Shown here piece by piece: positions 1 through 46,966 of a DNA stretch of 46,966 nucleotides. Under the pieces are notes generated by a model. That model was given only the letters and a program-made list of their open reading frames with translations. It made no database searches and had not been told where the DNA came from. Position 1 is the first letter of the stretch, and each line of letters begins with the position of its first letter. A program made the translations under genes and the position numbers. The DNA comes from Alkalicoccus chagannorensis DSM 18086 (GTDB lineage Bacteria; Bacillota; Bacilli; Bacillales; Salisediminibacteriaceae), in the NCBI RefSeq assembly GCF_000429725.1, contig NZ_AUCK01000032.1:1-46966 (forward strand), read 5' to 3'.

Positions 1-87
1 CTCAGAGATGATGAGGTAGATAGGTCTCGTGTGGACGCGTGGCGACACGTGAAGCTGAGAGATACTAATCGATCGAGGACTTAACCA
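1..87 (+). rRNA. 23S rRNA, 3' end (partial)
   Basis: The last bases of a 23S rRNA gene, recognised from the conserved 3'-terminal segment containing GATCGAGGACTTAACCA at about 71-87. The 5' part lies outside the window. The exact mature end is estimated from B. subtilis. It is followed by an 82-nt spacer without a tRNA and then by 5S. Confidence 0.93.
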
Positions 88-169
88 AGTGATTTTGGAC
101 GCGGAAGACTAAGACACCGATCATGCACGATTCGCGGCGCGTTATCCAGTTTTGAGCGGACAGCTCAAG

Positions 170-287
<118 letters not shown>

Positions 288-293
288 ACCGAA

Positions 294-337
294 GGCCGTT
301 GGGCCGCCCGGAAGGGCGGTGCAGCGGTCTTTTTTTT
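294..337 (+). terminator. rRNA operon terminator
   Basis: GC-rich hairpin (CCGTTG...CCGCCC GGAA GGGCGG...CAGCGG) followed by a run of eight T. It closes the rRNA operon. A dispersed repeat begins at the next base. Confidence 0.9.
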
Positions 338-489
338 AGTATAGGAATGTATAAGTTTTCATACAGTGTGACGGCGGCTCCATGCGCTGCTCGGGAAGAA
401 ACAAAGAACGTTTTCTTCCCTCAAAAAGCTTGCAGCGCTTCCGCACGCCGTTCCGGCCAAAAGGCGCTTTGCGCTTTTGTTCTGCTTCT
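338..489 (+). repeat. Dispersed structured repeat, copy A
   Basis: Best-preserved copy of an intergenic repeat family found five times here (A 338, B 9352, C 12349, D 18378, E 39430). It begins at the last T of the rRNA terminator. Parts in order: a small hairpin with TGTAT/ATACA arms near 349-365; an outer arm GACGGCG (370-376) that pairs with CGCCGTTC (446-453); a middle pair GCGCTGC/GCAGCGC; an inner hairpin GGGAAGAAA (393-401)/TTTTCTTCCC (411-420); and a last small hairpin AAAAGGCGC-TTT-GCGCTTTT. No convincing reading frame is conserved between copies. It looks like a mobile or RNA-level element of the MITE/REP kind, but I cannot assign it to a known family. A weak further partial unit may follow near 490-520. 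Confidence 0.8.
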
Positions 490-736
490 AAGATAGAAAT
501 GTAGACGTTCTCATCCAGGGGTTTCGGCGTGCGTCGACAAGGTTCCGCGCATACCGCGATGTACCTATCGCCTCGTATGGCGGGAGAAAGCCATTTAACG
601 CACTTTTTCCCCGGGACGACAGGCTTTCGCCACAGGGCGTCGAGGTTTAGGGGTTCGGGCGACCATTGTTTCCTGTCGCGTAGACCAGTTTTTGCCCGCC
701 ATCGGCCCGGAGACCAAGACACCAGGCCGACATCCG
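490..736. other. Intergenic stretch without recognisable gene
   Basis: Between repeat A and the terminator of the minus-strand genes I see no gene, RNA or promoter that I can support. Open frames on both strands cross it, but they have no ribosome binding site and run through the repeat and the hairpins. The first 30 bases resemble the start of the repeat family (AGATAGAAATGTAGACGTTC versus copy A), suggesting a decayed tandem unit. Confidence 0.5.
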
Positions 737-777
737 TAAAAACGCTCCCGGTAGTCCATGGAGGACCGCCGGGAGCC
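737..777 (-). terminator. Terminator of the minus-strand membrane-protein genes
   Basis: Inverted repeat GCTCCCGG/CCGGGAGC (about 744-776). Read on the minus strand it is followed by GTTTTT, so it fits as an intrinsic terminator downstream of the genes at 934-1789. Confidence 0.6.
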
Positions 778-810
778 GTTATTTGTTGATATGAATCATG
801 AAAGCAGCAC

Positions 811-842
811 ACAGCGGGGAACGTAAAAACGTTGCCCGCTGT
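811..842. other. Strong hairpin downstream of the 48-residue gene
   Basis: Arms ACAGCGGG (811-818) and CCCGCTGT (835-842) with an inner AACGT/ACGTT pair around AAAA. No T-run on either side. It lies between the small gene at 934-1080 and the terminator at 737-777, so it may stabilise the end of that minus-strand transcript. Confidence 0.5.
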
Positions 843-933
843 CAATCTGTTTCATGCGGGAGGGGCACTGCCTGAAGCGGAGCGATCCAGAGGCCCTTCT
901 TGTCTACAGGAGCCCGGTTCGTTGCAGCAGCCC

Positions 934-1080
934 CTATAATAACTGCATAATCAGAGACGCTGCTACGACAACGACGATGATCAGGGCAATGGATTTAATG
1001 AGGCATCCGATGCCCTGCATGATCAGCGGGAAGAAAAAGATAACGAGTACAATAACAAGAATAAGTGTGAGCGGATCCAA
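934..1080 (-). CDS. 48-residue membrane peptide, function unknown
   Basis: A short minus-strand gene with a TTG start (1078-1080). I accept it because a near-perfect ribosome binding site (AAAGGAGGGA, 1086-1095 on the complement) sits at the right distance, and because the product is a clean two-segment membrane peptide. Residues 4-20 and 31-44 are continuous runs of L, I, V, F and A, joined by a short loop with Q22, C26 and K29. It ends QLL at a TAG. It follows the membrane gene at 1172-1789 on the same strand by about 90 nt and could be co-transcribed. I do not recognise the family. No signal suggests a toxin-antitoxin partner, although small hydrophobic peptides of this kind can be holin-like, regulatory, or type I toxins. 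Coordinates are confident, function is not. Confidence 0.7.
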   Translation of the reverse strand: MDPLTLILVIVLVIFFFPLIMQGIGCLIKSIALIIVVVVAASLIMQLL

Positions 1081-1171
1081 CGCGGTCCCTCCTTTCGATA
1101 AACAACGTGTGTCCGGTGCCGGGCATCTTTTCTACTCTTTCCCTTCCGGCAGGGGGACGCAAACAATCGGC

Positions 1172-1789
1172 TCATGCTGCACGTTTCTGCCGGCGGCTGA
1201 ACGTATGCCATAATAAGAGCAGTACTGGTCCGAGCACGGGCAGTAGGGCCGGCCAGACCGGGCGGATATTCCAGTCCCGGCGCAGAATGTCGTACGTCAG
1301 CCACAGCACGACGAGCAGATCAATGCTCATGACGCTGACAAAATGGCTGGCGGTAAAGGCGCTGGTAAAAGCCCCCCAGCTGCCGGCGAGAGCCGTCAGC
1401 CAGGTGAGCAGCCCGAGCAGCAGAATCAGGATGTAGAACAGCCGGTTCTGCAGGGCCTGCTGCAGAAAGCCCGGTCCGCGCGGGGTGTCTCGTTTTCTTT
1501 CTCCCCGGAATGCCAGGTACGGGAGGATGCTGAAAGCACCGAGCCCGAAGGAAATCAGCACAAACGGCCACGCCGGCAGCCAGTACCGGTCGTTCGGCAG
1601 CAGCAGCAGAGCGAAAATGACGGGATAGATCCCGAGGGAAGCAAAGACAGCCGTCACGAGCGGGTCCACTTCATGGAACTGTCCGGTCACCAGCTGTATT
1701 AAATAAGGATCTTCGTTGTTCGCCGCGCCGGGAGCGAAAAAAACGGCATAGGCAGTGAGGAGCAGAAAAACAATGATATAACGTGTCAC
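1172..1789 (-). CDS. Conserved integral membrane protein, 205 residues
   Basis: Starts with GTG (1787-1789) behind AGGAGG at 1797-1802, 8 nt away. The protein has about six hydrophobic segments (roughly 3-20, 42-62, 72-93, 114-133, 145-168, 175-194) and little outside the membrane. The first segment could be an uncleaved signal anchor. A central patch around residues 42-95 (DPLVTAVFASLGIYPV, then PAWPFVLISFGLGAFSILPY) reminds me of an uncharacterised membrane family known from cyanobacteria and plastids, but I am not sure and give no name. In B. subtilis this slot, between the rRNA operon and yaaO, holds csfB, xpaC and yaaN on the other strand, so this is a lineage-specific replacement. It is divergent from yaaO and may form a small operon with the 48-residue gene downstream. 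Confidence 0.75.
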   Translation of the reverse strand: MTRYIIVFLLLTAYAVFFAPGAANNEDPYLIQLVTGQFHEVDPLVTAVFASLGIYPVIFALLLLPNDRYWLPAWPFVLISFGLGAFSILPYLAFRGERKRDTPRGPGFLQQALQNRLFYILILLLGLLTWLTALAGSWGAFTSAFTASHFVSVMSIDLLVVLWLTYDILRRDWNIRPVWPALLPVLGPVLLLLWHTFSRRQKRAA

Positions 1790-1870
1790 GGGAAACGCCT
1801 CCTGTCTTCTGCTTTTAGTATTTCAGAGCCTGGACTGTAATTCAAGACTCAGCTGTGTGTGATTTTTCGT

Positions 1871-1876
1871 TATAAT
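1871..1876 (+). promoter_or_regulatory. Probable -10 element for yaaO-tmk
   Basis: Perfect TATAAT 28 nt before the chosen yaaO start. The -35 region (about 1848-1853) is poor, so activity may depend on an activator or the element may be weak. Confidence 0.5.
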
Positions 1877-1903
1877 GAAACGAGAGAGGAAAGGAGTGCC
1901 GAT

Positions 1904-3271
1904 GTGTTGGATCAAACGCGGATGCCAGTGGTAGACGGACTGCGGCAGCATCAGGAAACGCTGTCGCTGCATGTCCCCGGTCATAAAAATGGACGAGTGC
2001 CGGCCCCCGGGCTCGATTGGTGGAGCGCGGCTGCGGCCTGGGACCTGACAGAAGTAGAAGGATTGGATGACCTGCATGCTCCTCACGGCATGATTCAGGC
2101 AGCGCAGGAGCTGCTCGCGGATCTGTATGGTGCGAAGCGGAGCTGGTTTCTCGTCAACGGGTCGACCGCCGGCAATCAGGCGGCCATTCGTGCAGCGGTG
2201 GCTCCGGGCAGGTGCGTGCTCGTTCAGCGCAGCTGCCACCAGTCCGTTCTCGATGCACTGGAGCTCGCTGGTGCGGAGGTAGTCTGGCTGGAACCCGACC
2301 GGGAAGCAGCGACGGGGATACCGCTCGGTGTTTCGGCCGACGTGCTCACAGCAGCACTGCGGGCGCACCCGGAAGCCGAAGCGGTCCACCTGACATCGCC
2401 TTCGTATGAAGGCTACGTCACGCCGCTCCGGCTGCATGCCGCACTCTGCCGCCGTCATGACGTCACGCTGATCGTCGATGAAGCTCACGGGGCACATCTG
2501 CTGCCGGGAAGCAGAGAGGCTTTTCCTGAAGGAGCCGTGGAGGCTGGTGCGGACCTCGTCGTGCAGTCGGCGCATAAAATGCTGCCGGCACTCACGCAGG
2601 GCGCGTGGCTGCACGGCGTCTCCGACCGGGTGGAGCCGGATCGGGTCCAGCGGATGCTGCGGGCTGCACAGACCAGCTCGCCTTCCTATCTGCTGCTCGC
2701 GTCGCTCGACAGTGCACGGGCCTACGCAGCGGCATTTACGGAATGGAAGGCTCTTGCAGCCGCCGCCGCTCGGGATGCGCTGATGCCGACCGAACTCGGA
2801 GGCTATCGACGTGATCCGCTGAAATGGACGGTGCGTACGGACGAGGTACAAGCAGTCACCGCCGGCCTCCGGCGCGCCGGGCTTTATCCGGAATTGACCG
2901 GCGCAGCACACGTGACGATGACGCTGCCCCTGCACGTGGCCGAAGCGGTGCGCACGGCAGACGTTCTCACCCGGCAGGAGCTTCTGGAGAAAGCAGGCGC
3001 CTCCCTTGTCACCCCGACGGTACCATGGCGGAAGCCGGTGCTTTCTCCAGCGGAGGCGGCCCGTCTCCCTGTAGAGGAGGTCGACAGGCATCAGGCTCCG
3101 GGCCGCACGGCGGCAGTGGACTGGATTCCGTACCCGCCCGGCATCCCCCTTTTTACGAGTGGCGAAGAGGTGACCGAGGCGCACATGGCGCAGGCGGCAG
3201 CGCTGGAGCAGCAGGGCGTCCGCGTGAAGGGTGCCGGGGCGCGGGTACGGGTGTTTCGAGATCATGAATGA
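1904..3271 (+). CDS. yaaO: Orn/Lys/Arg decarboxylase family protein (YaaO-like)
   Basis: PLP-dependent fold-type I enzyme of the ornithine/lysine/arginine decarboxylase family, likely acting on a basic amino acid; the substrate cannot be told from sequence. Visible signs: HVPGHKNG near residues 23-30, the long glycine/serine stretch WFLVNGSTAGNQAA, VDEAHGAHLL (PLP-binding Asp and His), and QSAHKMLPA with the probable Schiff-base Lys225. Length 455 is slightly short of the roughly 480 of YaaO. I chose GTG 1904 because AAGGAG (1891-1896) lies 7 nt before it; a longer frame from 1859 would begin upstream of the likely transcription start. It precedes tmk by 20 nt exactly as in B. subtilis, so the two are probably co-transcribed. 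No connection with sporulation is evident. Confidence 0.88.
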   Translation: MLDQTRMPVVDGLRQHQETLSLHVPGHKNGRVPAPGLDWWSAAAAWDLTEVEGLDDLHAPHGMIQAAQELLADLYGAKRSWFLVNGSTAGNQAAIRAAVAPGRCVLVQRSCHQSVLDALELAGAEVVWLEPDREAATGIPLGVSADVLTAALRAHPEAEAVHLTSPSYEGYVTPLRLHAALCRRHDVTLIVDEAHGAHLLPGSREAFPEGAVEAGADLVVQSAHKMLPALTQGAWLHGVSDRVEPDRVQRMLRAAQTSSPSYLLLASLDSARAYAAAFTEWKALAAAAARDALMPTELGGYRRDPLKWTVRTDEVQAVTAGLRRAGLYPELTGAAHVTMTLPLHVAEAVRTADVLTRQELLEKAGASLVTPTVPWRKPVLSPAEAARLPVEEVDRHQAPGRTAAVDWIPYPPGIPLFTSGEEVTEAHMAQAAALEQQGVRVKGAGARVRVFRDHE

Positions 3272-3291
3272 GGATAAAGGAGACGAGGTAC

Positions 3292-3915
3292 ATGTTTATT
3301 ACGTTTGAAGGTGGCGAGGGTGCCGGGAAATCGACGGTGCTGCGCGCACTGGCAGAAGAGATGGAGCAGGCAGGAAAGCCGGTGCTCGTGACGCGGGAAC
3401 CGGGCGGAAATGCCGTCGCGGAGCGCATCCGCGGGATTGTGCTGGACCCGGCGCATCCGGAATTGGAGGCACGGACGGAGGCACTGCTGTATGCAGCAGC
3501 CCGGCGGCAGCATTTGGCAGAAACGATCTGGCCGCACCTGGAGGCGGGCGGTGTCGTTCTGTGCGACCGGTTTGTGGACAGCAGCATCGTGTATCAGGGA
3601 TTCGCGCGCGGCCTCGGCGTCGACGTTGTACGGGAGATCAACCGGTTCGCGACGGAGGATACGGCCCCTGATGTGACGCTGTATTTCGATATTGCTCCCT
3701 CGGAGGGACTGGCGCGTATTGCTGCGGATGGAAAACGGGAGAACAACCGCCTGGATCAAGAGTCGCTCGATTTTCATGAATCGGTCCGGCAGATGTATCT
3801 GCAGCTGCAGCAGGAGGAGCCGGAACGGATTGTGCGGATTGATGCTTCCGGGACGCTGGCGGACGTGACCGATGCGGCACGAAACGCGGTGCAGAAGGCG
3901 GTCCGGAAGAAATAG
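3292..3915 (+). CDS. tmk: Thymidylate kinase
   Basis: Phosphorylates dTMP to dTDP with ATP in the cytoplasm, the step that commits thymidylate to DNA synthesis. The P-loop GGEGAGKST follows MFITFE at the N-terminus; REPGG (dTMP-binding), DRFVDSSIVYQG (DRx motif) and a lid-region arginine cluster near residues 140-150 follow. Length 207 is normal. The start is ATG 3292, preceded by AAAGGAG at 3276-3282; an in-frame ATG at 3268 overlaps the yaaO stop and lacks a binding site. Stop is just before a separate promoter for darA. Confidence 0.96.
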   Translation: MFITFEGGEGAGKSTVLRALAEEMEQAGKPVLVTREPGGNAVAERIRGIVLDPAHPELEARTEALLYAAARRQHLAETIWPHLEAGGVVLCDRFVDSSIVYQGFARGLGVDVVREINRFATEDTAPDVTLYFDIAPSEGLARIAADGKRENNRLDQESLDFHESVRQMYLQLQQEEPERIVRIDASGTLADVTDAARNAVQKAVRKK

Positions 3916-3942
3916 ACGGAGGACCCACACACCGCGTTTTCC

Positions 3943-3951
3943 TGTTATAAT
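3943..3951 (+). promoter_or_regulatory. Extended -10 promoter for darA-holB
   Basis: TGTTATAAT, an extended -10 (TGn plus TATAAT), 35 nt before darA. No good -35 hexamer is visible, as is common for extended -10 promoters. Confidence 0.65.
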
Positions 3952-3959
3952 ACATATAA

Positions 3960-4316
<357 letters not shown>

Positions 4317-4328
4317 GGAGATGGCATC

Positions 4329-5318
4329 ATGAACCACTGGCAGGACCTTGAAAAGACGCAGCGGACGATCGCCCGCGTCCTGCAGAACAGCGTCATGCGG
4401 GAGCGTCTGGCACATGCGTACGTATTCGAAGGGGGCCGCGGAACTGGCAGACAGGAGGCAGCACTGCTCTTGTCGCAGGCGTTTCTCTGCAGCCACCGGG
4501 ACGGCGCGGATCCGTGCCGTGCCTGCTCCGACTGCCGACGGGCTGCGAGCGGGAATCATCCGGATGTGCATCGTATAGAACCGGACGGCGCATCGATCAA
4601 GGTGGATCAGATCCGGGCGCTGAAAAAAGAATTCAGCATGCGCGGGATGGAGACGCAGAAGAAAGTGTATCTCGTACGCGAAGCCGATAAGATGTCGGCC
4701 AGCGCGGCGAACAGTCTGCTCAAGTTTCTGGAAGAACCGGAAGGAGAGGCGCTGGCGGTACTGATGACGGTCAATGCGCATCAGATGCTGCCGACGATTC
4801 TCTCCCGGACGCAGGTAATGAGCTTTCAACCGCTCTCGCCGGAGAGGGTCATCCGTCACCTGAAGGCGGAAGGATACCCGGAAAAAGAGGCCGCGACGGC
4901 GGCCCGTCTCACCTCGGACCTGGAAGAAGCCGCCGCCTTATTTGAGGAGGAATGGATTTCACAGGCCCGGGCGAAAGTGATACAATTGATGAACGACGTC
5001 ATGCACCGGCCGTCTGACGCCTACATTACGCTGCATGAAACGGTGATGCCGTTTTTTCCCGGCAGAGAACAGGTGGAGCGTGCGCTCGATCTGATCATGC
5101 TCTGGTACCGGGATGTGCTGCGCATGCAGGTAGGTCAGTCAGAGGCCATTGTTTATATAGACCAGGAAGACCGTCTGGCTGAACAGGCGTTCCAGCTCTC
5201 TCAAGGCAGGCTCGGCAGAAACCTCCAGGCAGTGATGGACGCGAAGCGGCGCGTACACGCAAACGTGGCGCCCCAGCTGTTGATGGAACAGCTGCTTCTT
5301 CGTTTACAGGAGGGATAA
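4329..5318 (+). CDS. holB: DNA polymerase III delta' subunit
   Basis: Clamp-loader delta' subunit, a structural part of the tau/delta/delta' complex that loads the sliding clamp. The 329-residue protein starts with LAHAYVFEGG, then a P-loop-like segment GGRGTGRQ in which the usual GK(T/S) lysine is replaced by R, as fits a subunit that does not hydrolyse ATP. A zinc-knuckle region with four cysteines (CSHRDGADPCRACSDCRR) and SLLKFLEEPEG with SRTQ follow, typical of the AAA+ sensor/arginine-finger zone. ATG 4329 has AAGGAG upstream. It overlaps nothing but leaves a single base before ricT, so translation is probably coupled. Confidence 0.95.
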   Translation: MNHWQDLEKTQRTIARVLQNSVMRERLAHAYVFEGGRGTGRQEAALLLSQAFLCSHRDGADPCRACSDCRRAASGNHPDVHRIEPDGASIKVDQIRALKKEFSMRGMETQKKVYLVREADKMSASAANSLLKFLEEPEGEALAVLMTVNAHQMLPTILSRTQVMSFQPLSPERVIRHLKAEGYPEKEAATAARLTSDLEEAAALFEEEWISQARAKVIQLMNDVMHRPSDAYITLHETVMPFFPGREQVERALDLIMLWYRDVLRMQVGQSEAIVYIDQEDRLAEQAFQLSQGRLGRNLQAVMDAKRRVHANVAPQLLMEQLLLRLQEG

Positions 5319-5319
5319 G

Positions 5320-6147
5320 ATGCATCGGGTCATAGGAGTACGATTCAAGAAAACCGGGAAAATCTATTATTTTTCCCCTGGTGATCTTTCGATAGAAAAG
5401 GACGATTATGTTGTGGTGGAGACCGCCCGCGGTACCGAGTTCGGCAAAACGGTCATCGGCGTGAAAGAAGTCGGTGAAGACGATGTCGTGCTGCCTCTGA
5501 AGAAGGTACTGCGTAAAGCGGATGACAAGGACAAACAGACGATCTTAGAAAATAAAGAAGAAGCGCAGGAAGCGTTTGACGTCTGCCTGAAGAAAATCTC
5601 CGAGCATAACCTTGAGATGAAGCTGGTGGATGTGGAATATACATTCGACCGCAGCAAGATCCTGTTTTATTTTACAGCGGAAGGACGAATTGATTTCCGC
5701 AGTCTCGTGAAGGATCTGGCTTCGGTGTTCCGAACCCGGATTGAACTGAGACAGATCGGCGTGCGCGACGAAGCGAAGATGCTCGGCGGTATCGGTCCAT
5801 GCGGCCGGATGCTCTGCTGTTCGACGTTTCTCGGCGATTTTGAGCCGGTGTCGATCAAGATGGCAAAAGATCAGAACCTGTCGCTCAATCCGACGAAGAT
5901 TTCCGGACTCTGCGGGCGGCTCATGTGCTGCCTGAAGTACGAGAACGACATGTACGAAGATGCGAAGAAAGAACTGCCGGATCTGTATCAGAAGCTCGAT
6001 ACCAGCTACGGCAGAGGCAAAGTAGTAGGACTGAACATGCTGGAGCGTCTCGTTCAGGTAGAGATTTTCGAGACGAAACAGGTGATAGAATATACGCTGG
6101 ATGAACTCCTGGAAGAAGGAGCGATCGCCGCCGAAACAACGAAGTAA
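5320..6147 (+). CDS. ricT: RicT (YaaT), PSP1-domain iron-sulfur protein
   Basis: Member of the RicAFT (Y-) complex (with YmcA and YlbF) that directs RNase Y to mRNA targets and affects biofilm formation and competence; in B. subtilis it also affects sporulation. The 275-residue protein shows the PSP1 core and the characteristic cysteine groups GPCGRMLCC (near residue 160) and GLCGRLMCC (near 200), which hold 4Fe-4S clusters in the complex. Ribosome binding site AGGAGGG lies before ATG 5320. Retention of this gene while sporulation genes are lost agrees with its general RNA-processing role. Confidence 0.94.
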   Translation: MHRVIGVRFKKTGKIYYFSPGDLSIEKDDYVVVETARGTEFGKTVIGVKEVGEDDVVLPLKKVLRKADDKDKQTILENKEEAQEAFDVCLKKISEHNLEMKLVDVEYTFDRSKILFYFTAEGRIDFRSLVKDLASVFRTRIELRQIGVRDEAKMLGGIGPCGRMLCCSTFLGDFEPVSIKMAKDQNLSLNPTKISGLCGRLMCCLKYENDMYEDAKKELPDLYQKLDTSYGRGKVVGLNMLERLVQVEIFETKQVIEYTLDELLEEGAIAAETTK

Positions 6148-6162
6148 TGAGGTGGAGGGACC

Positions 6163-6510
6163 GTGAATAAAAACGAACTGTTTTCCCGGGTGAGTCAGAT
6201 GGAGGAGCGGATCGGCGGTCTTCATCACGAACTCGGCGAGCTGAAGGACCAGCTGGCGCAGCTGCTGGAAGAAAATACACACCTGCAGCTCGAAAACGAA
6301 CATCTGCGGGAGCGGATGAACCGGGAGGCCCCGGTGGAAGAAGTCAAAGCAGAAGAGGGCCCCCGGGTGAAAGCAGGGTTCGGGGAAGGGTACGACAACC
6401 TTGCCCGGCTGTATCAGGAAGGATTTCATATCTGCAACCTGCATTACGGCAGCATCCGCAAAGACGGGGACTGCCTGTTCTGCCTCTCCTTCCTGAACCG
6501 GTCTGAATAA
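6163..6510 (+). CDS. yabA: Replication initiation control protein YabA
   Basis: Negative regulator of replication initiation that bridges DnaA and the sliding clamp DnaN. Starts with GTG 6163 behind GGTGGAGGGA. Residues 1-55 form a long heptad-rich coiled coil (tetramerisation), a short acidic linker follows, and the C-terminal zinc-binding part holds C91, H94, C104 and C107 in [17 protein letters not shown]. Length 115 is close to the usual 119. Last gene before a terminator. Confidence 0.95.
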
Positions 6511-6520
6511 CGCGGAAACC

Positions 6521-6566
6521 AAGCACGTGCCGTACCGGTGAAATGCCGGCTGCACGTGCTTTTTCC
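6521..6566 (+). terminator. Terminator after yabA
   Basis: AAGCACGTG/CACGTGCTT arms with an inner CCGG/CCGG pair, followed by TTTTT. It separates darA-holB-ricT-yabA from yabB, so yabB-rsmI need their own promoter; none is obvious in 6567-6660. Confidence 0.85.
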
Positions 6567-6667
6567 TGCAGGGAAAGAAGCGTCGGCCTGCCGCTGCGCA
6601 CGTTCTTCACGGCAGAGAAGGGATCCCTGAGGAACAGAAAAAGAACGAAGGACAAGGAGGGACTACG

Positions 6668-7402
6668 ATGACGGAGCTGAGACTGGATGACCTGCCGGGG
6701 TTCGAACGGCGTATTTATCAGCACAGCGGGATTTTTGCCTATTCGATGGATGCCGTGCTGCTCGGCAGATTCGCACGCGTGGACGGGGCGCGCCGGATGC
6801 TGGATCTCTGTGCCGGCACCGGTGCCGTCCCGCTTGTCCTCAGTACGCGGACGAAGACACCGATCGATGCCGTGGAAGTGCAGGAGCAGCTGTGCCGGCT
6901 CATGGAGATGTCGGTGGAAGAAAACGACCTGCAGACGCAGATCCATCCGGCGCAGGCCGATCTGCGGACGCTCTCCCCGGACACGTGGGGACGCTACGAC
7001 GTCATCACCTGCAACCCGCCCTATTTTCCGGTCCAGGAAAAGGAGAAGTACCGGGAGGACGCCAAAGCGATTGCCCGGCATGAGCTGCTCTGCACATGGG
7101 AGGATATCGCCCGTGCCTGCCGGGTGCTGCTCCAGTCAAAAGGACGTGCGGCGTTTGTCCACCGTCCGGAGCGGACGGCGGAGTTGACCGCGGTACTCCA
7201 GGCGCATCAGCTGGAGCCGAAACGGCTGCAGTTCTGTCATCCGCACGCGGAAAAAGAAGCCAACATGGTTTTGATCGAAGCGGTAAAAGACGGAAAGCCC
7301 GGACTCCACGTGGAAGCCCCGCTGATCGTCTACGATGAGCACCGGCAGTATACAAAAGCATTCGAAGCCCACTATACGGGAAAGGAAGAGACGCATGCGT
7401 GA
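6668..7402 (+). CDS. yabB: TrmN6-like tRNA adenine-N6 methyltransferase (YabB)
   Basis: SAM-dependent class I methyltransferase, related to TrmN6 that modifies A37 of tRNA-Val; the exact target in Bacillales is inferred. Motif I appears as LDLCAGTGAVPLVLS near residue 40, and the N6-adenine signature NPPYF is in ITCNPPYFPVQ near residue 115. Length 244. ATG 6668 follows AAGGAGGGA. The stop overlaps the start of rsmI by 8 nt; yazA (a GIY-YIG nuclease gene in this place in B. subtilis) is absent. Confidence 0.9.
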   Translation: MTELRLDDLPGFERRIYQHSGIFAYSMDAVLLGRFARVDGARRMLDLCAGTGAVPLVLSTRTKTPIDAVEVQEQLCRLMEMSVEENDLQTQIHPAQADLRTLSPDTWGRYDVITCNPPYFPVQEKEKYREDAKAIARHELLCTWEDIARACRVLLQSKGRAAFVHRPERTAELTAVLQAHQLEPKRLQFCHPHAEKEANMVLIEAVKDGKPGLHVEAPLIVYDEHRQYTKAFEAHYTGKEETHA

Positions 7403-8270
7403 ACAGAAAACGTACCATGAACCGGGAGGACGACTAACGATGGTGCCGACACCGATCGGCAACCTGAATGACATGACCTACCGCGCCGTGACAACCCTGC
7501 AGGAAGCAGATATTATTGCAGCCGAAGACACCCGGCACTCGAAGAAGCTCTGCCAGGTGTTCGACATTCATACTCCCCTCATCAGCTATCACGAGCACAA
7601 CGAGCAGAGCCGCGGGGAAGAACTGCTCGGCCGCCTGGAAGAGGGAGCGCACATCGCGCTCATCACGGATGCAGGAACGCCGGGCATCTCGGATCCGGGA
7701 GCAGTGATTGCGTCACGCGCAGCCGAAGCAGGGTTTACCGTGACGGCGCTGCCCGGTGCCAGTGCTTCGGTTACCGCTCTCAGTGCCTCCGGTCTCCCAT
7801 CCGACACGTTCGCTTTTATCGGCTTTGTCGAACGAAAAAAGCAGAAGCGGCTCGAGGAACTGCAGCGATGGAAGCAGACACCGGCCACGCTGCTTTTTTA
7901 TGAATCGCCGCACCGGACGGCGGTGCTCGTGCAGGCTGCGCTGGATGTGTTCGGCAACCGCAGGGCTGTCGTCGTCCGGGAACTGACGAAGCAGCACGAA
8001 ACGTTCCTCCGTGGAACCCTCGAGGAACTGGCGTCGTCGCTGGAAGGCGTGACGTTAAAGGGAGAGTGCATGCTGCTGGTCGAAGGGGCTTCCGCTGCAG
8101 ACATGGGAAGTGAAACGACGTGGTGGCAGGAGCTGACGATGAAGGAACACGTCGAAGCCCTCGTTGCGGAAGGAGAGAGTTCGAAGGAGGCCGTGAAAAC
8201 GGCCGCGAAAGAACGCGGCGTCCCGAAGCGGGATGTGTATCAGGCGTATCACGTGGAAGACGGGGAATAA
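7395..8270 (+). CDS. rsmI: 16S rRNA 2'-O-methyltransferase RsmI (C1402)
   Basis: Methylates the ribose of C1402 in 16S rRNA. The 291-residue protein has the tetrapyrrole-methylase-like fold: MVPTPIGNLNDMTYRA, AAEDTRHSKKL, ALITDAGTPGISDPG and ALPGASASVTALSASGLPSD are diagnostic. ATG 7395 is preceded by AAAGGAAGAG; the longer open frame from 7335 lies inside yabB. A strong bidirectional hairpin follows, shared with convergent abrB. Confidence 0.95.
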   Translation: MREQKTYHEPGGRLTMVPTPIGNLNDMTYRAVTTLQEADIIAAEDTRHSKKLCQVFDIHTPLISYHEHNEQSRGEELLGRLEEGAHIALITDAGTPGISDPGAVIASRAAEAGFTVTALPGASASVTALSASGLPSDTFAFIGFVERKKQKRLEELQRWKQTPATLLFYESPHRTAVLVQAALDVFGNRRAVVVRELTKQHETFLRGTLEELASSLEGVTLKGECMLLVEGASAADMGSETTWWQELTMKEHVEALVAEGESSKEAVKTAAKERGVPKRDVYQAYHVEDGE

Positions 8271-8290
8271 TCGAGGCGCCCATACAGAAA

Positions 8291-8326
8291 AGCCCGCCAG
8301 AAGATACATGCTTCTGGCGGGCTTTT
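8291..8326. terminator. Bidirectional terminator between rsmI and abrB
   Basis: Stem of 13 bp (AGCCCGCCAGAAG/CTTCTGGCGGGCT) with T-run on the plus side and A-run on the other, placed between convergent genes. Confidence 0.92.
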
Positions 8327-8374
8327 GCTGAGGAGGAGAAGAATCTCCCCGTTTTTCCAGGCGTTTCGCGCTGC

Positions 8375-8662
8375 TTAGTTTTCCTGCTTGGAAATATACT
8401 CTTCCAGTTCTTTGACGATTTCCTTCGCACCCATTGGGCTCAGGATGATTTTGCCGTTGGCGAGGGAGAGGTTATCATCGGATACTTCGCCTGTCACCTG
8501 GCACGTCATGTTCGGCTTGTACTTCTTGAGGACGATGCGGTCGTCGTCGACATAGATCTCCAGGGCATCCTTTTCAGCGATGTCCAGCGTACGTCGGAGT
8601 TCAATCGGGATAACAACCCGGCCTAGTTCGTCGACCTTTCTTACAATACCAGTAGATTTCAT
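8375..8662 (-). CDS. abrB: Transition-state regulator AbrB
   Basis: Swapped-hairpin (SpoVT-AbrB) DNA-binding protein that in B. subtilis represses post-exponential genes. The 95-residue product begins MKSTGIVRKVDELGRVVIPIELRRTL, nearly the textbook AbrB DNA-binding domain, and ends with a C-terminal dimerisation part. Start ATG 8662 (complement) follows AAAGGAGA at 8671-8678; the longer frame to 8779 covers the promoter. Same place and orientation as in B. subtilis. Its retention in a genome lacking neighbouring sporulation genes suggests it serves growth-phase control. Confidence 0.96.
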   Translation of the reverse strand: MKSTGIVRKVDELGRVVIPIELRRTLDIAEKDALEIYVDDDRIVLKKYKPNMTCQVTGEVSDDNLSLANGKIILSPMGAKEIVKELEEYISKQEN

Positions 8663-8750
8663 AATGACAATCTCCTTTCGTTTATACGTGTATTTTTTGA
8701 ACGTCAGAAGCTCTCGAAACGTCATGATTCGACAAATTTCTGTTATTAAT

Positions 8751-8779
8751 AGGATACCAAGGCTTCCAAAAGAAGTCAA
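8751..8779 (-). promoter_or_regulatory. Sigma-A promoter of abrB
   Basis: On the complement: TTGACT (8774-8779), 17 nt, TATCCT (8751-8756). About 90 nt before the start codon. Confidence 0.6.
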
Positions 8780-9052
8780 TTAGAAAGTTGTAATATTTTC
8801 TACTTTTTTCAAATTGCCTTCATGACAGTGTTTGCAGCATGCGAGAGCAGAAACGACCGGACAGACAAGGGTTTCCAGACATGGACGTCATTCGACTTTC
8901 TACGACAAAGATGTCGATTTACTAGCAGTATACCCGATTCCGTCAATATTGTAACAATAATACAGAAATTTTTTTGTTTTATATAATGTTTGTACATGTT
9001 TTGTCCACATTTCACGAGCGCGGCGCAAGTCGCTTCCGGGCCCCGTACTCCG
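8780..9052. other. AT-rich abrB-metG intergenic region
   Basis: No gene seen. The region is clearly more AT-rich than its surroundings between 8930 and 9005, and carries a TATAAT at 8982-8987 without a good -35. It could hold operator sites for the divergent abrB promoter. Confidence 0.4.
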
Positions 9053-9081
9053 TTGACAATTCCCGATTTCTTCGGTATATT
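9053..9081 (+). promoter_or_regulatory. Sigma-A promoter of the metG T-box leader
   Basis: TTGACA (9053-9058), 17-nt spacer, TATATT (9076-9081). Transcript would start near 9088, just before the T-box structure. Confidence 0.85.
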
Positions 9082-9087
9082 GCTTGG

Positions 9088-9351
9088 TGGACAGATAAAT
9101 CGACAGGCTTCAATGACAGGATGAGTAAAAAGGAGCGCGCATCGACAGAGAGCCGGGGGAGCTGAAAACCGGCATGACGCGGACTTTTGAATATGGTCTT
9201 TGTGGAAGCTGCCCTGCGAGCGCCCGGCGCGTAAGCAGCGGCACGGCTGCAGCCCGTTACGCTGCCTGAAGCGGCCGGCTTTCTGCCGGCAACACAGGGT
9301 GGTACCGCGTGAGCTGCGCTCTCGTCCCGGATTGGGATGGGGGCTTTTTTT
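9088..9351 (+). ncRNA. T-box riboswitch of metG (methionine specific)
   Basis: Leader RNA that senses uncharged tRNA. The invariant T-box AGGGTGGTACCGCG is at 9296-9309, and the terminator with CTCTCGTCCC/GGGATGGGGG arms and a T-run ends at 9351. Stem I shows AGAGAG near 9148 and a probable specifier loop GAATATGGTC with Met codon ATG at 9193-9195. Uncharged initiator or elongator tRNA-Met would pair with it and allow readthrough into metG. Unusually, a dispersed repeat separates the terminator from the gene. Confidence 0.93.
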
Positions 9352-11460
<2,109 letters not shown>

Positions 11461-11473
11461 AGGAGACCGACGT

Positions 11474-12247
11474 ATGCTCATCGACACACACGTGCATTTG
11501 AACGCCGACCAGTTTGCCGAAGATGCAGAAGAAACGATCGAACGCGCCCGGGAAGCGGGTGTGGAGAAGATGGTGGTCGTTGGATTCGATACGAAAACGA
11601 TCAACCTGGCGATGGACCTTGTCGAAAAACATGAGGATCTCTATGCAGCAGTCGGCTGGCATCCGGTCGATGCCGTTGACTGCGACGACGAGAAGCTGGC
11701 CTGGATCGAAGAACTGGCGGGCCACCCGAAAGTCGTCGCTATCGGGGAAACCGGGCTCGACTATCACTGGGATAAGTCGCCTGCCGACGTGCAGAAAGAC
11801 ATTTTCCGAAAGCAGCTGCACCTCGCCCGCCGTGTCCAGCTTCCGATCATCATTCATGACCGGGAAGCGCACGAGGATATCGTGGAGGTGCTCCAAGAGG
11901 AAAACGCTGGAGACATCGGCGGCATTATGCACTGTTTTCAAGGTGATCAGAAGATGGCAGAAGCCTGCCTCGATATGAATTTCTATATTTCTTTCGGCGG
12001 GCCGGTGACGTTCAAGAATGCGAAGCTCCCGAAGGAAGTAGCCGTCACGATTCCAGACGACCGGCTGCTCGTGGAAACCGACGCCCCGTTCCTCGCGCCG
12101 CATCCTTACCGCGGCAAACGAAACGAACCGGCCTACGTCAAACTGGTGGCGGAACAGCTGGCCGAACTGCGAGGGGTTTCCTACGAGACGCTCGCCGGAC
12201 AGACGACAGCCAACGCAGAAGCGCTCTTCCAATTTGACCGCCGCTGA
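11474..12247 (+). CDS. yabD: TatD-family metal-dependent DNase
   Basis: TIM-barrel hydrolase of the TatD family, a metal-dependent nuclease linked with DNA repair or degradation. Metal ligands are visible: DTHVHL at the N-terminus, GETGLDYH near residue 95, IIHDREAHED, MHCFQGD and VETDAPFL. Length 257, normal. ATG 11474 follows AAAGGAGACC; 13 nt separate it from metG, so it is transcribed from the T-box promoter and ends at a strong terminator. Confidence 0.93.
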   Translation: MLIDTHVHLNADQFAEDAEETIERAREAGVEKMVVVGFDTKTINLAMDLVEKHEDLYAAVGWHPVDAVDCDDEKLAWIEELAGHPKVVAIGETGLDYHWDKSPADVQKDIFRKQLHLARRVQLPIIIHDREAHEDIVEVLQEENAGDIGGIMHCFQGDQKMAEACLDMNFYISFGGPVTFKNAKLPKEVAVTIPDDRLLVETDAPFLAPHPYRGKRNEPAYVKLVAEQLAELRGVSYETLAGQTTANAEALFQFDRR

Positions 12248-12282
12248 CAATCGCTTGATGATAGAGGAACTGAACTACGCCT

Positions 12283-12348
12283 GCCGGCAGGAGCGGGAAC
12301 GTCTCAGGAATCGCTGAGACGTTCCTGCTTCTGTCGGCTTCTTTTTTT
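12283..12348 (+). terminator. Terminator of metG-yabD
   Basis: Very long hairpin: left arm 12283-12307 pairs with 12314-12338 throughout, with three G-U pairs, loop GAATCG, then T-run at 12342-12348. Repeat copy C starts at the next base. Confidence 0.88.
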
Positions 12349-12495
12349 ACATGATAGGAATGGACGCGTTTTCATGTAGGGTAACCGCGCAGACGGCTGC
12401 GCGGGAAGAAAGAAAACCCTTTTCTTCCCTCGAAGAGCATGCAGCGACGCCACACGCCGTTCCGACCTAAAGGCGCTCCGCGCTTTCGTTCGCCA
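12349..12495 (+). repeat. Dispersed structured repeat, copy C
   Basis: Begins at the T-run of the yabD terminator. First hairpin arms TACATG/CATGTA, left segment AGACGGCTGCGC, inner hairpin GGGAAGAAA/TTTTCTTCCC, right end CACACGCCGTTCCGACC, and final hairpin AAAGGCGC-TCC-GCGCTTT. The first hairpin differs from copy A at several positions but still pairs. Confidence 0.8.
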
Positions 12496-12509
12496 AGCAA
12501 AGATCAAAT

Positions 12510-12602
12510 GGCACAGGAGAAGTCGGCGGCTTCGTGTGCTGCAGCGGCAGCGAAACGTCTTCTGCTGTGCCCGGTGCAGTGCCTCTTTCCGGCTGGAGGC
12601 AT
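12510..12602 (+). repeat. Diverged tandem unit after copy C
   Basis: Segments GTCGGCGGCTTCGTGTGCTG, GAAACGTCTTCTG, TGCAGTGCCTC and TTTCCGGC occur in the same order as their counterparts in copy A. It appears to be a decayed second unit of the same repeat. Similarity judged by eye. Confidence 0.45.
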
Positions 12603-12679
12603 GAAGCAGCCCTCTCCCTTCTTCGCCCGGGATGCGTTTGTGACCGCCTGTCATGAAAACGTAATGATTTGTAATGTGG

Positions 12680-12717
12680 ATGCATCGAACGGCACTCCCA
12701 TGGGATTTTCGATGCAT
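12680..12717. repeat. Inverted repeat upstream of the yabE promoter
   Basis: Arms ATGCATCGAA and TTCGATGCAT, with a smaller TCCCA/TGGGA pair in the loop. No T-run. It lies about 50 nt upstream of the -35, a position suitable for an operator or for a hairpin ending antisense transcripts. 12603-12679 holds nothing I can identify. Confidence 0.5.
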
Positions 12718-12765
12718 ACAGAGGAGTGATGGACGCCAGAATCAGGAGATAAGGCGGGAGGGACG

Positions 12766-12794
12766 TTGACATAGGCAAAGGGCGTGGGTATAAT
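12766..12794 (+). promoter_or_regulatory. Sigma-A promoter of yabE
   Basis: Consensus TTGACA, 17 nt, TATAAT; 26 nt before the start codon. One of the strongest-looking promoters in the window. Confidence 0.92.
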
Positions 12795-12820
12795 TTCGTT
12801 CTTGAAGGAGAGTGAGCAAT

Positions 12821-14086
12821 ATGACATCAAGGATCAAAGCCTGGTTTTCGTACATGACGCAGAGACCGGTGCTTGCATCCAATCTGGGGCTCCTCCTTAC
12901 CTCCGTTGTATTGGCTTTTGTCATTTATGACGTCACGAAAGCAGAAGTAACGCTTCATGCTGAAGATGACGAAATGACGTTCGCCACCCATGCAGCGACG
13001 GTAGAGGACGTACTGGAAGAACAAAATGTAGACGCAGACGATCATGATTTGGTCATCCCCGCCCCTGAGACTCAGGTAGACAGTGAAATCATCATACATT
13101 ATACGCCTGCCCAGCAGGTCAGCTTGTCCCTCAACGGGGAAGACGAAGAGATCATGACAACAACCGAAACGATCGACGAACTCATGGAGGAACTGGCGGT
13201 TGATGTGGCCCCTCATGACGAGGTGGAGCCGCCGCTGGAAACGGCGATCGAAGACGAGATGGAAGTGTCCTATCAGGAAACGTTCCCGGTCACGGTGGAA
13301 AAAGCAGACGAAACAACAGAACTCTGGACCGTTCCAGCAACAGTGGAAGACGTTCTGGAAGAAGAAGACATTGAGCTGGATGCATTGGACCAGGTGGATC
13401 CGGCGCTGGAAGAAGTCATCGAGGAAGAAACCGAGATTGGCATCGTCCGCGTCGAAGAAGAGACAGACGTGGTCTCTGAAGCCATCGAGTACAGCACCAT
13501 CACGGAAGACGACGATACGATCCTCGAAGGCGAGGAAGAAGTTCGTCAATCCGGATCGGAAGGCACGCTGGAGAAGCATTACGACGTGGTCTATGAGAAC
13601 GGCGAAGAAGTCTCCCGCGAGCTCGTGAAAGAAGAAACGACAGAAGAGAGCAGCGACCGCATTGTGGCGGTCGGGACGAAAGAGCCGGAGCCGGAACCGG
13701 AACCAGAGCCGGAGCCGGCATCGGAACCGGATCGAGAGGAGAGCACATCCTCCGCGAGCAGCAGTGGAAGCAGTTCATCCGGCGGAGACAGCGGCGGCAG
13801 CTGGATGACGTTTGAAGCAACGGCCTACACGGCCCACTGCACTGGCTGTTCCGGTGTCACTGCTACCGGCGTAGATCTGCGGGCGAACCCCGACAGAAAT
13901 GTGATTGCCGTGGATCCATCGGTTATTCCGCTCGGCTCCCGCGTGGAAGTGCAGGGGCACGGCGTCTTTACCGCAGCGGATACCGGCGGTGCCATCAACG
14001 GCCGTATCATTGATATTTTCATGGCGGACCAGGGCGCGGCCGAGTCTTTCGGACGACAGTCCGTCCAGGTGCGGATTCTCGATTAA
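12821..14086 (+). CDS. yabE: YabE: DUF348-G5-3D cell-wall protein
   Basis: Secreted or membrane-anchored cell-wall hydrolase-like protein, related to actinobacterial RpfB and to the Firmicute stationary-phase lytic-enzyme group. Residues about 19-37 form an N-terminal membrane segment. Three DUF348 repeats follow (AATVEDVLEEQNV; ETIDELMEELAV; ATVEDVLEEEDI), then a G5 domain (about 205-280), a Pro-Glu linker, a Ser/Gly-rich hinge, and the C-terminal 3D domain with AADTGGAINGRIIDIFM, whose aspartates are the presumed catalytic residues. The ectodomain is extremely acidic. ATG 12821 is preferred over GTG 12812, which lies directly against the AAGGAG site. Promoter is its own; in B. subtilis yabE is also controlled by an antisense RNA, not visible here. 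Confidence 0.93.
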   Translation: MTSRIKAWFSYMTQRPVLASNLGLLLTSVVLAFVIYDVTKAEVTLHAEDDEMTFATHAATVEDVLEEQNVDADDHDLVIPAPETQVDSEIIIHYTPAQQVSLSLNGEDEEIMTTTETIDELMEELAVDVAPHDEVEPPLETAIEDEMEVSYQETFPVTVEKADETTELWTVPATVEDVLEEEDIELDALDQVDPALEEVIEEETEIGIVRVEEETDVVSEAIEYSTITEDDDTILEGEEEVRQSGSEGTLEKHYDVVYENGEEVSRELVKEETTEESSDRIVAVGTKEPEPEPEPEPEPASEPDREESTSSASSSGSSSSGGDSGGSWMTFEATAYTAHCTGCSGVTATGVDLRANPDRNVIAVDPSVIPLGSRVEVQGHGVFTAADTGGAINGRIIDIFMADQGAAESFGRQSVQVRILD

Positions 14087-14145
14087 TCCAGGCAGGCCCG
14101 GGAAAAGGAGTGTCGCTCCATGCGCGCTCCTCCAGGGACACAGGC

Positions 14146-14181
14146 AGACGTCTCAGCAACCAGCTGGGGCGTCTTTTTTTC
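14146..14181 (+). terminator. Terminator of yabE
   Basis: Twelve-pair stem AGACGTCTCAGC/GCTGGGGCGTCT with three G-U or similar pairs, followed by seven T. Confidence 0.85.
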
Positions 14182-14339
14182 TTTGGCAGGAAAGCAGGAT
14201 AAAGGCGGCGTCGCGCCCTGCGCGGGGAGGTGTTGCGTAGTGGCGGGATTTTGGCCTGCGCCGACACGGGTGGGAACATTCCTCAGCGGAACTCCAGCAT
14301 CTGCCGGAAATCCTGCCGAACCGGCCAGCCGCAGGTGGG
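14182..14339. other. yabE-rnmV intergenic region
   Basis: No gene. The first part, directly after the terminator T-run (GGCAGGAAAGCA, then GGCGGCGTCGCG), faintly resembles the beginning of the dispersed repeat in copy E and might be a decayed remnant. The rest shows nothing I can name. Confidence 0.3.
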
Positions 14340-14368
14340 ATGACAGCCGCTTCTGCAGTGTGTATGAT
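14340..14368 (+). promoter_or_regulatory. Sigma-A promoter of rnmV-ksgA
   Basis: ATGACA (14340-14345), 17 nt, TATGAT (14363-14368); 30 nt before the start of rnmV. Confidence 0.65.
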
Positions 14369-14398
14369 AAAACAAGCAGCAGGAAAGGAATGGGACGC

Positions 14399-14959
14399 TT
14401 GGAGCAGATACAAGAAGTGATCGTCGTGGAAGGCAAAAACGACACCCACGCCCTCAAGCGGGCCGTGGACTGCGATACAATAGAAACGAATGGATTCGGC
14501 ATTACGAAGGCTACCATGGAGAAGATCCGCCTCGCTCAGGAGCGGCGCGGGGTCATCATTTTTACCGACCCGGACTTTCCCGGTCAGAAAATCCGCCACG
14601 AAGTCGATCAGACCGTGCCCGGATGCCGGCATGCGTTTCTGCCGAAGCATGCTGCGGTGGACCGCAGGCGGAAGAAGGTCGGCATCGAGCATGCCTCGGT
14701 GCACGATATCCGGGAGGCGCTCGCCGGCGTGCAGACCTCGATGCCGGAAAAAATCACAGAAGAAGTCCCGGACTGGATGGAACTGCACGAAGCCGGGCTG
14801 CTGGCAGGCCCCGGTGCCCGTCAGAAGCGGGAGAAGCTTGGAGAAGAGCTGCATATCGGATACGCCAATGGCAAGCAGCTGATCAAACGCCTGCAGCAGT
14901 TCCATATCCGTCGACGGGAATTTTATGAAGCGATGCAGAGAGTGGAGGAAAAAGAATGA
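14399..14959 (+). CDS. rnmV: Ribonuclease M5
   Basis: TOPRIM-domain nuclease that matures 5S rRNA, fitting a genome with rRNA operons on both sides. IIVVEG-type motif is present as VIVVEGKND, followed by TIETNG and [12 protein letters not shown] (the acidic DxD pair), the TOPRIM catalytic residues. I choose TTG 14399: AAAGGA (14384-14389) lies 9 nt away, and it gives 186 residues, the same as B. subtilis RnmV. An ATG at 14390 lies one base from that site and is less likely; an open frame from 14120 would run through the yabE terminator. The stop overlaps ksgA by 4 nt. Confidence 0.92.
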
Positions 14960-15852
14960 AAGATATCGCCTCACCAGCAAGGACGAAAGCAATATTAGAG
15001 AAGTACGGGTTCCGGTTTAAAAAAAGCCTCGGACAGAACTTTTTGATAGACCCGAACATTCTCCGAAACATTGTCGAAGCGGCCGGGGTCACGAAAGACA
15101 GCGGCGTCATTGAAATCGGTCCGGGCATCGGTGCCCTGACAGAACAGTCTGCCCGGCAGGCCGGCCGCGTGCTCGCTTTTGAGATCGACCAGCGGCTGCT
15201 GCCGATTCTGGAAGAGACGATGGCTCCGTACGAGCATGTGGAAGTCGTGCATGAAGATGTCCTTCAGGCAGATCTTCATGAGAGAATCCGTCGTCATTTT
15301 GAGCCGGGGCAGGATCTGGCGGTCATTGCGAATCTGCCTTACTACGTCACGACGCCGATTTTGATGAAGCTGCTGGAAGAGGAGCTTCCGATCCGCACGA
15401 TGGTGATGATGATGCAGACGGAAGTAGCAGAGCGCATCAGTGCGGCACCAGGCTCCAAAGCCTACGGCTCCCTTTCCATTGCGGCCCAGTATTACGCCGA
15501 GGCGGAGACGGTCTTTACGGTGCCGAAAACAGCCTTCGTGCCCCAGCCGAACGTCGGTTCCTCGATCCTCCGGCTCACCCGCCGTGCTCACCCGCCTGTC
15601 TCGACGAAGCAGGAAGCCTTGTTTTTCGAGCTGGTGCGCGCGTCTTTCGTCCAGCGGCGCAAGACGCTTCATAATAACCTGGCTGCCTACTGGAAGGACA
15701 CGTTCACGAAAGAAGCCATAGGCGGAAACATCCGTGAAGCGGGAGTGGAGCCGTCACGCCGTGCCGAGTCCGTCACGATGGTAGAATTCGCTGCGCTGGC
15801 AGACGTATTCGCGGCTGCGCTCGAGCATGCGGACAGCAGTCATGACGTCTGA
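14956..15852 (+). CDS. ksgA: 16S rRNA dimethyladenosine transferase
   Basis: Dimethylates A1518 and A1519 of 16S rRNA late in 30S assembly. Signature parts: [25 protein letters not shown] (SAM-binding motif I), [15 protein letters not shown] (catalytic motif IV), and [14 protein letters not shown]. Length 298. ATG overlaps the rnmV stop (ATGA), so the two genes are translationally coupled. yabG, the sporulation protease gene that follows in B. subtilis, is absent. Confidence 0.96.
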
Positions 15853-15898
15853 CTTCTCTCGTAAAGCGGTTTTTTTGCGAAAATCGACTGCAGACTAA

Positions 15899-15927
15899 TT
15901 GACACCGTTCACGTTCGTTGCTATAAT
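15899..15927 (+). promoter_or_regulatory. veg promoter 1
   Basis: Consensus TTGACA, 17 nt, TATAAT. Confidence 0.88.
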
Positions 15928-15939
15928 TTTAAGTTTTCC

Positions 15940-15968
15940 TTGACAAAACCCGTCACGCCGCGTATACT
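15940..15968 (+). promoter_or_regulatory. veg promoter 2
   Basis: TTGACA, 17 nt, TATACT, only 41 bp downstream of promoter 1 and 24 nt before the start codon. Tandem strong promoters match the high expression known for veg in B. subtilis. Confidence 0.9.
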
Positions 15969-15991
15969 TGGGGTTAAGTGAGGTGTCGTGG

Positions 15992-16255
15992 ATGGCGAAA
16001 ACGCTGGCAGAAATCAAACAAGCTCTAGAAGCTAATGTTGGGAAACAAGTCACGATTCAGGCAAACGGCGGACGAAAGAAAACGATTGAACGTTCTGGTC
16101 TGCTGGAAGGTATTTATCCTTCTGTATTTACCGTGAAGCTTGATAAGGAAGAGTACTCCATTGAGCGGCTCTCCTACAGCTATACGGATGTACTTACTGA
16201 GACTGTCAAGTTGACCGTACCCGAAGACACTGTTGATGCGGTGCAAGCACCGTAA
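15992..16255 (+). CDS. veg: Veg protein
   Basis: Small conserved cytoplasmic protein of 87 residues; in B. subtilis it stimulates biofilm matrix gene expression, but its biochemical activity is unknown. The sequence from MAKTLAEIKQALEANVGKQV to the SYSYTDVLTETV segment is characteristic. Start ATG 15992 with GTGAGGTG upstream; the ORF can be extended to 15968, but that overlaps the promoter -10. sspF, which follows in B. subtilis, is missing. Confidence 0.95.
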   Translation: MAKTLAEIKQALEANVGKQVTIQANGGRKKTIERSGLLEGIYPSVFTVKLDKEEYSIERLSYSYTDVLTETVKLTVPEDTVDAVQAP

Positions 16256-16265
16256 CCGAAAAAAA

Positions 16266-16303
16266 GAGCCTGCTCAGAAGCGCGTGCTGAGCAGGCTCTT
16301 TTT
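16266..16303 (+). terminator. Terminator of veg
   Basis: Twelve-pair stem GAGCCTGCTCAG/CTGAGCAGGCTC, then TTTTT. Confidence 0.93.
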
Positions 16304-16592
16304 CATTCGTTCGAAAGAAAGGGGTTACAGGAAGAAGGCGTCGCGGCCCTTCCCTCCTGAGAAGGGTTCGTTTTTTCTTTTCAAAGAAAATCCCAGATGC
16401 CATGTGAAAAGCGTCTGAGCCTGCCTGAGGCTGTTCAACGTGTGAATGAAAACCAAGAAGACAGCGGCTCTATCTGACGCGCGCTGCCGGGGAGCATCGG
16501 GAAATTGCGGCCGGAAAACCAGGCGGTTATTCTTTTTTTTCTGCACAAGTGGTAGAATAACCAGAGCATAGTCGAACAAAGAGGTGACAATC
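16304..16592. other. veg-ispE intergenic region
   Basis: Occupies the place of sspF. No frame with similarity to small acid-soluble spore proteins. CCCTTC/GAAGGG arms at about 16349-16368 followed by a T-rich stretch could be a second weak terminator. A TAGAAT at 16553-16558 may be the -10 of ispE, without a good -35. Confidence 0.4.
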
Positions 16593-17465
16593 GTGAATGG
16601 AATGATCGTGAAAGCTCCGGCTAAAATCAACTTGACGCTCGACGTGATCCGCAAGCGCAGCGATGGCTATCATGAAGTCGAGATGGTCATGACGACGGTG
16701 GATCTGGCGGACCGGGTGTATCTGGAAGAGCGGGAGCACGGAATACATATAGAATCGGATAATGGCTTTCTGCCGCTGGACCGGTCCAATCTGGCCTGGC
16801 AGGCAGCGTCTCTTCTCATCAAGCGGTGTGGGGTGAAGAAGGGGGCGGATATTTATATTGAAAAACGTATTCCGATGTCGGCAGGCCTTGCCGGGGGCAG
16901 TACGGATGCAGCAGCCGTGCTGCGCGGACTCAATGAACTGTGGCAGCTGGGGCTGACGCTCGATGAGCTGGCGGAGCTCGGTGCTGCCATCGGATCGGAC
17001 GTTCCTTTCTGCGTCTACGGAGGAACAGCGGTAGCCCGCGGGCGCGGCGAGGAATTGGAATTTCTTCCGGCCCCGCCGGCCTGCTGGGTCGTTCTGGCAA
17101 AACCGAAGAACGGCGTGTCGACGAAAGAAATCTACAAACGTCTCCGCTTCAACCAGATGACACATCCGGATACACAGGGGATGATCGACGCGGTCAAAGC
17201 AGCGGATCTGGACGGCATCTGTTCCCGGCTTGCAAATGTAATGGAGCCGGTGACGTTTGAACTGGAGCCGGAAGTCCGTATGATCAAAGACCGGCTGGCG
17301 CAGTATGGTGCGGACGGCACCGTGATGAGCGGCAGCGGTCCGACGGTGTTCGCGCTCTGCCGTTCGGAAAGCAGAGCAGAACGGCTGTACAACGGCCTGA
17401 AAGGATTCATGGATGAGGTGCATATCGTCCGCATGCTCGGGGAAAGAAGCAGCGAGCACATCTAA
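16593..17465 (+). CDS. ispE: 4-diphosphocytidyl-2-C-methyl-D-erythritol kinase
   Basis: GHMP kinase of the MEP isoprenoid pathway. Motifs: [12 protein letters not shown] at the N-terminus (substrate-binding Lys), [18 protein letters not shown] (ATP-binding loop, residues about 95-112), and [12 protein letters not shown] near the C-terminus. Length 290. Start GTG 16593 is favoured by AAAGAGGTG ending 6 nt before; GTG 16584 lies inside that site and ATG 16602 is possible. Followed by the purR promoter. Confidence 0.95.
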
Positions 17466-17499
17466 AACGGACAGGACGGGGATCTGACTGCCACACACC

Positions 17500-17528
17500 T
17501 TGTTAAATCCGTATAAAAGTGATATATT
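17500..17528 (+). promoter_or_regulatory. Sigma-A promoter of purR
   Basis: TTGTTA, 17 nt, TATATT. Overlaps a possible PurBox pair. Confidence 0.8.
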
Positions 17529-17549
17529 ACTGGTTGAACATTCGGATTT
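17505..17549. promoter_or_regulatory. Possible PurBox pair (PurR operator)
   Basis: AAATCCGTATAAA at 17505-17517 on the plus strand and AAATCCGAATGTT at 17537-17549 on the complement, 19 bp apart and facing each other. Both keep the CCG core of the B. subtilis PurBox (AWWWCCGAACWWT) with two to three mismatches. Placement over the purR promoter suggests autoregulation. Confidence 0.5.
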
Positions 17550-17564
17550 AGAGGAGGTCCTTGC

Positions 17565-18392
17565 ATGAAATACCGCCGCAGCGGGCGGCTGGTGGATATG
17601 ACGGAGTATCTGCTGCAGCATCCGCATCAATCGGTTCCGCTCACCTACTTTTCGGAAAAGTACGGGTCGGCGAAATCGTCCATTAGTGAAGACATCGGAA
17701 TCATTAAAGAAGTATTTGAATATAAAGGCATCGGCCGGCTGGCGACCTCAGCCGGAGTCAGCGGTGGTGTGACGTACGTCCCCACGACGAGCCGATCGGA
17801 TGCCGGGCGGATGGTGGACGACCTCTGTACACTGCTGGAAGAGCCGGACCGGCTGCTGCCGGGCGGCTATCTGTACATGATGGACATCATCGGCGATCCG
17901 GCGCTGATGCAGCGGATGGGCCGCATCTTCGCTTCGGTGTTTCAGGAGGAAGGGGTGGATGTTGTCATGACGATGGCAACGAAAGGGATCCCGCTCGCCT
18001 ACGCTGTCGCCTCGCATCTGCATGTCCCCGTCAGTATCGTCCGTCACGAGCAGAGGGTGACAGAAGGATCGCTCGTCAGCATCAACTACGTATCCGGATC
18101 CTCCCGACGAATCCAGACAATGTCGCTCTCGAAACGGAGCCTGAAGCCAGGATCCAGGGTGCTCATCATCGACGATTTCATGAAAGCCGGCGGCACGCTG
18201 CGCGGCATGATGGATCTGATTGAGGAATTCCAGGCAGAAACCGTCGGCGCGGGTGTTCTTGTCGAAGCGGTTCATGAAAAGAAAAAACTCGTGCAGGATT
18301 ATGTTTCGCTGATGAAACTGAGTCAGGTAGATCCAGAAGCCCGCAGAATCAGTGTAGAAAAAGGAAGTTTGTTCGCTGATAAAAATGTATAA
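17565..18392 (+). CDS. purR: Purine operon repressor PurR
   Basis: Represses purine biosynthesis and transport genes; PRPP or ppGpp bound at its phosphoribosyltransferase-like domain adjusts DNA binding. The N-terminal winged helix covers residues 1-70 (MTEYLLQHPHQSVPLTYFSE, YGSAKSSISEDI), and the effector domain carries VLIIDDFMKAGGTL, the PRPP-binding loop. Length 275, about ten shorter than B. subtilis PurR. ATG 17565 follows AGAGGAGG. The final codons and stop lie in repeat copy D, so the C-terminus was probably altered when the repeat arrived. yabJ, normally next, is absent. Confidence 0.95.
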   Translation: MKYRRSGRLVDMTEYLLQHPHQSVPLTYFSEKYGSAKSSISEDIGIIKEVFEYKGIGRLATSAGVSGGVTYVPTTSRSDAGRMVDDLCTLLEEPDRLLPGGYLYMMDIIGDPALMQRMGRIFASVFQEEGVDVVMTMATKGIPLAYAVASHLHVPVSIVRHEQRVTEGSLVSINYVSGSSRRIQTMSLSKRSLKPGSRVLIIDDFMKAGGTLRGMMDLIEEFQAETVGAGVLVEAVHEKKKLVQDYVSLMKLSQVDPEARRISVEKGSLFADKNV

Positions 18393-18511
18393 GCTTTCCT
18401 ACAGGGGGACGGCGCAGCCGGCTGCTCGGGAAGCAGGAAGCATCCATGCTTCCCTCAAAGAGCCTGCGGTACACGCCGTTCCGACCAAAAGACGCTCTGT
18501 TCTCCACCTAA
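18378..18511 (+). repeat. Dispersed structured repeat, copy D
   Basis: Starts inside the last codons of purR: AATGTATAAG, identical to copy A, contains the TAA stop. It continues with GGGGACGGCG, an inner hairpin GGGAAGCA/TGCTTCCC, and TGCGGTACACGCCGTTCCGA. The inner stem differs from copy A by a compensated change (A-T pair to C-G), good evidence that the fold is maintained. It lies between the gene and its terminator and so is in the 3' UTR. Confidence 0.82.
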
Positions 18512-18523
18512 AAAGGAATCCAG

Positions 18524-18553
18524 AAAAGTCTGTCAATAAGGGCAGACTTTTTT
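18524..18553 (+). terminator. Terminator of purR
   Basis: AAAAGTCTG/CAGACTTTT stem with loop TCAATAAGGG, then a T-run. Confidence 0.88.
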
Positions 18554-18682
18554 CTTTGAAAATGATATGATGATTTTATGAATATTTTTCGACATTTCTT
18601 TGCTCCGCAGGAAGGTATCTGGAAACATTTGTCGAAGTTGGGGCACAGACATAAATTTTCATAAGAAAAGGTGGTGGCAGAC

Positions 18683-18973
18683 ATGGAAGTGACGGACGTT
18701 AGACTGCGCCGCGCCCAGTCAGACGGGCGGATGCGTGCAATTGCCTCAGTGACTTTCGACCAGGAATTCGTCGTCCATGATATCCGTGTCATTGATGGGA
18801 ATAACGGGCTGTTTGTAGCAATGCCGAGCAAGAGAACGCCGGACGGAGTGTTCCGGGACATCGCGCATCCGATTTCTTCTGGAACGCGGGATAAAATTCA
18901 GCGGGCGGTGCTGGAGGCTTACGAGCAGGCAGACGAGCCTTCTGAAACATACGAAGGTGCAGGGACGACCTGA
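18683..18973 (+). CDS. spoVG: SpoVG, RNA/DNA-binding regulatory protein
   Basis: Small nucleic-acid-binding protein; in B. subtilis it acts in septation and spore cortex formation, in staphylococci and Listeria it is a global regulator. The 96-residue product begins [22 protein letters not shown] and contains [22 protein letters not shown], highly typical. Start ATG 18683 with AAAGGTGG upstream. Kept although other sporulation genes are lost, as in other non-spore-formers. The upstream region has AGGAAGG and GTCGAAG resembling sigma-H boxes, but with a spacer of 15 instead of 11-12. Confidence 0.96.
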
Positions 18974-19278
18974 TTCACCCATAACGCCATGCAGCAGAGG
19001 GGGAAAGCCCGTTTTCACACGGGTGCTCTCCGCATCGATAAAAAAGAAAGCAGAACGGAGTTGGTTGTACAGGATCAGCTCCTCTTCGTATGGAAAAAAA
19101 GACGCCGATCCAACGGACGGACAAATGCCATCAGAGACGGTTCTGATGGCATTTGTCCGGTGATGAGAATGTAAAAGGCTGCATTTTGGGAGTCGGCAGC
19201 TCTGTCCGCTGAACGAGAAGGACCAAGAGCTGCTGCTCCGGGGTCGGCCGGGAAGTCAGCGGGGATTGCCGGCAGTGC
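18974..19278. other. spoVG-glmU intergenic region with perfect inverted repeat
   Basis: About 300 bp without a gene. The only clear structure is the inverted repeat listed at 19117-19158. No T-run follows it on the plus strand. Confidence 0.4.
19117..19158. repeat. 18-bp perfect inverted repeat
   Basis: Arms CGGACAAATGCCATCAGA and TCTGATGGCATTTGTCCG with loop GACGGT. Downstream on the plus strand is GGTGATGAG, so it is not a classical terminator in that direction. On the complement a T7 run lies about 10 nt beyond the stem. It may be a U-tract-less terminator of spoVG or a protective hairpin. Confidence 0.7.
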
Positions 19279-19307
19279 TTGAAATAGCACCGGATATAAG
19301 ATATATT
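19279..19307 (+). promoter_or_regulatory. Sigma-A promoter of glmU-prs
   Basis: TTGAAA, 17 nt, TATATT, 35 nt before the glmU start. Confidence 0.82.
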
Positions 19308-19341
19308 CATAAGGGAATTCAGGCCGTGGAGGGTACCTACT

Positions 19342-20712
19342 ATGACAAACCGATATGCCGTAGTGATGGCTGCGGGTAAGGGAACAAGAATGAAATCCAA
19401 GCTTTATAAAGTGCTGCACCCAGTAGCTGGCAAGCCGATGGTACAGCATATCGCGGACCAGCTCGAGTCGTGTGGCATAGACGAGATCGTCACGATCGTC
19501 GGGCACGGTGCCGAACTGGTGAAAGAGCAGCTCGGCAGCGGCATCAGCTATGCGCTGCAGGAAGAACAGCTCGGCACGGGCCATGCGGTGATGCAGGCAG
19601 AGGAAGCCCTCGGTGGCAAAGAAGGAACGACGATCGTCGTCTCCGGTGACACGCCGCTTTTAACTGCGGCGACAATGGATAAGCTACTGGAACACCACGA
19701 GAAGCAGCAGGCGAAGGCGACCATTCTGACCGCCCATGCAGAGGACCCATCCGGATACGGACGAGTGCTGCGGGAACGAGATGACAGCGTGTTGAAGATT
19801 GTGGAACAGAAAGATGCGGATGAGCGGGAAAAGCAGATCCGCGAGATCAACACCGGGACGTACTGCTTTGATAACCGTACATTGTTTGAGACGCTCAAAC
19901 AGGTTGGCAACGACAACGCCCAGGGAGAATATTACCTGCCCGACGTTGTCGGAATTCTTCATGATAAGGGAGAGGAAATCCACGCCTATCAGAGCGAAGA
20001 CTTCAACGAAACAATGGGAGTCAATGACCGGGCCGCCCTGTCAGCGGCAGAAAAGCAGATGAAGCTGCGCATCAATGAGCACTGGATGCGGGAAGGCGTT
20101 ACCATCGTAGATCCGGAGCAGACGTACATTGGAACAGACGTCACCATCGGAGCGGACACCGTTCTGGAACCCGGCACCATCCTTCGGGGAGAAGTGTCCA
20201 TCGGTGCGGACTGTCATATCGGTCCTCATACGGAAGTCAGCGAGAGCCGCATTGCAGATGGAACGACGATCCGCCAGTCGGTTGTCCACCAGAGCAGCAT
20301 CGGTGCCCGTGTCCAGATCGGTCCATTTGCGCACCTTCGTCCGGAAACGTCGCTCGGAGATGATGTGCGCGTCGGCAATTTCGTCGAACTCAAGAAGATG
20401 ACGATGGGGAACAAGAGCAAAGCGTCCCACCTCAGCTATCTTGGCGACGCGGAGATCGGCAGCGGGGTCAATGTCGGCTGCGGATCGATTACCGTCAATT
20501 ATGATGGAAAAAACAAGTTCCTCACGACAATCGAAGACGATGCCTTCATCGGCTGCAACTCAAACTTGATTGCGCCGGTGACCGTTGGGGCCGGATCCTA
20601 TGTCGCTGCAGGCTCCACCATTACCGACGATGTACCGGGGGAGTCCCTGGCGATTGCACGAGAGCGCCAGACGATCAAAAACGGGTACTTGAAAAACAAG
20701 GATTCACACTAA
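19342..20712 (+). CDS. glmU: Bifunctional GlmU (GlcNAc-1-P uridyltransferase / GlcN-1-P acetyltransferase)
   Basis: Makes UDP-N-acetylglucosamine for peptidoglycan and teichoic acids. N-terminal pyrophosphorylase domain: [10 protein letters not shown], then [14 protein letters not shown] and [10 protein letters not shown]-terminal left-handed beta-helix (from about residue 250) with repeated hexapeptides such as [11 protein letters not shown] and [17 protein letters not shown], holding the acetyl-CoA site. Length 456, identical to B. subtilis GcaD/GlmU. GGAGGGT precedes ATG 19342. prs follows 24 nt later. Confidence 0.97.
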
Positions 20713-20736
20713 GAACTTTAATTGGAGGCTTCCTAA

Positions 20737-21687
20737 ATGGCGCAGTATCAAGACAGCAACCTGAAAGTATTCACGTTAAGCTCCAACCCGGACCTCGCAT
20801 ATGAAATCACGGAAAAAATCGGTGTCCCGATGGGAAAAAGCTCCGTTCAGCGTTTCAGCGACGGAGAAATCCAGATCAACATTGAAGAAAGCATCCGCGG
20901 GTGTGACATCTATGTCATCCAGTCCACCTCCTCGCCGGCGAACGAACATATCATGGAACTGCTGATCATGATCGATGCGCTGAAGCGGGCATCCGCCCGG
21001 ACGATCAATGTTGTCGTTCCTTACTACGGCTATGCCCGTCAGGACCGGAAAGCGCGCTCCCGTGAGCCGATTACAGCGAAGCTCGTGGCAGACTTGATTG
21101 AAACGGCGGGAGCGACGCGTGTCATTACACTGGACCTGCACGCCTCCCAGATTCAAGGCTTCTTTGACATCCCGGTAGATCAGCTGGTCGGCGTGCCGAT
21201 TCTCGGCGACTACTTTGAACAGAAGGAACTGGAAGATGTCGTCGTCGTATCTCCGGACCACGGTGGTGTTGTCCGGGCCCGGAAACTCGCGGACCGTCTG
21301 AAAGCTCCCATTGCGATTATCGATAAGCGTCGTCCGAAGCCGAATATGGCCGAAGTGATGAATATCGTCGGGAACATCGACGGAAAAACAGCGATCATCA
21401 TTGATGATATTATCGACACAGCGGGAACGATGACGCTCGCTGCCAATGCGATGGTGGAAAACGGAGCGAAGGCGGTTTACGCCTGCAGCACCCATCCGGT
21501 TCTGTCCGGTCCTGCGGTGGAGCGGATCCAGAACTCGAAAATCGAGGAGCTCGTCGTGACGAACTCGCTGAAGCTTCCGGATGAGAAGCTTATCCCGAAA
21601 ATCAAGCAGCTGTCCGTGGCGCCGCTGATCGCGACTGCGATCATTCACGTGCATGAACAGCGCTCCGTCAGCCGCCTGTTCGATTAA
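20737..21687 (+). CDS. prs: Ribose-phosphate pyrophosphokinase (PRPP synthetase)
   Basis: Makes PRPP from ribose 5-phosphate and ATP for nucleotide, His, Trp and NAD synthesis. Visible: [33 protein letters not shown] (catalytic loop), [13 protein letters not shown] (flexible loop with His), and [15 protein letters not shown] (PRPP-binding). Length 316. ATG 20737 follows TTGGAGG. PRPP is the effector of PurR, encoded nearby. Confidence 0.97.
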
Positions 21688-21737
21688 CGATTCTTCCACC
21701 CGGAAGCTGGAAAAGGAATGGATTATCACAGTTCCCC

Positions 21738-21767
21738 TTGAAAAAGCACGTTTCACTGCATTATACT
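21738..21767 (+). promoter_or_regulatory. Sigma-A-type promoter of ctc
   Basis: TTGAAA, 18 nt, TATACT, 49 nt before the start. No sigma-B-like GTTT/GGGTA pair was seen, unlike ctc of B. subtilis. Confidence 0.65.
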
Positions 21768-21816
21768 AGGGGAAGGTGCATTTAGGATCTGAAAAAATTG
21801 ATGAGGTGATTTAGAC

Positions 21817-22461
21817 ATGGCTACAGTGCTGAAAGCAGCTGTAAGAGAGGATCTTCGCGGATCCCGTATAAAGCGACTTCGTAAACAGGGCAACATCCCT
21901 GGTGTCATTTACGGACGGGAGAAGCAGAGCCAGCCGGTTGCAGTAGAAACGGTTGACTTTATTAAAACGATGCGCTCCGAAGGTAAAACAGGCGTATTCA
22001 AGCTCGATGTAGACGGTACACAGACAGATGTCATGATTTACGACATCCAGTTCGACACGCTCAAGAACGAAGTCGTACACGTGGACTTCTATGCAGCAGA
22101 CATGAACAAAGAAATGGATGCCGATGTACCAGTATCTGTTGTCGGCGAAGCTGTCGGTGTAAAAGAAGGCGGCGTGATGCAGCAGGCAGTCTACGAACTC
22201 TCTGTACGTGCCCTTCCACAGCAGCTTCCGGATCAGATTGAAGTGAACGTAGAAGAGCTGGACGTCAACGATTCCGTTCAGGTAAAAGACCTGAAATCCG
22301 GTAAGAACTACGAGTTCAACAACGATCCGGAAGAAGTGGTTATTTCTATCACACCACCGGACGAAGAACCAGAAGAGCCGGAAGTAGAAGTAGACGAAGA
22401 GCCTGCTCTTGTCGCAGACGAGACAGAATCTGAAGATGTGCCGGAACCAGAAGAGAACTAA
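21817..22461 (+). CDS. ctc: 50S ribosomal protein L25/general stress protein Ctc
   Basis: Binds 5S rRNA. Residues 1-90 form the L25 core (REDLRGSRIKRLRKQGNIPGVIYG), 95-185 the TL5/Ctc C-terminal domain (DVPVSVVGEAVGVKEGG..., ALPQQLPDQIEV), followed by a strongly acidic tail (EEPEVEVDEEPALVADETESE). Length 214, about ten longer than B. subtilis Ctc because of that tail. ATG 21817 with GATGAGGTG upstream. Codon use is less GC-rich than neighbours, as expected for a highly expressed ribosomal gene. Confidence 0.95.
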   Translation: MATVLKAAVREDLRGSRIKRLRKQGNIPGVIYGREKQSQPVAVETVDFIKTMRSEGKTGVFKLDVDGTQTDVMIYDIQFDTLKNEVVHVDFYAADMNKEMDADVPVSVVGEAVGVKEGGVMQQAVYELSVRALPQQLPDQIEVNVEELDVNDSVQVKDLKSGKNYEFNNDPEEVVISITPPDEEPEEPEVEVDEEPALVADETESEDVPEPEEN

Positions 22462-22667
22462 AGCAGTACCCTGAAAGCACGATCAACAAAATGCGCCCGG
22501 ACCACCGTCGGACGAAACCGTTTTTCGGTGGAAGGCGATGTGTTCAAACGAAGCCCGTTGGAAGCAGTATCTTCTGACGGGCTTACGTTGTCAGCGGCCG
22601 CAGACAGGAGGAGCCTATGTGGAAAAAGCTTTTCCGGCGCAGAGAAGACGAAGGAGCGACCAGCATG

Positions 22668-23222
22668 AAAGTAGTGGTCGGCCTGGGCAACCCGGGCCAG
22701 CAGTATGATCGCACCAGGCACAATATCGGCTTCGATGCCGTAGACCGCCTGCAGGACAAGTGGACGTTCGATTTCGATGAAAAGAAGTTCAAAGGAGTGT
22801 ACGGCGTCGAACGGCACGGGACGGAGAAAATTTTCGTCCTGAAACCGATGACGTACATGAACCTCTCCGGGGAATCCGTCGGCCGGCTCATGTCGTATTT
22901 TGATATCGGGCCGGAAGACCTTGTCGTCATCTACGACGACCTTGATCTGGAACCGGGACAGATCCGCCTCCGCCAAAAAGGTGGTCACGGTGGTCATAAC
23001 GGCATCAAGTCCATCATGGAGCACCTCGGTACCAAGGAGTTCAACCGGATTCGGATCGGCATCGGCCGTCCGCCGTCGGGAACGCCGGTGACCGACTATG
23101 TGCTCGGCCGATTTTCTCCAGAGGATCAAGAGAAAGCAGCCGCATCGATCGACAAGGCGGCGGAAGCCGTGGATGCCTGGAAAGATGAGCCGTTTCTGCA
23201 GGTCATGAATAAATTCAATTAA
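22668..23222 (+). CDS. pth: Peptidyl-tRNA hydrolase
   Basis: Releases peptides from prematurely dissociated peptidyl-tRNA. Motifs: VVVGLGNPGQQYDRTRHNIGF (catalytic His), KPMTYMNLSGESV, IYDDLDLEPGQIRLR (catalytic Asp), GGHGGHNGIKSI, and FNRIRIGIGRP. With ATG 22668 (site GAAGGAG at 8 nt) it has 184 residues, the usual size. A second in-frame ATG at 22617 also has a good site (AGGAGG) and would add 17 residues, MWKKLFRRRE-type and basic; which is used cannot be settled. Known as spoVC in B. subtilis. fin (yabK), next in B. subtilis, is absent. Confidence 0.95.
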   Translation, partial: KVVVGLGNPGQQYDRTRHNIGFDAVDRLQDKWTFDFDEKKFKGVYGVERHGTEKIFVLKPMTYMNLSGESVGRLMSYFDIGPEDLVVIYDDLDLEPGQIRLRQKGGHGGHNGIKSIMEHLGTKEFNRIRIGIGRPPSGTPVTDYVLGRFSPEDQEKAAASIDKAAEAVDAWKDEPFLQVMNKFN

Positions 23223-23230
23223 GCCGGGCC

Positions 23231-23288
23231 GCAGGTATGCGGCGGTAAGGGTGGGTCCCCGCACAGACGGGGCCGACCCTCTACCTGC
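23231..23288. other. Extended stem-loop between pth and mfd
   Basis: Outer arms GCAGGTA/TACCTGC and inner arms AGGGTGGGTCCCCG/CGGGGCCGACCCT around loop CACAGA. No T-run. It sits where fin would be, 36 nt before mfd, and could be an mRNA processing or stability element between the two cistrons. Confidence 0.6.
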
Positions 23289-23324
23289 TGTGCATCGCTC
23301 CGGATACAAAGGTGGGAAAACCGC

Positions 23325-26300
23325 GTGAAAGGTTTGCTTAATACATTACAGACATCTGAAGAAGTACAGGCGGCGGCATCCGGCCGCGGGGATCAGCTCA
23401 TTACCGGTGTTACCGGATCAGCCAGAGCGGCGCTCCCGGCAGCGGTATTTAAAGAAACGAAAGCGCCGCAGCTCGTCGTTGCGCATAATCTGCTGCAGGC
23501 GCAGAAGCTTTATGATGACCTCGTCACCTTTCTGGGAGAAGACGACGTCTACCTCTATCCGGTGAATGAACTGATTTCTGCTGAAGTGGCTGTAGCCAGT
23601 CCGGAGCTGCGGGGCCAGCGGATCGAAGCGTTAAACCACTGGGCGGAAGGACACGGCGGTATCATCGTCACACCGGCAGCCGGGCTGCGCCGCCTGCTGC
23701 CGCCTCCTGGCGTCTGGAAGGAAGCCCAGCAGCATCTGACGGTCGGTTCGGACATCGACGTGGACCAGCTGCTGGAAGATTTGGTTCGCTTCGGCTTTCA
23801 GCGGTCCGGCATGGTTGGTGCTCCCGGGGAATTCAGCGTCCGCGGCGGCATTATCGATATTTATCCACTGACCGAGTCCCATCCGCTCCGGATTGAACTA
23901 TTTGATACAGAAGTCGATTCCATCCGCCGCTTCGACATGGAGACGCAGCGTTCCCTGGAACAGGTGGAGGCCGTTTCGTTCGGTCCGGCCCGTGAAATGA
24001 TGCTCACCTCGGAAGAGTATCAGCAGGCCGCAGCACGGCTGGAGAGCCAGCTCGGCCATACGCTTTCGCATATGCAGGAGGAGACGCTTCGAGGAAAGCT
24101 CTCCGATTACCTGGGAGAAGAGATCGACCGGCTCCGGCAGGAAACGCCGTTTGAAGCGATGTACAAGTATATGTCCCTTTTCTACGACAAAACCTATACG
24201 CTGCTGGATTACCTTCCGGAGGGCGGTTCCGTCATGATTGATGAGCCGTCCAGGGTACACGAAGTGATCCAGACGCTCGACAGAGAAGAGGCCGAATGGC
24301 ACACCACCATGCTTTCCGAAGGCCGCATTCCGAGGGACATTCCGCTTTCCCAGTCGTGGGAAGATGTGATGCAGGCCCAAGTGCGCCGGGTGTATTTCTC
24401 TTTCTTTGCCCGTAAGCTGCCGGGGACGAATGTGCAGGGAAGCAAAAACCTGCAGGCAAAGTCCATGCAGGAGTTCCACGGGCAGATGAACGTGCTGAAA
24501 ACCGAGCTGGAACGGTGGAAAGAAGCCGGTCAGGCCGTCGTGTTCGCCTGTGCTTCTGCCGATCGTGCCCAGAGACTGAAAAGCGTCCTCGATGACTATG
24601 AGATGGAAGCAGCTGTTACTGCCGAACATACCGAGCCCACGGCGGGCCAGGCACAGATTGCTGCGGCGCCGCTGACTGCCGGCTTCGAACTGCCGCTGCA
24701 GAAGCTGATCGTAGTCACCGAAGAAGAAGTCTTTTCCAAGAAGAAACCGAACAAGCCGAAGCGGCGCACGCAGAAAATGTCCAATGCCGAGAGAATCAAA
24801 AGCTACTCGGAGCTCCACGTCGGAGACTGGGTTGTTCACGTCAACCACGGTATCGGCAAATACCTCGGGATGGAGACGCTCGATCTCGGGGAGATGCACA
24901 AGGACTATATGCACATCTCCTACGCGGGCAACGATAAACTGTATGTCCCCGTCGAGCATATTGACCAAGTCCAGAAATATGTCGGTTCGGAAGAAAAAGA
25001 GCCGAAACTGTACTCCCTTGGAGGCAGTGAATGGAAGAAGGTCAAGCGGCGGGTCGAATCGTCCGTGCAGGATATTGCCGATGATCTTATCAAACTCTAC
25101 GCAGAACGGGAACGCTCCCGCGGCCATGCCTTCTCCCCGGATGGCCCGGAGCAGCGCGAGTTTGAAGTGGCCTTTCCCTATCAGGAAACCGAGGACCAGC
25201 TCCGTGCCATTGAAGAAATCAAGGAAGATATGGAGCGGGACCGCCCGATGGACCGACTGCTCTGCGGCGATGTCGGCTACGGCAAGACCGAAGTGGCTCT
25301 CCGCGGCGCCTTCAAAGCATTGATGGACGGCAAGCAGGTGGCGATTCTCGTGCCGACGACGATCCTCGCGCAGCAGCATTTCGAGACGATCCGCGAACGG
25401 TTTCAGGATTTCCCTGTAAAAGCAGGCCTCCTGAGCCGCTTCCGCAGCCGGAAACAACTGAAAGACACCGCCCAGGGGCTGAAGGACGGCAGCATCGACA
25501 TCGTGGTCGGCACGCACCGGCTGTTATCCAAGGACATTCAGTTTAAGGATCTCGGCATGCTCGTCGTCGATGAAGAACAGCGCTTCGGGGTGACCCATAA
25601 AGAGAAAATCAAGCAGCTCAAGGCGAACGTGGACGTGCTGACCCTGACGGCAACGCCGATTCCGCGGACGCTGCATATGTCGATGCTCGGTGTCCGCGAC
25701 CTGTCGGTGATCGAAACACCGCCGGAGAATCGTTTTCCGGTGCAGACGTACGTGGTGGAGTACAACGATGCCCTCACGAGAGAAGCAATTGAACGCGAAA
25801 TGGCCCGGGGCGGCCAGGTCTTCCTGCTTTATAACCGGGTGGAGGATATTGAATCGATGGCCGACCGGATCGACATGCTCGTCCCGGATGCCAGGGTCCG
25901 CTTTGCCCACGGCAGAATGACCGAGACCGAACTCGAATCGGTGATGATGGACTTCCTTGAAGGGGAAGCCGACGTACTCGTAACGACGACGATCATCGAA
26001 ACCGGCGTCGACATTCCGAATGTGAACACGCTGATCATCTCCAATGCGGACCGGATGGGTCTCTCTCAGCTTTATCAGCTGCGGGGGCGGGTCGGCCGGT
26101 CGAACCGGATTGCCTATGCCTACTTCACCCATCAGCGCGACAAGGTGCTCACCGAAGTAGCCGAACACCGGCTGCAGTCGATCAAGGAATTCACCGAGCT
26201 CGGCTCCGGCTTTAAAATTGCCATGCGTGATTTGTCCATCCGCGGAGCCGGCAACCTGCTCGGCGCCCAGCAGCACGGCTTCATCGCTTCGGTCGGGTTC

Positions 26301-26873
26301 GATCTGTATTCCCAGATGCTCAAAGAAGCTATCGATGAGCGCAAAGCCGTCATCGACGAGCAGTCCGGCCACCCGGAACCGGAAAAAGAAGCACCGGATA
26401 TCGAACTCGATGTGAAAGTGGATGCGTATATTCCGCAGGACTACATTGCTGATTCGAGGCAGAAAATCGCAATGTACCAGCGTTTTCGTGCGATTCGGAC
26501 AGAACAGGAGCTTCAGGATCTGCAGGATGAGATGATCGACCGCTTCGGAGAATACCCGGAAGAAGTAGACCATCTGTTTTCCATTTCGAAAATCAAAATA
26601 CTGGCCCGGGAGCACAGCGTGGAAAGCCTGTCGGAGAAAAAAGAAGTGTGTACCTTTGTATTAAACGAAGCAGTGACAAAGGCGGTCGACGGCTCGGCGC
26701 TGTTCACCCTCGCCAACAAGCTGTCGAAGCACGTCACGCTTTCTCACGAAAACAACCGCATCTCTGTTCATATCAAAACGAAGCAGCTGGATGACGGTCA
26801 GTACATGACGCTTCTCATTCAGCTGCTGGAAGGGCTGCGGAAAGTGCGTGAAGATCAGACCGTCCAGTCGTAG
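23325..26873 (+). CDS. mfd: Transcription-repair coupling factor Mfd
   Basis: ATP-dependent translocase that removes stalled RNA polymerase and recruits UvrA. Order of domains: UvrB-like module (residues 1-340, e.g. VGAPGEFSVRGGIIDIYP), RNA-polymerase-interacting CarD-like domain (about 495-575, LHVGDWVVHVNHGIGKYLG), translocase motifs GDVGYGKTEVAL (about 647) and DEEQRFGV (about 750), helicase C-terminal half (TTTIIETGVDIPNVNT, QLRGRVGRS) and the C-terminal D7 domain. Length 1182, normal. GTG 23325 follows AAAGGTGGG. No spoVT gene follows, unlike B. subtilis. Confidence 0.97.
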   Translation: MKGLLNTLQTSEEVQAAASGRGDQLITGVTGSARAALPAAVFKETKAPQLVVAHNLLQAQKLYDDLVTFLGEDDVYLYPVNELISAEVAVASPELRGQRIEALNHWAEGHGGIIVTPAAGLRRLLPPPGVWKEAQQHLTVGSDIDVDQLLEDLVRFGFQRSGMVGAPGEFSVRGGIIDIYPLTESHPLRIELFDTEVDSIRRFDMETQRSLEQVEAVSFGPAREMMLTSEEYQQAAARLESQLGHTLSHMQEETLRGKLSDYLGEEIDRLRQETPFEAMYKYMSLFYDKTYTLLDYLPEGGSVMIDEPSRVHEVIQTLDREEAEWHTTMLSEGRIPRDIPLSQSWEDVMQAQVRRVYFSFFARKLPGTNVQGSKNLQAKSMQEFHGQMNVLKTELERWKEAGQAVVFACASADRAQRLKSVLDDYEMEAAVTAEHTEPTAGQAQIAAAPLTAGFELPLQKLIVVTEEEVFSKKKPNKPKRRTQKMSNAERIKSYSELHVGDWVVHVNHGIGKYLGMETLDLGEMHKDYMHISYAGNDKLYVPVEHIDQVQKYVGSEEKEPKLYSLGGSEWKKVKRRVESSVQDIADDLIKLYAERERSRGHAFSPDGPEQREFEVAFPYQETEDQLRAIEEIKEDMERDRPMDRLLCGDVGYGKTEVALRGAFKALMDGKQVAILVPTTILAQQHFETIRERFQDFPVKAGLLSRFRSRKQLKDTAQGLKDGSIDIVVGTHRLLSKDIQFKDLGMLVVDEEQRFGVTHKEKIKQLKANVDVLTLTATPIPRTLHMSMLGVRDLSVIETPPENRFPVQTYVVEYNDALTREAIEREMARGGQVFLLYNRVEDIESMADRIDMLVPDARVRFAHGRMTETELESVMMDFLEGEADVLVTTTIIETGVDIPNVNTLIISNADRMGLSQLYQLRGRVGRSNRIAYAYFTHQRDKVLTEVAEHRLQSIKEFTELGSGFKIAMRDLSIRGAGNLLGAQQHGFIASVGFDLYSQMLKEAIDERKAVIDEQSGHPEPEKEAPDIELDVKVDAYIPQDYIADSRQKIAMYQRFRAIRTEQELQDLQDEMIDRFGEYPEEVDHLFSISKIKILAREHSVESLSEKKEVCTFVLNEAVTKAVDGSALFTLANKLSKHVTLSHENNRISVHIKTKQLDDGQYMTLLIQLLEGLRKVREDQTVQS

Positions 26874-26881
26874 CCGTGTCT

Positions 26882-26895
26882 ATTTCCCGGGAAAT
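26882..26895. other. Noc-binding site (NBS) 1
   Basis: ATTTCCCGGGAAAT, exact match to the consensus bound by the nucleoid-occlusion protein Noc in B. subtilis. It lies in the mfd-flippase gap, 8 nt after the mfd stop. Confidence 0.85.
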
Positions 26896-26918
26896 AATCA
26901 GAAGGAGCGCGGTCCGGT

Positions 26919-28460
26919 TTGAGTAGTCAGACGAAACAATGGATGGAGGCGGCCCTGCTTTTTTCTGCCGCTGCGGCGGTGGCAAAAGGGCTGAGTGCCC
27001 TGTATAAAATTCCGTATCAGAACATGACCGGAGACAGCGGCTTCTATGTGTATCAGCAGGTGTATCCGCTGTACGGCATGATGCTGACAGCGGCGGTCTA
27101 TGGACTTCCGCTTGTCATTTCCCGGGAAATGACGCTCAATCAGGAGCCCGGCATGCAAGGAAGGGTGCTCTCCGGATATGTGACGGTGCTGATGGTGCTC
27201 TCCTTGACGCTTGCCGCTGCGGTAACCTTCGGAGCAGGCTGGATCGCCGGCGCGATGGGGGATCCCCTGCTGACCGAGCCGCTCCGCTGGATGGGGCTTC
27301 CCTTCCTCTTTCTGCCGTTCCTGTCTGTCCTGCGGGGATATTTCCAAAGCCGGCACAAGGTCGCACCAACGGCCGTCACGCAGGTCGTGGAACAGTTTGT
27401 CCGGGTGGGCGTTATTCTGCTCGCTGCCTGGATCGGCATGCAGGCTGGAAATGTCTATACTGCCGGTCGTTCTGCCGGAATCGGCGCAGCTGCAGGAGGA
27501 GCGGCCGGAACGGTTGTGATGCTGCTGTATGCCAGGCGGAGCGGCCTCCGGTTCGGCTGGGTCCGTCCGGATTTAGCGCCGGACCGGATCCGCCGGCTGC
27601 TTGTGCAGGGGCTTTTTGTCTCTGCGGCGGCGATGCTGCTGCTCGTCATGCAGGTCATCGATGCCTTCACGATGCCGGAACGTCTTGGAGAGCAGGCAGC
27701 TGCACAAAAAGGCGTTTATGACCGGAGCTGGCCGCTGCTGCAGTTCGGGGCGCTCGTGACGACGGTGTTCGCCTATGCCTCGCTTCCCCTCGTGACGAAA
27801 GCGTGGGAACGCGGGGACCGGGAAGAGGCAGCCATGTACGCCACTGCAGCCGTTCGTTTCTGCCTCGTGTTCGGCAGCGCTGCAGCGGCCGGACTGGCAG
27901 CGGTCATGCCGGCCGCAAACCCGGCGATGTTTCAGACGCCGGACGGAACCGGTGTGCTGCAGGGCATGGCGTTTATTGCCGCAGCCGGCAGTCTGTATAT
28001 GACAGGAGCGGCGCTGCTGCATGCGGTGGGCAGCGCCGGTACGGCTGCTGCTGTTCTCGGCGGAGCGGCGCTGATCAAACTGGCAGGCAATCTGCTGCTC
28101 GTCCCCGTCTATGGCACAGCGGGAGCCGCGGCTGCCGGTGCCCTGGCGGCAGGGACCGCTGCACTGATCGTCCTCTGGCAGCTGGCAATGAAAGGCCTGT
28201 TCCGCATGCCGGACCGCCGTTTTATAGGGAAGCTTGGTGTCTCGCTGCTTGTCATGAGCGCTGCTGCTTACCTCTTTACCGCAGGAGGAACGACCTTGAC
28301 GGACGGGCGCCTCATGGCGGCAGCATGGACCGGCACCGGAACAGCAGCTGGTGCGGCCTGCTTTATTCTGCTGATTCATAGAAACCGGCTGTTCACCGAA
28401 AAAGAATGGGAACAGCTGCCGAAACTGCCGAAACTGCTGCCTTACCGCAGCAGCGGCTGA
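26919..28460 (+). CDS. yabM: Polysaccharide-biosynthesis flippase (YabM/SpoVB/MurJ-like)
   Basis: MOP-superfamily lipid flippase with about 14 membrane segments, probably moving a lipid-linked cell-envelope precursor. The N-terminus shows the SpoVB-type AAVAKGLSALYKIPYQNMTGDSGFYVYQQVYPLYG. Length 513. TTG 26919 has AAGGAG about 11 nt upstream; this is a little far, so an internal start cannot be excluded. In B. subtilis the gene in this place is yabM; the product is a SpoVB paralogue but not required for sporulation as far as I know. The gene carries a perfect Noc site near its start. Confidence 0.88.
   Translation: MSSQTKQWMEAALLFSAAAAVAKGLSALYKIPYQNMTGDSGFYVYQQVYPLYGMMLTAAVYGLPLVISREMTLNQEPGMQGRVLSGYVTVLMVLSLTLAAAVTFGAGWIAGAMGDPLLTEPLRWMGLPFLFLPFLSVLRGYFQSRHKVAPTAVTQVVEQFVRVGVILLAAWIGMQAGNVYTAGRSAGIGAAAGGAAGTVVMLLYARRSGLRFGWVRPDLAPDRIRRLLVQGLFVSAAAMLLLVMQVIDAFTMPERLGEQAAAQKGVYDRSWPLLQFGALVTTVFAYASLPLVTKAWERGDREEAAMYATAAVRFCLVFGSAAAAGLAAVMPAANPAMFQTPDGTGVLQGMAFIAAAGSLYMTGAALLHAVGSAGTAAAVLGGAALIKLAGNLLLVPVYGTAGAAAAGALAAGTAALIVLWQLAMKGLFRMPDRRFIGKLGVSLLVMSAAAYLFTAGGTTLTDGRLMAAAWTGTGTAAGAACFILLIHRNRLFTEKEWEQLPKLPKLLPYRSSG
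27117..27130. other. Noc-binding site (NBS) 2
   Basis: ATTTCCCGGGAAAT inside yabM, within a 20-bp palindrome (27114-27133). Only 235 bp from site 1, so the two form a small cluster. Confidence 0.87.
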
Positions 28461-28481
28461 CGATAGAGGAGGAACGGTACG

Positions 28482-29942
28482 ATGACAAAACCGGTCATAC
28501 GGATATACGGCCTTGGCGCCGGTGATCTCAACCAGCTTCCACTCGGTGTCTACCGGGCGCTGATGCAGGAGGAGCATGTCTACGTCCGCACAGCCGACCA
28601 CCCGGTCCTGGAGGAACTGAAGGCGGAAGGCCTGAACAGTCACTCGTTCGACACGGTGTACGAACAATATGATACGTTTGAAGAAGTGTATCCGGTCATT
28701 GCCGAGAAAGTCATGGCAGCAGCATCTGAAAAGGGAGAAGCTGCCTACGCCGTCCCGGGGCATCCCCTGACAGCGGAAATGACGGTGCAGCTGCTGCTGC
28801 GCCAGCCTGTAGCAGACGTCGAAATCATTGGTGGACAGAGCTTTCTTGATGCTGTCTTCACCTCGCTGCAGGTAGACCCGAACGATGGCTTTCAGCTGCT
28901 CGACGGCACGGCTCTCGACCCGGCAGACATCGTCATGACCCAGCATGTCCTGATCTCGCAGGTATATGATGCAGTCAGTGCCGGCAACGTCAAGCTGAGT
29001 CTGATGGAGCGCTATCCCGATGATTATCCGGTGACCGTCGTGACTGCAGCTGGAAGCAGCGCAGAACAGGTGGTCAGCATTCCGCTCTATGAGCTGGATC
29101 AAAGCGTGGCTCTCAGCAGTCTCACCGCTGTTTACGTGCCGCCGGTCGAGACACCGGCCTACCTGTACCGGGATTTCTCCACGCTGCGGGACGTGATCCG
29201 GACGCTCCGCGGACCGGAAGGCTGTCCGTGGGACCGGAAACAGACGCACGAATCGTTGAAGCGCTATGCTGTTGAGGAAGTATATGAACTGCTGGAAGCG
29301 ATTGACGAAGAAGACGATGATCATATCGTCGAAGAGCTCGGAGATGTGCTGCTGCAGGTCATGCTGCACGCACAGATCGGCGAAGATAACGGCTACTTTA
29401 ATACGGAAGACGTGATCGAGAGTGTGACGGAAAAAATGATCCGCCGCCATCCGCACGTGTTCGGCGACACCGCAGCAGAAGATGCAGAAGACGTTCTCCG
29501 CAACTGGGAAGCGATCAAGCAGGAAGAAAAACAGGGAAGCACCCGGGATTCGCTGCTCGATGGCATTCCTGCCTCACTGCCGGCCCTGCTCCGCGCCGAG
29601 AAGATGCAGAAGAAAGCGGCGAAAGCCGGTTTCGAATGGGAAACCGAAGGGCCGGTCTGGGAGAAGATCCAGGAGGAAATTCAGGAGTGGAAAGAGGCCG
29701 ATCAGGCAGGAGACGAAGAGGCCGCTGCCGAAGAGTTGGGAGACGTGCTGTTTTCCATCGTCAATGCGGCCCGGACCCGGAAGATCGATCCGGAGGAAGC
29801 GCTGCAGCAGACGAACCGCAAATTCCTGCGCCGTTTTCGATACATCGAGGAACAGCTGGAGAAAGAAGGGCGACGTCCGGAGCAGGAAACGCTGGAAGCA
29901 CTCGATGCCCTCTGGGAAGAAGCAAAAGGGAAGGGAAGGTGA
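28482..29942 (+). CDS. yabN: YabN: tetrapyrrole-methylase-like/MazG fusion
   Basis: Residues 1-220 form a SAM-type tetrapyrrole methylase-like domain (IYGLGAGDLNQLPLGVYRAL...), residues about 250-480 a MazG nucleoside triphosphate pyrophosphohydrolase with two EExxE-type metal sites: EEVYELLEAIDEEDDDHI VEELGD and EEIQEWKEADQAGDEEA AEELGD. It likely sanitises non-canonical nucleotides. Length 486, as in B. subtilis (489). ATG 28482 follows GAGGAGG. Four nt separate it from rqcP. Confidence 0.94.
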   Translation: MTKPVIRIYGLGAGDLNQLPLGVYRALMQEEHVYVRTADHPVLEELKAEGLNSHSFDTVYEQYDTFEEVYPVIAEKVMAAASEKGEAAYAVPGHPLTAEMTVQLLLRQPVADVEIIGGQSFLDAVFTSLQVDPNDGFQLLDGTALDPADIVMTQHVLISQVYDAVSAGNVKLSLMERYPDDYPVTVVTAAGSSAEQVVSIPLYELDQSVALSSLTAVYVPPVETPAYLYRDFSTLRDVIRTLRGPEGCPWDRKQTHESLKRYAVEEVYELLEAIDEEDDDHIVEELGDVLLQVMLHAQIGEDNGYFNTEDVIESVTEKMIRRHPHVFGDTAAEDAEDVLRNWEAIKQEEKQGSTRDSLLDGIPASLPALLRAEKMQKKAAKAGFEWETEGPVWEKIQEEIQEWKEADQAGDEEAAAEELGDVLFSIVNAARTRKIDPEEALQQTNRKFLRRFRYIEEQLEKEGRRPEQETLEALDALWEEAKGKGR

Positions 29943-29946
29943 GACG

Positions 29947-30207
29947 ATGCGTCTCGATAAATTTTTGAAAGTTTCCAGGTTGATTAAACGCCGGACCATG
30001 GCCAAAGAGGTAGCCGAACAAGGCCGCGTCACGGTCAACGGCAACAAAGCGAAAGCCGGAACGGAAGTGAATCCGGGAGATGAGCTCCAAGTCGTATTCG
30101 GTCAAAAAACGGTGACGATCAAGGTAAACCGGACAGAGACCAGCGCCCGTAAAGAGGAAGCAGCTACGTTTTATGACGTAATTTCGGAAGAAAAAAACAA
30201 CGAATAA
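29947..30207 (+). CDS. rqcP: RqcP (YabO/Hsp15-like) S4-domain protein
   Basis: S4 RNA-binding protein of ribosome-associated quality control; works with RqcH in C-terminal alanine tailing of stalled chains on 50S subunits. MRLDKFLKVSRLIKRRTMAKE and GRVTVNGNKAKAGTEVNPGDEL form the S4 fold. Length 86, the same as B. subtilis. ATG 29947 with AAGGTG upstream. yabP and yabQ (spore coat and membrane genes in B. subtilis) do not follow. Confidence 0.95.
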   Translation: MRLDKFLKVSRLIKRRTMAKEVAEQGRVTVNGNKAKAGTEVNPGDELQVVFGQKTVTIKVNRTETSARKEEAATFYDVISEEKNNE

Positions 30208-30218
30208 CGCTCGGCGGC

Positions 30219-30247
30219 TTGCAATCCGACGCTCAGCTGATTATGAT
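30219..30247 (+). promoter_or_regulatory. Sigma-A promoter of divIC
   Basis: TTGCAA, 17 nt, TATGAT. Gives a leader of about 200 nt before divIC. This spans the place where yabP and yabQ would be; it contains hairpins (GGGAAGAG/CTCTCCC near 30268-30288) but no frame resembling either protein. Confidence 0.75.
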
Positions 30248-30457
30248 AAAGACAACTTTCGTTGTAGGGAAGAGGTGAATCTCTCCCCTGTAACACCGGC
30301 AGGCAAGCTGCTTATTGCTGCAGCAGGAGGAAAGGACCCACGGCTCGTTGAAGGAAACGGTGCTGCTGTCCGTGTCCGGAATGAACAGAGGGAGGATGCC
30401 TCCCGTAGAAGCCGGCCGCGGATCCGCACACCATTTCAAACAAAAGGAGGCTGACTG

Positions 30458-30844
30458 ATGAGAGAAGATCGGTTGAAGGAAGTACGTCGTCTGAAATCCG
30501 AATATGCCGAACGCCAGAAAGAAAAGCAGGAAGTTGAGGACCGCCGCCGACGCGGACTGAAACGACGCCTTTCTGTGCTGGGCAGTGCCATGGGGATCAT
30601 GGTGATCATCCTCAGCGCGGTTCTTTTCCAGCAGCAGCAGGCCATTTCCCAGCATGAGACCGAGAACCTGCAGCGGGAAGCTCAATTGGAAGAGATGCAG
30701 GCCGACGCCGAGGCACTCGAAGAGAAGATCGACCAGCTGCAGGACCCGGATTACATAGGAGAGATTGCGCGCCGGGATTACTTCCTCTCCAAGCCGGGAG
30801 AAACGCTGTTCCAGCTGCCTCGTTCCGAGGAGCGGGACGAATAG
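30458..30844 (+). CDS. divIC: Cell division protein DivIC
   Basis: Bitopic divisome protein acting with DivIB and FtsL. Basic cytoplasmic N-terminus (residues 1-40, KEVRRLKSEYAERQKEK), one membrane segment (about 43-63, LGSAMGIMVIILSAVLF), then an extracellular coiled coil (QREAQLEEMQADAEALEEKIDQLQD). Length 128. ATG 30458 follows AAAGGAGG. Its stop directly abuts yabR. Confidence 0.95.
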   Translation: MREDRLKEVRRLKSEYAERQKEKQEVEDRRRRGLKRRLSVLGSAMGIMVIILSAVLFQQQQAISQHETENLQREAQLEEMQADAEALEEKIDQLQDPDYIGEIARRDYFLSKPGETLFQLPRSEERDE

Positions 30845-31267
30845 ATGGTGCGTCGGATTGAAGAAGGAAAAACCTATACAGGGACGGTGACCGGCACCGC
30901 CCGCTTCGGTGCGTTTGTCACGCTGCCGGACGGCTCGACGGGGCTCGTGCACATCAGCGAACTCTCGGATGGGTATGTCAAGCGGGTACAGGACGTAGTG
31001 GAGAAAGGCGATGAGATTCCGGTGCTCGTCGTGGAACGCGGAGAGGAAAAGACCGCGCTTTCCCTGCGCCGGTCCGGGCGTCCGCAGAAATCGGTGAAGC
31101 CCGACTTCCAGGAAGCGCCGGCCGCGGAGCTGGAAGAAAAAATGGAAGCGTTTCTTGAAGACAGCCGGAAGCAGCTGGATGAGCTGGACAGCAGACTCCG
31201 CACCCGGCAGAGCCGGAGCTGGGTGCAGGAACAACAGACAGAAAACCCGCCGGGCGGTCAGCGCTGA
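30845..31267 (+). CDS. yabR: S1-domain RNA-binding protein YabR
   Basis: One S1 domain at residues 5-78 (GKTYTGTVTGTARFGAFVTLPDGSTGLVHISELSDGYV...), a basic patch, then a mostly helical tail. Probably binds RNA or ribosomes; the role in Bacillales is not defined. Length 140. Starts at ATG 30845 immediately after the divIC stop; GAGGAG lies about 12 nt upstream. In B. subtilis spoIIE follows; here a transporter pair takes its place. Confidence 0.92.
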   Translation: MVRRIEEGKTYTGTVTGTARFGAFVTLPDGSTGLVHISELSDGYVKRVQDVVEKGDEIPVLVVERGEEKTALSLRRSGRPQKSVKPDFQEAPAAELEEKMEAFLEDSRKQLDELDSRLRTRQSRSWVQEQQTENPPGGQR

Positions 31268-31281
31268 AGGCGGGTTTTCTG
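31239..31281 (+). terminator. Terminator of divIC-yabR (overlaps yabR 3' end)
   Basis: CAGAAAACCCGCC/GGCGGGTTTTCTG stem; the left arm is coding for yabR. The TTTT is part of the stem, so termination may be partial and allow readthrough to the transporter genes. Confidence 0.75.
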
Positions 31282-31303
31282 CTGAAGGAAAGGAGGAACG
31301 GCT

Positions 31304-32065
31304 GTGGGAGCAAAAGCAGATAAAGTCATGGACGTCTGTCTCCGGGCGGGGGAGCTGATGCTCACCTATGGCGCGGAAACGTACCGCGTGGAGGAGACGA
31401 TGGAGCGGATGGCGAAAGCAGCCGGCTTCCGGAACGTCCAGTGTTTTACGACCACGACGGGGGTGTTCTTGTCGTTTGAAGAAAAAAAAGGCAACGGAGA
31501 TCTAATGCAGATGGTGCGCGTCAAAGACCGCATGCAGGATCTGAATAAAGTTGCCGAAGTGAACCAGGTGTCCCGGGAATTTACAGGTGGCGGCCTGACC
31601 GTTCAGGAAGTGGAGCGGCGTCTCGAAGAAATCTTTGCACAAAAAGTAGAGTATCCGATTTACGTCATTCATTTCGGCGCCGGGATTGCCGGCGGCGGCT
31701 TCTCCTATTTGTTTGGAGGGGGACTCTTTGACTGGATTCCTGCTTTTGCAGCCGCTGTCCTTGCCTCCATCACCCTGCTGGAAATCGAAAAACTGCTCAA
31801 AGTACGGTTTGCTTCGGAGCTTGCCGCCGCTTTTATCGGGAGCAGTGCCGGCATCGCCCTCGTCACCCTGGGTTTCGGGAACAACGTCAATCAGATCATC
31901 ATCGGCTCACTGATGCCGCTGGTCCCCGGGGTCCCGTTGACGAACGCCGTCCGGGATCTTCTTTCCGGAGACCTGCTCGCAGGTATGAGCCGCGGGGTGG
32001 AAGCCCTGCTGACCTCGTTATCGATCGCCAGCGGAGTTGCCTTGTCAATTTCTATTTTTATGTAA
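31304..32065 (+). CDS. ThrE-type exporter, large subunit (YjjP-like)
   Basis: Integral membrane protein of the ThrE family. The cytoplasmic N-terminal half (residues 1-115; VMDVCLRAGELMLTYGAETYRVEETMERMAKAAG, TTTTGVFLSF) is the classical DUF1212 domain; five membrane segments follow (about 118-250). With the next gene it reconstitutes a split threonine/serine exporter; the related YjjPB of E. coli exports succinate, so the substrate is open. GTG 31304 has AAAGGAGG upstream. The pair fills the position of spoIIE-yabS-yabT of B. subtilis. Confidence 0.88.
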   Translation: MGAKADKVMDVCLRAGELMLTYGAETYRVEETMERMAKAAGFRNVQCFTTTTGVFLSFEEKKGNGDLMQMVRVKDRMQDLNKVAEVNQVSREFTGGGLTVQEVERRLEEIFAQKVEYPIYVIHFGAGIAGGGFSYLFGGGLFDWIPAFAAAVLASITLLEIEKLLKVRFASELAAAFIGSSAGIALVTLGFGNNVNQIIIGSLMPLVPGVPLTNAVRDLLSGDLLAGMSRGVEALLTSLSIASGVALSISIFM

Positions 32066-32086
32066 CAACAAGAAAGGAAGAGACCT

Positions 32087-32536
32087 ATGCAGCTGATCAC
32101 CGAAATTCTGCTCACCATTCTTGCCATTGTCGGTTTTGGCATCCTGTTCAGTGTCCCGAGGCGCGTGCTGTTTATCGGTGGCGCTATCGGAGGGTGGACC
32201 TGGTTTGCGCTGCAGATGGGGCTGGAGGCAGGTGTAACCAACGTCGTTTCCACCGTCATCGCTTCTTTTACTGCAGCCAGCATCTCGCATTTTCTGGCCA
32301 AGCGGCTTCAGATTCCGGTCACCACACTCTCGATCCCGGGCATTCTGCCGCTTGTTCCGGGAAGCCTTGCCTACTTTACGATGCTTGATTTCGTGGAGGG
32401 CGACTACCTCGGAGGGCTGGAAAATGGGGTGCAGACCATGCTGCAGGCAGGAGCCATTGCTGCAGGCCTGGTGCTCGGCCTGGCTGTTTTCTCCTTCGGC
32501 GTAGGAAGAGGAAACCGTTATGAAGCAGGAAGTTGA
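32087..32536 (+). CDS. ThrE-type exporter, small subunit (YjjB-like)
   Basis: 149 residues, five membrane segments (roughly 5-25, 27-45, 50-68, 78-96, 118-140), typical of the YjjB/DUF3815 half: FGILFSVPRRVLFIGGAIGGWTW and TTLSIPGILPLVPGSLAYF. ATG 32087, site AAAGGAAGAG. Its 3' end overlaps tilS by 17 nt, so the exporter pair and tilS are probably translated from one message. No transcription signal is seen between them. Confidence 0.87.
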   Translation: MQLITEILLTILAIVGFGILFSVPRRVLFIGGAIGGWTWFALQMGLEAGVTNVVSTVIASFTAASISHFLAKRLQIPVTTLSIPGILPLVPGSLAYFTMLDFVEGDYLGGLENGVQTMLQAGAIAAGLVLGLAVFSFGVGRGNRYEAGS

Positions 32537-33845
32537 ATCGTTCATCCGCCAACATGATCTCCTGCAGGGAGGGGAGCGGGTGCTCCTTGGTGTCTCCGGC
32601 GGACCGGACAGCATGGCTGTGCTTGCCCTGTTCGGCGAATGGCAGAAGACATGGCATCTTCACGTCGAGGTCGTCTACGTTCATCATCACCTCCGTGCAG
32701 AAGCAGAAAGCGAGGTCGCTTTCGTATCGGAACAGGCAGCGGCACGCGGCATGCTGTTTCACGTGAAACATGTTTACCCGTCAGCCGGACAGATGGATGC
32801 GCGACGCCTCCGCTATGAAGCTTTTGAGGAACAGATGACGGCCTCGGAAGCAGAAATCCTCGTCACTGCGCACCATGGTGATGATCAGCTGGAAACCCTC
32901 TTGATGCAGATAATTCGGGGCGGGGTGCTTCCGCCGGCAGGTATGCCGGTGACGCGGGCGGCTGGTTCCGGCCGGATCATCCGGCCGCTGCTCGGGGTCG
33001 ACAAGGAGTCGATCGTCTCCTGGCTCGATCAGGAAGGTATTCCGTGGCGCGAGGACAGCTCCAATCGTTCTCATACATATCAACGGAACCGACTGCGTTC
33101 GGTCGTGATTCCAGAGCTCAAAAAAGAAAATCCGAAAGCACACGAAGCTGCAGGAGCCACGGCGGCGGCTGCCCGTCGGGAGCAGGAGTACCTGGATGCC
33201 TGTGCAGCTGCCTGGCTCGATCACGTTACCTGGGGAGATGCGTCGGCCGCCCTTTCCCGTGAGCAGATGAAGCAGGTACCGCAGGGGCTTGCCGACCGGA
33301 CGGCCCTTCGTCTTCTGCAGCGGCTGGACCGCACGGCACCGTGGGGGAGGGCGCATCTGGATGTGTTCTGGGAGCATGTTCAGACAGCGGCGGCCTCAAC
33401 ATCACGGCACTTAGGGCACGGCTGGTTTCTGGATGTCTCCTACGACGACCTCCACCTCCGCCGTGCTGAAGAAACGAGCAACCCTTTCGAGGAACGCCGC
33501 CTGCCTGAGGCCGGTGCCATCCAGCTGCCTGGAGGGTCGCTCGTTATTTCCCGGGAAATAACCCCGGAAGCTGAGAAGATCGCCGTTACGCCGGATCAGA
33601 TGCCGCTCCTGGTACGGGGGCGGCGGGATGGCGACCGTGTCGAAGGGAAAAATGGGACGAAAAAGCTTAAGAAAGTGATGATTGACGCAAAAATTCCTCG
33701 AAAAGTGCGTGATGATTATCCCATCATCACGGATAGACATGGTACAATACTATGGGTGCCTTTTTTGTTCAGAAAAGAAGCGGAAACGACAGAAACGCCG
33801 CTCGTTCTGTATATGACTTATCATACGCACAAGCATATTCATTAG
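32520..33845 (+). CDS. tilS: tRNA(Ile)-lysidine synthase
   Basis: Converts the wobble C34 of tRNA-Ile2 to lysidine; essential for reading AUA. N-type PP-loop ATPase: [13 protein letters not shown] with S26-GGPD-S31; [11 protein letters not shown] and [12 protein letters not shown] belong to the nucleotide and tRNA sites. The C-terminal TilS domain ends about residue 430. Length 441. ATG 32520 with GGAAGAGG upstream. The coding sequence carries both a perfect parS (codons around residue 80) and a perfect Noc site (codons around residue 343), an unusual density of segregation signals. Confidence 0.95.
32755..32770. other. parS site (ParB/Spo0J binding)
   Basis: TGTTTCACGTGAAACA, a perfect 16-bp palindrome equal to the bacterial parS consensus. 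It is read as MLFHVKHV codons inside tilS. It should be a loading site for ParB and SMC near the replication origin. Confidence 0.95.
33546..33559. other. Noc-binding site (NBS) 3
   Basis: ATTTCCCGGGAAAT within a 20-bp palindrome (33543-33562), inside tilS and about 800 bp from parS. Confidence 0.87.
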
Positions 33846-33861
33846 GAGGAATCAGCCGGTT

Positions 33862-34401
33862 ATGCATGAAGACATTCTGGAAGTATTAATATCTGAGGAA
33901 GAGCTGCAGACGAAAATCGCCGATCTCGGGGCGGAACTGTCAGAAGAATATGGGGATCGATTCCCTCTGGTGATCGGGATTTTAAAAGGATCCCTGCCGT
34001 TTATGGGGGATTTAATGCAGAAGATGGACATTCATCTGGAATACGATGTGATGGATGTATCCAGCTACGGCAAAGAATTCGTTTCCTCGGGAGAAGTCAA
34101 GATCGTCAAGGACTTGAATACTTCCATTAAAGGACGCGATGTCATCATTCTGGAAGACATCATCGACAGCGGGAATACGCTGAAGTATCTCACGGACCTG
34201 TTCAAGCACCGAGGAGCAAACACCGTCAAGATTGTGACGCTGCTGGATAAACCGGACGGGCGCCAGGTGGACATCTACCCGGATACAGCCGGATTCACGG
34301 TTCCGGACAAGTTCGTTGTCGGCTACGGCCTGGACTATATTGAGCGCTTCCGCAACCTTCCTTATATCGGAGTTCTGAAGCCGGAAGTGTACCAGAAGTA
34401 A
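33862..34401 (+). CDS. hprT: Hypoxanthine-guanine phosphoribosyltransferase
   Basis: Purine salvage enzyme that uses [20 protein letters not shown] near residue 40 and the PRPP-binding [17 protein letters not shown] near 95-112 are diagnostic; [21 protein letters not shown] follows. Length 179. ATG 33862 after TAGGAGGA. In B. subtilis TilS and HprT together control ftsH transcription, and the order tilS-hprT-ftsH is kept here. Confidence 0.97.
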
Positions 34402-34406
34402 ATTGA

Positions 34407-34436
34407 TTGTAGGACAAACAACGTTTGTGATACGAT
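34407..34436 (+). promoter_or_regulatory. Promoter of ftsH with internal inverted repeat
   Basis: TTGTAG, 18 nt, TACGAT. An inverted repeat ACAAAC-AAC-GTTTGT (34414-34428) fills the spacer, a typical position for an operator. In B. subtilis HprT/TilS act at this promoter. Confidence 0.65.
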
Positions 34437-34471
34437 GTGTGAAGTGTATTTGACGTGGGAGGAGGTCCAGG

Positions 34472-36481
34472 ATGAACCGGGTATTTCGTAATACAATGTT
34501 TTTCTTTCTAATCTTTCTTGTCATCATTGGTATCGTAAGTGTGTTTCAGCAGGATACGGATGATACAGAGAGAATTTCGTTCAACGAATTCCAGCAGGAA
34601 CTCGATGACGAAAATATTGAATCACTCAATATTCAGCCGACACTGGATGTATATGAAGCAAGAGGGCAGCTCCAGGACCGGGAAGCAGACGATGAGTTCT
34701 TTGTCGTCAACGTGCCGGATCTGGATACATTCCTCGAAGAAGTTGTGACAGCAGCAGGGACAGAATCCATAGGGGAACTGACCGTCGAACAGGCGGAAGA
34801 ACCGAGCGGATGGCTGAACTTCCTTGTCGTCGTCATTCCGTTTGTGATTATCTTTATTCTCTTCTTCTTCCTGATCAGCCAGGCGCAGGGAGGCGGCGGA
34901 GGCCGCATGATGAACTTCGGTAAGAGTAAGGCGAAGCTCGTCAGTGAAGAGACGAAGAAAGCCCGCTTTAAGGACGTTGCCGGAGCGGATGAAGAGAAGC
35001 AGGAGCTCGAGGAAGTTGTTGACTTCCTGAAAGATCCGCGTAAATTCGCAGAAATCGGTGCCCGTATTCCGAAAGGGGTGCTCCTTGTAGGACCTCCTGG
35101 TACTGGTAAGACACTCATTGCCCGTGCCGTTGCCGGTGAGGCCGGCGTGCCGTTCTTCTCGATCAGTGGTTCCGACTTCGTGGAAATGTTCGTCGGTGTC
35201 GGTGCATCCCGTGTACGTGACCTGTTCGAGAATGCGAAGAAGAACTCACCGTGTATTATCTTCATTGATGAAATTGATGCAGTCGGACGACGCCGCGGTG
35301 CCGGTGTCGGCGGTGGACACGACGAGCGGGAGCAGACGCTCAACCAGCTCCTCGTAGAAATGGACGGGTTCGGTGTCAACGAAGGAATCATCCTCATTGC
35401 CGCTACGAACCGTTCCGACATTCTGGACCCGGCGCTCCTGCGTCCAGGCCGTTTCGACCGTCAGATCACGGTCGGCCGTCCGGACGTCAAAGGCCGGGAA
35501 GCCGTCCTGCACGTGCATGCCCGCAACAAGCCGCTGGATGATTCGGTGGACTTGAGAGCTATTGCCCAGCGTACGCCTGGCTTTGCCGGTGCGGACCTGG
35601 AGAACCTGCTGAACGAAGCAGCGCTTGTAGCAGCACGTTCGGATAAGAAGAAAATCGACATGGCTTCGATTGATGAAGCAATCGACCGTACCATTGCCGG
35701 ACCGTCGAAGAAGAGCCGGGTCATTTCCGAGAAAGAGCGGAACATTGTGGCCCACCACGAAGCCGGTCATACTGTCGTCGGCGTGCGGCTTGAAAATGCC
35801 GATATCGTACACAAAGTGACGATCGTTCCGCGAGGCCAGGCCGGCGGGTACGCGATGATGCTGCCGAAAGAAGACCGTTACTTCATGACAAGACCTGAGC
35901 TGATCGATAAGATTATCGGACTGCTCGGCGGTCGTGTCGCAGAAGAAATCATGTTCAACGAAGTCAGTACCGGCGCGCACAATGACTTTCAGCGTGCAAC
36001 CGGCATTGCCCGGAAAATGATCATGGAATACGGGATGAGCGAAAAGCTCGGTCCTGTACAGTTCGGTAGTTCCGGTGGAGAGGTATTCCTCGGACGGGAT
36101 ATCAACAACGAACAGAACTATAGTGAAGCGATTGCGTACGAGATTGACATGGAAGTGCAGACGCTCCTGAAGAACGCGTACGAAACATGCCGCGAAATTC
36201 TGACAGAGCACAAGGACAGCCTGAAACTTGTAGCAGAAACGCTGCTCGAATACGAAACGCTCGATGCCAAGCAGATCGAGTCCCTTGTCTACGACGGAAA
36301 GCTGCCGGATGACCACCATGCGACGCAGAATGGTCCTCAGTCAGAGCAGATTACGACAGTAGAAGAAGGAAAAGGAACGGATGAAGAAGAGGTTACGGAC
36401 GAAGGGGAAGAACAGACCGGAGAAGAAACGGACCATCCTGATACAGACGATTCGTCCGGCGATGACGACCGTCGTTCGTAA
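34472..36481 (+). CDS. ftsH: ATP-dependent membrane zinc metalloprotease FtsH
   Basis: Hexameric AAA+ protease for membrane and regulatory proteins. Two membrane segments (about 5-25 and 112-134) enclose a small extracytoplasmic domain; Walker A GPPGTGKT at 207-214, Walker B IIFIDEID, arginine-finger region RPGRFDRQ, zinc motif HEAGH at 429-433. The C-terminal tail (from about 610) is acidic and repetitive. Length 669, longer than B. subtilis (637) by that tail. ATG 34472 after GGAGGAGG. In B. subtilis it is needed for sporulation and stress; here kept as general protease. Confidence 0.97.
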
Positions 36482-36506
36482 GGTCATAGTCAAAGCTGAT
36501 GGGGCA

Positions 36507-36552
36507 CTGCCCGGAGCTGCTGCAGCGCAGCCTCCGGCAGGCCTCTTTTTTC
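36507..36552 (+). terminator. Terminator of ftsH
   Basis: CTGCCCGGAG...CTCCGGCAG arms with one bulge, then CCTC and TTTTTT. It implies that coaX starts from another promoter, which I could not find in 36553-36600. Confidence 0.75.
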
Positions 36553-36606
36553 TAGGGGCAGCCCAGTGCGGGTCGATGCCGCCGGGCGCAGGAAAGGGGA
36601 GGTACG

Positions 36607-37392
36607 ATGCATCTTGTTATGGATATCCGCAATGCGCAGGTACACTCCGGCGTGTATGATGACGAAGGAAATCGTCTCTGCAGCTGGCGAATGAAAACCG
36701 ATACGCGTCAGACTGCCGATATGTACGGCATGTGGATCGGTCAGCAGCTGCACAGCTTTGGGATAGAACCAGAACAGCTGGAAGGGGCCCTGCTTTGTTC
36801 TGTCGTGCCGGAAGTGGAAGGTGCCCTGGAGGACGCAGTGTCGGATCACCTCCACCTGCCTGTTCTGTTTGTAGGTCCGGGGATCCGTACCGGGATCAAT
36901 ATTCTGTACGACAATCCGCGCGAAGTGGGGGCAGACCGTATCACGAATGCCCTCGCCGGACGGGAGCAGTTCGGCAGTCCGCTCATCATTGTTGATTTTG
37001 AGACGGCGATTACGTATGGTTATGTTAATGAGCAGGGACAGTTTGCCGGCGGGGCTATTACGCCCGGCATGGATTTGGCTATGGAAGCCTTGTCTACGAA
37101 AGCTTCCCGGCTCCCGCGGATCGATCCGCGCCGCAGCGAGCCCGATGTGATCGGCCGCAGCACAGCGGAGGCACTCCACGCCGGGTGGCGCTACGGCATC
37201 ATCAGCCAAGTGGAGGGAATGATTCACCGTATCCGCCGCCGTTCCGGCAGCCAGGTGAAAGCGGTGGCCTCGGGAGAGCATGCTGACTGGATGACAAGGG
37301 AGATTCCACAGCTGGAGGAAGCCGCCCCGTTTTTGACGCTCGATGGACTGCACCTGTTATTTGAAAAAAACCGGACGGCCTTCCCGTCGTAA
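36607..37392 (+). CDS. coaX: CoaX-like type III pantothenate kinase with altered motifs
   Basis: Overall a full-length (261) type III pantothenate kinase, the first enzyme of CoA synthesis: the PREVGADRITNALAG stretch (catalytic Asp110), GGAITPGMDLAMEAL, SRLPRI, VIGRSTAEALHAGWRYG and the end FLTLDGLHLLFEKN are recognisable. But the three nucleotide-binding signatures differ: DxGNT is D6-I-R-N-A10, DFGTA is D130-F-E-T-A134, and the (T/A)TGG region is A221-S-G-E-H225. These are glycines and a threonine that contact phosphates in the family. The protein may be inactive or use other cofactors; another kinase (CoaA or type II) would then be expected elsewhere. ATG 36607 follows GGGGAGG. It stands between ftsH and hslO as in B. 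subtilis. Confidence 0.88.
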   Translation: MHLVMDIRNAQVHSGVYDDEGNRLCSWRMKTDTRQTADMYGMWIGQQLHSFGIEPEQLEGALLCSVVPEVEGALEDAVSDHLHLPVLFVGPGIRTGINILYDNPREVGADRITNALAGREQFGSPLIIVDFETAITYGYVNEQGQFAGGAITPGMDLAMEALSTKASRLPRIDPRRSEPDVIGRSTAEALHAGWRYGIISQVEGMIHRIRRRSGSQVKAVASGEHADWMTREIPQLEEAAPFLTLDGLHLLFEKNRTAFPS

Positions 37393-37436
37393 CTGACGGC
37401 ATCGGCCCCGGACATGGAAAAAGGAGAAGATAGAAC

Positions 37437-38321
37437 ATGAACGACTATATTGTCAAAGCACTGGCCTACGAAAAGCAGGTCCGCATTTATGCAATGAAAT
37501 CAACCGATATGGTGAGCGAAGCAGCCCGACGTCATCAGACATGGCGTACGGTTACTGCTGCGCTGGGACGATCGCTCACAGCCGGAGCGATGATGGGAAG
37601 CATGCTCAAAGGAGACGAGAAGCTGACGATCAAAATCGAGGGAAGCGGTCCTGCCAGCCCGATCATTATTGATGCTGCGGCAGATGGGAGCGCACGCGGA
37701 TACGTCAACCGCAGCGCAGCCGATCCGGAACGTCATGCTGACGGAAAGCTCAACGTGGCCGCGGTCGTTGGAGAAGAAGGCACCTTGTCGGTAGTGAAGG
37801 ACCTCGGCATGCGCGACCACTTCACCGGCAGTGTCCCGCTCGTTTCAGGAGAACTCGGCGAAGACTTCACGTATTACTTTGCAACCTCGGAACAGACGCC
37901 ATCCTCCGTCGGTCTCGGCGTTGTGGTTGGCGAAGAAGACAAAGTCGAAGGTGCCGGAGGCTTTATTCTGCAGATCATGCCGGATGCTTCCGAAGAGGTG
38001 CTTGATGAAATCGAAGCAAGGCTTCACGCACTGCCGCCGGTGTCGGCGATGATCCAGCGCGGCGACACGCCGGAGCAGATCATCATGCAGCTGGCGGGAG
38101 AAAGCAATTACCAAGTGCTCGAAACCCAGGAAGCGCGCTTTGAATGCAACTGCTCCAGGGAGCGGGTGGAAAACGCGCTCTCCATTATCGAAGAATCGGA
38201 GCTGCATGCGATGATCCACGAAGATGAAGGGGCAGAAACGACGTGCCATTTCTGCAGCGAAGTGTACCTGCTTTCCAAGCAGGAACTGCAGAATATCATG
38301 GACCGACGGCAGGCCGAATAA
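37437..38321 (+). CDS. hslO: Redox-regulated chaperone Hsp33
   Basis: Holdase activated by oxidation and unfolding. Zinc is held by C237 and C239 (CNC) and C270 and C273 (CHFC), the standard CxC-CxxC pattern. The N-terminal domain has GRSLTAGAMMGSMLKGDEKLTI. Length 294. ATG 37437 follows AAAGGAGAAG, 44 nt after coaX. In B. subtilis yacD (a PrsA-like foldase gene) follows; it is missing. Confidence 0.96.
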   Translation: MNDYIVKALAYEKQVRIYAMKSTDMVSEAARRHQTWRTVTAALGRSLTAGAMMGSMLKGDEKLTIKIEGSGPASPIIIDAAADGSARGYVNRSAADPERHADGKLNVAAVVGEEGTLSVVKDLGMRDHFTGSVPLVSGELGEDFTYYFATSEQTPSSVGLGVVVGEEDKVEGAGGFILQIMPDASEEVLDEIEARLHALPPVSAMIQRGDTPEQIIMQLAGESNYQVLETQEARFECNCSRERVENALSIIEESELHAMIHEDEGAETTCHFCSEVYLLSKQELQNIMDRRQAE

Positions 38322-38369
38322 GCGGGCGCAGCTGTTTGCTTTTTTTTCCGTTATCTGCTAAAGTGACAG

Positions 38370-38375
38370 TATAAT
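38370..38375 (+). promoter_or_regulatory. Probable -10 of cysK
   Basis: TATAAT 44 nt before the start, in a short AT-rich stretch; the -35 around 38346-38352 is poor, so an activator or a weak promoter is possible. No clear CymR site could be identified. Confidence 0.5.
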
Positions 38376-38419
38376 ATATTAAACACATTAAAATAGTAGG
38401 GATTAAAGGAGGCAGCACC

Positions 38420-39349
38420 ATGGTAAAGGTAGTCAACTCTATTAACGAACTGATCGGGGGGACGCCCCTCGTTAAACTGCAGCGGATGGTATCAGATCAG
38501 CACGCAGACGTATATCTCAAGCTGGAATTCATGAATCCGGGCAGCAGCGTGAAAGACCGCATCGCGCTGTCGATGATTGAAGCAGCCGAAGAACAGGGGA
38601 ACCTGAAGCCGGGAGATACTATTATTGAGCCGACGAGCGGCAATACCGGCATCGGCCTGGCCATGGTAGCCGCTGCCAAAGGATACAGCAGTGTGCTCGT
38701 TATGCCGGACACAATGAGCATGGAGCGACGGAACCTCCTGCGTGCCTATGGCGCCGAGCTGGTGCTCACACCGGGAGAAAAAGGCATGAAAGGCGCCATT
38801 GCCCGTGCCAACGAGCTGCAGCAGGAGCATGGCTACTTCATGCCGCAGCAGTTCGAAAACGAAGCGAATCCGAAAGTGCACCGTGAAACGACAGGGAAAG
38901 AGCTGCTGGAACAAGTCGGCGATCAGCTGGATGCCTTTATTTCCGGCATCGGCACCGGCGGGACGATCACGGGAGCCGGGGAAGTACTCAAAGAGAAGTT
39001 CCCGGACATGCAGATCGTGGCGCTCGAACCGGAACTCTCTCCTGTTCTGTCCGGAGGCGGACCGGGTCCGCATAAAATTCAGGGGATCGGTGCCGGCTTT
39101 GTCCCAGGCATTCTCAACACCGACATTTACGATGAAGTGATGCAGGTCACGACGGAACAATCGTATGAATACGCACGACGTGCAGCGAGAGAAGAAGGCA
39201 TTCTCGGCGGCGTGTCATCCGGAGCAGCCATTTATGCGGCGCTGCAGACCGCAGAAAAGCTCGGCAAAGGAAAGAAAGTCGTGGCCGTCATCCCTAGTAA
39301 CGGGGAACGTTACCTCAGCACCCCGCTTTATCAGTTCGAAGACGAGTAA
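38420..39349 (+). CDS. cysK: O-acetylserine (thiol)-lyase, cysteine synthase
   Basis: PLP enzyme making cysteine from O-acetylserine and sulfide. [12 protein letters not shown] contains the Schiff-base lysine (near 43), [12 protein letters not shown] binds the substrate carboxylate, [15 protein letters not shown] binds the cofactor phosphate. Length 309. ATG 38420 after AAAGGAGG. Confidence 0.97.
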
Positions 39350-39389
39350 ACACGAAGAGCTGATCCCGATCGATCAGTCTGCCTTCCCC

Positions 39390-39429
39390 CTCCCGTCCGA
39401 AGCAGCCGCTTCCGGCGGGAGTTTTTTTT
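39390..39429 (+). terminator. Terminator of cysK
   Basis: CTCCCGTCCGAAGC/GCTTCCGGCGGGAG stem with loop AGCC, then eight T. Repeat copy E begins at its last T. Confidence 0.92.
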
Positions 39430-39543
39430 GTTTTGTAGGAAAGCATAAAATGTCATAGCAGGAAGACGGCGGCTTCTTCCCTCGAAAAACTTGCGGTACA
39501 CGCCGTTCCGATCAAAAGGCACTTGGCGCTTTTGTTCTCTGCT
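39430..39543 (+). repeat. Dispersed structured repeat, copy E
   Basis: Begins at the cysK terminator T-run. It keeps GAAGACGGCGGC, the right half CTTCCCTCGAAAAACTTGCG, the outer right arm GTACACGCCGTTCCGA and final hairpin AAAAGGC/GCGCTTTT. The left half of the inner hairpin is deleted, the mirror image of the deletion in copy B. Confidence 0.8.
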
Positions 39544-39545
39544 GG

Positions 39546-39674
39546 GAGTGGATACGCTTCTCTAGAGGACGACGGTGGTTGTGTCTGCTGCCCGGAAAGA
39601 ACGACGAACGCTTTCTTCTGCAAGCCTGCAGCGGCGTCCCTCGTTTCGGCCGCAGGATGCTGCCCGCTTTTGTC
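39546..39674 (+). repeat. Second, tandem unit of the repeat (E2)
   Basis: GTGGATACGCTTCTCTAGAG, GACGACGGTGG, CTGCTGCCCGGAAAGAA, CGAACGCTTTCTTC, CCTGCAGCGGCGTCCCTCG, TTTCGGCC and GCTTTTGTCC follow the order of copy A. Strongly diverged but recognisable over its whole length. E and E2 together fill most of the cysK-pabB gap; 39675-39773 shows nothing else. Confidence 0.6.
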
Positions 39675-39773
39675 CAGGGTAGAAACATGTGCATGGTGTT
39701 CCGCCTTTTTCGTGCCCGGCGGAGAGCCGGAAGAGAGGGCGCTTTTTCCTCTGCACGCCGGCATTTGCGATAT

Positions 39774-39802
39774 TTGCGTCGGCGATCATTGCCCCTTATA
39801 AT
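39774..39802 (+). promoter_or_regulatory. Sigma-A promoter of the folate operon
   Basis: TTGCGT, 17 nt, TATAAT. The -10 is flanked by CCCCT and AGGGG. About 75 nt of leader before pabB. Confidence 0.82.
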
Positions 39803-39877
39803 GAGGGGAGCTTACTACGACGCAGAAAAGGGGACAGGCCGGCTCCTTGCCGGTCCGGTTGTCAGGAGGAAGAGGGC

Positions 39878-41299
39878 ATGAGACACATCAATGCAGTCTC
39901 GGCTGCAGCGGAACCGCTCCAGGGAGAGGCCTGGTTCGACCGGTACGAGACGCTCGCAGCAGATGAACAATATCATATTCTGATGGAAAGCGGGAGAGGT
40001 GGCCGGTACTCCTTTATCGGACTCCGGCCCTTCGCGGTTCTCACCGGGAAAGATGGGCGCTTGACGGTGGAAGAAGACCGGGAAACGAAGGTTCATCACG
40101 GTCCGCTGCTGGAGACGCTGCGCACCTGGCTGGCCCGTTTTGACCTCCCGCACCGTCCGGATCTTCCTGATTTCCAGGGAGGACTGGCCGGCCAGTTCAG
40201 CTACGACTTGATCCGCAGCATTGAAAAAATACCGGAAGCAGCCGCAGATGATTTAGCTGCAGAGGATCTGCTTCTGCTCGCTTTTGACGAAATCGTCGTC
40301 ATCGATCATCAGAAGGACCTGCGCTGGATCATTGCGCTTGGAGAAGACGACCGCGAAGCAGCAGCAAAGCGGGAACGGATGGCCGAGCGCTGGGAGAGCG
40401 CTGCTGGAAGCACTCCCGACTATGCCAGAGTGGAGGCAGACGACGAGACGGTTCGTTCTTTTTCGGAGGAGGCGTTCGCTGAGGCAGTGGAGAGGACGAA
40501 GCAGTACATTGCCGACGGGGATGTGTTCCAGGTGAATCTGTCCGTGCGCGAAAGCCGGCGGCAGACGACCCCTCCGCTGCATATGTATCGATGCCTGAGG
40601 GAAGTGAATCCGTCGCCGTACATGGGCATGATGCACACGCCGGAAAAACAGTATGTCAGCGCGTCCCCGGAGCTGCTTGTCAAAAAGGCGGGAAGTGACG
40701 TCAGCACGAGGCCGATTGCCGGCACGCGTTCACGCGGCAGAGACGAAACGGAAGACCAGGCGCTGGCCGAGACGCTTTTATACAATGAAAAGGAACGTGC
40801 CGAACACATCATGCTCGTTGATCTCGAAAGAAACGACCTCGGCCGGGTGTGTGAGTACGGGACGGTGGAAGTAGATGAACTGATGGTTATCGAGAAGTAT
40901 TCCCACGTGCAGCACATCGTCTCCAACGTCCGCGGCCGGTGTGCCCCGCAGCACGATGCCGTGGATGTGATTGCAGCGGCTTTTCCCGGAGGGACGATTA
41001 CCGGAGCTCCGAAAATCCGCACGATGGAAATTATCGAAGAGCTGGAACCGGTCCGCCGCGGGGCGTATACCGGGTCGATGGGATGGATCGGCTTCAACGG
41101 CGATATGGAGCTTAACATCACCATCCGGACCATGGTTGTCCAGGACGGCTGGATTCATGTCCAGGCCGGAGCCGGGATCGTGATTGATTCGCAGCCGCGG
41201 GCGGAATTCAAAGAAGCATTGAAAAAGGCCCGTGCGCTGTGGACGGCAAAAGAGCAGAGCGAAGCAGAGCTTTATGAGCAGAGGAGGATGAAACAATGA
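39878..41299 (+). CDS. pabB: Aminodeoxychorismate synthase component I
   Basis: Converts chorismate with ammonia from PabA to 4-amino-4-deoxychorismate for p-aminobenzoate. Chorismate-binding domain: [53 protein letters not shown] and [17 protein letters not shown] are diagnostic. Length 473 with ATG 39878, which has AGGAGGA at 39864-39870. The frame is open up to 39689 across repeat E2 and the promoter; that extension is not coding. The stop overlaps pabA by 4 nt. Confidence 0.96.
41252..41286 (+). promoter_or_regulatory. Possible TRAP-binding site over the pabA ribosome binding site
   Basis: A run of (G/A)AG triplets: GAG at 41252, 41257, AAG at 41262, GAG at 41267, 41276, 41281 and 41284. 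The first four are spaced by exactly 2 nt. The last two form the Shine-Dalgarno of pabA. In B. subtilis TRAP represses translation of pabA (trpG) at just such a site. Seven triplets are fewer than in B. subtilis. Confidence 0.4.
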
Positions 41300-41889
41300 T
41301 TCTAATGATTGATAATTACGATTCGTTTACGTACAACCTGGTGCAGTACCTTGGAGAGATGGGACAGGAGCTCGTGGTCAGACGCAACGATCAGATCACG
41401 ACGCAGGAGATTGAAGAGATGGACCCGGACTATATCATGATTTCCCCCGGCCCGTGCTCACCGGATGAGGCCGGGATGTCGATGGAAGTGATCGAAGCTT
41501 TCGCCGGACGCATTCCGATCTTTGGAGTCTGTCTCGGTCACCAGGCCCTTGCACAAGTGTTCGGCGGAGATGTGGTGCGGGCAGAGCGGCTCATGCACGG
41601 AAAAACGTCGGAAGTCTACCATAATGGCGAGTCTGTCTTTGCCGGACTGCCGGATCCATTCACGGCTACACGGTATCATTCGCTCATCGTCCGTCGGGAA
41701 ACCCTGCCGGATGTGCTGGAAATCACAGCGGAAACAGATCAGAACGAAATTATGGGCCTTCGTCACCGGGAGCTTGCTGTGGAAGGTGTGCAGTTCCATC
41801 CGGAATCGATCATGACCGGTACCGGCAAGCAGATCCTCCGAAATTTCCTGGATACGTACAAGGAGCACAAGCGATGCATCACTACGTAA
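41296..41889 (+). CDS. pabA: Aminodeoxychorismate/anthranilate synthase glutaminase
   Basis: Class I glutamine amidotransferase that supplies ammonia to PabB, and in B. subtilis also to TrpE. Nucleophile C79 in [10 protein letters not shown]168 and E170 in [24 protein letters not shown] and [11 protein letters not shown] are typical. Length 197. Overlaps pabB by 4 nt and pabC by 16 nt. No separate trpG is seen, so an amphibolic role is plausible. Confidence 0.96.
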
Positions 41890-42728
41890 ATGGCAGGATC
41901 CGTCATGAGCGGCACCTGTTCGTTTCGCCGCTTGAGCACGGATTTCTTTACGGGGCAGGTTTGTTTGAAACATTCCGCACCTACAGCGGGGTCCCTTTTC
42001 TGCTGGATGATCACTTCGCCCGGCTGGAGGCCGGAGCGGAAGAGCTCGAAATCGTGCTGCCGGAGGACTGGCGCCATTCGATCCGCAGAGCGATTCCGAA
42101 GCTGCTCCGCCGAAACCGCCTTGCGGATGCCTACATCCGGCTGAACGTGTCGGCCCGCGGGGAAGGGATCGGCCTCCCGGCGGCTCCCTATACGGATCCG
42201 CTGCAGCTCATGCTGATGAAAAAGCTGCCGGAGGCGATGCCGGCATCACGTCCGCTGGTCACCCTCCAGACACGCCGCAATCGACCGGAGGGCAGCGTCC
42301 GGCGCAAGTCGCACCATTACGGGAATAATATTATTGGAAAAAGGGAAACGAATACGTACGACGCACAGGCAGAAGGATTGTTTCTCGACGATCGGGGAGC
42401 GGTCAGTGAGGGCGTGACGTCGAACGTCTTTTTTGTTCATGGCAGCACCTTGAAGACCCCCGATGCTTCCTGCGGCTGCCTGCCGGGTGTGACGGCTGTC
42501 TTCGTCCAGGCATTGGCAGAGGAAGCCGGCTGGACGGTGCGTACCGGCCGTTTTTCACCGGGGGAGGCAGCAGAGGCGGACGAAGTCTTTTTGACAAACT
42601 CGATTCAGGAGATCGTCCCCGTATCTTCCTGGGACGGCAGTCCGCTGCCAGGGGCAGCCGGAACTGTCACAGGATCCCTGCAGCAGTTGTATCAGCGCGC
42701 GCGACATTCATTCAAAGAAAACAGGTGA
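41874..42728 (+). CDS. pabC: 4-amino-4-deoxychorismate lyase
   Basis: Fold-type IV PLP enzyme releasing pyruvate to give p-aminobenzoate. [14 protein letters not shown] near residue 24, the likely PLP lysine K145 in [10 protein letters not shown], and [13 protein letters not shown] are family signs. Length 284. ATG 41874 follows AAGGAGCAC inside pabA. Confidence 0.92.
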
Positions 42729-42733
42729 TAGAC

Positions 42734-43591
42734 ATGCATCGTATGCAATGGGGCAGACATGAGCTGGACTTTGCCCGGAAAACCTACGTCATGGGCATCC
42801 TGAACGTGACTCCTGATTCCTTTTCGGACGGAGGACGTTGGAACGAAGAGGAGGCGGCCCGAATGCAGGCACGCCGGATGGTCGAGGACGGTGCCGATAT
42901 TATTGATATCGGCGGCGAGTCTACACGCCCGGGCGCGGTGCCCGTTCCGGCAGAAGAAGAGAAGAAGCGGGTTCTCCCGGCTGTCCGGGCCGTCCGCAGC
43001 GCCGTGGATGTCCCGATTTCGATTGACACGTACAAGGCATCCGTTGCGGAAGCGGCAATAGAGGCAGGGGCAGATATCATCAACGACGTCTGGGGTACTT
43101 CCGCTGATCCTGACATGGCATCGACTGCTGCAGCTGCCGGTGTTCCGATTGTCCTGATGCATAACCGGCGCGAGGCCGCTTATCTTGATTTGATTCCGGA
43201 CATGAAGCGGGATCTGGAAGCATCGGTAGAGCGCTGTCTGCGCGCCGGGGTCAAAGAGGAGCTCATCCTGCTCGACCCGGGAATCGGCTTTGCGAAAAGC
43301 TACGAAGAGAATCTGCTTGTCATGCGGCACCTCGATCAGTTTACTTCGATGGGATACCCGGTTCTTCTCGGAACCTCCCGCAAATCCCTGATTGCGAAAA
43401 CCCTGGACCTTCCGGTGGAAGAAAGAATAGAGGGAACTGGAGCCACCATCTGCCGCGGCATCGATCAGGGCATTACGGTTGTCAGGGTGCACGACGTGCG
43501 CGAAATGGCTAGAATGACAAAAATGATGGACGCGATGCTCGGCAAAGGCGGAGCTGGCATTCCAATAACAGGAGGCGTACAGCATGGATAA
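42734..43591 (+). CDS. folP: Dihydropteroate synthase
   Basis: Joins p-aminobenzoate to 6-hydroxymethyl-dihydropterin diphosphate; target of sulfonamides. MGILNVTPDSFSDGGRW, DIGGESTRPGA, and LDPGIGFAKS are the three family signatures. With ATG 42734 it has 285 residues, as B. subtilis Sul; GTG 42725 falls in the AGGTGAT site. Five nt after pabC, overlapping folB by 8 nt. Confidence 0.96.
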   Translation: MHRMQWGRHELDFARKTYVMGILNVTPDSFSDGGRWNEEEAARMQARRMVEDGADIIDIGGESTRPGAVPVPAEEEKKRVLPAVRAVRSAVDVPISIDTYKASVAEAAIEAGADIINDVWGTSADPDMASTAAAAGVPIVLMHNRREAAYLDLIPDMKRDLEASVERCLRAGVKEELILLDPGIGFAKSYEENLLVMRHLDQFTSMGYPVLLGTSRKSLIAKTLDLPVEERIEGTGATICRGIDQGITVVRVHDVREMARMTKMMDAMLGKGGAGIPITGGVQHG

Positions 43592-43958
43592 AGTGTATGT
43601 AGAAGGCATGCAGTTCTGGGGATATCACGGCGCTTTTAAAGAGGAGAATACACTGGGGCAGCGGTTTTATGCGGACGTCATCATGGAAATGGATGCGGAC
43701 AAGCCCGGCCGCACGGATGACCTGGATGATACCGTCAACTATGCCCATGTATACGAAACGGCGAAGGAAGTACTCGAAGGAGATCCAGTTAAATTAGTGG
43801 AAACCCTCACCCATGAAGTGTGCCGTCTTATCCTGGAGCGGTTCGGCGTCGTCCAGGCGGTGACAGTCAAAGTAACGAAACCCGATCCGCCGATCCCGGG
43901 CCACTATGACGGCGTGGCGGTAGAGATGCGGAGAGAACGAGGATTTGAGCGGACATGA
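43584..43958 (+). CDS. folB: Dihydroneopterin aldolase
   Basis: Cleaves dihydroneopterin to 6-hydroxymethyl-dihydropterin. GYHGAFKEENTLGQRFYADV and DDTVNYAHVYE, with the Lys near 100 of VKVTKPDPPIPGHYDGV. Length 124. ATG 43584 behind AGGAGG. Confidence 0.96.
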   Translation: MDKVYVEGMQFWGYHGAFKEENTLGQRFYADVIMEMDADKPGRTDDLDDTVNYAHVYETAKEVLEGDPVKLVETLTHEVCRLILERFGVVQAVTVKVTKPDPPIPGHYDGVAVEMRRERGFERT

Positions 43959-44455
43959 AGACCGTGTATGTGAGCCTCGGTGCCAACATGGGGGACCGGA
44001 TCGAGCAGGTGAAGCGGGCCATTCAGCTGCTCGACGGCTGCGGCGGGGTGAGCGTATCAACCGTGTCGTCGTTGTATGAAACAGAACCAGTTGGCGTGAC
44101 GGACCAGCCGGAGTTTGTGAATGCGGTAGTGGAACTGCACACCGACCTTTCTCCCCTGGAGCTGCTCTCCTGTACGCAGAAAATCGAAGCCGATCTCGGC
44201 AGGGTCCGCAGGAAAAAATGGGGTCCCCGTACGATAGACCTTGACATTTTGCTTTATGGCAATGAGAATATAGAGTTGGAATCGCTCATCATCCCGCACC
44301 CGCGGATGACGGAACGGGCGTTTGTACTCGTGCCTCTTGCGGAGATTGCACCGGACCTGCAGCTGCCGGATGGCACGCAGGTGCAGAAACTGGCCTCTGC
44401 ACAAAAGGGAAGTGCGGGCATCCGGCCCGTGTCCAGCCGCGGAAAATCAACATAA
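43955..44455 (+). CDS. folK: 6-hydroxymethyl-dihydropterin pyrophosphokinase
   Basis: Activates the pterin with ATP for FolP. SLGANMGDRIEQVKRA, YETEPVGVTDQPEFVN and GPRTIDLDILLYGN are diagnostic. Length 166. Overlaps folB by 4 nt. Last gene of the folate cluster; the following yazB and dusB of B. subtilis are absent. Confidence 0.96.
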   Translation: MKTVYVSLGANMGDRIEQVKRAIQLLDGCGGVSVSTVSSLYETEPVGVTDQPEFVNAVVELHTDLSPLELLSCTQKIEADLGRVRRKKWGPRTIDLDILLYGNENIELESLIIPHPRMTERAFVLVPLAEIAPDLQLPDGTQVQKLASAQKGSAGIRPVSSRGKST

Positions 44456-46280
<1,825 letters not shown>

Positions 46281-46350
46281 AACAGCCGGGAAGGTTTTCC
46301 GAAGTGTACGGGCGTGCGGGTGTCCGTCCGTGGTGGAGAATGGATATGTG

Positions 46351-46381
46351 GGAGGCGTCCTGCTCCGGCAGCGGCGCCTCC
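46351..46381 (+). terminator. Probable terminator of lysS
   Basis: GGAGGCG-TC-CTGC-TCCG-GCAG-CG-GCGCCTCC stem-loop, about 70 nt after the stop, followed only by ATTTAT; a weak T-run. Confidence 0.6.
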
Positions 46382-46529
46382 ATTTATACTTGGTGAGTAG
46401 TGTCTCTTCTATATAGAGATATCCCGACAGATAGAGGCACGCAGGAGGAATATATTTCAGCATAGAGAAACGAGCGCAGCCGACAACGAATGCCAGAAAC
46501 AAAAAGTAAAAAAGAATTTGTTTTTTCTG

Positions 46530-46559
46530 TTGCGTTCATGATTTCTAACGTGCTATATT
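46530..46559 (+). promoter_or_regulatory. rRNA operon promoter P1
   Basis: TTGCGT, 18 nt, TATATT, preceded by T-rich sequence. Confidence 0.8.
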
Positions 46560-46602
46560 ATTATTTGTCGCCGCGGAAGAGACCGCAGCCGACAACAGCA
46601 CA

Positions 46603-46626
46603 AATAACTTTTTTAAAAAAGTTATT
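46603..46626. repeat. 24-bp perfect A+T palindrome upstream of P2
   Basis: Palindrome of AATAAC, six T, six A and GTTATT. Its right end runs into the -35 of P2. It could act as an UP element for RNA polymerase alpha. Confidence 0.65.
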
Positions 46627-46654
46627 GACGGTACAAACGTCCACGTGCTATATT
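46625..46654 (+). promoter_or_regulatory. rRNA operon promoter P2
   Basis: TTGACG, 18 nt, TATATT, 95 bp from P1. ACGTGCTATATTA and GTCGCCG occur in both, and CGCAGCCGACAAC occurs at 46474 and 46579, so the two promoter units look like a tandem duplication. A leader with CTCTTTGAAAACT (46691 region), typical of Bacillus rRNA leaders, follows. Confidence 0.85.
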
Positions 46655-46832
46655 AATAAAGTCGCCGAAAACGAGCGGCGCACGAAACAGCTCTTTGAAA
46701 ACTAAACAAAAGATGATGAGAAGGAACAAGAGAATAAATCATTCTCTGTCAATTTTTACAGGAATCTTTAGCCAGATTCCGTCTTGAAAGACCGGTTATC
46801 ATGCCGGTGCTGGAAGATCAATGATCTTCACA

Positions 46833-46966
46833 TTTTAGTGGAGAGTTTGATCCTGGCTCAGGACGAACGCTGGCGGCGTGCCTAATACATGCAAGTCGTG
46901 CGCAGGAAGCAGGCGGAACTCTTCGGAGGGAAGCCTGTGGAATGAGCGGCGGACGGGTGAGTAACA
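46833..46966 (+). rRNA. 16S rRNA, 5' end (partial)
   Basis: GAGAGTTTGATCCTGGCTCAGGACGAACGCTGGCGG start segment, then the V1 loop and GAGCGGCGGACGGGTGAGTAACA. The gene runs past the window end. Exact mature 5' end estimated from B. subtilis. V1 (GTCGTGCGCAGGAAGCAGGC) is of Bacillaceae type. Confidence 0.96.

Follow-up and report, generated by a model that had tools for sequence, protein, structure and literature searches.

A folded repeat family of Alkalicoccus chagannorensis positioned mostly behind intrinsic terminators, with an insertion geometry like that of terminator-targeting group II introns

What are the related intergenic sequences that recur along a contig of Alkalicoccus chagannorensis DSM 18086 (NZ_AUCK01000032.1, 46,966 nt; this whole stretch is referred to here as the window), and how did they come to lie where they do? 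A preliminary description had recognized five dispersed copies of a structured repeat, with up to three diverged tandem partners, and had considered a MITE-like mobile element or a family of small structured RNAs. Our covariance model, R2, finds six copies in the window, all on the forward strand. It places each of the five within a few bases of where it had been seen, copies B and E independently of the model seed, and accepts one of the tandem partners (E2).

Copy A (338-482, 167.2 bits) is full-length, with a 5' leader, a three-helix rod and a terminator-like 3' hairpin at 460-478. It follows the intrinsic terminator (292-337; stem at about 292-329, T-tract 330-337) of a 5S rRNA gene (171-287), whose hairpin, recognized from the sequence, has a folding energy of −35 kcal/mol and lies beside the element start. 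Copy C (12351-12491, 129.9 bits) is also full-length and lies behind the terminator region of a gene assigned to tatD by Pfam (12283-12349, limits set by eye). Copy D (18376-18502, 107.1 bits) is located at the very end of a purR-like ORF (17565-18392), whose stop codon falls inside the copy; it is preceded by TTTGTTCG, yet by no stable hairpin. Since these three copies were among the sequences from which R2 was built, their matches arise by construction.

The remaining copies were not part of the seed. Copy B (9354-9453, 55.6 bits, E 2.1e-10) lies between the terminator of the metG leader (9318-9353; stem 9318-9344, T-tract 9345-9351) and metG itself (9469-11460, identified by Pfam). We take this leader to be a T-box from the motif TGGTACCGCG just upstream of the terminator, a motif common to the host leader and six relatives without the insert. 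Copy E (39432-39537, 68.0 bits, E 4.6e-13) follows an intrinsic terminator at 39390-39429 (stem 39390-39421, T-tract 39422-39429, −21.7 kcal/mol), and its diverged partner E2 (39539-39675, 45.1 bits, E 3.6e-8) lies directly 3' of it. As had been noticed, B and E have lost opposite halves of the inner stem, B its 3' arm and E the inner-stem 5' arms; the 3' hairpin, too, is missing from B. A fragment of the 5' half, directly 3' of a palindrome (19162-19237, nhmmer 27.0 bits), and a very weak fragment that may be a chance match (30345-30447, nhmmer 18.7 bits, E 9.7e-5), both on the forward strand, have no R2 match at E≤0.1. The block ACGCCGTTC, thought to be unique to the copies within the window, has two further occurrences on the minus strand, at 6704 and 17108.

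Beyond the window, the family is far larger than five copies. The genome holds at least 150 of them, about 130-147 nt long and non-coding (longest ORF 39 aa); many are damaged and, among the matches listed, an identical 145-nt sequence occurs at four separate places, which points to recent spread. The pattern ACGCCGTTCYG occurs 126 times genome-wide, against 4 occurrences of the reversed pattern. Copies change strand along contigs, where replication bias and gene orientation are confounded. Counting the host, the element was found in 4 of 60 genomes and, in a wider survey, in 14 of 397 genomes and 10 of 135 genera, while searches of a plasmid collection with three element types and of a phage collection with one returned no match. 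Rfam had nothing over the window copies at gathering thresholds, nor over the copies in L018, L043, L044 and L046 at a threshold relaxed to E≤5; true introns, by comparison, were detected.

A full copy consists of the 5' leader, the three-helix rod, whose internal loop is A-rich, and the 3' hairpin AAAAGGCGC-TTT-GCGCTTTTGTTC. Single-sequence folds of the five first-described copies were modestly better or no better than those of shuffled sequences (z −2.61 to +0.17), so the structural case rests on covariation across copies and, above all, across genera. The elements of relatives in other genera differ in sequence and share the fold, with strong compensatory change. In the cross-genus alignment A6, both sides of a pair had changed in 193 cells, compared with 70.4 (sd 6.5) in shuffles, and the covariation score was 0.424, compared with 0.169 for shuffled and at most 0.120 for slid versions; in alignment A4, seven pairs had changed on both sides, not exceeding slid versions, which had up to 9. 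Unaligned folding of four representatives also recovered the rod. The compensated inner-stem change from A-T to C-G, first seen between two window copies, is present in 9 of 43 copies (columns 64/79), and the covariation bears out the description of the family as structured. At otherwise Watson-Crick pairs, G-U occurs 26 times and A-C 9 times; at pairs with G-U as the commonest type the counts are 42 and 0. This tolerance of G-U fits RNA and single-stranded DNA alike, and it is very likely that a folded single strand matters for the element. Lengthening the 3' hairpin as far as the final base found no support, the added pair 124/147 being unpaired in 30 of 42 copies, and a promoter in the 5' leader was rejected by eye on account of unsuitable spacing.

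The most informative feature had been missed in the preliminary description: most copies lie directly 3' of intrinsic terminators and have the same orientation as the gene that ends there. A hairpin with T-tract directly precedes 42 of 57 non-tandem copies, compared with 16 of 600 random positions; the same test was positive for 1 of 57 copies on the opposite side and for 3 of 57 at 40 nt downstream. In two relatives, 23 of 28 testable copies passed, compared with 3 of 400 random positions, the 28 being those of 72 3' ends that had an exact leader (44 were left out). Tandem copies lie directly 3' of another copy's own 3' hairpin. Copy D is among the 15 non-tandem copies that failed the test, a few of which did so because they follow degraded element copies.

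The position relative to the T-tract is narrow. Upstream of the element start, T is found at −8 in 48, at −7 in 51, at −6 in 52 and at −4 in 53 of 57 copies, with −5 and −3 mixed and −2 and −1 free. The distance from the first T to the start is 8-10 nt in 43 of 50 measurable cases, most commonly 8 nt (21 of 50). At the metG site, six of seven same-genus loci have the T-box terminator without an insert. Because of this empty site, the high copy number, the identical copies at separate places and the patchy distribution, and because of the position of the copies, we have little doubt that the element is mobile and targets terminators.

Of the MITE-like element proposed earlier, the mobility thus stands, whereas a MITE in the strict sense finds no counterpart in the host genome. 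Comparison of the first 20 bases with the reverse-complemented last 20 gave no terminal inverted repeats in 43 copies (mean 4.5 matches, maximum 9). No target-site duplication was detected either: equal flanking 4-, 5- or 6-mers occurred in 0 of 54 copies, and equal 2-mers (2 of 54) and 3-mers (1 of 54) were at the shuffled level. Some relatives in other genera have palindromic element ends.

The same landing site is known from group IIC introns, for which the accessible text of PMC4424553 describes insertion at intrinsic terminators. In Salipaludibacillus neizhouensis, three group II introns lie in sense orientation behind a stem and TTTTATGT or TTTCTTGT, their start falling exactly 8 nt past the first T after the terminator stem; the flanks of two of the three are nearly identical in sequence. 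From this position we infer that they belong to class C. Our element is like group IIC introns in lying mostly directly 3' of intrinsic terminators, and the spacing of the three S. neizhouensis introns, 8 nt after the first T, is also its commonest one. Unlike them, it lacks ribozyme domains and a gene for a reverse transcriptase, its 3' end is a terminator-like hairpin, and Rfam models of group II intron domains (D1-D6, domain V) had no match over element copies. A related intron reverse transcriptase of 470 aa is encoded in the host genome, the 5' junction of its intron being unassembled. Of nine element-bearing genomes searched, four have a near full-length intron enzyme, compared with one of six element-free ones, and Alkalihalobacillus bogoriensis (G039) has many element copies and no relative of the enzyme at E≤1e-20. 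The element and the intron enzyme do not clearly go together.

In our reading, the element is mobile and non-autonomous, targets terminators and has an insertion geometry in common with those group II introns that do the same. Its target would be recognized as a folded hairpin with T-tract, and insertion would be fixed at 8-10 nt past the T-tract start. Less surely, transcription reading through from the upstream gene and stopping at the terminator of the element may produce an element RNA, which may be copied in trans by a terminator-targeting reverse transcriptase, most plausibly of the group IIC intron type. Such an element would be the bacterial equivalent of a SINE. A terminator-targeting family moving as RNA through a trans-acting reverse transcriptase is our best explanation overall, and we consider it about evenly balanced between right and wrong; an RNA route with a group IIC-type enzyme is somewhat less likely than not. 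The full picture of a first bacterial SINE appears unlikely, if conceivable: a folded, non-coding RNA parasite, homed to terminators, for which a group IIC-type enzyme acting in trans provides reverse transcription, and whose own 3' terminator both stops its RNA and offers the next copy a place to land.

Nothing in the evidence we found tells an RNA route from one through DNA, a serious if doubtful alternative. In the latter, a recombinase or an HUH/tyrosine single-strand transposase would recognize, in DNA form, the folded hairpins of terminators and the one at the 3' end of the element, and would insert a circular or single-stranded element beside them, the partner enzyme being lost or unassembled. 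The element's 3' end resembles the left side of the target, as for two recombination sites, and copies form head-to-tail tandem arrays, which in other genera have truncated first hairpins and a full last one. Further, the single Y1 transposase match in the host genome belongs to an IS605-type element directly 3' of a terminator. However, the free positions −2 and −1 and the mixed −5 and −3 leave no strict target tetranucleotide, and IS200/IS605 was rejected as the mover on this ground and because of the one Y1 match genome-wide. Nor did an autonomous partner appear at the loci examined, the recombinase families searched being Y1 and IS110. The 5' leader fetched 20 loci, five from the draft host genome and 15 from S. 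neizhouensis, nine of which have no nearby 3' end of the same element. Among the ORFs listed around these nine, there was no transposase-bearing version with the same ends, as had been suggested, and no element-specific enzyme was found: seven downstream ORFs from four of the loci are all ordinary genes by Pfam, the other loci being judged from translations only.

Selection could instead maintain the element as a domesticated RNA part, now immobile, that acts behind terminators as a back-up terminator or 3' UTR stabilizer. The strong structural covariation in several genera, the terminator-like 3' hairpin and the sense orientation agree with such a role, yet we regard it as improbable: the distribution is patchy, with most relatives lacking a match, many copies are damaged, and the identical ones point to recent spread. 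Having lost its 3' hairpin, copy B is not kept as a terminator in its place between the metG T-box terminator and the gene.

The element might also belong to a described family of structured Bacillales repeats. In the accessible text of PMC3446304 and PMC2267715, bcr1-type repeats of the Bacillus cereus group are structured, intergenic, MITE-like and about 150 nt long, and the former source terms bcr1-3 MITE-like and often located in UTRs. Our element is alike in size, intergenic location, fold and MITE-like character; however, Rfam gave no match, and insertion behind terminators is undescribed for bcr repeats in the parts of the literature examined, a separation made by description and not by sequence. 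We consider such a membership very improbable. A terminator-following element of this kind is undescribed in the open-licence literature searched, which is weak evidence of absence, as most subscription papers were outside that scope.

Descent from an IS110-family element, of which our element would be the end or bridge RNA, looked convincing at first, as a transposase start lies on seven contig ends and six of the seven begin behind the element 5' end AGTATAAGAAA or a closely similar sequence, but it is hardly credible: the boundary GCATTCC, with the left end starting inside the element, refutes it for these copies. In three other genomes, IS110 relatives (8, 7 and 1 copies) share the left end from GCATTCCTGTA and differ before it, so the IS inserted into the element, as a visitor to it rather than its parent. 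Elements occur in A. bogoriensis, which gave no IS110 match, and the host assembly yielded no IS110 C-terminal domain. With Rfam empty and this parentage rejected, the element is neither a known Rfam family nor an IS fragment.

Short folded repeats mobilized in trans are exemplified by REP/REPIN elements with their RAYT transposases, and IS110 elements insert into REP-type repeats. SINEs of eukaryotes are non-autonomous, non-coding and folded, and depend on a foreign reverse transcriptase. Our element shares the first three properties with SINEs and would likewise need a reverse transcriptase from elsewhere, one that shares its target, whereas it has no target duplication and its RNA intermediate is only inferred. 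It is several times longer than REPs, which measure 20-40 bp in the accessible text of PMC3733652, and the host's one Y1 match is of the IS605 type.

Short folded repeats with no known mode of movement occur in many bacteria. For this family, the landing site at the end of a terminator T-tract is specific enough to narrow the candidate enzymes to a small set and to put the question within reach of a test. Should the RNA route be true, a bacterial intron enzyme would be parasitized in trans by the element, as LINEs are by SINEs. A mobile element of this kind can rewrite the 3' ends of transcripts and T-box leaders, such as that of metG, while sparing the terminator itself.

The preliminary description proposed a family of structured repeats from five plus-strand copies in the window (limits from our covariance model: A, 338-482; B, 9354-9453; C, 12351-12491; D, 18376-18502; E, 39432-39537), possibly MITE-like mobile elements or small structured RNAs. 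The family is confirmed and enlarged by our analysis: the five copies are alignable from the 5' leader through the 3' end, except for segments absent from B and E, and a genome-wide pattern count gave 126 matches, compared with 4 for a reversed control. nhmmer yielded 68 matches in 40 fetched genome loci and the window, of which 43, picked after exclusion of fragments and some near-duplicates, form our own-genome alignment (A4). A covariance model built from A4 with an RNAalifold structure of 14 pairs (R1) finds the element at no fewer than 150 places in the genome, and an identical 145-nt sequence is found as a tandem pair on contig C2 and as one further copy on both C10 and C17. No Rfam family matches the element, and we found no description of it in the literature searched, whose coverage was partial.

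Structurally, a full copy consists of the 5' leader AKKATARGAATGTATAAGTTTTCATAC, an outer stem (GACGGCG/CGCCGTT), a middle stem (CGCTGC/GCAGCG), an inner stem with a short loop (GGGAAGAA/TTCTTCCC), an A-rich segment (about 11 bases) leading from the inner to the middle stem on the 3' side, and a 3' hairpin (AAAAGGCGC-TTT-GCGCTTTT) with GTTC behind it. No complete ORF within the 43 copies exceeds 39 codons. In A4, 92.5% of cells are paired (91.2% in shuffles), 16 cells show double changes (5.5 in shuffles) and 7 pairs are changed on both sides, which does not exceed the 4 to 9 of slid versions; A4 gives no stronger structural verdict because the own-genome copies are too similar. Support is much stronger from an alignment across four genera (A6; 34 matches in 33 distinct rows, taken from 30 loci), with 193 double-change cells (70.4 in shuffles), a covariation score of 0.424 (0.169 in shuffles, at most 0.120 in slid versions) and 23 pairs changed on both sides (10 to 14 when slid), although A6 is biased towards the structure of our second A4-based model (R2; hand-supplied, 34 pairs), to which it was fitted. 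Minimum-energy folding of four unaligned representatives predicts the rod in all four and a clear 3' hairpin in three; in the Alkalihalobacillus bogoriensis-type representative, part of the 3' hairpin arm is predicted to fold onto the 5' leader. Mismatches tolerated in the stems favour G-U on the sense strand (26, versus 9 A-C), and pairs with G-U as the commonest type give 42 G-U versus 0 A-C.

In one copy, at locus L204 (minus strand, around position 468 of the reversed locus), a near-perfect reverse complement of the 5' arm takes the place of the 3' half, as if produced by snap-back copying. At Salipaludibacillus neizhouensis loci L061, L062, L132, L187, L190 and L209, another hairpin (CCTTTCGAGTAGCACCTACACG...GTAGGTGCTACTCG and variants) stands in place of the inner stem; these replacements make the rod tip look like a module that can be exchanged.

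Intrinsic terminators recur in the 55 bases upstream of the 74 copies that have a 5' end. For the terminator test, we used the 66 of these that score at least 60, minus nine recognised as tandem; the resulting 57 still contain a few behind degraded copies of the element. T occupies at least three of positions -8, -7, -6 and -4 in 52 of the 57, a hairpin of -8 kcal/mol or lower ends 3-13 nt before the element start in 46, and both are found in 42, compared with 16 of 600 random positions in the same loci. The same combination occurs once in 57 on the opposite flank and three times in 57 at 40 nt downstream. Where the distance could be measured, the T-tract begins 8, 9 or 10 nt before the element start in 43 of 50 copies. 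No target duplication was seen (0 of 54 copies have four or more equal bases on their two sides, and shared 2- and 3-mers are no commoner than in shuffles), nor a terminal inverted repeat in the element (mean match 4.5 of 20). The 3' end of the element (hairpin, TTTTGTTC) itself matches the target motif of insertion, and tandem copies stand behind the 3' end of the preceding element, mostly one base apart. Two strong plus-strand terminator-like sites in the window (14146-14174 and 38320-38341) have no adjoining element; therefore, not every site is occupied.

Copy D is preceded by TTTGTTCG at the end of purR, without a stable hairpin; the purR-like ORF takes its final codons and its stop from the copy itself (18376-18392). 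Copy B stands between the terminator of the metG T-box and the metG ribosome-binding site (whole region 9318-9469), which follow each other without an insert at six of seven same-genus metG loci; at the seventh, the T-box motif was not seen. The 3' hairpin has been lost from copy B; intact, it would stand ahead of metG. T-box-like terminators also precede one of two copies in a same-genus genome (G006, locus L047) and a copy in A. bogoriensis (L161). Elsewhere in the window, an ARAGORN call of tRNA-Asn (anticodon ATT, 42872-42953) within a long ORF (42725-43591) is probably a false positive.

In relatives, R1 had matches in 4 of 60 genomes, R2 in 10 of 397 genomes of the order, and R3, a model built from A6 with 8 places scored per genome, in 14 of 397 (10 of 135 genera), the window's own genome included each time; four of the 14 (the window's G000, G006, A. 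bogoriensis G039 and G150) contributed to A6 and ten did not. Exact 5' leaders number 66 in S. neizhouensis, compared with one control match, and the 3'-end pattern of this species recurs in 70 stretches of A. bogoriensis, S. neizhouensis and one Halalkalibacter hemicellulosilyticus contig. These contain 72 3' ends, of which we tested the 28 whose leader reads exactly GATAAGAA and lies no more than 200 bases away, setting aside the other 44; a hairpin and a T-rich tract (6 of 12 bases, a criterion that differs from the own-genome one) lie upstream of 23 of the 28, compared with 3 of 400 random positions. Internal deletions that retain both ends are common in A. bogoriensis. More distant genera have a 3' hairpin of other sequence and, by eye, a less regular upstream terminator; in arrays in other genera (L282, L275, L281, L271), the inner 3' hairpins are truncated and the full palindrome is confined to the last copy. 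By eye, a second dispersed structured repeat seems to recur in L206, L210, L271 and L273; it reads TTTCCGCGGGC...CCTCCTCGG...TGCGGGGTCT...CCGCAGGAGTC in L206, and in L206 and L210 it lies directly 3' of the element's 5' leader GATAAGAATTTATAAAAT.

Our search for a mobilising enzyme covered reverse transcriptases, Y1 transposases, the genome's own intron enzyme and IS110. PMC4424553 describes class C introns as inserting at intrinsic terminators, and introns without endonuclease as drawing primers from the replication fork. Three S. neizhouensis introns, identified by Rfam at the level of group II introns and with two nearly identical flanks, stand behind terminators at the element's 8-nt spacing. 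Because of this shared spacing and the terminator targeting of class C introns, their enzyme type is the first candidate for what may move the element. A group II intron of the window's genome, carrying a 470-aa reverse transcriptase, lies at the end of a contig, its 5' junction falling outside the assembly. Against the candidate counts the element-bearing A. bogoriensis, in which no such enzyme was found at the threshold used; a near full-length enzyme is present in four of nine genomes with elements versus one of six without, an association that is not convincing. The one Y1-transposase (IS605-type) element found in the genome also starts directly behind a terminator (TTTTTTAC; L087, contig C11, near 15291).

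A search for a transposase-bearing version with the same ends, suggested in the preliminary description, found none at the nine 5' leaders that lack a 3' end to match, since the sequence searched beyond them consists of ordinary host genes. IS110 as parent was suggested by a multi-copy IS110-family element located in the element's 5' leader at six of seven contig ends (L225-L231; C30, C16, C14, C9, C33, C4, C17), but in three other genomes the boundary of IS110 copies is at GCATTCCTGTA, inside the element, which is a landing site of IS110.

The geometry of insertion and the strand signal point to a possible RNA route. Mobility and targeting are supported by several independent lines, and the family is a non-autonomous, terminator-seeking mobile element whose folded strand is conserved.
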